DNA of 64,000 bases from Siphonodentalium dalli (Eukaryota > Mollusca > Scaphopoda > Gadilida > Siphonodentaliidae), in NCBI GenBank assembly GCA_032622095.1, contig CP136063.1, positions 24,616,987 through 24,680,986 of the forward strand, written 5' to 3'. Of this stretch, positions 1 to 64,000 are shown one piece after another. Below the pieces are notes generated by a model. It did no database searches and was not told the DNA's origin. It saw only the letters and a program-made list of their open reading frames with translations. Made by a program: the position numbers and the translations under genes. Each line of letters starts with the position of its first letter. The stretch's first letter is position 1.

Positions 1-48
1 ATCGGGTTTCCCTTTGTACAGTCCGCGATCGGGTTTCCCTTTGTACAG
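1..48. repeat. 27-bp tandem duplication, 1.8 copies
   Basis: The window opens with two copies of a 21-base segment (atcgggtttccctttgtaca plus g) separated by six bases, giving a 27-bp period. The window edge truncates it, so the array may extend to the left. No coding content is visible. Confidence 0.8.
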
Positions 49-962
49 CAATATATTCCCACTTTCGATATTTTCGGACTAGATCGTTCATATCACATAA
101 TTGAAAACCCACTTGCCAAAATTTATGTTAGATTTGGAAATAAAAATATGTTTACTGTACACTAATTGTTAGAGCTTACCTTTTGCTGTTACGGAACGAT
201 ATTTCATAAGTACGAAAATAATGAAATACGTTCGTCACCTAACTTCGTCTTGAATGTCGATCTATTGAGCGCTTTTATTAATTAGCTTTCTGACTCCATG
301 CTTTCAGTCTCCATTTGGGGTAAAAAAAAGTTTAGCCAAAAGTTTAGCCAAATGAAATTTTTATTAGCCAAATTCGAAAAAGATTAGCCATTGGCTAATT
401 TGGCTACCGACAGCGTGAACACTGTTGACGAGTAGTTAGCCCATAGGATATTTTCATATAATAAGTTGAACAAACATTTGTTGAACTTGTATATTATCAA
501 AAAATTTCCCTCCTGCACTTTTATTTATCTGTCATCTGCTTTTATCACCTTATCATCCCTCCAAATCAGTAATAGAACAGTCCGATGTACATTTTTTAAC
601 TGACTGGGAGTATCCATTTTTTATAGGATGGGTTAAAACATGACATCTGAACTACACAAAAATGTGAATATATAGTCCTTCGTTCATCGCGAATAATCAT
701 CGGTAAATAAACGGGCATGCTTCCGCCAGTGTGAGTTACTACATATACATATAATTTATATAAAAGAACAGCATTGTGTGCTGCCAATTTTGATACAAAT
801 TTATGAATTTATCTGCTTTGGGTAAGTCTATGCACTATGTGCGTTTGACACCTCATTGCAGTGTTTCACTTAATCACTTCAAGACACATTTTTTGCATAA
901 AAAATCCAACCATGTTCTATTTCAGATAATACCCTTGATAATTGTGCCCTTATTTCTTTTAG
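49..962. other. AT-rich intronic sequence before the first recognised exon
   Basis: No coding exon could be supported here. The only internal structure is a cluster of the heptamer agccaaa and its near-complement at 335-405, a short degenerate direct and inverted repeat. The stretch ends in a pyrimidine-rich tract and AG at 961-962, which is the 3' splice site of the exon that follows, so at least its right part is intron. Confidence 0.5.
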
Positions 963-1108
963 TTCCCTGAAGACAAACTGAATTTCCTGATCATTCTGCA
1001 GAAAGTCGAAGTGGATGCCATCATTAATACAGGCAGCATGATATCGAATGTCACAATTTTGGCGAGTGACTTTAATGCTGGTAAAATTGGCTTCACCGAT
1101 GAATCAAA
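963..1108 (+). CDS. ADGRV1: ADGRV1-like adhesion GPCR, Calx-beta exon (exon A)
   Basis: The segment is open in one frame from an acceptor (ttatttcttttag) to a donor (AAA|gtgagt). It starts at phase 0 and ends with two spare bases (AA). The 48 codons read FPEDKLNFLIILQ..., then a strand with VTILASDF, then GKIGFTDES. This is the C-terminal strand of one Calx-beta repeat followed by the first strand of the next. Calx-beta repeats bind calcium and are stacked by the dozen in the ectodomain of ADGRV1, a stereocilia and synapse-associated receptor in vertebrates. The 'TILASD' strand followed by the start of another repeat is the arrangement I associate with ADGRV1. The two leftover bases join to the G of the 10731 exon to make Lys, and the Calx-beta fold carries on across the junction. 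Another Calx-beta protein is possible. Upstream exons lie outside the window. Confidence 0.72.
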
Positions 1109-1169
1109 GTGAGTTATTTATGATCAAAATGAAATTTAATTCTTTATGGATTGAAGTTAATTTGTATTA

Positions 1170-1399
1170 CAGTAGTGCCGTTAATAATCAACTCCTTAAC
1201 CACAGCAGAATTATGGGTAACTTTTCTGGATTTAGTCGGAAATATGGCTTATTGCCATTCATTGGAAAGCTCTCAGTGAGAGCTTTGAGAGCTAAATTCC
1301 GATGAATGGGAACAAGCCATATTTCCGACTAAATACTGAAAAGTTACCCATAATTCTGCTACGGTTAAGGAGTCGATTATTGAGGGCATTACCGTACTG
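1170..1399. mobile_element. Fold-back MITE, about 90-bp arms, CAGTA termini
   Basis: The left arm (1170-1265) and right arm (about 1300-1399) are near-perfect reverse complements sharing blocks such as ccataattctgc, gttaaggagt and ggaaatatggctt. The outer ends both read CAGTA, and the left end is preceded by TA. That would fit a Tc1/mariner-type MITE, but the right TA is not intact. It lies in the intron after exon A. Open frames crossing it on both strands are by-products of the palindrome. Confidence 0.75.
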
Positions 1400-2455
1400 A
1401 CCCGGTTCAAAGCCCATGCCCGTGTTTAAGCCCACCCATATCTTTTGGCCAAATTCCATGCACAGGGGTATATTCGTGTTTAAGCCCACCCCAAATTTTT
1501 GTCAATTTCAGCAGTGATAAGTAAGTATTTGCTAATGATACTCCCCAAATAAATAATTCCAATATAACGGGAAGTATATTCGCAAACGATCGGTGACGGC
1601 AAGAATGCCACGAAAAATGGAAAGTTATACTTCGTAGGTAAGTGATAATATTAAATGAAATAAAATAAAGTGAATCTTAAATTCTCATTTGTTTATTCAA
1701 TTATACGTCCCGGGGGAAACCAAAGGTTAACAGACATAAAATACAAAAGAACCCACTCGCTAACAGCGTATAGCTTTAAAAACCATGTGCGGCTATGCAC
1801 GTGCAATACTTTAATCAAAGCGCACCTGTTCAACATATTTTTCGTGTTCAGTGACAACATACCGTAGGTATGTTCCTACATGTGACCAAACACAAAGAAC
1901 TGGCTTCTTGGTTATTTAAACACACAGTGGGTATAATAATGGAGCAGAAGGGGGAACTTGTCATTCAACAACAATGTCTTCCAAACTACGTCAACGTTAT
2001 TCACCAAAATAAAGGTTATCGACATCAAACTGCATTTTGTTCACGTTTTACAGTATAAACAATTCAGGAGCAATAACTCTAAATATTCAAACACGTGCTT
2101 TTTTATACGTTTTAGCAGAAATACAAGCCTTTTGTCAGTACTGTTAATAATTACACTCACTGGCTTTTGTTAAACATGCAATTAGTCGCTATTGAAACAT
2201 CCTCTATGTGGAAAATGGATCACGAATAAAGTGCCGGGTTTATTGTTTTCCTAATCGGATTAAGTCTGAACATTGATATAAACTATAGACTATAAGATAA
2301 GGGATTTACCCATAACCCACACTACCGCTTACATAATAGTGTCATTTTAACATGGGAATTTTGGGCAATAAAACTACAAGACTTAAAGTGTTATTATAAT
2401 ATTTTAATATTCACATTTAATTGAAAAATTACTTTCTCAAAGTAACTTATAAATA
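1400..2455. other. Intronic sequence without a recognised gene
   Basis: No exon with convincing codon content and splice borders was found. Short open frames at 1670-2173 overlap each other in different frames and resemble no family I know. The phrase gtgtttaagcccaccc occurs twice (about 1422 and 1471), a small direct repeat about 50 bp apart. Confidence 0.4.
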
Positions 2456-2545
2456 CTTAGGCCACGGTTTTTTTATTTTGTGTTTACGGATTTTTTCGGC
2501 CATAATCAACTTGGGTAGGATGAAAAAATTTAAAAAATAAAAAAC
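2456..2545. repeat. Isolated end of the 'aggccac' element
   Basis: The sequence acttaggccac followed by a T-run, a cggattttttc block and an A-rich tail is a diverged copy of the terminal inverted repeat that bounds 8397-10058. No matching opposite end is found nearby, so it looks like a solo or truncated terminus. A pure T tract follows at 2557-2577. Confidence 0.5.
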
Positions 2546-2835
2546 TGAAAAATGTGTTTTTATTTTTTTTTTTTTTTTGGGGTTTGTAAACTCAATTTTA
2601 GCTCACCTTTTAAAGATGAAGATTCAAGTGAGTTATACCCATCACTTTTAAGGAATCCTCAGAAAAGGTGACCACTCAATAGTCCCTGAACTATCTTATT
2701 TCAGATACACTGAGAGTAATATATGCAGGACTGATGTGACAATGGGGCTTGCCATACCCCATATTGTATATATCGGTATAAACCAAAGTATGGTCTCACT
2801 TTCTCATGCTATTTTGACTAGGTGATACTCTGTCA

Positions 2836-3095
2836 TGGGAGTGGCTAAAATAACTCATTCCCATCCACCTGTCAATGTACACAGCAAATTTCAAACAGAT
2901 TGGATGAAAATGTGGGCTGTAGTCCGTGGTAAAGGATTTAAGTGCAAAATCCTAGATGGCCACCGGTGGCTATGTTTTTTTTAAATGGGCATGACCAAAA
3001 TCACTCGTTCCCATCTACGTGTCAGTGTACATAGCAAATGTCATGAATATTGGATGACAAATGTGGGCCTATTAGCCCGTACTAAAGGATTTAAG
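2836..3095. repeat. Diverged direct duplication of about 110 bp, two copies
   Basis: Segments around 2836-2945 and 2986-3095 align: each has cattcccatc or cgttcccatc, then gtcaatgtac/gtcagtgtac, agcaaat, attggatgaaa/attggatgaca, atgtgggc and taaaggatttaag. They are separated by about 40 bp. The type is not recognised; it may be an old tandemly repeated transposon interior. Confidence 0.6.
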
Positions 3096-3792
3096 TGAGT
3101 TATATAAAAGGATGACGAAGTGACTCAGGAACGAAGTGACCTGTTCCCGTATTAATCCAAGTATTTTTTGTTTGCATTAGGCCTAAATTTCTGCAGTAAT
3201 ATATAAAGAAATAAGGTGCCCCATTTGCAGAAATAATTTTACCAACACGTTTTTTAGCTTTAATTTCTCCCCACCATGAAAACACATCCACTGAAAAAGT
3301 GTGAAAAATAATTGGCTTTTTTAAGGACAAAAGTCACAATACACATGTCACAAATTCGTTTTAATACAATGAAGGGAAACATACACGTTTGTATGTCGAG
3401 TTTATCAATGGGACATTTAATTTCTACCCTTGATTTCTTTAACAAGCTGCCGCTTGTATAAATGTCAACGACGAACGGTTTTGGATTTACAGAAATACTT
3501 CCGGGTTTGGAAGGGAGGTAACTCACTATTAAATAAACGTGTATATAAAAACACGCACCGGAACATTTCCCCGAAGTGTTTTCATTCGATAAATTGGAAA
3601 AGATGGGAGGCTGTCACTGGGGGAGGGGTTGTACAAATATAATTTTGACAATCAATATCCGATTTATTCTTTCAATATTCGACCCAAATATGTGGGTCGG
3701 CGGAAAATATAAAATAAAAAAAGGTGGTGGTTTTTATGTTTACCCATACCATGTATGGTAAACATAGTGTCGTTGTCCGGATTGACCACTCG

Positions 3793-3842
3793 TCGTGCGT
3801 GCGTCCGTCCGTCTGTCCGTCCGTCTGTCTGTCTGTCCGTAG
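3793..3842. repeat. Degenerate (GTCC/GTCT)n microsatellite
   Basis: A run of gtcc and gtct tetranucleotides follows a cgtgcgtgcg stretch. It sits immediately before the 150-bp tandem repeat and probably belongs to the same repeat family. Confidence 0.8.
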
Positions 3843-4610
3843 ACACTTTATGTGTAATGCGATAACTCAAACATTTTTTACCTGATCAAAACCAAATTTT
3901 GTATATGGGGTTTTCAGCCCAAAATACAGATCGAGTTCGAATATGGGTTTGATCCGACTTTTTTTGACAGAGTTATGGCCCTTTTTCGACTTAGAATTCA
4001 CGCATTCTGCCATAACTCAAACATTTTTTATCTGATCGGAACCAAATTTGGTATGTGAGTTTCTCGGCCCAAAATACAGATCGAGTTCGAATATTGGTTT
4101 GATCCGACTTTTTATTACGGAGTTATGGCCCTTTTTCGACTTAGAATTAATGAATTCTGCCATAACTCAAACATTTTTTATCTGATCGGAACCAAATTTG
4201 GTATGTGAGTTTCTCGACCCAAAATACAGATCGAGTTCGAATATGGGTTTGATCGGAGTTTTTTTTTACGGAGTTATGGCCCTTTTTCGACTTAGAATTC
4301 ATGAATTCTGCCATAACTCAAACATTTTTTATCTGATTGGAACCAAATTTGGTGTATGAGTTTCTCAGACCAACATACAGATTGATTTCGAATATGGGTT
4401 TGATCGGATTTTTTTTAATGGTGTTATGGTCCTTTGACACATGATTCACACATACATGTACTTCGATAAATCAACCATTTTTCATCTTATAGGAACCAAA
4501 TTTGGTATGTGAGTTTCTCAACTCAAAATACAGAACGAGTTTGAATATGGGTTAGATCCAATTTGTTATACCAGAGATATGGCCCTTTTTAAACTAAGAA
4601 TTATCCAGAT
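3843..4610. repeat. 150-bp tandem repeat, about five copies
   Basis: The phrase ataactcaaacatttttta recurs at about 3862, 4013, 4163 and 4313, with a decayed copy at 4464, giving 150 to 152-bp spacing. Each unit also carries accaaattt, a 'cccaaaatacagatcga' block, gtttgatc, a T-run, gagttatggccctttttcga and cttagaatt. Copies drift apart towards the right end. I have seen similar phrasing in molluscan repeats, but this is memory, not a search result. Confidence 0.85.
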
Positions 4611-6264
4611 TATAACCCAAGTAACTTACAATTAATGAATACCTGCTTCTCTGTGAGCAAGATAAAAGACAATATAGTTTATTGCTTTGAGAGTTATTTA
4701 TAGCCCTCATATGTTAGGTCTGTATAAGAGACACAGTGAATTATTGGATAAATTTATTTAGCTATCTTTTTAACCACAACTTAGCCAGGTGAATTTATTT
4801 AACTAGACCAATGGAGCTCTCTAAGTCCTTGGATGATGGGACTACATTGGATCAAACAGGGCAGAGATAGGTGATTTAACCCCTTTTACCCATTCCATGT
4901 CTTTTAACCTTTTCCATTAAATAAATAATTATATTATTTTGATATCTCACATGGCAATTTGCAACAACATGAATAGAACTGCTCACACTATGTATGATAG
5001 TGGTGACAGGCTCTAGAGTTTAGATGTTATATTAACCCTTCTATATTGACTCATACATTCCAATAATTTGTGTTATTACTGGTTATTATGTACATTTGTC
5101 ATATACTACTTTAGATCATAACAGTATACTCTATAATTCAACATTAAAAGATTATGATTCTGATCTTAACAATTTACTATCGCCAAGGGATGGGTTAAAC
5201 ATCTGCCGATCGTGATCGGCCTCTCGTTATACTAGTACATGTATCATGATGGCTTATATTTGTCATAATAATGTTGATGTCTGTTTCTTCACATGAAACA
5301 TTTTGTGTGGAGAAGTGCATGACAGTGAACAGCTTGCTAATATCCTTCCAGTCAAGATCGATAAGTGTGTAAACAAAATTATTCACTCGAATACACAACC
5401 GACTGTCGAAACTACAATAATTATTAATAAGGCTGCAGTTTGGCATAACAACATTTTGTTTAATTGAAGGCCAGCCTGGCATTGTTTTTCAGTTTGTGTT
5501 TGTTGTTCGTTTTTATTTTTTTTATTTTACGTTTTGATGGAAGATATTGACTTTCTAGAGAGGATTTGTTTTAATTGTTAGCCTAGATAAAATCCAATGA
5601 TTGCCTCTCATAAAGAGCATCCATGTTTTCGTCGCGGTATAGACAATAAAGAACGTTCTCAATTATGAACGTGCTCTATTTCGATATGCCATGGGTAATT
5701 TTGTATGTGGTATTGTGACATTTAAATATAAAGAGAGTCAATGCTTCCGTCTCCCAAAAGCAGTAGACAATAAAGAGCGTTCTAAATTACGCATTGTGTT
5801 GTCTTTTTGGTGGTACTTAATAATGATTCGCTAGCCCACCCACAACAGAACACACTACATCTACTAGGCATCTTGGCATATGTGGAGATGACAGATACTC
5901 GGGATATTTATATCGAAAGTAAAACAAATAAAAAAAACACAAAACAAAAGCGCCTAAATATATAGAGTTAACATTATTCAGCCCAGTGTTTATATAACAT
6001 TTGGGCGCTTCTTATGTATGACCAGGGGAATGGGATCCTCCGTCGCCCTTTCTATTCACTTTGGGGCATTTTACAGTGCAAACAAGTTCGCGACTGAGAT
6101 TTAAATATATTAAACCGTACTACTACAGTAGACCTAACGTAATAAAACTTCATGAACTATTTAACTCTAGTGGTACGAAAGCTATGAAAAAACTATCAAT
6201 ATTTATAAATAAGGCCCAGCATGAGATAAACCACTCCTGAGGCTTAACAACGTGTTACCAACCA
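4611..6264. other. Intronic sequence without a recognised gene
   Basis: No supported exon. An open frame on the minus strand at 5195-5482 (95 codons) has no start context, splice border or family resemblance that I can defend. The block agacaataaagaacgttct at about 5640 recurs with changes at about 5766. A C-run begins at 6266. Confidence 0.4.
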
Positions 6265-6265
6265 A

Positions 6266-6292
6266 CCCCCCCCCCCATCCACCCCACCCCCC
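6266..6292. repeat. Poly-C tract
   Basis: Runs of C interrupted by a few A and T bases. This is simple low-complexity sequence, and its exact length is likely to be unreliable in an assembly. Confidence 0.75.
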
Positions 6293-6719
6293 GGACGAAA
6301 TCTATACACATGGCTGCCAAATTACGCCAACCTTTCTTATGAATACACAAATATCCTGTTTAATTCCCAATATATTCATACATATCATTGTGAATTGCAT
6401 GCACTGTAACTAGGGCCATGCGAATTGGGGATTTCATTTCGAATCGAATCTCGAATCGAATCACGAGATGATTCGCGATTCGAATCGAATCTAAACCTTT
6501 CGCGGACATCGAAATTTAGCATGATTGTACCGGAGAAAAGTTGAATGAACACCTTTAGATTCGTGTAAATCATAAACAACTCGACGTGTGTATTATTTTC
6601 ATTTCTTCTGCGTAAGATTATAATGTGCTATTTAGTCATTTACATGGATCGGGTTCAAACATCGGCGTTAACCATTGTGTAAAATAGTCATACTTTTCGA
6701 TAAAAAAAAATCAACAATG

Positions 6720-7004
6720 TTACGATATGTCGCAAGCTATCGATTGTACCCCAGTGTTGATTAATGAGGACCAACCCATCCAGGAAATTCCCAGCTGACG
6801 TGCTGTGCATGGCACCAGATTCGTTGTGTCCGTGGTGGCGAACATGACCCTACTTAAATCCAACCCATATTTAACACACTGGGTTCTGGTCAGTTTCTCT
6901 GTAGCATTTGCCGTGTGATTGGCTTCATTGTCCTCTAAATTGATCACGGACAAACATCTTGTGACAAACTTCCATTCGACGCTTACATAATGGGTGGTCA
7001 GCAC
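6720..7004 (-). pseudogene. hAT transposase fragment
   Basis: A 94-codon open stretch begins TTHYVSVEWKFVTRCLSV and contains LEDNEANHTANATEK. This resembles the hAT transposase segment in which '...HYV...W....CL....' precedes a 'HTA.NI' motif, and a 'LSRVMFATTDTTN' block later recalls the region with the second catalytic acidic residue. It follows the BED finger in the expected order and orientation inside the same terminal repeats. It is isolated from the finger by frame breaks, so it is a relic. Identification rests on motif likeness only. Confidence 0.55.
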
Positions 7005-7289
7005 AAGATAATTACTGTTGTTGTTGGACTTCCAGTGATCGAAAGTGACTGAAACTTTGGATTTCCCCGTTATCAGTTTTCAAATAGGCCTTCAAACTAC
7101 CCTCCATTGACTCTCTCAGGTCATTTACTTTTCTTGATAGCTTTGTGGGGTGGTGAGTCATAACTTTCTCCAGTGAGCACATCACATATTGTTTGAACCT
7201 CGCGACATAATTATGTGTTTGGGGACGAAATGTTGGCCCATCGTGGACTGTTTCTTGTGTGCGGAATCATGATCACCTACTTGCAAAGT

Positions 7290-7481
7290 TCAACTTTCGT
7301 TTTTTTTTTTATTTTCCGTCTGTATCGTTCTCTCGAACAGAGTGGGGTGCTTCCGCTGGACATGCAGCCTAAGGTGTGTTGTTGTACCAGTGGGTTGAAC
7401 AGACAAAAGCGTGGGACAGTGCTTACACGCATATTTGTTCTCGCCTTTTAATAAATTGAACTGGCAACGAAACTCATTCAT
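7290..7481 (-). pseudogene. BED-type zinc finger of a hAT transposase (fragment)
   Basis: The 63-codon frame has CKHC, then TTTHLRLHVQRKH, giving the Cx2C ... Hx4H spacing of a BED finger, with the usual basic and aromatic residues around it. BED fingers bind the element's own termini and sit at the N terminus of hAT transposases. Its position near the right end of the 6411-7759 element, reading inward, agrees with that. The frame stops soon after the finger; further transposase-like sequence (for example EKVMTHHPTKLSRK at about 7130-7170) is in shifted frames. Non-functional relic. Confidence 0.68.
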
Positions 7482-7767
7482 TTTGGTTTTGTATTATTTT
7501 GTAAACACGCGCCTCAGGAATTCCCAATTACGTCACTTCAATATTCATTACGACATTACCTACATTGGTCCTATTTATAGATTATTGCTCGACGCAGCGA
7601 TCTGTTTGATCACCGGGTTATGACAGTTGATTGCCTATATATGATGTATGATCATGAATGATTCGAAAATACTCGAATCGGACAGTCGAATCGAATTGAA
7701 TCGAATCAGGACGACCGATTCGCGAATCGAATCGAATCTCGAAGCTTCGCAGGGAACTAACTGTAAC

Positions 7768-8396
7768 ACATTTCCTCTCAATATGTATTGTTATACGATG
7801 AGAGTATCCAATAAATTGAATTGACTGACACTGACGAATAGTCACTGAGTGATTACACATCACTGAGTGAATACGAGACAATCAAAGCACTACTGCCATC
7901 TATTCAACAAAGCAGACACGTGGCAGCATGTTATTAATGGTTACAAAAACAACCATTCTAGGCGCTACTAATTACTTTATTCACATAATTATTGTTTTCT
8001 ATTCCAGATAAACGGCCAAAGCAGCCACACTATCTTCATTAATTAGATAACACATTGAATAGCGACGTAATCTATACACCACACGCGCACATACGACTCC
8101 ACAATTTAGTATCGGCTGACTTACGATTACGTCATCGTAGTCAGCATAATAAACTCCGGCTCCGAATCTGTGTTTTTAATTTGCTCGCCCACAACTACGT
8201 CACTCATAGTCAAGTCACGGAAATCTCCGAATACCGGTGGTGGTATTATTTATTTATTTTACAGGTTATTTATTATGCGATCGGAATGGGACTTGGGTCA
8301 TTTTAATCACAACAGGGAGAGCTTTCCGATTGCATTTTGTAGTTTCTAGACCGAATAAATCCTTTAATATCTGAACATTTCCTAAGGGAACAATAC
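7768..8396. other. Intergenic or intronic sequence without a recognised gene
   Basis: No supported exon or structured repeat, apart from the phrase atctgaacatttcctaaggg at about 8370, which is repeated at about 21658. That marks a small dispersed repeat next to the start of the following element. Confidence 0.4.
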
Positions 8397-8693
8397 TCAG
8401 GCCACTGTTTTTTGATTAGTTGGTAAGCGGAATTTTTTCTGGAAAAGTTGGGTCGGTTGGTCGGAAAAAAAATAAAATGGAAAACACTCAAATATTCAAA
8501 TTTTCAAATAAAAGGAAAATGGTCTGAAAATAACTTTGTATCATATCTATTATCTTACATCTATTGTTGGCATCTCAATATACAGCAAGATACTTGATCT
8601 GACTAGAAAAACAAGGTTGATATATGTTTGTAATCACTTTTAATACTCTTTAAACATAACATAGCGAAAACAAAACCACAAAACTAGATGTTG

Positions 8694-8868
8694 ATTTTAT
8701 TTGACATTATACAGTATATACATTTGACATACTATATGAATTTAGTATAATATAGTGCCATAAAGGTGTAATATATATGTGAATTTATATTACATCTATT
8801 TGGCACTATATTATATCAAATGTGTATAATATGTAAAATATACTTTGCTATAAATGTCAAATAAAATC
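8694..8868. mobile_element. AT-rich MITE, about 175 bp
   Basis: Inverted ends share ttgattttatttgacatt on the left and its complement aatgtcaaataaaatcgtca on the right. The inside is a second palindrome around tatagtgcca / tggcactata, so most of the element can fold into one hairpin. Nested in 8397-10058. Confidence 0.7.
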
Positions 8869-9074
8869 GTCAACTCAACAAGCGTGAGCATGATACAAAC
8901 TTTTTGGAACTTACCATTTAAGGACAAACTATTCAAACAGTTCTTATGTGTTTAAAGTATAGAAGAGAGGTGATATGATTGAAGATCATATGGGACTTAT
9001 GTATAAACAATTTTTCACAGACCAAACAAAATTCTTCAATTGAGCTACATACATTGGAACTAGAAGACATGCCT

Positions 9075-9319
9075 TTAACCCTTTGAGTGCCAGGTCCGAT
9101 TTTTGTATCGACCCATATACCCTGTGCCAATGCATTCTCTTATATATGCGAGTCGACCATAGATCGCCTCGCATATATAAGAGAATGCATTGGCCTAACA
9201 ATTATTTTATTTTTTTTACAATTTTTTACAATTTTAATAATTTATTCTTATATTCTTTAACAGACTTATTTTGTAGGTTTAGGGCCGATGAGATCGGCCC
9301 CTGGCACTCAAAGGGTTAA
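9075..9319. mobile_element. piggyBac-type MITE (CCCTTTGAGTGCCAGG ends, TTAA flanks)
   Basis: The element is bounded by TTAA on both sides, with inverted ends CCCTTTGAGTGCCAGG and its complement. TTAA duplication plus CCC-starting ends is the signature of piggyBac transposition. An internal hairpin uses the phrase ccaatgcattctcttatata and its complement, which also occurs twice in each of the four MITEs at 11276, 12413, 16559 and 22487. No transposase is present, so it would have needed one in trans. Confidence 0.85.
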
Positions 9320-9551
9320 ATTTAAACAAGCAATTCACTCAAATGAGAGTGTAAGACAGCATTTATTCTCACAGAGAATAATTTCCGAGCAGAACATGTT
9401 GTTATAAAAGCAGCTTCCATTGTAGTAGTACTACTATATATTCAGTTATTCTAAAATTTAAATACAAGAATGGATGATTTTGCCTTTTTTGAGTTTTGGT
9501 CTCAATTTCATAAATTTCAATTTTATTTGCAAATTATTTCTTAATATTTAC

Positions 9552-9833
9552 CTGCACTGGCACTTCTTCAACAATAGTCCTGCTCCTAGCGAAAATGTAC
9601 TTGTATCCAAATGAACTGAGGGCCGACACCGGAACGTCGGGTTCCTCGATTTTGGTGACCCCCTCAGTAAATTGTTCGGTAAGACCACCAAAGTAGTCAT
9701 GATGAATCAATGCATCATCCTCGATAAACGAGAACAGCTCTCGAACTGTTATTTCGGGATAAACACATTTCAGCTGTTTTCTTATGGTCTTGTTTTCCGA
9801 AATGACAACTGCACACAGACATACTTTTGCCAT
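9552..9833 (-). CDS. Possible first coding exon of an unrecognised gene (minus strand)
   Basis: Ninety-four codons run from an ATG in good context (caaaATGgca, residues MAKVCLCAVVIS...) to a donor (GTGCAG|gtaaat). The frame is open upstream to 9902, but those residues (hydrophobic, FRFFK) look like 5' UTR. The segment has mixed charged and hydrophobic residues without low complexity (KCVYPEITVRELFSFIEDDA) and resembles a small ubiquitin-like or adaptor fold, but I recognise no family. No following exon to the left could be found. It sits 220 bp inside the right terminus of the 8397-10058 element, so it may be a transposon-encoded exon. A plus-strand frame over part of it is a shadow. Confidence 0.4.
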
Positions 9834-10062
9834 TTTGAAAAAACGAAAGTAGCCTAGCATTGTTACTAGATTACATAGTGGCGGAAGTGATGCAGAAAAC
9901 ACGGATGCGAAACGTCGCCAAAATTAATCCATTCCTACAAACGGTACACAAAGCGATCTTTTTTTCATTTTTTTAATAAAATTTTATTTTTTTCTAAAAA
10001 CCGAAAAGAAACGACTCGGCGGATCCGCGAACCAACTAATAAAAAAACAGTGGCCTCATCAA

Positions 10063-10730
10063 TGAATATTTATTATAGAAAGGATTAACGTAACACAGTG
10101 TGACTTATTTTGAGGGAAGCTCACACTAAGTTACATCTTCCGAGAAACGACAAGTCAACAATACTACGATTTATCCTGCTGTTATTCCATTCAATAAATC
10201 CATTCTATAAATTGTGATATTAAACGTTTGATAACAGGAAATAGTGCCAGGTGACCTTTGACTTCCGGTTTCTCATCTGTTTAGATTCCGTATGCTACGT
10301 CTCAAAATACTAAAGCTTCCAGTATTTTTCCAATGAACTATAATGAATGAAGAGTTTGAAAAGTTATGTTATTAAATTTACGCCATTAATTACGCCAAAG
10401 AGTCTTTATTTATCTGGGACTATTTCTTTATGCGGGCAAATAACACAAAGTACGTGAAACATCATTGCATGCCTTATATAAGCCAAATTTAGTTTCGCGT
10501 CCATTTGTTGATTTAAGTATATGTTGAGGTTTTGGATCATGTAATAAATATTATCTACAACCCGTCCCCCGATTATAGCGTGATTTACAAAACTCGTCCA
10601 GTAAACTTCGGACTCGTTGTAGATCCTCTATATATATAATAGACTCAGTATCTGTATTAGACTGAGATTGTATGCATATAATCTCACATAATCTGGTGCC
10701 GAACTGAACACAACATATTATTTATCACAG
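10063..10730. other. Intronic sequence ending in a 3' splice site
   Basis: No gene or clear repeat is recognised. The 3' end has ttatttatcacag at 10718-10730, the acceptor for the following exon. A small hairpin around agactcagtatctg ... agactgagatt lies near 10631-10665. Confidence 0.4.
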
Positions 10731-10935
10731 GTTCAACATTGTGTCAGCAACTGCAAAGCATGTGTTGCTGAAGGTCATTTGTGCCAAAGGTCAGGGGTTC
10801 AATGTAACTGTCGGATATTCAACGCTACAGCGGACATCTACCAAGCGGGAGAACGACATTACCATATATCCTGCTTTGGAAGCAGAGGACTTCCTCGGAG
10901 ATACAGGAAGGTTGTCCTTCCGAGAAAATAAGCAG
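10731..10935 (+). CDS. ADGRV1: ADGRV1-like adhesion GPCR, Calx-beta exon (exon B)
   Basis: The acceptor is tttatcacag|G and the donor CAG|gtttgt. The first G completes the codon left by exon A, and the exon ends on a codon border, so frame and splice sites agree. The residues (FNIVSATAKHVLLKVICAK, then FNVTVGYSTLQ, then LGDTGRLSFRENKQ) follow the Calx-beta plan: an opening strand, a V.V.YST strand, and a 'G.L.F' turn before the last strands. The acidic residues that bind calcium in canonical Calx-beta repeats are only partly present (NDI, EAEDF), which is common in degenerate members of the ADGRV1 array. The GTG at 10741 is not a start. Confidence 0.75.
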
Positions 10936-11008
10936 GTTTGTAGTCATGCCAATTATTTCCCCTTGTATTTTTTTGTATTATTTATCTTGCTGCTAGTTAG
11001 GATACAAT

Positions 11009-11275
11009 TTATATATTGTGTTTCTTTATGCATGTTTGCATGGCCGTGACTGGAGGGTCTTTGCTGAGGGTAGGGCATCCATCTTTTAATATCCGAGTGT
11101 AGATCTCCTTGAAGATCAAAAGTCCAAACTTTGTGAAATCCATTGTATCTTTCTTCTCCTCAGGTGGGTTAGAATTTTCGAAGTGATTCCTCAAACTTTT
11201 TCTAAAATATGGAATGAATATAAGAAAATGTTTTACTCATAAGGACATATTTTACATTAAATATTTGTTGGGAAA
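11009..11275. other. Intronic sequence
   Basis: No exon. The ATG-started minus-strand frame here (61 codons) has no splice or family support. Confidence 0.35.
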
Positions 11276-11538
11276 TTCACCCTTTCATGACGCGAGCTGT
11301 GCTGGGGCAGCATTAAAGATCCTGTGCCAGTACATTCTCTTATTAATGTGAGTTTGCCATACTGGGAGCCTCCCATATATAAGAGAATGCACTGGCCTAC
11401 AAGGTAAAGGTAAATATTTTTAGGCAAATGCATTCTCTTATGTATGAGAGGCACCCTAGCTATGGGTGACTCATAAGAGAATGCATTGGCACAGAGTTTT
11501 CGTAAAATTTCAGGAAGCTCCAGTCATTGAAGAGTTAA
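11276..11538. mobile_element. piggyBac-type MITE, double-hairpin family, copy 1
   Basis: It ends in TTAA (11535-11538) and starts at a one-base variant TTCA (11276-11279). The left end has CCCTTTCATGACGCGAGC then gcagcattaaagatcctg; the right end has the aatttcaggaagctccagtc block. Inside are two separate stem-loops, each built from catattctctta-type arms around a short loop. The orientation matches the copy at 16559 and is opposite to 12413 and 22487. Confidence 0.85.
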
Positions 11539-11630
11539 ACAATCAGAACAATCTCAATCTATTGTTAGCTGGAAAGTTTTAAGAGTGAAATTACAGAATG
11601 TGAAAATCTTTACCAAAGTTGGATGAGGGG

Positions 11631-11644
11631 GTGGGGGGGGGGGG
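11631..11644. repeat. G-run, possible G-quadruplex
   Basis: A run gggggtggg followed by a further long G stretch. Length is likely to vary between individuals or assemblies. A similar run is at 18906. Confidence 0.6.
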
Positions 11645-12065
11645 TGCATGAGTAGTGGTAGAATCACTGTTCTTCAGATTTTTATTTTGATAATTTTTAA
11701 CAACCCTTTTAGCCAAAAAAAGCCAAATTATTGCCTTCTTTCGATGGTGCTTTTCCAAATTTATATAAATAATATTGTTTGTCCTTGATTTTGAATGAGT
11801 GAAGATCTTGTAATACTTTTTGTTTCTTGTTTTTGGTGACTTACCAAAGGCAATGTTTGGTCAAATTGTTGGTCTGTATATACTGATTTGCATGTGAAAC
11901 ATGTACTTCTTTTTATATAATTTGTCACAATTTTATAAAATAAAAAAGTTTGAAATGAAAAATATTTCACTTTCTATTACAAATCAGGATCCTATCCAAT
12001 GCTGTGCTGTTAAACTTAACATGGCAATGTTAATGTAGTAGCTTCAATGGTCTTTTCTTTTCCAG

Positions 12066-12169
12066 CTGTATCAGATGATCGAAGTAGATGTTAACATACT
12101 ATTGTCTACAACAAACCTGTTCCCGAAGGAATTCTATGTACAACTGATGAATCCGACTAATGGAGCCAG
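12066..12169 (+). CDS. ADGRV1: ADGRV1-like adhesion GPCR, Calx-beta exon (exon C)
   Basis: Acceptor tcttttccag|CTG with a strong pyrimidine tract; donor CCAG|gtgaga. The exon starts at phase 0, matching exon B, and ends with two bases (AG). Thirty-four codons read LYQMIEVDVNILLSTTNL, then FPKEFYVQLMNPTNGA. The 'F.V.L.NP..GA' strand is the classic last-but-one strand of a Calx-beta repeat and continues directly into exon D (RLDDQNSRAIIRL). The intron on its left holds the 11276 MITE; the one on its right holds the 12413 MITE. Confidence 0.78.
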
Positions 12170-12412
12170 GTGAGAGAAACTTTGTATATAAATGTGAGGA
12201 AGATCATAAACTTGGGGGAATTATTCACTATACAGGTCATTACAGATGGTGTTTAATGCTTTTCTTCATCTGTTTTGTCAGCATTAATTAATATCCTCAT
12301 ATGAGTCAATATTATAATCATCACTAATTTATGTTATATATCAAGTCTTAGACTGCCGAGTAATCACAACATCTCTTACAGATATCTTATCAAAATTATT
12401 AGGGCAGTATCA

Positions 12413-12681
12413 GTAACCATTCCATGAATGGAGCTTCCTGAAATTGTGCAAAAACCCTGTGCCAATGCATTCTCTTATATATGCGAGTCTCCCACGGGGA
12501 GTCTCACATATATAAGAAGAAAATGCATTGGCCTAACAATATTTACCTTGACCTTGTAAGCCAGTGCATTCCCTTTATATATATGCGAGGCTCCCTATGG
12601 GAGACTCACATATATAAGAGAATGCACTGACACAGGATCAGTAATGCTGCACCAGCGCATCTCCTGTCATAAAAGGGTTAA
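12413..12681. mobile_element. piggyBac-type MITE, double-hairpin family, copy 2 (reversed)
   Basis: The right flank is TTAA (12678-12681) and the left a variant GTAA (12413-12416). The gagcttcctgaaatt end is on the left and the ccagcgcatctcctgtcat end on the right, so this copy is inverted relative to 11276. Two internal stem-loops with atgcattctcttatatatgc arms are visible; the second has a short ttatata insertion. Confidence 0.85.
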
Positions 12682-13482
12682 GGTCACATTGTCTATACAA
12701 TTAACCTGTAATGTGTTCAGAGAAATGTTTCACCTTCCTGGAGCTAATTACACTTAGATGTTATATGGCTGGGCATTATTTTGGTATACGGATTATAATC
12801 AGTAATAATTTCAATACTGTCGCCATTACCATCAATTTTGTTTTTATTTGGTACACCCAACTCTTTGGTAGATACACTGTTTTGAAGGTAGAACCTCATA
12901 ATACTGCTCAACAATGATTGTATTAGAGGCTAATGTGATTGTTTCCTTCCGTGTAAATTAAATGTTTATTTTGATGACTCTTGTTGTAACATTACACCAC
13001 AACAAATTTGATCATATTCACACACTCTGCGGTTCTGTTTATGTATTCCGTGCCTTGCAACATCAATTTGCCAGTCACATTCATATTACGAGTGACTATG
13101 ATTGGTGATTCATGTACTAACTGCTTTCCTTCTTGCTTAATAAATCCCAGATTATTATACATCCCTAACCCTGCATGAATGATAATTCCTAAACATGGCA
13201 GGGAATTTGACTTTTGGCTTAGCAACATAAAAAAATTATTTCCAAATTACAATTAGGCCTTTCTTAAATGTTAGTGTGATATTTGATCAGGTTTCTTTTT
13301 TGTCAAGGTGCCTTTTGTTATTGAATATATGTAGACATAAATCTGACATAAATTGGTTATAAGGTATAACGCGGAGTGATTTTTGAATTATCACAGTATT
13401 TGTATATGCAAATACCGCCCAGCACAATCAGATGTGGTCAATTTAGTTGCTGTTTTCCACAGATTTCACTTTCTAATTTCAG
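12682..13482. other. Intronic sequence between a MITE and exon D
   Basis: No exon or structured repeat was found. It finishes in the pyrimidine-rich tttcactttctaatttcag acceptor of the next exon. Confidence 0.4.
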
Positions 13483-13599
13483 ACTGGATGATCAGAATTC
13501 TCGGGCAATAATCAGACTTGTGCAGCCAGAAGATGTCTCTATATGGCAGACTCTGACAGAATTCACATCAGAGCCGATTACAGACACTAATATGCAAGA
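13483..13599 (+). CDS. ADGRV1: ADGRV1-like adhesion GPCR, end of Calx-beta and linker (exon D)
   Basis: Acceptor ctaatttcag|A, donor CAAGA|gtaaga. The single A completes Arg with the AG left by exon C, and two bases (GA) are passed on. The residues RLDDQNSRAIIRLVQPED close the Calx-beta repeat ('..S.A.I.L'), and the remaining WQTLTEFTSEPITDTNMQ looks like the linker before a helical region. Upstream bases in the same frame contain no coding signature, and the splice site fixes the start. Confidence 0.75.
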
Positions 13600-13752
13600 G
13601 TAAGATTTTCATTTAGTGGGTCTAGTTCTGTCTCCTTGTCCTGATTACTTATCTGCAAGTGTCATGCAACCAGAAGTTTGTCCTTGACAGCAAGAAATTT
13701 TATTGGCTGAGATGCACCAACATTTATTAAAATCGCCAACAGTTCTATATAT

Positions 13753-14401
13753 TAGGGATCTGCGAATCGGGGGTGTCGCATCGAATCGAATATCGATATC
13801 AATATCGAATCCCCTTCCTGATATTGACATAGAATCGAATCTTGATTCGAATCGGGTTGTCAATGTATACCATTGTTAATGCTGGTGCTATCATTACAAA
13901 CAACTGTATTTGTCACTAGATACTATATAACAATATTACTATCCATAAGCATCCTTTGGAACTTGTGTTTATTGAGGACGATCGTGACATATGCAAATCA
14001 CTCTCATGGAGGGTTTTCGCTATATGTTGCATTGAATTTCTGTCTAGTTAAATTTGTGTCATGTCGAACATGACTAACATGACAGTCAGACAATTCATTA
14101 ACATAATCAATTGAGTTCAGAATCTAGCGACCACACACCTTGTAGACAAACCATATATTGTCAATACCAATTACAAATGTATGCAGCGATTGATCACCGT
14201 CACATGTCACCTATGTTTGCTATAACTTGGTCATTTTGTGCTTCATTATTTGTGATTCCAGCCACTTGGTCGCGTGTTATAGAGGCAAAAAACGAGACAA
14301 CACCAAAATCACGCTGATTCGAAAATATCCGAATCAGCGGACCTATTTGGCGTCAATAGATATCGACATCGAATCAAATCTTGAATATTCGCAAGCCCCT
14401 A
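13753..14401. mobile_element. Non-autonomous hAT element with 8-bp target duplication
   Basis: The element starts TAGGGATCTGCGAATCGGGG and ends ATTCGCAAGCCCCTA, imperfect inverted ends related to those of the 6411-7759 element. The flanking octamer CTATATAT is identical on both sides (13745-13752 and 14402-14409). Subterminal tcgaatc motifs are present at both ends. No transposase coding was recognised, so it is a deleted derivative mobilised in trans. It is within the intron between exons D and E. Confidence 0.9.
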
Positions 14402-14409
14402 CTATATAT

Positions 14410-14838
14410 ATATCCAAGCAGTTCACAAATTTTAATTTGAGTGTGGCTCCATTTGATATACATACACATCCAGCCTTCAGTTACATTTGACAGAATAAAT
14501 TAGATAAATATACATTCTATTCTGCATAGATATCATGATCATCAAAGCTTTTTGAATTAGCAATTACAGGATGTTCTGATTCGGTTAATGGAAATTTGTT
14601 GTTTTGAAGAAATTGTTCAATTTTAGTAACATCGAAAACAATGAAAACTCCCTTTCAAGGCATTCCAGATAAATTATTTGATGGAATATGTACACTATTT
14701 GAATGTTCAAATTGTTTGTTGTCATATTAAATTTCCAAATGAAATCCAAGATCCTGGTTTACCAAAAGGTGTGCATCAATGAACTCTAGCTAACATTTCT
14801 TGTGCAGTTTATTTATTATTGATTATTGTCAACTGCAG
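14410..14838. other. Intronic sequence before exon E
   Basis: No exon or repeat was recognised. The tract ends in attgtcaactgcag, the acceptor of exon E. Confidence 0.4.
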
Positions 14839-14946
14839 GACCTTGAAAAACTTGGATACGATTGCTCAAGACCAACTGGATGACGATCAGGTGACGATGG
14901 TTGAGAACGTCCTCAAGAAAATTACAGATGAGGGTTTGGAGAGAAA
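14839..14946 (+). CDS. ADGRV1: ADGRV1-like adhesion GPCR, helical region (exon E)
   Basis: Acceptor aactgcag|G, donor GAAA|gtatgt. The first G joins GA from exon D, and two bases (AA) are left. The residues TLKNLDTIAQDQLDDDQVTM and VENVLKKITDEGLER form amphipathic helices, fitting the helical subdomain A of a GAIN module that precedes the autoproteolysis site in adhesion GPCRs. Exon E can join in frame either to the 15093 exon or directly to the 21282 exon, since both start with a single C at the same phase. Confidence 0.7.
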
Positions 14947-15092
14947 GTATGTGAATTTTAGGTTTTCCTACTTACATTTATGGTTTATCCATCTATCAGG
15001 AAATTAGCACTTGCCCATTGCAAGAAGTTGTTTAGACACATGATCTTCAGATGGAAATAGTTATAACAACATTTTTTCTTACAATTTTTTAG

Positions 15093-15218
15093 CTGTAAAC
15101 TGAAGACTCTGTTCAGTTTAATATCAGGGATTCAAACAGTTTGTGAACAAGAGCTGGCTTGTCAGCGAGTTCTCAAAATGTTTACATGCTTGAATCCCCG
15201 AATATCCAATGAAACAGG
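15093..15218 (+). CDS. ADGRV1: ADGRV1-like, probable skipped or donor-broken exon (exon E2)
   Basis: After a good acceptor (acaattttttag|C) an in-frame stretch of 42 codons reads NCKLKTLFSLISGIQTVCEQ, then ELACQRVLKMFTCLNPRISN and ETG. It is helical and Cys-containing, which suits the same region, and has no stop. If it ends at 15218 its length is 126, a multiple of three, and it joins exon F in frame, but the next bases are TT rather than GT. The only nearby GT (15218-15219) would shift the frame into a stop in exon F. A diverged copy of its last 40 bases at 15815-15856 has the expected GT (GG|gtacgt). So either the donor was lost by mutation, or there is a base error, or the exon is skipped. 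Confidence 0.55.
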
Positions 15219-15318
15219 TTATGCGCATCTCCATTGTAATTCAATTTACCAAGAAAAGGTTTTTAAAGGGACCCAAGGCACTCGCAGTGGATAAATATAC
15301 AAAAATTATAATATACCA

Positions 15319-15492
15319 ATAACATGATTTTTGAGGGCGTTATGGTTTATTAACAGCCCAACAGGTATGATTAACAGCCCGAGGGCCTATTAGCGACACG
15401 AGACTGTTGAGGGCCGTTAATGGGCCTGAGGGGTGTAAATCTTTCCTGGAGGGCCATTAATAAACCATGATGCCCGACAAAATCATGTTATT
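15319..15492. mobile_element. Fold-back MITE with about 35-bp arms
   Basis: The left arm ataacatgatttttgagggc and the continuation to 15353 (gttatggtttattaa) are reverse-complemented at 15459-15492 (attaataaaccatgatgccc, then gacaaaatcatgttatt). The inside contains repeated gagggcc motifs of both orientations, so the loop can fold as well. Confidence 0.75.
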
Positions 15493-15540
15493 ACTATTAT
15501 TACCACACTGTCCTCATGTGATCATGTGATCAGTGACTCA

Positions 15541-15606
15541 ACCGGAAGCGGGTGCCGGGCGTTAATGAAAAAAGCTTCATTAATGCCCGCCGCCCGCTTC
15601 CGGTCA
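15541..15606. repeat. GC-rich perfect-type hairpin
   Basis: The arm ccggaagcgggtgccgggc followed by gttaatgaa is repeated in reverse complement as ttcattaatgcccgccgccc and gcttccgg. It is more GC-rich than its surroundings and probably belongs to the neighbouring MITE. Confidence 0.75.
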
Positions 15607-15994
15607 ACGGCGCCTCAAAATTATGGAATCTTATGTGGGTAAAATATAGTTAATCTACTAGAGAACGCCATCTACAGTGGTAATAATAGTCTGTAAAACA
15701 TCACAAAAAAATCAAGAAGAATTAGATAAACTTTGTTCTTATATTGATTATAGAAACTTCTTCAATAATGAAATATCGTGTGTTGAAACTATTGTTATGT
15801 AAACAAAACTGTAGAGTGTTTTCATGCTCGTATCCCAGAATGTACAACGAAACAGGGTACGTTTATTTCCATTGTAATTCAATCTAGCAAGGAATTTGAA
15901 AAAAAAATGTATTAAAAGTATCATTTAGTCATTTTCATGACACGAATCGAGACTTTCATTTTGCCGTTGTCACCGTGCACAAATTGTTGGGTTT

Positions 15995-17205
15995 GTTCAT
16001 TGCGTTACTCGGAACACTGCTCCGTAACCATTTCCTGTGGGGCGGGTTGGCTCGTTTCGCTACTCCGTTCTGCGCCGATGAAATTGTACCGTGTCACATT
16101 TAGATTTGATGCACGCTGAAGCACCCGATGAACGGTATCTATAGACAACAACGCGCGGGTGTGCTCGTTTCGCTACTCGTTCTGCGCCGATGAAATTTGA
16201 CTGTGCTACATTCAGATTTGATGCACGCTGAAGCGGCCGATGTCGGTGAATCGAAAACTAAAGTTATCCGCTCTCGGCCAATCAGAATGCTTGTTTTTAG
16301 TGACAAATACTCAATTGAATTACAATAAACTTTTGTATCTTGTTGGACTAATTGGACATTAATAGGTAATTCCACTGTAACAGTAATGTTAACATAACAA
16401 TGGTTTTGATATGCAAAACCTTATTATTGGAGAGTTATTAATAATGAAAATAAGTACAATCTATTTTGCATGTACTTGTTGATGACAGTAATGTTTTACA
16501 GACTTTTATAAAGTTTATGTTATTTTATATGAACCCACCTCAGGCCTTGAGTCTCTTTTTAACCCTTTGGTGATGGGAGCTGCACTGATGCAGCATTAAA
16601 GATCCTGTGCAAGTGCATTCTCTTATATATGTGAGTCTCCCATAGTGAGCCTCGCATATATAAGAGACTGCACTGGCCTACGAGGTAAATATAACAGAAT
16701 ACATTGGCCTAACAATATTTACTTTGACCTTGTAAGCCAATGAATTCTCTTATATATGCGAGGCTCCCTATGGGAGACTCGCATATATAAGAGAATGCAT
16801 TGGCACAGGGTTTTTGCAAAATTTCAGGAAGCTCCAGTCATGGAAGGGTTAAAGAAACTCAAAAGTATTACATGCCATGAAGTAAGATCTCCTTTTCTGG
16901 TGCGTCAAATCTCCGGGTACATTTCATAGGGCAATTGGAACAGCACCTGTACAGCTTCCTGTTAATCAGTGATGATGTATCTATAGTAAACAACTTTGCG
17001 GTTGAAGAAGTCGATTAAACGATGTCTGGCTGCATGTTGGCGTATTTGATGGGAGCATGTATCAATTTCAACATGTTGTTTCTCATTTTGTTCACACATC
17101 AGCGGACGATGCTGGTGAATCAAAAATTAAAGTTTGCAGTTCTCGACTCATCAGAATGTGTGGTTTAATAACAAATAATTAATTTGAATTACAATATAAT
17201 TTATA
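15995..17205. repeat. Diverged duplicated segments around a MITE
   Basis: The block ctcgtttcgctact...gttctgcgccgatgaaat...gatgcacgctgaagc occurs at 16050-16120 and again at 16166-16233. The following cggtgaatcgaaaactaaag...ctcggccaatcagaatg...aattgaattacaata block (16233-16327) has a diverged direct copy at about 17106-17195. The 16559 MITE sits between. No coding function recognised. Confidence 0.6.
16559..16852. mobile_element. piggyBac-type MITE, double-hairpin family, copy 3
   Basis: TTAA flanks are intact on both sides (16559-16562, 16849-16852). Ends read CCCTTTGGTGATGGGAGC on the left and the complement of CCCTTCCATGACTGGAGC on the right. Two stem-loops are visible, one at about 16609-16680 and one at about 16733-16803, the second almost perfect. 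The ends of this family are imperfect inverted repeats, which lets orientation be read: the same as copy 1. Confidence 0.9.
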
Positions 17206-18210
17206 ATCCAACCAGTAGATATGCTTTTTTCCGCCAAAGGAAGCCTTCACACTGAACTATATGGATATATGTCCTGCTTTTGTAAACCATAGTAGGAAAT
17301 GGGTTAACTTTTTGGTCGCCTACCAGCTTACCCGGATTATTCACGCATGCGCAGTCCCAATATAACAGTTTGAATTCCTCAGTTTATTTTCTGCTACGGA
17401 ACCGAACGGAAGCCTAAGGGAGTATTGTTCAGAATTTGTCGTTTAACAACTAGACAACAAATTCAATTTATCGATACAATAATTACTGGTCGCCTACGCG
17501 TTCGTTTTTATAATTATCGTTTCGAATTCACGGACCGTTTCGCTTCAAACATACAATTGTCCGTGTTTTCGAACAGGCGGCGAACTTAAAAAATTTATCG
17601 AATATGAAAATCGACATTTCGCCATAATCAGCCGCCATTTCAAGGCCTTACAAGGCGCATAGATTATTGTGAGCAATACATCTATGGAATTATTATAGCA
17701 CCTATAAGGTATGATAGAATTTGGCAGATATAAAAAATGCCAGGTGATTCGCTACCGGAAGTCTCCTAATTTCGTGGGAATTTATTTACGCGTGGAAATT
17801 TATTTAGCAATAATTCCATCGCTACTGACGCTATCTATCATAATGTTATGAACAACATTCTTTCACATAATACTTTGTTGTTTTATGGTTCAATACAAAT
17901 GATCCAGATGTGTTGGTCACATTTGAACTTAAAGTTGATTACATCTTGGTTTATCAATGTAAAAATAGGTAACTAAGAATAACAGTAGTGTCATTATTAC
18001 TTTAATAAATTGACAGAGATTGATATTTGACAAGTGTTAGAATTCTGTTCATGGTTTGATTCTCATGGTGTGTGCACGTTAAAGAATGCTACTGGAGTCA
18101 CCACAAGGTTTTAAAGAAAGTTACTCAGCCATGGTAGCACCTGGACCAGTGCGCCTACAACCAGAATTGGTTCCTGCACTGTAATATCTACAGATACATT
18201 GTACAGCCAG

Positions 18211-18237
18211 CCGGTTCAGCAACCCGGGCTGAACCGG
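18211..18237. repeat. Short GC-rich hairpin
   Basis: Ten-base arms ccggttcagc and gctgaaccgg around a seven-base loop, inside the 4-kb element. Could be a transcript stem-loop; no other function can be assigned. Confidence 0.65.
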
Positions 18238-18665
18238 TGGGCTTGTAAATTTCAGAGAAGGATCCAGGGATTGATACCTGTTACAGGTTTGGGCGCTCAA
18301 ACTCTAGAAACCAACATGTTCTCAAATTCCAAGCGGATAGTATTTATTCAAGTTGGATTTTACATTATTTCAAGGAATTTTCTATAATTAAGCACAATAC
18401 CTTGTAATGAAAATCAGCTGATAGGGCGGCCTATATGATATAGAACCTTTATTTGCACGATCTCTGGATCCTTCCCTGCTTGTATTGCTCAGTCATGATC
18501 TCTTCTCGGGCAGGAACAGTTCACGCTCCCCAGATTGTGCCTCGGTGGTACAATCAGCTATTGGGGAGGTGCCGGTGGAGATGACGGGGTACTTGGGACC
18601 TCCAGGACATTTTGTCCCACACCGGGGCGAGCGGTTCTGTTGGCTGAAGTTGCCAAATAGCGTGC

Positions 18666-19279
18666 GTACGTATTGCCACCGGCTGGGAGGCCTACGGCAA
18701 CTTCGGCGCAGGGCAGTGGCCCTACCCTTACGTACTTAGCGGTAGAGAGTCCGGTCCCCCTGGTCACGATCTATATAACGACACGGCCTTGCCTGCCTCT
18801 CAGCCGTCTTGGGGTTCGGATGCGATGGCCTCTACACATCGTCCTCTTCTACCCATCGTCCTGCTTAGACAGGACATTCAGCTTGGTCGAGACCACCTGC
18901 ATTTTGGGGGGGGGGGGGGGCTCACCCTGGTCCGATGGCTCCACCTCCTTCCGGTTATCCAAACCCGTTTTGGCCATGGGATTCTTCATTTCGACACTGG
19001 ACTCCGAATTGGAACTCAGTTTATCAGCCTTTTGCTCAAGCAGTTGGCCGTAGCTTAAATGCCCATGGGGAGGTATTTATACCTCGATTGAGCCATCGCC
19101 GGAATGGGCCTCCCTCTCGTGTTTTGTTGCCCATTATGGACACTGCAGGTCGTTTCGGCGCTAGGGCAGAGAGCGACATGCTATCCTTACACCCTGAGGC
19201 GTTCGATGACGACACGTCTGCGCACAATACGTCAGACTGGGGGTCTTTTCAGTCTCACAGTCTGGCATCGGTAAGGTAG
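18666..19279 (+). pseudogene. Gag-like ORF remnant, frame-broken
   Basis: The first part reads WEAYGNFGAGQWPYPYVLSG and continues through a Pro/Ser-rich stretch. After a run of 15 Gs (18906-18920) the plausible frame moves to the one starting at 18935 (MAPPPSGYPNPFWPWDSSF ...) and continues through a segment with FGARAESDMLSLHPEAFDDD to a stop at 19277. Pro/Tyr/Trp-rich composition followed by an acidic stretch suits a retroelement gag rather than a host enzyme. Two minus-strand frames here are shadows. The G-run makes the frame break uncertain, since its length may be misassembled. Confidence 0.45.
18906..18920. repeat. Poly-G run of 15
   Basis: A homopolymer inside the gag-like remnant, probably hypermutable or mis-sized; it separates two frames of otherwise coherent coding sequence. 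Confidence 0.85.
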
Positions 19280-20257
19280 AAGCTGCGGATCGTGAGTTTA
19301 TATCCAAGGTTTATCTCATCTATAAGCTTCTTCCTACTGAACTATGTACTCTCAAGCTCGCCTGGCTCGCCCTGCGCACTCATACCACCGTCTTCAACTG
19401 CATCGAGAACACGATCTATCTTACCTGTGATATACATTTTATAGGTAAGGTACAATGACTCTCGTCTGACGCAATGGTGAATAGACTTCACACATGAATG
19501 AAGCACATTTACATGGAAAGCATTTATATTGTCATGTGCCACGAAGCCACTGCCAATAGCCTTTCCGAAAGAGTCCATCTCATGGCTCTTCATACTTCTA
19601 TTACCAATATCAATTTGATTATCTGGCACATAGAAAATAAAAAATAAAAACAGGCAAAGACGTTTGCGCTGTCCAGCTCAGCTTTCGAGGAAGCTCATTG
19701 ACTAGCATTACAGACCTTTCCTTGCAGGCAGGGGACCACACCGTATGAGTGGATCCCAACCCCATGGCACCAGACTCCTGATCATAAGGGCCTGAAACCA
19801 TGCTGCCAACTCTGCTAGCTTCGGTCTATGCTAGTTTTGTCCTATTTTCCTTCAACATGCCTTAACCAGGACCACTTAGGTAGGGGGGCTCCTCTCTATC
19901 ATGGCTATTAAAATTCAATAAGTAACATTATAAAGGGATGGGTGTCCTTTAATAGGAGGATGATAATTTCATTTGTTTCCTTCATATCGGGGAGCCATTT
20001 TTAGAGCGGGTCTTCCCCTAGTTTGCTGCATGCTTCACACTAACTTACCTATCACACACCTATGACGTTCTGCTGCATGTTTGGGGGAAAAAGTGACATG
20101 ATGTTCGGGGCAGAGGCCCAGAACTGAATATTCCGTATGGTGACCGTGACAATTTACCCGCGTTTCTCATCTGATTACATTGTACATCATTTGAAGAGAA
20201 GAAAACTGAGGGGCTATATCTCTATATTTAGTGATACATTGGATCATGCTAGGGATC

Positions 20258-20721
20258 TGTACTCGGGCTCCGCCATTGGATTGATGGACTCCCTCTGTTC
20301 CGATGGCTTGACTCCATTATCGTTGTACAACCCGTTTGGCCTAATGGGTTCTCAACTCTATCCCTGTGCCACCAATTTGGCATCAGGTTCTCTGCCTTTT
20401 TCTTTGGCGAACAGCAGTTAGTTAACTCTTAATGTTGGTTGTCTCGCCATCTTCGGAGTGGGCCTCCTCCTGTGCAGGTCGTTCTGTCGCTAAGGCGGAG
20501 AGTGAGTTAGTCTCCTTCCTTCATGATCCTGCATCATGGGACCTTGACGGGTGGGACCTTAGAACCGACAGATGAAGAAGACCCCACAGAGAAGAACGAA
20601 GAGTTTCTTCTTCCATTATACTTGCTCGGTTCGCTCGCAACTATGAATTGGATGGCACCTCATGGGATGTTTCTTTCAAAACAAGGGGACGGTACACATT
20701 TGAGCAATATAGCACTCTAAC
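20258..20721 (+). pseudogene. Second, shorter copy of the gag-like segment
   Basis: The tgcaggtcgtt...tcgctaaggcggagagtgag...ctccttcctt stretch at 20473-20525 is a diverged repeat of tgcaggtcgtttcggcgctagggcagagagcgac at 19145-19175, in the same orientation. In frame it reads CAGRSVAKAESELVSFLHDP against TAGRFGARAESDMLSLHPEA in the first copy. Either the element carried a duplicated gag module or two related elements merged. Stops interrupt both. Confidence 0.4.
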
Positions 20722-21281
20722 TATATGAGTTATTTCACATAAATAATCCTAACAGATTCATTAAAGACTTCATATATGGTACAATCTGTTTTAGAAGAGT
20801 ACCTTTACTCAAAATTTGGCTATTAACTTTATTGCTCGTGCCTCCTCCTGGGCTTGCATTCTAATCCATATAGTTAAGTGTGAAGGCTTCCTTTGGCGGA
20901 AAAATATTATTTTTAAAAGTATAATACATTTTTCCTTAAAGAAAGCCTGAACACTGAACTATCATAGGGCCCTCCCATGGCGGTGCCATTCCCAACCCCG
21001 CAACTCGCCAATCTCCTGATTGAGTTGAAAATAAACTGAGGAATTCAATCTGTTATATTGGGACTGCGCATGCGTGAATAATCCGGGCAAGCTGGTAGGC
21101 ATCCGTAGGCGACCAAAAAGTTAACCCATTTCCTACTATGGTTTACAAAAGCAGGACATATATCCATATAGTTCAGTGTGTTCAGGCTTTCTTTAAGGAA
21201 AAATGTATTATACTTTTAAAAATAATATGTTGGTGCACTTGTTTTATTATTATTTGTTTCTAAGTATGAACTTTCTTTCAG

Positions 21282-21446
21282 CTTGTCAAGCAGTGTGATC
21301 AATGATGCTGTGAATGTTTTCTGTAAACTACTGACACCAAAGAACGATGCCACAAAAGGAAGATTTGACCTTGTGCTGCTATTTGAAAAGCTGGCATATT
21401 CCATGTTGACTGGTGCTGAATGTCCATCCCCAGCTCCTCCACACTT
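21282..21446 (+). CDS. ADGRV1: ADGRV1-like adhesion GPCR, helical region (exon F)
   Basis: Acceptor gaactttctttcag|C, donor CACTT|gtgagt. The single leading C fits the two spare bases of exon E (AA) or of exon E2 (GG), and TT is passed on. The 54 codons read LSSSVINDAVNVFCKLLTPK, then NDATKGRFDLVLLFEKLAYS and MLTGAECPSPAPPH. This is helical with two Cys and a Pro-rich end, consistent with GAIN subdomain A. ATG codons inside this region are not starts. Confidence 0.72.
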
Positions 21447-21536
21447 GTGAGTATTCCTCTTTTAACTCTTTCTTTTCTAAATGGATTCTCCCACCTAGTT
21501 ATAAAATAATGTTTTGGAATGGTCTATTATTCATCT

Positions 21537-21544
21537 GGGGGGGG
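21537..21544. repeat. Short G-run
   Basis: Eight Gs followed by tggtg; simple sequence in the intron after exon F. Confidence 0.6.
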
Positions 21545-21615
21545 TGGTGTTGCTGGAAAAATACAAGCAGACAGATTATGAAAGTACAGAGATGTCCTGT
21601 TTATTGGAGGGTGAT

Positions 21616-21664
21616 TTCAGATAATAAGTTCATCAAACGACCAATGTTGAACTTATTATCTGAA
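21616..21664. repeat. Small hairpin
   Basis: Arms ttcagataataagttca and tgaacttattatctgaa around a short loop. The following phrase atctgaacatttcctaaggg also occurs at about 8370. Confidence 0.75.
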
Positions 21665-21703
21665 CATTTCCTAAGGGAATTATACACATCAATATAATTT
21701 ATT

Positions 21704-21835
21704 TGGTGGATTGAGGGTAACATGGTGTGACATTGATGGCTTGGAGTTTATGTTCAAACGAGTCACAAAGCGACAAGGATGAAAATTGGCTCCGAGCCGT
21801 CAATGTCACATCATGTTACCGTCAATTCACCACAA
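21704..21835. mobile_element. Fold-back MITE, about 43-bp arms
   Basis: The left arm (ttggtggattgagggtaaca, then tggtgtgacattgatggctt) and right arm (ctccgagccgtcaatgtcac, then atcatgttaccgtcaattca) are reverse complements with a few mismatches. Intronic. Confidence 0.8.
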
Positions 21836-22486
21836 TAACATATATGTTTTGCTGACAGTCATGGTCATTCTTAGAAATTTGACATTTATTCCAAAGAATG
21901 ATCAGCAGAAAATGTCAAAATCTCCTATCGCTATCGCCATTACATTGTTCAACATAATAAACATCATGAAAAAAGTAGGCCAGCGAGAGACAACGAAAAT
22001 GGTTGGCCTGGTTTCCCTTATGTTGACGGCTCGAGACATAAACATGGGATATGTTGTGCGGCTCTCTGACCAATCAATGTCGCAGTTTCTTACTGGAGTA
22101 TTTAGTATAGAAAGACTGTCTCTAGCTTTTACAGACTTTTGCATTAATTATCAACTCATAAAATATTTGCATATGTAAACTATAGGTGGCCAAATTCACA
22201 TTTGTTTATAATTGAACTGAAGCAGAATTTAGTAGCACTGAGTGACAACAATTGCACCACTCAATTGCACCGAACTGCAACCATTTGTGCTGAAGTGTAA
22301 TTCATTGTGGTGAAGTAAAATAAAAAATAATTAAAAATGATATAATGAATGAATGGGAATCTATAGTGCATACTACATTGATAACTCAATAGGAGAGTGA
22401 TTTGATGAATCAACAGGTTAAAATGTACATCCAGTGTTTCAATTTAAGCCATTATTGTGAATGTTCCATTCTTTTCTAGCTGTGTG
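21836..22486. other. Intronic sequence with one long but unsupported ORF
   Basis: A plus-strand frame of 130 codons (21786-22178) starts inside the preceding palindrome and crosses into AT-rich sequence; a minus-strand frame overlaps it. It has no family likeness, no splice sites and no promoter cues that I can see. I treat it as chance. The block aattgcacc...attcattgtggtg near 22250-22310 shows no structure. Confidence 0.35.
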
Positions 22487-22733
22487 TTAACCCTTCCATG
22501 ACTGGAGCTTCCTGAATTTTTGGGAAAACCCTGTGCCAATGCATTCTCTTATATATGTGAGTCTGCCTTGCATATATAAGTGAATAAATTGGCCTAACAA
22601 TATTTACCTTGTAAGCCAGTGCATTCTCTTATATATGATAGGCTCTCTATGGGAGACTCACATATATAAGAGAATGCTTTGGCACAGGATCTTTAAAGCT
22701 ACACCAGCGCAGCTCCCATCATGAAAGGGTTAA
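22487..22733. mobile_element. piggyBac-type MITE, double-hairpin family, copy 4 (reversed)
   Basis: Intact TTAA at both borders (22487-22490 and 22730-22733). It starts CCCTTCCATGACTGGAGCTT and ends with the agctcccatcatgaaaggg end, so it is oriented as copy 2. The first stem-loop is shortened by an internal deletion; the second is complete. It ends 38 bp before exon G. Confidence 0.9.
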
Positions 22734-22771
22734 TGAACCATATAATATTACATGAGTATCTTTAATTTCAG

Positions 22772-22855
22772 CCTAATTAAACATTGCATCTATGCTAAAA
22801 TATCAGTAGGTCGCTGGGAACTGGACCGGATACAAGGACTGCAGTATACAGCACA
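22772..22855 (+). CDS. ADGRV1: ADGRV1-like adhesion GPCR, last recognised exon (exon G), source of the 37-bp array
   Basis: Acceptor ctttaatttcag|C, donor GCACA|gtaagt. The leading C completes Phe with TT from exon F. The 27 codons read LIKHCIYAKISVGRWELDRI and QGLQYTA, leaving CA. 'GRWELDR' and the preceding Cys fit a beta-rich continuation of the same extracellular region. The last 14 bases of this exon together with the first bases of the intron are the repeat unit of the 33-kb array that begins here. The next exon must begin by supplying one base. No GPS or seven-helix exon was recognised downstream; the 62926 exon is in the right phase but unproven. Confidence 0.7.
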
Positions 22856-25800
22856 GTAAGTCATCATTATTCTCCTCTTGGTATACAATGCATTTAGTCG
22901 TCATCATTCTCCTCTCGATATACAGCACAGTAAGTCACCATCGTTCTCCTTTCAGTATACAACACAGTAAGTCATCATTATTCTCCTCTTGGTATACAAT
23001 GCATTTAGTCGTCATCATTCTCCTCTCAATATACAGCACAGTAAGTCATCATCATTCTCCTCTTAGTATACAGCACAGTAAGTCACCATCATTCTCCTCT
23101 CAGTATACACACACTAAGTCACCAACATTCTCCTCTCAGTATTCAGCACAGTAAGTCACCATCATTCTCCTCTCAGTATTCAGCACAGTAAGTCACCATC
23201 ATTCTCCTCTCAGTATACAGCACAGTAAGTCATCATCATTCTCCTCTCAGTATACAGTCATGTAAGTCATCATCATTCTCCTCTCAGTATACAGTCATGT
23301 AAGTCATCATCATTCTCCTCTCAGTATACAACACAGTAAGTCACCATCATTCTCCTCTCAGTATAAAGCACAGTAAGTCACCATCATTCTCCTCTCAGTA
23401 TACAGCCATGTAAGTCATCATAATTCTCCTCTCAGTATACAACACAGTAAGTCACCATCATTCTCCTCTCAGTATTCAGCACAGGAGTCATCATCATTCT
23501 CCTCTCAGTATTCAGCACAGTAAGTCATCATCATTCTCCTTTCAGTATACAACACAGTAAGTCACCATCATTCTCCTCTCAGTATTCAGCACACTAAGTC
23601 ATCATCATTCACATCTCAGTATTCAGCACAGTAAGTCATCATCATTCTCCTCTCAGTATACAGCACAGTAAGTCATCATCATTCTCCTCTCAGTATACAG
23701 CACAGTAAGTCATCATCATTCTCCTTTCAGTATACAGCACAATAAGTCATCATCATTCTCCTCTCAGTATACAGCACAGTAAGTCACCATCATTCTCCTC
23801 TCAGTATACAGCATAGCAAGTCATCATCATTCTCCTCTCAGTATACAGCACAGTAAGTTATCATCATCCTCCTCTCAGTATACAGCACAGTAAGTCAGCA
23901 ACATTCTCCTTTCAGTATACAGCACAGTAAGTCACCATCATTCTCCTTTCAGTATACAGCACAGTAAGTCACCATCATTCTCCTCTCAGTATACAGCCAT
24001 GTAAGTCACCATCGTTCTCCTCTCAGTATACAGCACAGTAAGTCATCATCATTCTCCTCTCAGTATACAGCACAGTAAGTCATCATCATTCTCCTTTCAG
24101 TATACAGCACAATAAGTCATCATCATTCTCCTCTCAGTATACAGCACAGTAAGTCACCATCATTCTCCTCTCAGTATACAGCATAGCAAGTCATCATCAT
24201 TCTCCTCTCAGTATACAGCACAGTAAGTCACCATCATTCTCCTCTCAGTATACAGCATAGCAAGTCATCATCATTCTCCTCTCAGTATACAGCACAGTAA
24301 GTTATCATCATCCTCCTCTCAGTATACAGCACAGTAAGTCACCATCATTCTCCTCTCAGTATACAGCATAGCAAGTCATCATCATTCTCCTCTCAGTATA
24401 CAGCACAGTAAGTTATCATCATCCTCCTCTCAGTATACAGCACAGTAAGTCAGCAACATTCTCCTTTCAGTATACAGCACAGTAAGTCACCATCATTCTC
24501 CTCTCAGTATACAGCATAGCAAGTCATCATCATTCTCCTCTCAGTATACAGCACAGTAAGTCACCATCATTCTCCTCTCAGTATACAGCATAGCAAGTCA
24601 TCATCATTCTCCTCTCAGTATACAGCACAGTAAGTTATCATCATCCTCCTCTCAGTATACAGCACAGTAAGTCACCATCATTCTCCTCTCAGTATACAGC
24701 ATAGCAAGTCATCATCATTCTCCTCTCAGTATACAGCACAGTAAGTTATCATCATCCTCCTCTCAGTATACAGCACAGTAAGTCAGCAACATTCTCCTTT
24801 CAGTATACAGCACAGTAAGTCACCATCATTCTCCTTTCAGTATACAGCACAGTAAGTCACCATCATTCTCCTCTCAGTATACAGCCATGTAAGTCACCAT
24901 CGTTCTCCTATCAGTATACAGCACAGTAAGTCACCATCATTCTCCTCTCAATATACAGCACAGTAAGTCACCATCATTCTCCTTTCAGTATACAGCACAG
25001 TAAGTTATCATCATTCTCCTCTCAGTATACAGCACAGTAAGTTATCATCATTCTCCTCTCAGTATACAGCACAGTAAGTCATCATCATTCTCCTCTCAGT
25101 ATTCAGCACAGTAATTCACCATCATTCTCCTCTCAGTATTCAGCATAGTAAGTCACCATCATTCTCCTCTCAGTATACAGCACAGTAAGTCATCATCATT
25201 CTCCTCTCAGTATTCAGCACAGTAATTCACCATCATTCTCCTCTCAGTATATAGCATAGTAAGTCACCATCATTCTCCTCTCAGTATACAGCACAGTAAG
25301 TCATCATCATTCTCCTCTCAGTATTCAGCATACTAAGTCACCATCATTCTCCTCTCAGTATATAGCATAGTAAGTCACCATCATTCTCCTCTCAGTATAC
25401 AGCACAGTAAGTCACCATCATTCTCCTCTCAGTATACAGCACAGTAAGTCACCATTATTCTCCTCTCAGTATTCAGCATAGTAAGTCACCATCATTCTCC
25501 TCTCAGTATACAGCACAGTAAGTCATCATCATTCTCCTCTCAGTATTCAGCACAGTAATTCACCATCATTCTCCTCTCAGTATATAGCATAGTAAGTCAC
25601 CATCATTCTCCTCTCAGTATACAGCACAGTAAGTCATCATCATTCTCCTCTCAGTATTCAGCACAGTAATTCACCATCATTCTCCTCTCAGTATTCAGCA
25701 TAGTAAGTCACCATCATTCTCCTCTCAGTATACAGCACAGTAAGTCATCATCATTCTCCTCTCAGTATTCAGCACAGTAATTCACCATCATTCTCCTCTC

Positions 25801-28800
25801 AGTATATAGCATAGTAAGTCACCATCATTCTCCTCTCAGTATACAGCACAGTAAGTCATCATCATTCTCCTCTCAGTATTCAGCATACTAAGTCACCATC
25901 ATTCTCCTCTCAGTATATAGCATAGTAAGTCACCATCATTCTCCTCTCAGTATACAGCACAGTAAGTCACCATCATTCTCCTCTCAGTATACAGCACAGT
26001 AAGTCACCATTATTCTCCTCTCAGTATACAGCCATGTAAGTCACCATCATTCTCCTCTCAGTATACAGCCATGTAAGTCACCATCATTCTCCTCTCAGTA
26101 TATAGCACAGTAAGTCACCATCATTCTCCTCTCAGTATACAGCCATGTAAGTCACCATCATTCTCCTCTCGGTATACAGCACAGTAAGTCACCATCATTC
26201 TCCTCTCAGTATACAGCCATGTAAGTCACCATCATTCTCCTCTCAGCATACAGTACAGTAAGTCACCACCATTCTCCTCTCAGTATACAGCACAGTAAGT
26301 CACCATCATTCTCCTCTCAGTATACAGCACAGTAAGTCATCATCATTCTCCTCTCAGTATTCAGCATAGTAAGTCACCATCATTCTCCTCTCAGTATACA
26401 GCACAGTAAGTCATCATCATTCTCCTCTCAGTATACAGCCATGTAAGTCACCATCATTCTCCTCTCGGTATACAGCACAGTAAGTCACCATCATTCTCCT
26501 CTCAGTATACAGCCATGTAAGTCACCATCATTCTCCTCTCAGTATACAGCACAGTAAGTCATCATCATTCTCCTCTCAGTATTCAGCATAGTAAGTCACC
26601 ATCATTCTCCTCTCGGTATACAGCACAGTAAGTCATCATCATTCTCCTCTCAGTATACAGCCATGTAAGTCACCATCATTCTCCTCTCAGCATACAGTAC
26701 AGTAAGTCACCACCATTCTCCTCTCAGTATACAGCACAGTAAGTCACCATCATTCTCCTCTCAGTATACAGCACAGTAAGTCACCATCATTCTCCTCTCA
26801 GTATTCAGCATAGTAAGTCACCATCATTCTCCTCTCAGTATACAGCACAGTAATTCACCATCATTCTCCTCTCAGTATTCAGCATAGTAAGTCATCATCA
26901 TTCTCCTCTCAGTATTCAGCACAGTAATTCACCATCATTCTCCTCTCAGTATTCAGCATACTAAGTCACCATCATTCTCCTCTCAGTATTCAGCACAGTA
27001 AGTCACCATCATTCTCCTCTCAGTATACAGCACAGTAAGTCACCATCATTCTCCTCTCAGTATACAGCACAGTAAGTCACCATCATTCTCCTCTCAGTAT
27101 ACAGCACAGTAAGTCATCATCATTCTCCTCTCAGTATTCAGCATAGTAAGTCACCATCATTCTCCTCTCAGTATACAACACAGTAAGTCACCATCATTCT
27201 CCTCTCAGTATTCAGCACAGTAAGTCACCATCATTCTCCTCTCAGTATACAGCACAGTAAGTCACCATCATTCTCCTCTCAGTATACAGCACAGTAAGTC
27301 ACCATCATTCTCCTCTCAGTATACAGCACAGTAAGTCACCATCATTCTCCTCTCAGTATTCAGCATAGTAAGTCACCATCATTCTCCTCACAGTATACAG
27401 CACAGTAATTCACCATCATTCTCCTCTCAGTATTCAGCATAGTAAGTCATCATCATTCTCCTCTCAGTATTCAGCACAGTAATTCACCATCATTCTCCTC
27501 TCAGTATTCAGCATACTAAGTCACCATCATTCTCCTCTCAGTATATAGCATAGTAAGTCACCATCATTCTCCTCTCAGTATACAGCACAGTAAGTCACCA
27601 TCATTCTCCTCTCAGTATACAACACAGTAAGTCACCATCATTCTCCTCTCAGTATACAGCACAGTAATTCACCATCATTCTCCTCTCAGTATTCAGCATA
27701 GTAAGTCATCATCATTCTCCTCTCAGTATTCAGCACTGTAATTCACCATCATTCTCCTCTCAGTATTCAGCATACTAAGTCACCATCATTCTCCTCTCAG
27801 TATATAGCATAGTAAGTCACCATCATTCTCCTCTCAGTATACAGCACAGTAAGTCACCATCATTCTCCTCTCAGTATACAGCACAGTAAGTCACCATTAT
27901 TCTCCTCTCAGTATACAGCCATGTAAGTCACCATCATTCTCCTCTCAGTATACAGCCATGTAAGTCACCATCATTCTCCTCTCAGTATATAGCACAGTAA
28001 GTCACCATCATTCTCCTCTCAGTATACAGCCATGTAAGTCACCATCATTCTCCTCTCGGTATACAGCACAGTAAGTCACCATCATTCTCCTCTCAGTATA
28101 CAGCCATGTAAGTCACCATCATTCTCCTCTCAGCATACAGCACAGTAAGTCATCATCATTCTCCTCTCAGTATACAGCACAGTAAGTCATCATCATTCTC
28201 CTCTCAGTATACAGCCATGTAAGTCACCATCATTCTCCTCGCAGTATACAGCACAGTAAGTCATCATCATTCTACTCTCAGTATACAACACAGTAAGTAA
28301 CCATCATTCTCCCCTCAGTATACAGCACAGTAAGTCATCATCATTCTCCTCGCAGTATACAACACAGTAAGTCATCATCATTCTACTCTCAGTATACAAC
28401 ACAGTAAGTAACCATCATTCTCCCCTCAGTATACAGCACAGGAAGTCATCATCATTCTCCTCTCAGTATACAACACAGTAAGTCACCATCATTCTCCTCT
28501 CAGTATAAAGCACAGTAAGTCATCATCATTCTCTCAGTATACAGCACAGTAAGTCACCATCATTCTACTCTCAGTATACAGCCATGTAAGTCATCATCAT
28601 TCTCCTCTCAGTATACAGCACAGTAAGTCATCATCATTCTCCTCTCAGTATACAGCCATGTAAGCCGCCATCATTCTCCTCTCAGTATACAGCACAGTAA
28701 GTCATCATCATTCTCCTCTCAGTATACAGCATAGTAAGTCATCATCATTCTCCTCTCAGTATACAGCACAGTAAGTCATCATCATTCTACTCTCAGTATA

Positions 28801-31139
28801 CAACACAGTAAGTCATCATCATTCTCCTCTCAGTATACAGCGCAGTAAGTCATCATCATTCTCCTCTCAGTATACAGCACAGTAAGTCATCATCATTCTC
28901 CTCTCAGTATACAGCCATGTAAGTCACCATCATTCTCCTCGCAGTATACAGCACAGTAAGTCATCATCATTCTACTCTCAGTATACAACACAGTAAGTAA
29001 CCATCATTCTCCCCTCAGTATACAGCACAGGAAGTCATCATCATTCTCCTCTCAGTATACAACACAGTAAGTCACCATCATTCTCCTCTCAGTATAAAGC
29101 ACAGTAAGTCATCATCATTCTCTCAGTATACAGCACAGTAAGTCACCATCATTCTACTCTCAGTATACAGCCATGTAAGTCATCATCATTCTCCTCTCAG
29201 TATACAGCACACTCAGTATACAGCACAGTAAGTCACCATCATTCTCCTTTCAGTATACAACACAGTAAGTCATCAATATTCTCCTCTCAGTATACAACAC
29301 AGTAAGTCATCATCATTCTCCTTTCAGTATACAGCACATTAAGTCATCATCATTCTCCTCTCAGTATACAGCACAGTATACAGCATATTAAGTCACCATC
29401 ATTCTCCTTTCAGTATACAACACAGTAGGTCATCATCATTCTCCTTTCAGTATACAGCACAGTAAGTTATCATCATTCTCCTCTCAGTATACAGCACAGT
29501 AAGTCACCATCATTCTCCTCTCAGTATACAGCACATTAATTCATCATCATTCTCCTCTCAGTATTCAGCACAGTAAGTCACCATCATTCTCCTCTCAGTA
29601 TACAGCACAGTAAGCCATCATCATTCTCCTCTCAGTATACAACACAGTAAGTTATCATCATTCTCCTCTCAGTATACAGCACTGTAAGTCATCATCATCA
29701 TCATCCTCTCGGTATACAACACAGTAAGTCATCATCATTCTCCTCTCAGTATTCAGCACAGTAAGTCATCATTCTCCTCTCAGTATACAACACAGTAAGT
29801 CATCATCATCATCCTCTCAGTATACAGCACAGTAAGTTATCATCTCTCACCTCTCAGTATACATCATAGTAAGTCGCCATCATTCTCCTCTCAGTATACA
29901 CACACTAAGTCATCATAATTCTCCTCTCAGTATACAGCCATGTAAGTCATCATTCTCCTTTCAGTATTCAGCACAGTAAGTCACCATCATTCTCCTCTCA
30001 GTATACAGCACAGTAAGTCATCATTATTCTCCTCTCAGTATACACACACTAAGTCATCATCATTCTCCTCTCAGTATTAAGCACAGTAAGCCGCCATCAT
30101 TCTCCTCTCAGTATACAGCACAGTAAGTCATCATCATTCCCCTCTCAGTATACAACACAGTAAGTCACCATCATTCTCCTCTCAGTATACAGCACAGTAA
30201 GTCACCATCATTCTCCTCTCAGTATACAGCACAGTAAGTCACCATCATTCTCCTCTCAGTATTCAGCACAGTAAGTCACCATCATTCTCCTTTCAGTATT
30301 CAGCACAGTAAGTCACCATCATTCTCCTTTCAGTATTCAGCACAGTAAGTCACCATCATTCTCCTTTCAGTATTCAGCACAGTAAGTCACCATCATTCTC
30401 CCCTCAGTATACAGCACAGTAAGTCACCATCATTCTCCTTTCAGTATACAACACAGTAAGTCACCATCATTCTCCTCTCAGTATACAGCACAGTAAGTCA
30501 TCATCATTCTCCTCTCAGTATACAGCACAGTAAGTCATCATTATTCTCCTTTCAGTATTCAGCACAGTAAGTCACCATCATTCTCCTCTCAGTATACAGC
30601 ACAGTAAGTCATCATCATTCTCCTCTCAGTATACAGCACAGTAAGTCATCATCATTCTCCTCTCAGTATTCAGCACAGTAAGTCACCATCATTCTCCTTT
30701 CAGTATTCAGCACAGTAAGTCACCATCATTCTCCTTTCAGTATACAACACAGTAAGTCATCATCATTCTCCTCTCAGTATACAGCACAGTAAGTCATCAT
30801 CATTCTCCTCTCAGTATTCAGCACAGTAAGTCACCATCATTCTCCTTTCAGTATTCAGCACAGTAAGTCACCATCATTCTCCCCTCAGTATACAGCACAG
30901 TAAGTCACCATCATTCTCCTCTCAGTATACAGCACAGTAAGTCACCATCATTCTCCTCTCAGTATACAGCACAGTAAGTCATCATCATTCTCCTCTCAGT
31001 ATACAGCACAGTAAGTCATCATTATTCTCCTCTCAGTATACAGCACAGTAAGTCATCATCATTCTCCTCTCAGTATACAACACAGTAAGTCATCATCATT
31101 CTCCTCTCAGTATACAGCACAGTAAGTCATCATCATTCT

Positions 31140-31970
31140 CCTCTCAGTATACAGCGCAGTAAGTCATCATCATTCTCCTCTCAGTATACAGCATAGTAAG
31201 TCATCATCATTCTCCTCTCAGTATACAGCACAGTAAGTCATCATCATTCTCCTCTCAGTATACAACACAGTAAGTCATCATCATTCTCCTCTCAGTATAC
31301 AGCACAGTAAGTCATCATCATTCTCCTCTCAGTATACAGCGCAGTAAGTCATCATCATTCTCCTCTCAGTATACAGCATAGTAAGTCATCATCATTCTCC
31401 TCTCAGTATACAGCACAGTAAGTCATCATCATTCTCCTCTCAGTATTCAGCATACTAAGTCACCATCATTCTCCTCTCAGTATACAGCACAGTAAGTCAT
31501 CATCATTCTCCTCTCAGTATACAACACAGTAAGTCATCATCATTCTCCTCTCAGTATACAGCACAGTAAGTCATCATCATTCTCCTCTCAGTATACAGCG
31601 CAGTAAGTCATCATCATTCTCCTCTCAGTATACAGCATAGTAAGTCATCATCATTCTCCTCTCAGTATACAGCACAGTAAGTCATCATCATTCTCCTCTC
31701 AGTATACAACACAGTAAGTCATCATCATTCTCCTCTCAGTATACAGCACAGTAAGTCATCATCATTCTCCTCTCAGTATACAGCGCAGTAAGTCATCATC
31801 ATTCTCCTCTCAGTATACAGCATAGTAAGTCATCATCATTCTCCTCTCAGTATACAGCACAGTAAGTCATCATCATTCTCCTCTCAGTATACAACACAGT
31901 AAGTCATCATCATTCTCCTCTCAGTATACAGCACAGTAAGTCATCATCATTCTCCTCTCAGTATACAGCC
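31140..31970 (+). repeat. Higher-order repeat, period about 185 bp (five units)
   Basis: The diagnostic variant acagcgcag appears near 31152, 31337, 31595 and 31783. The order cgcag, catag, cacag, aacacag, cacag repeats between them, with one interval enlarged to seven units by two extra copies. Near-identity of the blocks implies recent local amplification. Confidence 0.75.
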
Positions 31971-34900
31971 ATGTAAGCCGCCATCATTCTCCTCGCAGTA
32001 TACAACACAGTAAGTCATCATCATTCTACTCTCAGTATACAGCACAGTAAGTCATCATCATTCTCCTCGCAGTATACAGCCATGTAAGTCATCATCATTC
32101 TACTCTCAGTATACAACACAGTAAGTCATCATCATTCTCCTCGCAGTATACAGCACAGTAAGTCACCATCATTCTCCTCTCAGTATACAACACAGTAAGT
32201 CATCATCATTCTCCTCGCAGTATACAGCACAGTAAGTCATCATCATTCTCCTCGCAGTATACAGCACAGTAAGTCATCATCATTCTCCTCTCAGTATACA
32301 GCCATGTAAGTTATCATCATTCTCCTCTCAGTATACAGCATAGTAAGTAACCATCATTCTCCTCTCAGTATACAGCACAGTAAGTCATCATCATTCTCCT
32401 CGCAGTATACAGCACAGTAAGTCACCATCATTCTCCTCTCAGTATACAACACAGTAAGTCATCATCATTCTCCTCGCAGTATACAGCACAGTAAGCCGCC
32501 ATCATTCTCCTCGCAGTATACAACACAGTAAGTCATCATCATTCTCCTCTCAGTATACAGCCATGTAAGTTATCATCATTCTCCTCTCAGTATACAGCCA
32601 TGTAAGCCGCCATCATTCTCCTCGCAGTATACAGCCATGTAAGTTATCATCATTCTCCTCTCAGTATACAGCCATGTAAGCCGCCATCATTCTCCTCGCA
32701 GTATACAGCCATGTAAGTTATCATCATTCTCCTCTCAGTATACAGCCATGTAAGTTATCATCATTCTCCTCTCAGTATACAGCATACTCAGTATACAGCA
32801 CAGTAAGTCATCATCATTCTCCTCTCAGTATACAGCCATGTAAGTTATCATCATTCTCCTCTCAGTATACAGCACAGTAAGTAACCATCATTCTCCTCTC
32901 AGTATACAGCACAGTAAGTCATCATCATTCTCCTCTCAGTATACAGCACAGTAAGTAACCATCATTCTCCTCTCAGTATACAGCATAGTAAGTAATCATC
33001 ATTCTCCTCTCAGTATACAACACAGTAAGTCACCATCATTCTCCTCGCAGTATACAGCACAGTAAGTTATCATCATTCTCCTCTCAGTATACAACACAGT
33101 AAGTCATCATCATTCTCCTCTCAGTATACAGCCATGTAAGCCGCCATCATTCTCCTCTCAGTATACAGCACAGTAAGTCACCATCATTCTACTCTCAGTA
33201 TACAGCACAGTAAGTTATCATCATTCTCCTCTCAGTATACAGCACAGTAAGTTATCATCATTCTCCTCTCAGTATACAGCCATGTAAGCCGCCATCATTC
33301 TCCTCTCAGTATACAACACAGTAAGTCATCATCATTCTCCTCTCAGTATACAGCCATGTAAGCCGCCATCATTCTCCTCTCAGTATACAGCACAGTAAGT
33401 TATCATCATTCTCCTCTCAGTATACAACACAGTAAGTCATCATCATTCTCCTCTCAGTATACAACACAGTAAGTCACCATCATTCTCCTCTCAGTATACA
33501 GCACAGTAAGTCATCATCATTCTCCTCTCAGTATACAGCCATGTAAGCCGCCATCATTCTCCTCTCAGTATACAGCATAGTAAGTAATCATCATTCTCCT
33601 CTCAGTATACAACACAGTAAGTCATCATCATTCTCCTCTCAGTATACAGCCATGTAAGCCGCCATCATTCTCCTCGCAGTATACAGCACAGTAAGTCATC
33701 ATCATTCTCCTCTCAGTATACAGCACAGTAAGTCATCATCATTCTCCTCTCAGTATACAGCACAGTAAGTCATCATCATTCTCCTCTCAGTATACAGCAC
33801 AGTAAGTTATCATCATTCTCCTCTCAGTATACAGCACAGTAAGTCATCATCATTCTCCTCTCAGTATACAGCACAGTAAGTCATCATCATTCTCCTCTCA
33901 GTATACAGCACAGTAAGTCACCATCATTCTCCTCTCAGTATACAGCACAGTAAGTCATCATCATTCTCCTCTCAGTATACAGCACAGTAAGTCATCATCA
34001 TTCTCCTCTCAGTATACAGCACAGTAAGTCATCATCATTCTCCTCGCAGTATACAGCACAGTAAGTCATCATCATTCTCCTCTCAGTATACAGCACAGTA
34101 AGTCATCATTATTCTCCTCTCAGTATACAGCCATGTAAGTCACCATCATTCTCCTCTCAGTATACAGCACAGTAAGTTATCATCATTCTCCTCTCAGTAT
34201 ACAGCCATGTAAGCCGCCATCATTCTCCTCTCAGTATACAGCACAGTAAGTTATCATCATTCTCCTCTCAGTATACAGCACAGTAAGTCATCATCATTCT
34301 CCTCTCAGTATTCAGCACAGTAAGTCACCATCATTCTCCTCTCAGTATACAGCCATGTAAGCCGCCATCATTCTCCTCTCAGTATACAACACAGTAAGTC
34401 ATCATCATTCTCCTCTCAGTATACAGCCATGTAAGCCGCCATCATTCTCCTCTCAGTATACAGCACAGTAAGTTATCATCATTCTCCTCTCAGTATACAA
34501 CACAGTAAGTCATCATCATTCTCCTCTCAGTATACAACACAGTAAGTCATCATCATTCTCCTCTCAGTATACAACACAGTAAGTCATCATCATTCTCCTC
34601 TCAGTATACAGCCATGTAAGCCGCCATCATTCTCCTCGCAGTATACAGCACAGTAAGTTATCATCATTCTCCTCTCAGTATACAGCCATGTAAGCCGCCA
34701 TCATTCTCCTCGCAGTATACAGCACAGTAAGTCATCATCATTCTCCTCTCAGTATACAGCACAGTAAGTCATCATCATTCTCCTCGCAGTATACAACACA
34801 GTAAGTCATCATCATTCTCCTCTCAGTATACAGCATAGTAAGTAATCATCATTCTCCTCTCAGTATACAGCCATGTAAGCCGCCATCATTCTCCTCGCAG

Positions 34901-37900
34901 TATACAGCACAGTAAGTCATCATCATTCTCCTCTCAGTATACAGCACAGTAAGTCATCATCATTCTCCTCTCAGTATACAGCACAGTAAGTCATCATCAT
35001 TCTCCTCTCAGTATACAGCACAGTAAGTTATCATCATTCTCCTCTCAGTATACAGCACAGTAAGTCATCATCATTCTCCTCTCAGTATACAGCACAGTAA
35101 GTCATCATCATTCTCCTCTCAGTATACAGCACAGTAAGTCACCATCATTCTCCTCTCAGTATACAGCACAGTAAGTCATCATCATTCTCCTCTCAGTATA
35201 CAGCACAGTAAGTCATCATCATTCTCCTCTCAGTATACAGCACAGTAAGTCATCATCATTCTCCTCGCAGTATACAGCACAGTAAGTCATCATCATTCTC
35301 CTCTCAGTATACAGCACAGTAAGTCATCATTATTCTCCTCTCAGTATACAGCACAGTAGGTCATCATCATTCTCCTCTCAGTATACAGCACAGTAAGTTA
35401 TCATCATTCTCCTCTCAATATACAGCACAGTAAGCCGCCATCATTCTCCTCGCAGTATACAACACAGTAAGTCATCATCATTCTCCTCTCAGTATACAGC
35501 CATGTAAGTTATCATCATTCTCCTCTCAGTATACAGCATACTCAGTATACAGCACAGTAAGTCATCATCATTCTCCTCTCAGTATACAGCCATGTAAGTT
35601 ATCATCATTCTCCTCTCAGTATACAGCCATGTAAGCCGCCATCATTCTCCTCTCAGTATACAGCATAGTAAGTAATCATCATTCTCCTCTCAGTATACAA
35701 CACAGTAAGTCATCATCATTCTCCTCTCAGTATACAGCACAGTAAGTTATCATCATTCTCCTCTCAGTATACAACACAGTAAGTTATCATCATTCTCCTC
35801 TCAATATACAGCACAGTAAGTCATCATCATTCTCCTCTCAGTATACAGCATAGTAAGTAATCATCATTCTCCTCTCAGTATACAACACAGTAAGTTATCA
35901 TCATTCTCCTCTCAATATACAGCACAGTAAGCCGCCATCATTCTCCTCGCAGTATACAGCACAGTAAGTTATCATCATTCTCCTCTCAGTATACAGCACA
36001 GTAAGTCATCATCATTCTCCTCTCAGTATACAGCACAGTAAGTTATCATCATTCTCCTCTCAGTATACAGCACAGTAAGTCATCATCATTCTCCTCTCAG
36101 TATACAGCCATGTAAGCCGCCATCATTCTCCTCTCAGTATACAGCACAGTAAGTTATCATCATTCTCCTCTCAGTATACAGCCATGTAAGTTATCATCAT
36201 TCTCCTCTCAGTATACAGCCATGTAAGCCGCCATCATTCTCCTCTCAGTATACAGCACAGTAAGTCATCATCATTCTCCTCTCAGTATACAACACAGTAA
36301 GTTATCATCATTCTCCTCTCAGTATACAGCCATGTAAGTCATCATCATTCTCCTCTCAGTATACAGCCATGTAAGCCGCCATCATTCTCCTCTCAGTATT
36401 CAGCACAGTAAGTTATCATCATTCTCCTCTCAGTATACAGCCATGTAAGTCATCATCATTCTCCTCTCAGTATACAGCCATGTAAGCCGCCATCATTCTC
36501 CTCGCAGTATACAGCACAGTAAGTTATCATCATTCTCCTCTCAGTATACAGCACAGTAAGTCATCATCATTCTCCTCTCAGTATACAGCACAGTAAGTTA
36601 TCATCATTCTCCTCTCAGTATACAGCCATGTAAGTCATCATCATTCTCCTCTCAGTATACAGCCATGTAAGCCGCCATCATTCTCCTCTCAGTATACAGC
36701 ACAGTAAGTCATCATCATTCTCCTCTCAGTATACAGCACAGTAAGTTATCATCATTCTCCTCTCAGTATACAGCACAGTAAGTCACCATCATTCTACTCT
36801 TAGTATACAGCACAGTAAGTCACCATCATTCTACTCTTAGTATACAGCACAGTAAGTTATCATCATTCTCCTCTCAGTATACAGCCATGTAAGCCGCCAT
36901 CATTCTCCTCTCAGTATACAGCCATGTAAGTCATCATCATTCTCCTCTCAGTATACAGCCATGTAAGTCATCATCATTCTCCTCTCAGTATACAGCACAG
37001 TAAGTTATCATCATTCTCCTCTCAGTATACAGCCATGTAAGCCGCCATCATTCTCCTCTCAGTATACAGCACAGTAAGTTATCATCATTCTCCTCTCAGT
37101 ATACAGCCATGTAAGCCGCCATCATTCTCCTCTCAGTATACAGCACAGTAAGTTATCATCATTCTCCTCTCAGTATACAGCACAGTAAGTTATCATCATT
37201 CTCCTCTCAGTATACAGCACAGTAAGTCACCATCATTCTACTCTTAGTATACAGCACAGTAAGTTATCATCATTCTCCTCTCAGTATACAGCCATGTAAG
37301 CCGCCATCATTCTCCTCTCAGTATACAGCACAGTAAGTTATCATCATTCTCCTCTCAGTATACAGCACAGTAAGTCATCATCATTCTCCTCTCAGTATAC
37401 AGCACAGTAAGTCACCATCATTCTACTCTTAGTATACAGCACAGTAAGTTATCATCATTCTCCTCTCAGTATACAGCCATGTAAGCCGCCATCATTCTCC
37501 TCTCAGTATACAGCACAGTAAGTTATCATCATTCTCCTCTCAGTATACAGCCATGTAAGCCGCCATCATTCTCCTCTCAGTATACAGCACAGTAAGTTAT
37601 CATCATTCTCCTCTCAGTATACAGCACAGTAAGTTATCATCATTCTACTCTTAGTATACAGCACAGTAAGTTATCATCATTCTACTCTTAGTATACAGCA
37701 CAGTAAGTTATCATCATTCTCCTCTCAGTATACAGCCATGTAAGCCGCCATCATTCTCCTCTCAGTATACAGCACAGTAAGTTATCATCATTCTCCTCTC
37801 AGTATACAGCCATGTAAGCCGCCATCATTCTCCTCTCAGTATACAGCACAGTAAGTTATCATCATTCTCCTCTCAGTATACAGCACAGTAAGTTATCATC

Positions 37901-40617
37901 ATTCTCCTCTCAGTATACAGCACAGTAAGTTATCATCATTCTCCTCTCAGTATACAGCCATGTAAGCCGCCATCATTCTCCTCTCAGTATACAGCACAGT
38001 AAGTTATCATCATTCTCCTCTCAGTATACAGCACAGTAAGTTATCATCATTCTCCTCTCAGTATACAGCCATGTAAGTCATCATCATTCTCCTCTCAGTA
38101 TACAGCCATGTAAGCCGCCATCATTCTCCTCTCAGTATACAGCACAGTAAGTCATCATCATTCTCCTCTCAGTATACAGCACAGTAAGTTATCATCATTC
38201 TCCTCTCAGTATACAGCCATGTAAGCCGCCATCATTCTCCTCGCAGTATACAGCACAGTAAGTTATCATCATTCTCCTCTCAGTATACAGCACAGTAAGT
38301 CATCATCATTCTCCTCTCAGTATACAGCACAGTAAGTTATCATCATTCTCCTCTCAGTATACAGCCATGTAAGTCATCATCATTCTCCTCTCAGTATACA
38401 GCCATGTAAGCCGCCATCATTCTCCTCTCAGTATACAGCACAGTAAGTTATCATCATTCTCCTCTCAATATACAGCACAGTAAGTCACCATCATTCTACT
38501 CTTAGTATACAGCACAGTAAGTTATCATCATTCTCCTCTCAATATACAGCACAGTAAGCCGCCATCATTCTCCTCGCAGTATACAGCACAGTAAGTTATC
38601 ATCATTCTCCTCTCAGTATACAGCACAGTAAGTCATCATCATTCTCCTCTCAGTATACAGCACAGTAAGTTATCATCATTCTCCTCTCAGTATACAGCCA
38701 TGTAAGCCGCCATCATTCTCCTCTCAGTATACAGCACAGTAAGTTATCATCATTCTCCTCTCAGTATACAGCCATGTAAGTTATCATCATTCTCCTCTCA
38801 GTATACAGCCATGTAAGCCGCCATCATTCTCCTCTCAGTATACAGCACAGTAAGTTATCATCATTCTCCTCTCAGTATACAGCACAGTAAGTCACCATCA
38901 TTCTACTCTTAGTATACAGCACAGTAAGTTATCATCATTCTCCTCTCAATATACAGCACAGTAAGTCATCATCATTCTCCTCTCAGTATACAGCCATGTA
39001 AGCCGCCATCATTCTCCTCTCAGTATACAGCACAGTAAGTTATCATCATTCTCCTCTCAGTATACAGCACAGTAAGTTATCATCATTCTCCTCTCAGTAT
39101 ACAGCACAGTAAGTCATCATCATTCTCCTCTCAGTATACAGCACAGTAAGTTATCATCATTCTCCTCTCAGTATACAGCCATGTAAGTCATCATCATTCT
39201 CCTCTCAGTATACAGCCATGTAAGCCGCCATCATTCTCCTCTCAGTATACAGCACAGTAAGTTATCATCATTCTCCTCTCAATATACAGCACAGTAAGTC
39301 ACCATCATTCTACTCTTAGTATACAGCACAGTAAGTTATCATCATTCTCCTCTCAATATACAGCACAGTAAGCCGCCATCATTCTCCTCGCAGTATACAG
39401 CACAGTAAGTTATCATCATTCTCCTCTCAGTATACAGCACAGTAAGTCATCATCATTCTCCTCTCAGTATACAGCACAGTAAGTTATCATCATTCTCCTC
39501 TCAGTATACAGCCATGTAAGTCATCATCATTCTCCTCTCAGTATACAGCCATGTAAGCCGCCATCATTCTCCTCTCAGTATACAGCACAGTAAGTTATCA
39601 TCATTCTCCTCTCAGTATACAGCACAGTAAGTCACCATCATTCTACTCTTAGTATACAGCACAGTAAGTTATCATCATTCTCCTCTCAATATACAGCACA
39701 GTAAGCCGCCATCATTCTCCTCGCAGTATACAGCACAGTAAGTTATCATCATTCTCCTCTCAGTATACAGCACAGTAAGTCATCATCATTCTCCTCTCAG
39801 TATACAGCACAGTAAGTTATCATCATTCTCCTCTCAGTATACAGCCATGTAAGCCGCCATCATTCTCCTCTCAGTATACAGCACAGTAAGTTATCATCAT
39901 TCTCCTCTCAGTATACAGCCATGTAAGTTATCATCATTCTCCTCTCAGTATACAGCCATGTAAGCCGCCATCATTCTCCTCTCAGTATACAGCACAGTAA
40001 GTTATCATCATTCTCCTCTCAGTATACAGCCATGTAAGCCGCCATCATTCTCCTCTCAGTATACAGCACAGTAAGTTATCATCATTCTCCTCTCAGTATA
40101 CAGCCATGTAAGCCGCCATCATTCTCCTCTCAGTATACAGCACAGTAAGTTATCATCATTCTCCTCTCAGTATACAGCCATGTAAGCCGCCATCATTCTC
40201 CTCTCAGTATACAGCACAGTAAGTTATCATCATTCTCCTCTCAGTATACAGCCATGTAAGTCATCATCATTCTCCTCTCAGTATACAGCCATGTAAGCCG
40301 CCATCATTCTCCTCTCAGTATACAGCACAGTAAGTTATCATCATTCTCCTCTCAGTATACAGCCATGTAAGTCATCATCATTCTCCTCTCAGTATACAGC
40401 CATGTAAGCCGCCATCATTCTCCTCTCAGTATACAGCACAGTAAGTTATCATCATTCTCCTCTCAGTATACAGCACAGTAAGTCACCATCATTCTACTCT
40501 TAGTATACAGCACAGTAAGTTATCATCATTCTCCTCTCAGTATACAGCCATGTAAGCCGCCATCATTCTCCTCTCAGTATACAGCCATGTAAGCCGCCAT
40601 CATTCTCCTCTCAGTAT

Positions 40618-42120
40618 ACAGCACAGTAAGTTATCATCATTCTCCTCTCAGTATACAGCACAGTAAGTCACCATCATTCTCCTCTCAGTATACAGCACAG
40701 TAAGTCACCATCATTCTCCTCTCAGTATACAGCACAGTAAGTCATCATCATTCTCCTCTCAGTATACAGCCATGTAAGCCGCCATCATTCTCCTCTCAGT
40801 ATACAGCACAGTAAGTTATCATCATTCTCCTCTCAGTATACAACACAGTAAGTCATCATCATTCTCCTCTCAGTATACAGCACAGTAAGTCATCATCATT
40901 CTCCTCTCAGTATACAGCACAGTAAGTTATCATCATTCTCCTCTCAGTATACAGCACAGTAAGTCATCATCATTCTCCTCTCAGTATACAGCACAGTAAG
41001 TCACCATCATTCTCCTCTCAGTATACAGCACAGTAAGTCATCATCATTCTCCTCTCAGTATACAGCCATGTAAGCCGCCATCATTCTCCTCTCAGTATAC
41101 AGCACAGTAAGTTATCATCATTCTCCTCTCAGTATACAACACAGTAAGTCATCATCATTCTCCTCTCAGTATACAGCACAGTAAGTCATCATCATTCTCC
41201 TCTCAGTATACAGCCATGTAAGTTATCATCATTCTCCTCTCAGTATACAGCATAGTAAGTAACCATCATTCTCCTCTCAGTATACAACACAGTAAGTCAT
41301 CATCATTCTCCTCTCAGTATACAGCCATGTAAGCCGCCATCATTCTCCTCTCAGTATACAGCCATGTAAGCCGCCATCATTCTCCTCTCAGTATACAGCA
41401 CAGTAAGTTATCATCATTCTCCTCTCAGTATACAGCACAGTAAGTCACCATCATTCTCCTCTCAGTATACAGCACAGTAAGTCACCATCATTCTCCTCTC
41501 AGTATACAGCACAGTAAGTCATCATCATTCTCCTCTCAGTATACAGCCATGTAAGCCGCCATCATTCTCCTCTCAGTATACAGCACAGTAAGTTATCATC
41601 ATTCTCCTCTCAGTATACAACACAGTAAGTCATCATCATTCTCCTCTCAGTATACAGCACAGTAAGTCATCATCATTCTCCTCTCAGTATACAGCACAGT
41701 AAGTTATCATCATTCTCCTCTCAGTATACAGCACAGTAAGTCATCATCATTCTCCTCTCAGTATACAGCACAGTAAGTCACCATCATTCTCCTCTCAGTA
41801 TACAGCACAGTAAGTCATCATCATTCTCCTCTCAGTATACAGCCATGTAAGCCGCCATCATTCTCCTCTCAGTATACAGCACAGTAAGTTATCATCATTC
41901 TCCTCTCAGTATACAACACAGTAAGTCATCATCATTCTCCTCTCAGTATACAGCACAGTAAGTCATCATCATTCTCCTCTCAGTATACAGCCATGTAAGT
42001 TATCATCATTCTCCTCTCAGTATACAGCATAGTAAGTAACCATCATTCTCCTCTCAGTATACAACACAGTAAGTCATCATCATTCTCCTCTCAGTATACA
42101 GCCATGTAAGCCGCCATCAT
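40618..42120 (+). repeat. Higher-order repeat, period 777 bp (21 units)
   Basis: The variant order starting at about 40621 (cacag-ttatc, cacag-tcacc twice, cacag-tcatc, ccatg-ccgcc ...) recurs at about 41398 in the same order, including later aacacag and catag-taacc units. The offset of 777 bases is exactly 21 units. Confidence 0.75.
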
Positions 42121-45100
42121 TCTCCTCGCAGTATACAACACAGTAAGTTATCATCATTCTCCTCTCAGTATACAGCACAGTAAGTCATCATCATTCTCCT
42201 CTCAGTATACAGCCATGTAAGCCGCCATCATTCTCCTCGCAGTATACAGCACAGTAAGTCATCATCATTCTCCTCGCAGTATACAACACAGTAAGTCATC
42301 ATCATTCTCCTCTCAGTATACAGCCATGTAAGCCGCCATCATTCTCCTCGCAGTATACAACACAGTAAGTAACCATCATTCTCCTCTCAGTATACAGCAC
42401 AGTAAGTAACCATCATTCTCCTCTCAGTATACAGCACAGTAAGTTATCATCATTCTCCTCTCAGTATACAACACAGTAAGTAACCATCATTCTCCTCTCA
42501 GTATACAACACAGTAAGTAACCATCATTCTCCTCTCAGTATACAGCACAGTAAGTTATCATCATTCTCCTCTCAGTATACAGCATAGTAAGTAACCATCA
42601 TTCTCCTCTCAGTATACAACACAGTAAGTCACCATCATTCTCCTCTCAGTATACAGCACAGTAAGTTATCATCATTCTCCTCTCAGTATACAGCATAGTA
42701 AGTAACCATCATTCTCCTCTCAGTATACAGCACAGTAAGTTATCATCATTCTCCTCTCAGTATACAGCACAGTAAGTCATCATCATTCTCCTCTCAGTAT
42801 ACAACACAGTAAGTCATCATCATTCTCCTCTCAGTATACAGCCATGTAAGCCGCCATCATTCTCCTCTCAGTATACAGCACAGTAAGTTATCATCATTCT
42901 CCTCTCAGTATACAGCACAGTAAGTCATCATCATTCTCCTCTCAGTATACAGCACAGTAAGTCATCATCATTCTCCTCTCAGTATACAGCACAGTAAGTC
43001 ATCATCATTCTCCTCTCAGTATACAGCACAGTAAGTCATCATCATTCTCCTCTCAGTATACAGCACAGTAAGTCATCATCATTCTCCTCTCAGTATACAA
43101 CACAGTAAGTCATCATCATTCTCCTCTCAGTATACAGCATAGTAAGTAACCATCATTCTCCTCGCAGTATACAGCACAGTAAGTTATCATCATTCTCCTC
43201 TCAGTATACAGCATAGTAAGTAACCATCATTCTCCTCTCAGTATACAGCACAGTAAGTTATCATCATTCTCCTCTCAGTATACAGCACAGTAAGTTATCA
43301 TCATTCTCCTCTCAGTATACAGCACAGTAAGTTATCATCATTCTCCTCTCAGTATACAGCATAGTAAGTAACCATCATTCTCCTCTCAGTATACAACACA
43401 GTAAGTCATCATCATTCTCCTCTCAGTATACAGCATAGTAAGTAACCATCATTCTCCTTTCAGTATACAGCACAGTAAGTCACCATCATTCTCCTCTCAG
43501 TATACAGCACAGTAAGTCACCATCATTCTCCTCTCAGTATACAGCACAGTAAGTCATCATCATTCTCCTCTCAGTATACAGCACAGTAAGTCATCATCAT
43601 TCTCCTCTCAGTATACAACACAGTAAGTCATCATCATTCTCCTCTCAGTATACAGCACAGTAAGTCATCATCATTCTCCTCGCAGTATACAGCACAGTAA
43701 GTCATCATCATTCTCCTCTCAGTATACAGCACAGTAAGTCATCATCATTCTCCTCTCAGTATACAGCCATGTAAGCCGCCATCATTCTCCTCGCAGTATA
43801 CAGCACAGTAAGTCATCATCATTCTCCTCTCAGTATACAGCACAGTAAGTCATCATCATTCTCCTCTCAGTATACAGCCATGTAAGTCACCATCATTCTC
43901 CTCGCAGTATACAGCACAGTAAGTCATCATCATTCTCCTCTCAGTATACAGCCATGTAAGCCGCCATCATTCTCCTCGCAGTATACAGCACAGTAAGTCA
44001 TCATCATTCTCCTCTCAGTATACAGCACAGTAAGTTATCATCATTCTCCTCTCAGTATACAGCACAGTAAGTCACCATCATTCTCCTCGCAGTATACAGC
44101 ACAGTAAGTCATCATCATTCTCCTCTCAGTATACAGCCATGTAAGTCACCATCATTCTCCTCTCAGTATACAACACAGTAAGTCATCATCATTCTCCTTT
44201 CAGTATAAAGCACAGTAAGTCATAATCATTATCTCAGTATACAGCACAGTAAGTCATCATCATTCTCCTCTCAGTATACAGCACAGTAAGTCATCATCAT
44301 TCTCCTCTCAGTATACAGCCATGTAAGTCACCATCATTCTCCTCTCAGTATACAGCCATGTAAGTCACCATCATTCTCCTCTCAGTATACAGCACAGTAA
44401 GTCATCATCATTCTCCTCTCAGTATACAGCCATGTAAGTCACCATCATTCTCCTCTCAGTATACAGCACAGTAAGTCATCATCATTCTACTCTCAGTATA
44501 CAACACAGTAAGTCATCATCATTCTCCTCTCAGTATACAGCGCAGTAAGTCATCATCATTCTCCTCTCAGTATACAACACAGTAAGTCACCATCATTCTC
44601 CTCTCAGTATACAGCACAGTAAGTCATCATCATTCTCCTCTCAGTATACAGCGCAGTAAGTCATCATCATTCTCCTCTCAGTATACAACACAGTAAGTCA
44701 TCATCATTCTCCTCTCAGTATACAGCACAGTAAGTCATCATCATTCTACTCTCAGCATACAGCACAGTAAGTCATCATCATTCTACTCTCAGCATACAGC
44801 ACAGTAAGTCATCATCATTCTCCTCTCAGTATACAGCACAGTAAGTCATCATCATTCTCCTCTCAGTATACAGCGCAGTAAGTCATCATCATTCTCCTCT
44901 CAGTATACAACACAGTAAGTCATCATCATTCTCCTCTCAGTATACAGCGCAGTAAGTCATCATCATTCTACTCTCAGCATACAGCACAGTAAGTCATCAT
45001 CATTCTCCTCTCAGTATACAGCACAGTAAGTCATCATCATTCTCCTCTCAGTATACAGCACAGTAAGTCATCATCATTCTCCTCTCAGTATACAGCGCAG

Positions 45101-45479
45101 TAAGTCATCATCATTCTCCTCTCAGTATACAACACAGTAAGTCATCATCATTCTCCTCTCAGTATACAGCACAGTAAGTCATCATCATTCTACTCTCAGC
45201 ATACAGCACAGTAAGTCATCATCATTCTACTCTCAGCATACAGCACAGTAAGTCATCATCATTCTCCTCTCAGTATACAGCACAGTAAGTCATCATCATT
45301 CTCCTCTCAGTATACAGCGCAGTAAGTCATCATCATTCTCCTCTCAGTATACAACACAGTAAGTCATCATCATTCTCCTCTCAGTATACAGCGCAGTAAG
45401 TCATCATCATTCTACTCTCAGCATACAGCACAGTAAGTCATCATCATTCTCCTCTCAGTATACAGCACAGTAAGTCATC

Positions 45480-48400
45480 ATCATTCTCCTCTCAGTATAC
45501 AGCCATGTAAGTCACCATCATTCTCCTCTCAGTATACAGCCATGTAAGTCACCATCATTCTCCTCTCAGTATACAGCACAGTAAGTCATCATCATTCTCC
45601 TCTCAGTATACAGCCATGTAAGTCACCATCATTCTCCTCTCAGTATACAGCACAGTAAGTCATCATCATTCTACTCTCAGTATACAACACAGTAAGTCAT
45701 CATCATTCTCCTCTCAGTATACAGCGCAGTAAGTCATCATCATTCTCCTCTCAGTATACAACACAGTAAGTCACCATCATTCTCCTCTCAGTATACAGCA
45801 CAGTAAGTCATCATCATTCTCCTCTCAGTATACAGCGCAGTAAGTCATCATCATTCTCCTCTCAGTATACAACACAGTAAGTCACCATCATTCTCCTCTC
45901 AGTATACAGCACAGTAAGTCATCATCATTCTACTCTCAGTATACAGCACAGTAAGTCATCATCATTCTCCTCTCAGTATACAGCACAGTAAGTCATCATC
46001 ATTCTCCTCTCAGTATACAGCACAGTAAGTCATCATCATTCTCCTCTCAGTATACAGCACAGTAAGTCATCATCATTCTCCTCTCAGTATACAGCACAGT
46101 AAGTCATCATCATTCTCCTCTCAGTATACAGCACAGTAAGTCATCATCATTCTCCTCTCAGTATACAGCACAGTAAGTCATCATCATTCTCCTCTCAGTA
46201 TAAAGCACAGTAAGTTATCATCATTCTCCTCTCAGTATACAGCACAGTAAGTCATCATCATTCTCCTCTCAGTATACAGCACAGTAAGCCGCCATCATTC
46301 TCCTCGCAGTATACAGCACAGTAAGTCATCATCATTCTACTCTCAGTATACAGCACAGTAAGTCATCATCATTCTCCTCTCAGTATACAGCACAGTAAGT
46401 CATCATCATTCTCCTCTCAGTATACAGCATAGTAAGTCATCATCATTCTCCTCTCAGTATACAGCCATGTAAGCCGCCATCATTCTCCTCGCAGTATACA
46501 GCACAGTAAGTCATCATCATTCTACTCTCAGTATACAGCACAGTAAGTCATCATCATTCTCCTCTCAGTATACAGCACAGTAAGTCATCATCATTCTCCT
46601 CTCAGTATACAGCCATGTAAGCCGCCATCATTCTCCTCGCAGTATACAGCACAGTAAGTCATCATCATTCTACTCTCAGTATACAGCACAGTAAGTCATC
46701 ATCATTCTCCTCTCAGTATACAGCACAGTAAGTCATCATCATTCTACTCTCAGTATACAGCACAGTAAGTCATCATCATTCTACTCTCAGTATACAACAC
46801 AGTAAGTCACCATCATTCTCCTCTCAGTATACAGCCATGTAAGCCGCCATCATTCTCCTCTCAGTATACAGCACAGTAAGTCATCATCATTCTACTTTCA
46901 GTATACAGCACAGTAAGTCATCATCATTCTCCTCTCAGTATACAGCACAGTAAGTCATCATCATTCTACTCTCAGTATACAGCACAGTAAGTCATCATCA
47001 TTCTCCTCTCAGTATACAACACAGTAAGTCACCATCATTCTCCTCTCAGTATACAACACAGTAAGTCATCATCATTCTCCTCTCAGTATACAGCCATGTA
47101 AGCCGCCATCATTCTCCTCTCAGTATACAGCACAGTAAGTCATCATCATTCTCCTCTCAGTATACAACACAGTAAGTCATCATCATTCTCCTCTCAGTAT
47201 ACAGCCATGTAAGCCGCCATCATTCTCCTCTCAGTATACAGCACAGTAAGTCATCATCATTCTACTTTCAGTATACAGCACAGTAAGTCATCATCATTCT
47301 ACTCTCAGTATACAACACAGTAAGTTATCATCATTCTCCTTTCAGTATAAAGCACAGTAAGTCATAATCATTATCTCAGTATACAGCACAGTAAGTCATC
47401 ATCATTCTCCTCTCAGTATACAGCCATGTAAGTCACCATCATTCTCCTCGCAGTATACAGCACAGTGAGTCATCATCATTCTACTCTCAGTATACAACAC
47501 AGTAAGTTATCATCATTCTCCTTTCAGTATAAAGCACAGTAAGTCATAATCATTATCTCAGTATACAGCACAGTAAGTCACCATCATTCTCCTCTCAGTA
47601 TTCAGCACAGTAAGTCATCATCATTATCCTCTCAGTATAAAGCACAGTAAGTCATCATCATTCTCCTCTCAGTATACAGCACAGTAAGTCATCATCATTC
47701 TCCTCTCAGTATACAACACAGTAAGTCATCATCATTCTCCTCTCAGTATTCAGCACAGTAAGTCATCATCATTATCCTCTCAGTATACAGCCATGTAAGT
47801 CATCATCATTCTCCTCTCAGTATACAGCCATGTAAGTCATCATCATTCTCCTCTCAGTATACAGCACACTCAGTATACAGCACATTAAGTCATCATCATT
47901 CTCCTCTCAGTATACAGCACAGTAAGTCATCATCATTCTCCTCTCAGTATACAGCACAGTAAGTCACCACCATTCTCCTCTCAGTATACAGCATAGTAAG
48001 TCATCATCATTCTCCTCTCAGTATACAGCACAGTAAGTCATCATCATTCTACTCTCAGTATACAACACAGTAAGTTATCATCATTCTCCTTTCAGTATAA
48101 AGCACAGTAAGTCATAATCATTATCTCAGTATACAGCACAGTAAGTCATCATCATTCTCCTCTCAGTATACAGCCATGTAAGTCACCATCATTCTCCTCG
48201 CAGTATACAGCCATGTAAGTCACCATCATTCTCCTCGCAGTATACAGCACAGTAAGTCATCATCATTCTCCTCTCAGTATACAGCACAGTAAGTCATCAT
48301 CATTCTCCTCTCAGTATACAGCCATGTAAGTCACCATCATTCTCCTCTCAGTATACAGCCATGTAAGTCACCATCATTCTCCTCTCAGTATACAGCACAG

Positions 48401-50910
48401 TAAGTCATCATCATTCTCCTCTCAGTATACAGCCATGTAAGTCACCATCATTCTCCTCTCAGTATACAGCACAGTAAGTCATCATCATTCTACTCTCAGT
48501 ATACAACACAGTAAGTCATCATCATTCTCCTCTCAGTATACAGCGCAGTAAGTCATCATCATTCTCCTCTCAGTATACAACACAGTAAGTCACCATCATT
48601 CTCCTCTCAGTATACAGCACAGTAAGTCATCATCATTCTCCTCTCAGTATACAGCGCAGTAAGTCATCATCATTCTCCTCTCAGTATACAACACAGTAAG
48701 TCACCATCATTCTCCTCTCAGTATACAGCACAGTAAGTCATCATCATTCTACTCTCAGTATACAGCACAGTAAGTCATCATCATTCTCCTCTCAGTATAC
48801 AGCACAGTAAGTCATCATCATTCTCCTCTCAGTATACAGCACAGTAAGTCATCATCATTCTCCTCTCAGTATACAGCACAGTAAGTCATCATCATTCTCC
48901 TCTCAGTATACAGCACAGTAAGTCATCATCATTCTCCTCTCAGTATACAGCACAGTAAGTCATCATCATTCTCCTCTCAGTATACAGCACAGTAAGTCAT
49001 CATCATTCTCCTCTCAGTATAAAGCACAGTAAGTTATCATCATTCTCCTCTCAGTATACAGCACAGTAAGTCATCATCATTCTCCTCTCAGTATACAGCA
49101 CAGTAAGCCGCCATCATTCTCCTCGCAGTATACAGCACAGTAAGTCATCATCATTCTACTCTCAGTATACAGCACAGTAAGTCATCATCATTCTCCTCTC
49201 AGTATACAGCACAGTAAGTCATCATCATTCTCCTCTCAGTATACAGCACAGTAAGTCATCATCATTCTCCTCTCAGTATACAACACAGTAAGTCATCATC
49301 ATTCTACTCTCAGTATACAGCACAGTAAGTCATCATCATTCTCCTCTCAGTATACAGCCATGTAAGCCGCCATCATTCTCCTCGCAGTATACAGCACAGT
49401 AAGTCATCATCATTCTACTCTCAGTATACAGCACAGTAAGTCATCATCATTCTCCTCTCAGTATACAGCACAGTAAGTCATCATCATTCTACTCTCAGTA
49501 TACAGCACAGTAAGTCATCATCATTCTACTCTCAGTATACAACACAGTAAGTCACCATCATTCTCCTCTCAGTATACAGCCATGTAAGCCGCCATCATTC
49601 TCCTCTCAGTATACAGCACAGTAAGTCATCATCATTCTACTTTCAGTATACAGCACAGTAAGTCATCATCATTCTCCTCTCAGTATACAGCCATGTAAGC
49701 CGCCATCATTCTCCTCGCAGTATACAGCACAGTAAGTCATCATCATTCTACTCTCAGTATACAGCACAGTAAGTCATCATCATTCTCCTCTCAGTATACA
49801 ACACAGTAAGTCACCATCATTCTCCTCTCAGTATACAGCCATGTAAGCCGCCATCATTCTCCTCTCAGTATACAGCACAGTAAGTCATCATCATTCTCCT
49901 CTCAGTATACAGCACAGTAAGTCATCATCATTCTACTTTCAGTATACAGCACAGTAAGTCATCATCATTCTACTCTCAGTATACAACACAGTAAGTTATC
50001 ATCATTCTCCTTTCAGTATAAAGCACAGTAAGTCATAATCATTATCTCAGTATACAGCACAGTAAGTCATCATCATTCTCCTCTCAGTATACAGCCATGT
50101 AAGTCACCATCATTCTCCTCGCAGTATACAGCACAGTAAGTCATCATCATTCTACTCTCAGTATACAACACAGTAAGTTATCATCATTCTCCTTTCAGTA
50201 TAAAGCACAGTAAGTCATAATCATTATCTCAGTATACAGCACAGTAAGTCACCATCATTCTCCTCTCAGTATTCAGCACAGTAAGTCATCATCATTATCC
50301 TCTCAGTATAAAGCACAGTAAGTCATCATCATTCTCCTCTCAGTATACAGCACAGTAAGTCATCATCATTCTCCTCTCAGTATACAACACAGTAAGTCAT
50401 CATCATTCTCCTCTCAGTATTCAGCACAGTAAGTCATCATCATTATCCTCTCAGTATACAGCCATGTAAGTCATCATCATTCTCCTCTCAGTATACAGCC
50501 ATGTAAGTCATCATCATTCTCCTCTCAGTATACAGCACACTCAGTATACAGCACATTAAGTCATCATCATTCTCCTCTCAGTATACAGCACAGTAAGTCA
50601 TCATCATTCTCCTCTCAGTATACAGCACAGTAAGTCACCACCATTCTCCTCTCAGTATACAGCATAGTAAGTCATCATCATTCTCCTCTCAGTATACAGC
50701 ACAGTAAGTCATCATCATTCTACTCTCAGTATACAACACAGTAAGTTATCATCATTCTCCTTTCAGTATAAAGCACAGTAAGTCATAATCATTATCTCAG
50801 TATACAGCACAGTAAGTCATCATCATTCTCCTCTCAGTATACAGCCATGTAAGTCACCATCATTCTCCTCGCAGTATACAGCCATGTAAGTCACCATCAT
50901 TCTCCTCGCA
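45480..50910 (+). repeat. Kilobase-scale duplications within the array
   Basis: The order of variants in 45480-46400 matches 48300-49220 (for example tataaagcacagtaagttat at 46201 and 49020, about 2.8 kb apart). The segment with ataatcattatctcag and tataaagcac at 47310-48250 matches 49970-50910, about 2.66 kb apart. These are block duplications on top of unit-level repeats. Confidence 0.7.
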
Positions 50911-51389
50911 GTATACAGCACAGTAAGTCATCATCATTCTACTCTCAGTATACAGCACAGTAAGTCATCATCATTCTACTCTCAGTATACAGCACAGTAA
51001 GTCATCATCATTCTCCTCTCAGTATACAGCCATGTAAGTCACCATCATTCTCCTCGCAGTATACAGCACAGTAAGTCATCATCATTCTCCTCGCAGTATA
51101 CAGCACAGTAAGTCATCATCATTCTCCTCTCAGTATACAGCCATGTAAGTCACCATCATTCTCCTCGCAGTATACAGCACAGTAAGTCATCATCATTCTA
51201 CTCTCAGTATACAGCACAGTAAGTCATCATCATTCTCCTCTCAGTATACAGCACAGTAAGTCATCATCATTCTACTCTCAGTATACAACACAGTAAGTTA
51301 TCATCATTCTCCTCTCAGTATACAGCCATGTAAGTCACCATCATTCTCCTCGCAGTATACAGCACAGTAAGTCATCATCATTCTACTCT

Positions 51390-54300
51390 CAGTATACAAC
51401 ACAGTAAGTTATCATCATTCTCCTTTCAGTATAAAGCACAGTAAGTCATAATCATTATCTCAGTATACAGCACAGTAAGTCACCATCATTCTCCTCTCAG
51501 TATACAGCACAGTAAGTCACCATCATTCTCCTCTCAGTATTCAGCACAGTAAGTCATCATCATTATCCTCTCAGTATAAAGCACAGTAAGTCATCATCAT
51601 TCTCCTCTCAGTATACAGCACAGTAAGTCATCATCATTCTCCTCTCAGTATACAACACAGTAAGTCATCATCATTCTCCTCTCAGTATTCAGCACAGTAA
51701 GTCATCATCATTCTCCTCTCAGTATTCAGCACAGTAAGTCATCATCATTATCCTCTCAGTATAAAGCACAGTAAGTCATCATCATTCTCCTCTCAGTATA
51801 CAGCACAGTAAGTCATCATCATTATCCTCTCAGTATAAAGCACAGTAAGTCACCATCATTCTCCTTTCAGTATAAAGCACAGTAAGTCATCATCGTTATT
51901 TCAGTATTCAGCACAGTAAGTCACCACCATTCTCCTCTCAGTATACAGCACAGTAAGTCATCATCATTTTCCTCTCAGTATACAACACAGTAAGTTATCA
52001 TCATTCTCCTCTCAGTATAAAGCACAGTAAGTCATCATCATTCTCCTCTCAGTATACAGCCATGTAAGTCACCATCATTCTCCTCTCAGTATACAGCACA
52101 GTAAGTCATCATCATTCTCCTCTCAGTATACAACACAGTAAGTCATCATCATTCTCCTCTCAGTATACAGCACAGTAAGTCATCATCATTATCCTCTCAG
52201 TATACAGCCATGTAAGTCATCATCATTCTCCTCTCAGTATACAGCACAGTAAGTCATCATCATTCTACTCTCAGTATACAACACAGTAAGTCATCATCAT
52301 TCTCCTCTCAGTATACAGCCATGTAAGTCATCATCATTCTCCTCTCAGTATACAGCACAGTAAGTCATCATCATTCTCCTCTCAGTATACAGCACAGTAA
52401 GTCATCATCATTCTCCTCTCAGTATACAGCGCAGTAAGTCATCATCATTCTCCTCTCAGTATACAGCATAGTAAGTCATCATCATTCTCCTCTCAGTATA
52501 CAGCACAGTAAGTCATCATCATTCTCCTCTCAGTATACAGCACAGTAAGTCATCATCATTCTCCTCTCAGTATACAACACAGTAAGTCATCATCATTCTA
52601 CTCTCAGTATACAACACAGTAAGTCATCATCATTCTCCTCTCAGTATACAGCCATGTAAGCCGCCATCATTCTCCTCTCAGTATACAGCACAGTAAGTCA
52701 TCATCATTCTCCTCTCAGTATACAGCACAGTAAGTCATCATCATTCTACTCTCAGTATACAACACAGTAAGTTATCATCATTCTCCTTTCAGTATAAAGC
52801 ACAGTAAGTCATAATCATTATCTCAGTATACAGCACAGTAAGTCACCATCATTCTCCTCTCAGTATACAGCACAGTAAGTCATCATCATTCTCCTCTCAG
52901 TATACAGCCATGTAAGTCACCATCATTCTCCTCTCAGTATACAGCACAGTAAGTCATCATCATTCTCCTCTCAGTATACAGCCATGTAAGTCACCATCAT
53001 TCTCCTCTCAGTATACAGCACAGTAAGTCATCATCATTCTCCTCTCAGTATACAGCCATGTAAGTCACCATCATTCTCCTCTCAGTATACAGCCATGTAA
53101 GCCGCCATCATTCTCCTCTCAGTATACAGCACAGTAAGTCATCATCATTCTACTCTCAGTATACAGCACAGTAAGTCATCATCATTCTCCTCTCAGTATA
53201 CAACACAGTAAGTCATCATCATTCTCCTCTCAGTATACAGCACAGTAAGTCATCATCATTCTCCTCTCAGTATACAGCACAGTAAGTCATCATCATTCTC
53301 CTCTCAGTATACAGCACAGTAAGTCATCATCATTCTCCTCTCAGTATACAGCACAGTAAGTCATCATCATTCTACTCTCAGTATACAGCACAGTAAGTCA
53401 TCATCATTCTCCTCTCAGTATACAGCACAGTAAGTCATCATCATTCTCCTCTCAGTATACAACACAGTAAGTCATCATCATTCTCCTCTCAGTATACAAC
53501 ACAGTAAGTCATCATCATTCTCCTCTCAGTATACAACACAGTAAGTCATCATCATTCTCCTCTCAGTATACAGCACAGTAAGTCATCATCATTCTCCTCT
53601 CAGTATACAGCACAGTAAGTCATCATCATTCTCCTCTCAGTATACAGCACAGTAAGTCATCATCATTCTCCTCTCAGTATACAGCACAGTAAGTCATCAT
53701 CATTCTACTCTCAGTATACAGCACAGTAAGTCATCATCATTCTCCTCTCAGTATACAGCACAGTAAGTCATCATCATTCTACTCTCAGTATACAGCACAG
53801 TAAGTCATCATCATTCTCCTCTCAGTATACAGCACAGTAAGTCATCATCATTCTCCTCTCAGTATACAACACAGTAAGTCATCATCATTCTACTCTCAGT
53901 ATACAGCACAGTAAGTCATCATCATTCTACTCTCAGTATACAGCACAGTAAGTCATCATCATTCTCCTCTCAGTATACAACACAGTAAGTCATCATCATT
54001 CTACTCTCAGTATACAACACAGTAAGTCACCATCATTCTCCTCTCAGTATACAGCCATGTAAGCCGCCATCATTCTCCTCTCAGTATACAGCACAGTAAG
54101 TCATCATCATTCTACTTTCAGTATACAACACAGTAAGTTATCATCATTCTCCTTTCAGTATAAAGCACAGTAAGTCATAATCATTATCTCAGTATACAGC
54201 ACAGTAAGTCATCATCATTCTCCTCTCAGTATACAGCCATGTAAGTCACCATCATTCTCCTCGCAGTATACAGCACAGTAAGTCATCATCATTCTACTCT

Positions 54301-55691
54301 CAGTATACAACACAGTAAGTTATCATCATTCTCCTTTCAGTATAAAGCACAGTAAGTCATAATCATTATCTCAGTATACAGCACAGTAAGTCACCATCAT
54401 TCTCCTCTCAGTATTCAGCACAGTAAGTCATCATCATTATCCTCTCAGTATAAAGCACAGTAAGTCATCATCATTCTCCTCTCAGTATACAGCACAGTAA
54501 GTCATCATCATTCTCCTCTCAGTATACAACACAGTAAGTCATCATCATTCTCCTCTCAGTATTCAGCACAGTAAGTCACCATCATTCTCCTCTCAGTATA
54601 CAGCATAGTAAGTCATCATCATTCTCCTCTCAGTATACAGCCATGTAAGTCATCATCATTCTCCTCTCAGTATACAGCACACTCAGTATACAGCACATTA
54701 AGTCATCATCATTCTCCTCTCAGTATACAGCACAGTAAGTCATCATCATTCTCCTCTCAGTATACAGCACAGTAAGTCACCACCATTCTCCTCTCAGTAT
54801 ACAGCATAGTAAGTCATCATCATTCTCCTCTCAGTATACAGCACAGTAAGTCATCATCATTCTACTCTCAGTATACAACACAGTAAGTTATCATCATTCT
54901 CCTTTCAGTATAAAGCACAGTAAGTCATAATCATTATCTCAGTATACAGCACAGTAAGTCATCATCATTCTCCTCTCAGTATACAGCCATGTAAGTCACC
55001 ATCATTCTCCTCGCAGTATACAGCACAGTAAGTCATCATCATTCTACTCTCAGTATACAACACAGTAAGTTATCATCATTCTCCTTTCAGTATAAAGCAC
55101 AGTAAGTCATAATCATTATCTCAGTATACAGCACAGTAAGTCACCATCATTCTCCTCTCAGTATACAGCACAGTAAGTCACCATCATTCTCCTCTCAGTA
55201 TTCAGCACAGTAAGTCATCATCATTATCCTCTCAGTATAAAGCACAGTAAGTCATCATCATTCTCCTCTCAGTATACAGCACAGTAAGTCATCATCATTC
55301 TCCTCTCAGTATACAACACAGTAAGTCATCATCATTCTCCTCTCAGTATTCAGCACAGTAAGTCATCATCATTCTCCTCTCAGTATTCAGCACAGTAAGT
55401 CATCATCATTATCCTCTCAGTATAAAGCACAGTAAGTCATCATCATTCTCCTCTCAGTATACAGCACAGTAAGTCATCATCATTATCCTCTCAGTATAAA
55501 GCACAGTAAGTCACCATCATTCTCCTTTCAGTATAAAGCACAGTAAGTCATCATCGTTATTTCAGTATTCAGCACAGTAAGTCACCACCATTCTCCTCTC
55601 AGTATACAGCACAGTAAGTCATCATCATTTTCCTCTCAGTATACAACACAGTAAGTTATCATCATTCTCCTCTCAGTATAAAGCACAGTAA
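51390..55691 (+). repeat. 3.66-kb block duplication at the right edge of the array
   Basis: Rare variants such as catcgttatttcag occur at 51893 and 55554, 3661 bases apart (about 99 units). The order of units around both is the same, down to the tcatcatcattttcctctc variant that follows. The second copy is cut at 55691 by the start of the ACGT-rich element, which therefore marks the array border. Confidence 0.75.
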
Positions 55692-57113
55692 CCCAGTAGG
55701 CACACGACGTCGAACTGACGTTGGATATTGGTTGGATTTAGGTCGCGACGTCGGCGACCTGAATCCAATGTCCATGCGACGTCAGAATCAAAACGTTGTA
55801 TTTAAGTCAGTCGTTGACGTCGTAGCAACGTCGTGTAGCAGATTTTATTCCAACATATTCTAGAATGAAAGTTTTCGACCTGAATCCAACGTCCATGCGA
55901 CGTCAGAATCAAAACGTTGTATTTACGTCAGTCATTGACGTCGTAGCAACGTCGTGTAGCAGATGTTATTCCAACATATTCTAGAATGAAAGTTTTATAC
56001 CTGAATCCAACGTCCATGCGACGTCAGAATCAAAACGTTGCATCTACGTCAGTCGTTGACATCGTAGCAACGTCGTGTAGCAGATTTTATTCCAACATAT
56101 TCTAGAATGAAAGTTTTCGACCTGAATCCAACGTCCATGCGACGTCAGAATCAAAACGTTTTATCAACGTCAGTCGTTGACGTCGTAGCAACGTCGTATA
56201 GCATATTTTATTCCAACATATTCTAGAATGAAAGTTTTCGACCTGAATCCAACGTCCATGCGACGTCAGAATCAAAACGTTGTATTTACGTCAGTCGTTG
56301 ACGTCATAGCAACGTCGTATAGCAGATTTTATTCCAACATATTCTAGAATGAAAGTTTTCGACCTGAATCCAACGTCCATGCGACGTCAGAATCAAAACG
56401 TTGTATTTACGTCAGTCGTTGACGTCGTAGCAACGTCGTGTAGCATATTTTATTCCAACATATTCTATAATGAAAGTTTTCGACCTGAATCCAACGTCCA
56501 TGCGACGTCAGAATCAAAACGTTGTATCAACGTCAGTCGTTGACGTCGTAGCAACGTCGTGTAGCATATTTTATTCCAACATATTCTAGAATGAAAGTTT
56601 TCGACCTGAATCCAACGTCCATGCGACGTCAGAATCAAAACGTTGTATTTACGTCAGTCGTTGACGTCATAGCAACGTCGTATAGCAGATTTTATTCCAA
56701 CATATTCTAGAATGAAAGTTTTCGACCTGAATCCAACGTCCATGCGACGTCAGAATCAAAACGTTGTATTTACGTCAGTCGTTGACGTCGTAGCAACGTC
56801 GTGTAGCATATTTTATTCCAACATATTTTATAATGAAAGTTTTCGACCTGAATCCAACGTCCATGCGAAGTCAGAATCAAAACGTTGTATTTACGTCAGT
56901 CGTTGACGTCATAGCAACGTCGTATAGCAGATTTTATTCCAACATATTCTAGAATGAAAGTTTTCGACCTGAAAATCCAACGGCCATGCGACGTCAGAAT
57001 TAAAACGTTGTATTTACGTCAGACGTTGGCGTCATAGCAACGTCGTGTAGCAGATTGTATTCCAACATATTCTAGAATGAAAGTTTTCGAGCTGAATCCA
57101 ACGTCCATGCGAA
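55692..57113. repeat. 121-bp ACGT/GACGTC-rich tandem array with transposon-like terminus
   Basis: Starts cccagtaggcacacgacgtc directly after the truncated last 37-bp unit. After about 170 unique bases, the phrase atgaaagtttt recurs every 121 bases from 55865 to about 57078 (11 occurrences). Each unit holds several ACGT cores and palindromes (gacgtc, gttgacgtcg, caacgtcg). A three-unit, 363-bp higher-order pattern makes identical 64-codon frames at 56349 and 56712; these are consequences of the repeat, not genes. The family resembles MITEs with internal tandem repeats. Its right part resumes at 60327-60480, after an insertion. Confidence 0.85.
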
Positions 57114-57496
57114 GAGGCCCCAACCCCACCCCCCTGGAATACGGAATACCACTTAGCACAGAGGGTGGAATACGGAATACCAGTTAACAGCCATATGGAA
57201 TTTTCCGGATAAATGTTCTATTGCCGTACGAACGCCGGTCATCCCGCAGTGTCCACATCTAAAATGATCTAAAATGAAGATGATCGACGATCTGTATATA
57301 TGTCAAACTGTTAATTTATTGTGACAAAAATCGCATTTAAATTATTATTATGATCATTTTTTGGAAGGTGTCGAAGGTCGGCGTACGAATACCGGTATTT
57401 TTGGAATACCGAATACCTCCTAACAGAGGGGCCGGAATACGGCGTACCTCATAACAGGGCATGGAATACGGCGTACGAAAAGGGGGTGGGGGCCCC
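57114..57496 (+). mobile_element. GGCCCC-ended MITE, copy 1 (longer)
   Basis: Starts gaggccccaaccccaccccc, ends ggggtgggggcccc. Internal ggaatacggaatacca repeats on the left and ggaatacggcgtac repeats on the right are imperfectly inverted, giving a long subterminal inverted structure. It contains about 130 bp that copy 2 lacks (roughly 57195-57355). Confidence 0.75.
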
Positions 57497-57548
57497 ATGA
57501 ACATCACCAACTTCAACTGGGGAACTTCAATCTTATCCTAAGTCTCAA

Positions 57549-57623
57549 CAGAATGATGTCCCCGGAGGGTGAATTTGATGAGGCTAGCCCGATGTACATT
57601 CATCACCTGGGGATCTCATTCTG
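57549..57623. mobile_element. Mini fold-back (cagaatga ends), copy 1
   Basis: Ends cagaatgatgtccccgg and the complement of cagaatgagatccccagg enclose 40 bases. The same family is at 59934-60024 near the other inner edge of the composite, in inverted order relative to its right flank (tgtcatttgcagaatga). Confidence 0.65.
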
Positions 57624-57759
57624 CAAATGACAGACACCATTGGCTTGCACTGCGTTCATGTGTAATACATCCCTATATATATATTCTCCCCCGTCATTCC
57701 ATCGGAGGACTATATAGTCATGACCACCGTCCGTATATGTGTACGTCGGTGTGTGCGTC

Positions 57760-58110
57760 CATCCGGAACTTTGTCCAAGCATTTATTCTGTCATTTTCTG
57801 GTAAATTTGTTTTTAACTTGGCACAAATATCAATCAGCATGTGAACCTGCGCATCTGAGATTTTGAGTTCGGTCGGACTTATTTTGGCGGAGTTATTGCC
57901 TTTTTTTCGACATAGAATCTTACGTCCTGGGACGCATCTTTTGTCCGAGGTAGTATTCCGTCATTTTCCAGTAAATTAAAAAAAAAATTCGCACAGATGT
58001 CAACCAGCATGGAAACTTGCGACCCTTTGAGTTCAGTCGGAGTCATTCTGGTGGATTTATTGCCATTTTACGACATAAAATATTCAATGTTTTTTATTTT
58101 AGTGCTGTTG
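57760..58110. repeat. Two diverged copies of a unit of about 171 bp
   Basis: The first copy begins near ctttgtccaagcatttattc (57769), the second near cttttgtccgaggtagtatt (57940). Both continue gtcattttc.(g)gtaaatt, gcaca.atatc/atgtcaa, cagcatg.(g)aa, gagttc.gtcgga, tattgcc and cgacata. They are distantly reminiscent of the 150-bp repeat at 3843. Confidence 0.65.
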
Positions 58111-58196
58111 GCCCTTTCTCGACACATTATAGATCATGTCATGAATCTCTACTATTAGCAACACGCACGTAGAGATCATATTCCACCAGTACAAAA

Positions 58197-58578
58197 CCTT
58201 GGAACTTTTTGAAGTTTTGACAGGGAACCTTATAAAGTCGAAAAGATAACGCGGGGAATATATTTCTTAGTTATTACCTGTTCCTTCATAATGTACTTCA
58301 CTGTATAGGTGAAGGTCCAAACTCGAAATTTCACGATTTAAGTGAATTTGTGAGCGAATTTGCTTTGCGTCGTGTACAATTATGGAATTTCTCCTCGGTA
58401 ATTAATTCAATGTTTATTGCGATATCAGCTCACAAAAGTCACATAAAAACATTCAATTTCTAGTTGGGATTTTCACATGCAGTGAAGTATATTATTAAGG
58501 AACAGATAATAACTAAGAAATATATTCCCCTGAGTTATTTGTTCGACTTTATGTCAAAACGTCAAAAAGTTCCCAGGT
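58197..58578. mobile_element. Fold-back MITE with arms of about 105 bp
   Basis: The left arm (ttggaactttttgaagtttt, ...ggggaatatatttcttagtt, ...ctgttccttcataatgtact, ending tcactg) is the reverse complement of 58478-58578 (cagtgaagtatattattaag, ...taactaagaaatatattccc, ...gtcaaaaagttccc). The loop of about 180 bp is unique. Confidence 0.8.
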
Positions 58579-58888
58579 TTTCAGCGACTTTTTATTTATT
58601 TTGTTTCATCAGATGGTGAAATCGCTCCCGGCTTGATGCGCATATATTTTTTTCGAACTATGTTCTAGGTTTAACGATATATTGACCATGCACATTAGAA
58701 CAATGCAACACACAACTTACATTAATTATACTGGAAGCAGTTTAATTAAACCCCCGAGTGCGTCGCGGCTAAAGGAACAATACGAGAAACTCGGAGGATA
58801 CCAATCTTATTTTTACCATCGATTTACATATAAATAAATAATTCGGAGTTTCTCTGCATGATAATTTTCCACCTTTGCTTGTTTTCAG

Positions 58889-59034
58889 GAAATTTGGATC
58901 AATTTGATGAAGTTTTTATTAATGGAGAACAAACCATTGCACCAGTGCGTCGGCCCGGTGTTAGACTGTCCGATCAATATCAGTCGAGGAGAATGTTTGT
59001 GGCATTTCAGTACGATATATACACGGGAGATTAA
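58889..59034 (+). CDS. Exon-like open segment, possibly the start of a C2 domain (tentative)
   Basis: After a good acceptor (cttgttttcag) a frame with two leading bases is open for 47 codons: NLDQFDEVFINGEQTIAPVR, then RPGVRLSDQYQSRRMFVAFQ, then YDIYTGD and TAA. The composition looks coding, and '.FVAFQYD..TGD' is like the first strand of some C2 domains; that assignment is weak. A possible donor (TTTCA|gtacga) at 59010 would end it at phase 2, before the stop. It is inside the composite insertion, so it might be captured host sequence. Its entry phase (one base needed upstream) does not match exon G. ATG-started frames across it are in other frames. Confidence 0.3.
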
Positions 59035-59677
59035 CCGTACTTGTTGCGGCTTCAACGGTCAGCTTTTACTCAGTAATTTTAATATTTTGTTAAATGAGAT
59101 GAAATTCTGCGAACCTGTGAGTTTGGTCTGATCCAAGGGTGGGGTGGAGTGCAGTAAATACACGAGACACTGCAATACGGACTTTATATGCTACCAGAAA
59201 GATTCATTAAAGTAATAGAATCTGTATTTTCTTCAACTCAATGTTGTGGCGACAGGGGAGGGGAGTCGAGTGGGGGTCTCAACCCCTCTTCCCAACTTGG
59301 CCAAAATATTCAACATTTGGAAATTTCATGTCTGACACAACATTTTTTTCAGACCAAAAGCTGGTTGTAGTTTGTACTATATATATCATAGATTTGTTAT
59401 TCCAACCGTATTTAGTGTGCAATTTGTTGTTTTCAGAGACAAATATTGTCCTGGGGGCGAGTAAAATATTGTGCTGGGGGTGTGTCAAATGTTTCTTCAA
59501 GGGGAGGTTGGTAGATCATGACATGAATCTCTACTCTAGCTACGCACCTAGATCATATTCCACCACTACAAAATATGGGTGGGAACTTTTTGATGTTTTG
59601 TTTAGTTATATATAGTTATATACCCTACCGGTACATATTGTCCATGCTATTAAATTACTTCTAGATCATTTTGAGGT

Positions 59678-59825
59678 TTAACCCTTTCAGTGCCAAGTCC
59701 AATTTTTGCTTGATCATTCGAATTTATTGATTATAATAATGTGATACATTGATGGAAAGAGCTCTAAAAATGATCAAGGATATATGTTTTTATACAAAAA
59801 TCGGAATTGGCACTGAAAGGGTTAA
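59678..59825. mobile_element. piggyBac-type MITE, 148 bp
   Basis: TTAA at both borders and inverted ends CCCTTTCAGTGCCAAGTCC / its near-complement. It is the same end type as the 9075 element but without the ccaatgcattctc stem-loops. Nested in the composite. Confidence 0.85.
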
Positions 59826-59933
59826 ATGGGCCAAGTTAAAATTGGTAAGATCAGAAATCAAAACACATGCATGATCTGAAATTGCTCTGCCACCTCTCTG
59901 CACCAAGCCTGAGATTTGTGTGCCTGTCATTTG

Positions 59934-60024
59934 CAGAATGAAGTCCCCGGAGGGTGAATTTAGTGATGCTATCACGCATAGCGGGCTAGCATCACTAAAT
60001 TCACCTTCTTGGCACCTCATTCTG
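59934..60024. mobile_element. Mini fold-back (cagaatga ends), copy 2
   Basis: Ends cagaatgaagtccccggagg and the complement of cagaatgaggtgccaagaag, with a long stem (gtgaatttagtgatgcta / tagcatcactaaattcac) and a 15-base loop. Flanked on the left by tgtcattt, as the complement of copy 1 is on its right. Confidence 0.75.
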
Positions 60025-60078
60025 CTTAGGCCTCATCTTCTCTGGAAAGTTTCTTTATTATAACTTCTTCACATAGAT

Positions 60079-60326
60079 GAGGCCCCCACCTCCCACACCC
60101 CTCTGGAATACGGAATACCACTTTACACAGAGGGTGGAATACGGAATACCAGTTAACAGCCGTATGGAATACATAAAAATATATGAAAACTTCATTTTTT
60201 GGAAGGTCGGCGTACGAATACCGGTATTTTTGGAATACCGAATACCTCCTAATAGAGGGGCCAGAATACGGCGTACCTCATAACAGGGCATGGAATACGG
60301 CGTACGAAAAGGGGGGTGGGGGCCTC
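60079..60326 (+). mobile_element. GGCCCC-ended MITE, copy 2
   Basis: Same orientation and layout as copy 1 (gaggcccccacctcccacac, ggaatacggaataccact, ...accggtatttttggaatacc, ...aggggggtgggggcctc), shortened internally. Frames on both strands across it are products of its inverted ggaatac/gtattcc repeats. Confidence 0.75.
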
Positions 60327-60332
60327 TGCGAA

Positions 60333-60480
60333 GTGAGAATCAAAACGTTGTATTTACGTCGTAGCAACGTCGTGTAGCAGATTTTATTCCAACATATTCT
60401 AGAATTAAAATTTTCGACCTGAATCCAACGTCCATGCGAGAGGTCAGAATCAAAACGTTGTATTTACGACCTGAAGGCAT
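60333..60480. repeat. Right remnant of the 121-bp ACGT array
   Basis: Continues the unit interrupted at 57113 (tgagaatcaaaacgttgtat ... gtagcaacgtcgtgtagcag ... tccaacgtccatgcga) and ends near gacctgaaggcatttaacgt. No clear inverse of the cccagtaggcac terminus is seen, so this edge may be broken. Confidence 0.75.
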
Positions 60481-60656
60481 TTAACGTCGGCTCCCGATCC
60501 GGCGGTGCGCTGGTCAACACAGTGCCATCCCTGGCGACGACACTGAGAGAGGAACGGATGAACGAATTTTACTGAGTACGTTTTTGTTTTAATACTTCCG
60601 GTTACCGATCGCACATCGTGGCTTCAATATCGTTTGCTTGACTTTAACTTAATCCG

Positions 60657-60716
60657 ATGCAATCGCTTAATAAATTGATCTCGCAAACTTCACCGACGAC
60701 GCTAAAAAACAAGAAG
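60657..60716 (+). CDS. Possible first coding exon of an unrecognised gene
   Basis: An ATG at 60657 opens 20 codons (MQSLNKLISQTSPTTLKNKK) that run straight into a strong donor (AAG|gtaagt). The 180 bases upstream are more GC-rich than the region (for example ggctcccgatccggcggtgc) and have no in-frame coding signature, as a promoter and 5' UTR might. The exon ends at phase 0. No following exon with entry phase 0 was found before the window end. Family unknown. A chance ATG before a chance donor is a fair alternative. Confidence 0.3.
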
Positions 60717-61031
60717 GTAAGTAGGTCTACACAATTTTTATTCATTGATTGAATTTTTTTCTCTTGGCTAGAATTTGTCGGAAAAATTTAGGCCTAGCAA
60801 ATCAATGATTTTGGGGAAAATTACCTCTGAACAATGAAAGATATAATATATTTATTGGTAATCTAAACCGTAACCTGATGTTTCTATCAGTATCATTATC
60901 AACTCTATCATAATAATGAATCTATGATTTCATGATTATATACATTTTAAATTGATGTCAGTGACTCAGAATTGAAATTCAGATTTTGGGAAAATTCAAT
61001 TGTGAATGTGGTCGATATTCGGGGAATGTGG

Positions 61032-61590
61032 CTGATGTGGTCAATGTCGTACCGTTTTATACAGATCGGCACTCGGAGTGCCTTTATGTATACAGATCGG
61101 CACTCCAGTCTCGCGTAATATCACGTGACACTTTAATGACGTAAAAGGAAATACAGTGAAATCTAGGTCATGCCATGATCCTCTACTAAGTCTAACGCCC
61201 GTAGAACGAGCATTAGCCTTAGTAGAGGTTCATGGCATGACCTAAGTGAAATCATGTTTCCCCTAGATCGGAAAGTGTTTGTTTTCGGTGCCAATTTAAA
61301 CTGATTTGATTGTATTTAAACTAAAAATAATTTAGATACATGTAGATGAATAGTACGTGTTGGTGGTAGTTGGTGGTTCACGAGAAGCGTTTCTCACTCA
61401 TGTTCTCGAAGGGAAAGGACAAGTTTGCTGTCGCCATTGATAGAAAATTATAGCAGGCGCAAGCAGATGAACATATTTTCAGCAGATGAACTCTCGCGGT
61501 ATGCGGGACTGGAGTGCCGATCTGTATACATATAGAAAGGCACTCCGAGTGCCGATCTGTATAAAAAGGTACGACATAGACCACATCAGC
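61032..61590. mobile_element. Element with inverted ends of about 85 bp, 560 bp long
   Basis: The left end (gctgatgtggtcaatgtcgt, ...atacagatcggcactcggag, ...cagatcggcactccagtct) matches the reverse complement of the right end (61503-61590). Each end contains the motif cagatcggcactc twice, the first as part of a small palindrome (ggcactcggagtgcc). Nested inside is a separate hairpin at 61164-61244. No transposase. Confidence 0.8.
61164..61244. repeat. Nested hairpin of about 27-bp arms
   Basis: Arms taggtcatgccatgatcctc and continuation tactaag are reverse-complemented at 61217-61244 as cttagtagaggttcatggca and tgaccta. Perfect but for one or two bases. Confidence 0.8.
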
Positions 61591-61599
61591 GGGAATGTG

Positions 61600-61700
61600 T
61601 CGATTCGGTCCCGCATCGATTCGGTCCCGCATCGATTCGGCCCTCTTTATTTCATTTCGGCTGAGTCGATTCGATCCCAGGTCGATTCGGTCGCAGGTAG
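61600..61700. repeat. Short direct repeats of tcgattcggtcccgca type
   Basis: The phrase gtcgattcggtcccgcatc is repeated in tandem at about 61599-61635, with diverged copies (gtcgattcgatcccag, gtcgattcggtcgcag) to 61697. About 17-bp period. No function recognised. Confidence 0.7.
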
Positions 61701-61799
61701 GTCAATTTGACCGTATTCGCTCTCCGGCTACGAGTACTACGTTCAAAATAGTTGTTTATTCAAAAGTATGTTTGCACCGGGTGCATCAAAATTAGTTAA

Positions 61800-62320
61800 A
61801 TTACGTTCAAGAAATCGATTGACAAATACCATTGTTACCCTATTACCCTATGTTCCTCTTGCAAAATAGCATCCAATAAATCGATACCCGCATCGGCCGC
61901 ATTTTAATATATATGCAATGTTTTCTGATTTCTTCTATTATAATACATGTGTATTTTCAAAATCTAAGTGCCAGTCAGGGGACAATATACTCTCTACATC
62001 ATAGAATACCAGGGGAATACACGCATGGTATTTTGAAATATAGGAATGCCAGGGAAACGGAACGAACGTCTCTATAGCTATGTGCGTTATATTATATAGG
62101 TGTACAGATATATGTTCTGTTTCCGGTTCTGACTTTTTCATTTATAATTTAAATTTAATGGCGGTGCCCATTGCTAATTTAAAATGAATAAATATTGTCT
62201 CGATTTTCAATTTTTTACATACCGCTTATAATCTTCGGTCACTGGACCATACCGGATGTTGATTCAGTGGCGTTTATACATGGTATTAGTAATTTGTTCT
62301 GCTTTGAGCCACCAATATAG
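61800..62320. other. Intergenic sequence without a recognised gene
   Basis: AT-rich, no structured repeat and no supported exon. The 67-codon minus-strand frame at 61938-62141 has no other support. Confidence 0.35.
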
Positions 62321-62470
62321 AGGATCTCACATGAGTTTCTATTTTATACGGAATTTATCAACCGAGTTCACTAAATTCGATTTGAGCCGAGGTTTACCGA
62401 CGCTCAAATAGAATTTAGAAGACGAGGTTGATAAATTACGTATAAAATAGGACGAGTGTGAGATACCTTT
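62321..62470. mobile_element. Fold-back MITE, about 45-bp arms
   Basis: The left arm aggatctcacatgagtttct, then attttatacggaatttatca, is matched in reverse complement at 62426-62470 (gttgataaattacgtataaa, then ataggacgagtgtgagatac, ctt). Inner aaattcgatttgagc / gctcaaatagaattt extends the stem. Confidence 0.8.
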
Positions 62471-62925
62471 TATCACATGATCAAATAAACCCGAAGCAAC
62501 GCGAAATATTCATCGAAAACAACAATCATAAAATATAGCGATCGCAAGTTATTTGAAGAACGCCGTGACGTCATTGCACGCGCTGATATTAAACGTGTCT
62601 ATTACCGATAATTATGAAACTGCTTTTATGGCCAAATTATGTGATAAAAATCATTCTGGAATCACTCTGCTGTGTTTGTGCATTATTACATTGGCTACGT
62701 TCTGTCATTATGTGATGTTTTGGTCTGTGCGGCAGTGGTCATGTCATATTATTCTTACAATTAACTTACATATACTCTGGTACAATACCATAATATGATT
62801 CTTAGAATCTTAGAAAAAAGTGCAAGCAGGTAAGATGTCACCCTAATAACAATCATAATTAGGAATTATAATAATATGATGCAATTCAGTGAGTCACTAA
62901 TATTTTAAATTATTCTTTCTTTCAG

Positions 62926-63100
62926 GAGCTACAATGAGCTTGCACGGGTTAGCATCAACCGAGTACCGGTATCTGCGAAAAAAACATCGGACGCAACATA
63001 CGGATGGTACAATCTTCTCAAGTTGATGTGTAATAACAGAAGTACCAGTACCGGTACTATGGAGTCTTTGCCCAGGGTGTGTTTGCACGAGTGTGACTGA
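62926..63100 (+). CDS. Possible terminal coding exon, C2-tail-like (tentative)
   Basis: After a strong acceptor (attctttctttcag|G) the frame with one leading base reads SYNELARVSINRVPVSAKKT, then SDATYGWYNLLKLMCNNRST, then STGTMESLPRVCLHECD and TGA. 'LARVSI......GWYNLL' resembles the final strand of C2 domains, but the likeness is short. The entry phase fits the two bases (CA) left by exon G, so it could be read as the next exon of the ADGRV1-like gene ending in a premature stop, or used up to an internal donor such as 63030 (gtaata). It could equally be the last exon of a gene beginning near 60657, though that needs middle exons I do not find. Confidence 0.35.
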
Positions 63101-63237
63101 AGAACAGATTCCTTGAATGGTTCAATGAAATCTGGTATCTACAATTATGGTCTATTACATGTGTACATGTAGCACCATCTCAAATATATTCTAGTGAATT
63201 ATGGACTGTTACGGTCTTGCAGGTGTCAGCTGGTTCC

Positions 63238-63243
63238 AATAAA
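63238..63243 (+). terminator. Poly(A) signal AATAAA
   Basis: A canonical AATAAA lies 138 bases after the stop of the 62926 exon. It is consistent with a short 3' UTR, but AATAAA is frequent in AT-rich DNA. Confidence 0.3.
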
Positions 63244-64000
63244 TCGAGAATGTTCAATAGGAACTTGCACAGAAATGCACTGAATATAATGTTACAAGAT
63301 TTGTGGAAAGTTAAGTGACTGAGATATTCTGATACACGAGACAGTTCAAAGCCTTGAATATAAGACTCGGCGACGACAACCAGCTTTCCTATAAGCATGC
63401 GATGGCAACTGATGTACTGTCTGATATATACAGTTGACAGTTGCAGGATGGTGGTGTTTAATTTAGTTGTTCAGTGATATTTCGGATGTTCTTTCAAATG
63501 AACTGTATTTTCGTGAACAAATACTGTTGCCAATACATTGGCTGATCAACCGGACATGGAAATTTCAGGATATGTATACTGTTATGGAGAAATGGATAGA
63601 GGAATATGTTGACTGTTGTGTCACTGTTTCATCAGTTTATCAGACCTGTTCATTAAATGTTATTTGTCTACATAATATTTACATTTTACTATTAAGCGAA
63701 AGATGTTGTCTTTGTATGTTTTTTTCAAAGAGTTTTCTATCCTGGAAACGTGCTAACCTACTAGTATATGTGATAACCGTCTGTGCATTTTATTTAATAG
63801 ATTGCATTGAAACTCTATAATTACTCAAACTACTGGTACATGTATATTAGCAGTGAAATTGGACTGCAGAAATTAGCATAGTTGCAGTTGAGCTAACTGT
63901 TCAGTCAGAAAGTTATCTCATAAGTTAATGAATTTTCAGGTTAGATAACTCATGAAATACATACAAAGACACTTTCAGCTTTACTGAGGTTGTATGAAAC
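63244..64000. other. AT-rich sequence to the window end
   Basis: A 117-codon plus-strand frame (63467-63820) is the longest ORF at this end. It is Cys/Ile/Leu-rich with no recognised family, preceded by no convincing promoter and with irregular codon use, so I do not call it a gene. No repeats or splice-bounded exons were identified. Confidence 0.35.

What the first reader, a model, noticed from the sequence alone, without database searches (positions are those of the whole stretch)
22842..55691. A 33-kb intron satellite in which each of about 890 units carries a 5' and a 3' splice-site consensus around an 11-nt pseudo-microexon
The sequence shows unit after unit reading pyrimidines-ctcag | tatacagcaca | gtaagt. 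The donor matches U1 consensus at all but one position and the acceptor has a good pyrimidine tract. This is a dense array of splicing decoys or U1/U2AF binding sites in a transcribed intron. Known biology: adjacent sites 26 nt apart are below the usual intron minimum, so neighbouring units should not splice to each other, but distant ones could, giving recursive splicing, microexon inclusion (11 nt shifts frame; three copies restore it) or sequestration of splicing factors. Inference: such a structure must be tolerated by selection or silenced, and it is a natural test of how cells choose true sites.
Basis: partly seen in the sequence, partly recalled or inferred. Interest (0 to 1): 0.93.

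Follow-up and report, generated by a model that had tools for sequence, protein, structure and literature searches.

The report
Intron repeat array mimicking splice sites
A 37-letter sequence that happens to look like the start and end signals of a tiny exon is repeated about 950 times inside one intron of an animal gene resembling the giant receptor ADGRV1; it is most likely an ordinary runaway repeat, but it would be a good natural test of how cells ignore false splice signals.

Summary
The array is real. Window 22842-55691 holds 893 head-to-tail 37-bp units; 841 carry both the AG and the GT around an 11-nt pseudo-microexon. It lies sense-oriented between phase-compatible coding exons (21282-21446, and 69804-69867 outside the window), with ADGRV1/VLGR1-like exons further 3' on the same strand. 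Corrections: the common donor is ACA|GTAAGT (6 of 9 with U1), not 'all but one'; and 55691 is where a 10.76-kb DNA transposon splits the array, which resumes outside the window to 68713. Genome-wide counts place the unit in two arrays: this one (35.1 kb) and a 6.5-kb one in a ~99% identical copy of the locus on the same contig. Splice columns are no better conserved than others, and comparable paired sites occur in 0.14% of local sense 37-mers. Best reading: a passively expanding intronic minisatellite whose founder unit happened to look like splice sites. Active decoy splicing is not excluded, since decoy donors match the neighbouring exon's own weak donor; RNA data are needed.

The parts
22842..55691 (+). 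37-bp tandem array, 893 units; unit CAGTATACAGCACAGTAAGTCATCATCATTCTCCTCT = pseudo-acceptor, 11-nt pseudoexon, pseudo-donor; main part of the array
21282..21446 (+). Coding exon A immediately 5' of the array (LSSSVINDAV...PAPPH), acceptor CTTTCAG, weak donor CTT|GTGAGT, exit phase 2
   Evidence: open frame, splice sites, phase-compatible with exon B; 1 synonymous difference in 165 nt between the two copies. No database match, no RNA
55692..64000 (.). DNA transposon inserted in the array (whole element to window-equivalent 66450; ends CCCAGTAGGCAC.../...GTGCCCACTGGG, AA target duplication); the array resumes at 66451-68713
   Evidence: cannot lie within array 2, whose whole span is 6.5 kb
55755..57112 (+). 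121-bp tandem repeat, a subterminal part of the inserted transposon, not of the 37-bp array
22490..22735 (.). MITE-like interspersed repeat (approximate ends) with TATATAAG-rich inverted arms, about 100 bp from the array start; many partial or whole copies, roughly 70-88% identical, in the 314 kb read
   Evidence: (query about 2802-3047)
14839..14946 (+). Putative upstream coding exon (TLKNLDTIAQDQLDDDQ...), predicted only
   Evidence: ad hoc exon scan; no Pfam match

Best explanation
It is an intronic minisatellite (VNTR) that grew by unequal exchange or slippage inside one intron of what is probably an ADGRV1-like gene. The founding 37-bp stretch happened to contain a pyrimidine tract plus CAG and, 11 nt on, GTAAGT; amplification copied these passively. 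In the cell the array is most likely removed as part of one long intron (48.4 kb in this copy, 9.0 kb in the other), exon A joining exon B, because decoys lie in an 11-nt/26-nt rhythm too tight for paired recognition and exon B's acceptor is stronger than any decoy; only low-level noise splicing is expected. Shown: the array, its sense place between phase-compatible exons, the copy-number difference, the lack of extra conservation at splice columns. Inferred: that the gene is transcribed, removal as one intron, noise level, mechanism of growth.
For: Head-to-tail 37-bp units with block repeats of up to 26 consecutive identical units; the same left and right array boundaries in two ~99% identical copies of the locus but 35.1 vs 6.5 kb of array; genome-wide 971 matches at up to 3 mismatches, of which 867 lie in the read parts of the two arrays and the other 104 fit the 4.1 kb of array 2 not read; AG+GT columns not more conserved than random column sets (P 0.18 by units, 0.29 by unit types), 8 of 29 single-step singleton mutations in AG/GTAAGT columns against 6.3 expected; exons A, B, C intact in both copies with 2 synonymous differences in 310 nt; best decoy acceptor 8.9 against 12.06 for exon B; comparable sites in 0.14% of local sense 37-mers.
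Against: For this one array, paired splice-like sites this good are improbable (2 of 5000 shuffles; 0 of 79 other local arrays). Decoy donors score slightly above the real exon A donor and decoy acceptors above the exon A acceptor, so complete silence is not assured. The pyrimidine tract is borderline better conserved when units are counted (P 0.05). Conservation tests have little power because units are homogenised. No RNA evidence either way.
Confidence: 0.77

Rival explanations
1. The units are active weak splice sites: exon A splices at times into the array and on to exon B through composite pseudoexons of 11+37k nt (or in recursive steps), lowering or diversifying the host mRNA in a copy-number-dependent way. 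The 48-nt form is frame-keeping; longer ones mostly bring stops and decay.
For: Sense orientation; 911 of 933 array acceptors (AG before TAT/CAT) and 814 of 879 array donors score at or above exon A's own sites, 785 eleven-nt pseudoexons have both; 48-nt composites are in frame and open in 713 of 795 cases, 85-nt and most longer ones carry a stop; the U1 5' end is the canonical ATACTTACCTG in the 2 of 42 U1 matches that I read.
Against: No decoy reaches exon B's acceptor (12.06) or donor (10.57); only 23 of 933 acceptors have a yTnAy branch-point-like motif 15-45 nt upstream, though 850 have the looser TnAy; no added conservation of AG/GT columns; both copies keep exons A-C intact despite a fivefold difference in array length.
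Confidence: 0.13
2. The array was favoured as a dense U1/U2AF landing platform, for example to block premature polyadenylation in a very long intron (telescripting).
For: 25.4 donors per kb (score 6 or more, + strand) against 1.9 per kb in flanks, and no AATAAA/ATTAAA in 32,850 bp against 539 in 268,128 bp of flank.
Against: Both follow from repeating any 37-mer that has one such site and lacks the hexamer; the intron is long chiefly because of the array and the transposon, so there would be little to protect without them; the shorter copy exists; no extra conservation.
Confidence: 0.04
3. Assembly artefact: array length or the second copy is wrong (copy 2 being a misplaced second haplotype).
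For: Copy 2 is colinear at five of seven probes spread over 217 kb of copy 1 (191 kb of copy 2) at 97.7-99.5% identity, on the same contig 130 Mb away, as a misplaced haplotig would be.
Against: No N in the 314 kb read; array units are heterogeneous (117 distinct units) with non-random order; both copies share the array boundaries. An artefact would change the length or the number of copies, not the existence of the array.
Confidence: 0.06

Closest known systems
CACNA1C intronic 30-bp VNTR (TRACT), PMC13131567 (preprint), abstract read
   Same: Intronic minisatellite of similar unit size; 3-30+ kb alleles with bimodal length (~6 and ~24 kb), reminiscent of 6.5 vs 35.1 kb here
   Different: Human; splice-like units are not mentioned in its abstract; population and expression data exist there, none here
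TERT intron 6 38-bp VNTR, PMC3948165 and PMC11830802, abstracts read
   Same: Intronic repeat of nearly the same unit length; shows that such an array can change splicing of its host
   Different: Its abstracts invoke RNA:RNA pairing or G-quadruplexes, not decoy splice sites; no antisense partner of our unit beyond shuffles in the flanks
IFI6/G1P3 minisatellite giving multiple splice donor sites (Nucleic Acids Res 1995;23:1854; only the title seen, in the reference list of PMC2572611; gene name from that context and recall)
   Same: A minisatellite whose units carry splice donors
   Different: By its title the donors serve a transcript; here use is unknown, and each unit also has an acceptor
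UBC tandem dual-specific splice sites, PMC10809524, abstract and discussion read
   Same: A tandem array of splice-site-like units in a gene
   Different: One AGGT serves as both sites at the borders of coding repeats; here AG and GT are 11 nt apart, in an intron

Membership tests
Intronic minisatellite / VNTR | Head-to-tail array of 10-100 bp units | tested here: met
   37 bp, 893 units in the window, about 61 more beyond the transposon
Intronic minisatellite / VNTR | Lies within an intron | tested here: met
   Exon A (phase 2 exit) and exon B (fitting entry) flank it on the same strand in both copies; by sequence only, not confirmed by RNA
Intronic minisatellite / VNTR | Copy number varies between alleles | tested here: inconclusive
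   35.1 vs 6.5 kb between two ~99% identical loci; whether alleles or paralogues is open; no population data
Splice-donor minisatellite (IFI6 type) | Units used as splice sites in transcripts | not testable with these tools
   No RNA reads available
Dual-specific or recursive (AG|GT) splice sites | Adjacent AGGT acting as both sites | tested here: not met
   Consensus unit has no AGGT; AG and GT are 11 nt apart
TERT-type repeat acting by RNA:RNA pairing | Repeat complementary to the host pre-mRNA elsewhere | tested here: inconclusive
   Best antisense match in 268 kb of flank 22.3 bits; 40 shuffled units mean 23.1, max 26.3. No support, but short or gapped pairing would be missed
ADGRV1 host gene | GPS and 7-TM exons like ADGRV1 on the same strand | tested here: met
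   277 residues strung from 6 predicted exons: PDB 9fte_A ADGRV1 E 5.9e-44; Pfam 7tm_2 7.2e-08 above cut-off, GPS 0.015 below cut-off
ADGRV1 host gene | Calx-beta repeats upstream | tested here: inconclusive
   One of seven upstream exon candidates scanned hits Calx-beta, E 8.6e-4, below Pfam's cut-off
ADGRV1 host gene | Exons A-C next to the array belong to that gene | tested here: inconclusive
   Same strand, fitting phases, exon C about 12 kb 5' of the GPS exon, but no sequence match for A-C in Pfam, PDB or the protein collection

The most novel reading that the evidence does not exclude
The array is a working splice-decoy field: about 900 paired weak 3' and 5' sites in a single intron that compete with exon A's weak donor, so that array length tunes how much full-length ADGRV1-like mRNA is made, with occasional in-frame 48-nt (16-residue) insertions.
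Probability: 0.08. Interest if true: 0.78.

Novelty: new member of a known kind. Interest (0 to 1): 0.36.

Why it matters
How the spliceosome ignores very many decoys is an open question. Here one intron offers about 900 near-identical sense decoys as strong as the neighbouring real donor, with a natural short-array copy of the same locus as a built-in control. RNA from this one locus would show directly whether site density, spacing or strength decides. If the decoys are silent, as expected, that too is informative and the locus itself is ordinary.

Tried and rejected
Rejected: a coding tandem repeat (37 is not a multiple of 3, and composites of 85 nt and most longer sizes bring stops in the host frame); an array antisense to its neighbours (flanking exons are sense); a genome-wide satellite (counts fit two arrays; one lone exact 17-mer match on the other strand was also counted, and not located); dual-specific AGGT sites (absent from the consensus). 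No support: RNA:RNA pairing as in TERT. Led nowhere: Pfam scan of 45 window ORFs chosen by eye from the 82 of at least 70 aa (7 families, one member each, best E 0.013, none convincing); database searches for exons A-C. The species was not identified. The full extent of the duplicated locus was not found: the probe at 154523000 should lie just beyond the flank held and says nothing; the probe at 154403000 found no match.

Caveats: splice weight matrices, the codon table and minimum-intron arguments are recalled approximations, not taken from this species; the letters of the U1 5' end were recalled and then seen in 2 genomic U1 copies. Exon candidates came from an ad hoc scan limited to the window plus 30 kb upstream and the 45 kb held downstream of the array. 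The genome search tool warns that counts of repeats may be lower bounds, and its listings were cut at 100 places.

Full report
WHAT IS THERE. Tandem Repeats Finder gives one array at 22842-55691, period 37, 886.5 copies. My wrap-around alignment cuts it into 893 units, 861 of exactly 37 nt, 117 distinct sequences. The consensus reads CAGTATACAGCACAGTAAGTCATCATCATTCTCCTCT: a pyrimidine stretch ending in CAG, 11 nt (TATACAGCACA or variants), then GTAAGT. AG is kept in 874 of 893 units, GT in 858, GTAAGT in 760, AG and GT together in 841. Two details are not. The usual donor is ACA|GTAAGT, mismatched to the consensus at -2 and -1; only CAT|GTAAGT units (80) miss at one position. And 55691 is where a 10,759-bp DNA transposon enters (18 of 20 terminal letters match by eye, AA duplicated at the target), not where the array ends: it goes on for 2,263 bp at window-equivalent 66451-68713, beyond the window. 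Total array 35.1 kb.

WHERE IT LIES. I read 200 kb upstream and 50 kb downstream. An exon with acceptor, donor and open frame ends at 21446 in phase 2 (exon A); exon B (69804-69867) begins in the fitting phase and exon C (70872-70952) follows in phase 0, all on +. Further 3' on the same strand, six predicted exons strung together give a 277-residue GPS/7-TM stretch that matches ADGRV1 in the Protein Data Bank (9fte_A, E 5.9e-44) and Pfam 7tm_2 (7.2e-08); one of seven upstream exon candidates weakly resembles Calx-beta (8.6e-4, below the cut-off). I infer that A-C belong to this ADGRV1/VLGR1-like gene; A-C themselves match nothing. The intron is 48.4 kb.

A SECOND COPY. The unit occurs 971 times genome-wide at up to 3 mismatches, all on the + strand (the tool calls such counts possible lower bounds and listed only 100 places); 769 are in the window and 818 in the 314 kb. 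The listed places outside the window all fall at C3:154.475-154.479 Mb, where the flanks of the array recur: 2535 of 2551 aligned bases identical on the left, 2523 of 2542 on the right, 454 of 462 further right, with the same array boundaries, but only 6,501 bp of array and a 9.0-kb intron. Eight and 41 matches lie in the read pieces of array 2; the remaining 104 fit the 4.1 kb (about 110 units) that I did not read. Exons A-C differ by 2 synonymous bases in 310. Seven short probes were fetched around copy 2: five match colinearly at 97.7-99.5%, from window-equivalent -131528 to 85350; one (154403000) finds nothing; one (154523000) should lie just beyond the flank held and matches only repeats. 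This is either a recent large duplication or a second haplotype misplaced in the assembly; I cannot tell. In both cases array length differs about fivefold with nearly unchanged flanks, which is how minisatellites behave.

ARE THE SITES GOOD, AND ARE THEY KEPT? The U1 5' end in this genome is the canonical ATACTTACCTG in both U1 copies that I read, of 42 matches. Computed U1 duplexes: common array donor -5.3 kcal/mol, exon A's own donor -5.2, exon B -11.1, exon C -9.5. With recalled weight matrices 911 of 933 array acceptors (AG before TAT or CAT) and 814 of 879 array donors reach exon A's own scores and 785 eleven-nt pseudoexons have both; none reaches exon B's. So these are weak but not negligible decoys, next to a weak real donor. 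A yTnAy branch-point-like motif precedes only 23 of 933 acceptors, the looser TnAy 850. Are the sites favoured? Column by column over the 861 full-length units, AG+GT are not more conserved than random sets of columns (P 0.18 by units, 0.29 by distinct units; AG+GTAAGT 0.11 and 0.10); the pyrimidine tract is borderline by units (0.05) and not by types (0.21), and in that tract pyrimidine-to-purine changes (30) are as common as pyrimidine-keeping ones (31), against 27 and 86 elsewhere. Of 29 single-step singleton mutations 8 fall in AG/GTAAGT columns against 6.3 expected. Five other columns never vary. Nothing points clearly to upkeep of splice sites, although homogenisation limits power.

CHANCE. 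Both sites this good occur in 2 of 5000 dinucleotide shuffles and 1 of 5000 plain shuffles of the unit, in 372 of 268,091 sense 37-mers of the surrounding DNA (131 antisense), and in 0 of 79 other local tandem-repeat rows. Lack of polyadenylation hexamers (0 in 32,850 bp; 539 in 268,128 bp of flank) follows from repeating one short sequence.

WHAT IT MOST LIKELY DOES. Most likely nothing specific: if the gene is transcribed, the array is removed with its intron. Adjacent decoys are 11 and 26 nt apart, too close for normal pairing (general knowledge). If used at all, composite exons of 11+37k nt are the plausible products: 48 nt is in frame and open in 713 of 795 cases, while 85 nt and most longer sizes carry stops, so use would mostly lower the mRNA. 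That is a testable minority view.

COMPARISON WITH THE KNOWN. Intronic VNTRs of this size and variability are known (CACNA1C, 30 bp, 3-30+ kb; PMC13131567, abstract), intronic 38-bp repeats can alter splicing (TERT; PMC3948165, PMC11830802, abstracts), a minisatellite supplying splice donors has been reported (title only, via PMC2572611), and tandem dual-specific sites exist in UBC (PMC10809524, abstract and discussion). AGGT dual sites do not apply here, and antisense pairing has no support. In the listings of my four searches for arrays carrying splice sites I saw no array with both a 3' and a 5' site in each of hundreds of units, but these searches are narrow and cover only openly licensed papers. 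I file it as a new member of a known kind with an unusual, probably accidental, unit.

Noticed in passing
window 55692-64000, continuing to window-equivalent 66450 (L029 1-2450): A 10.76-kb DNA transposon with ends CCCAGTAGGCAC / GTGCCCACTGGG, AA target duplication, a 121-bp tandem array near one end and an 83-bp array near the other; it cannot be inside array 2 of the second copy, which spans only 6.5 kb.
   Followed up: partly
G000 C3:154303000-154493600 vs C3:24485458-24702336: A colinear copy of the locus (five of seven probes match, 97.7-99.5% identical; 217 kb of copy 1), 130 Mb away on the same contig: recent segmental duplication or misplaced haplotype.
   Followed up: partly
G000 C1:103842444-103879156: 17 U1 snRNA matches at a spacing of about 2.15 kb (one gap of double size), and other U1 clusters on C4 and C6.
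   Followed up: no
window 3858-4602: A 150-bp tandem repeat (4.9 copies, with a 301-bp double period).
   Followed up: no
window 6720-7266, - strand: Broken reading frames that look by eye like transposase remains; no convincing Pfam hit among the 45 ORFs scanned, which include them.
   Followed up: no
window about 22490-22735: An interspersed MITE-like repeat lying about 100 bp from the array start, with many copies in the 314 kb read; it may mark a break-prone site.
   Followed up: no
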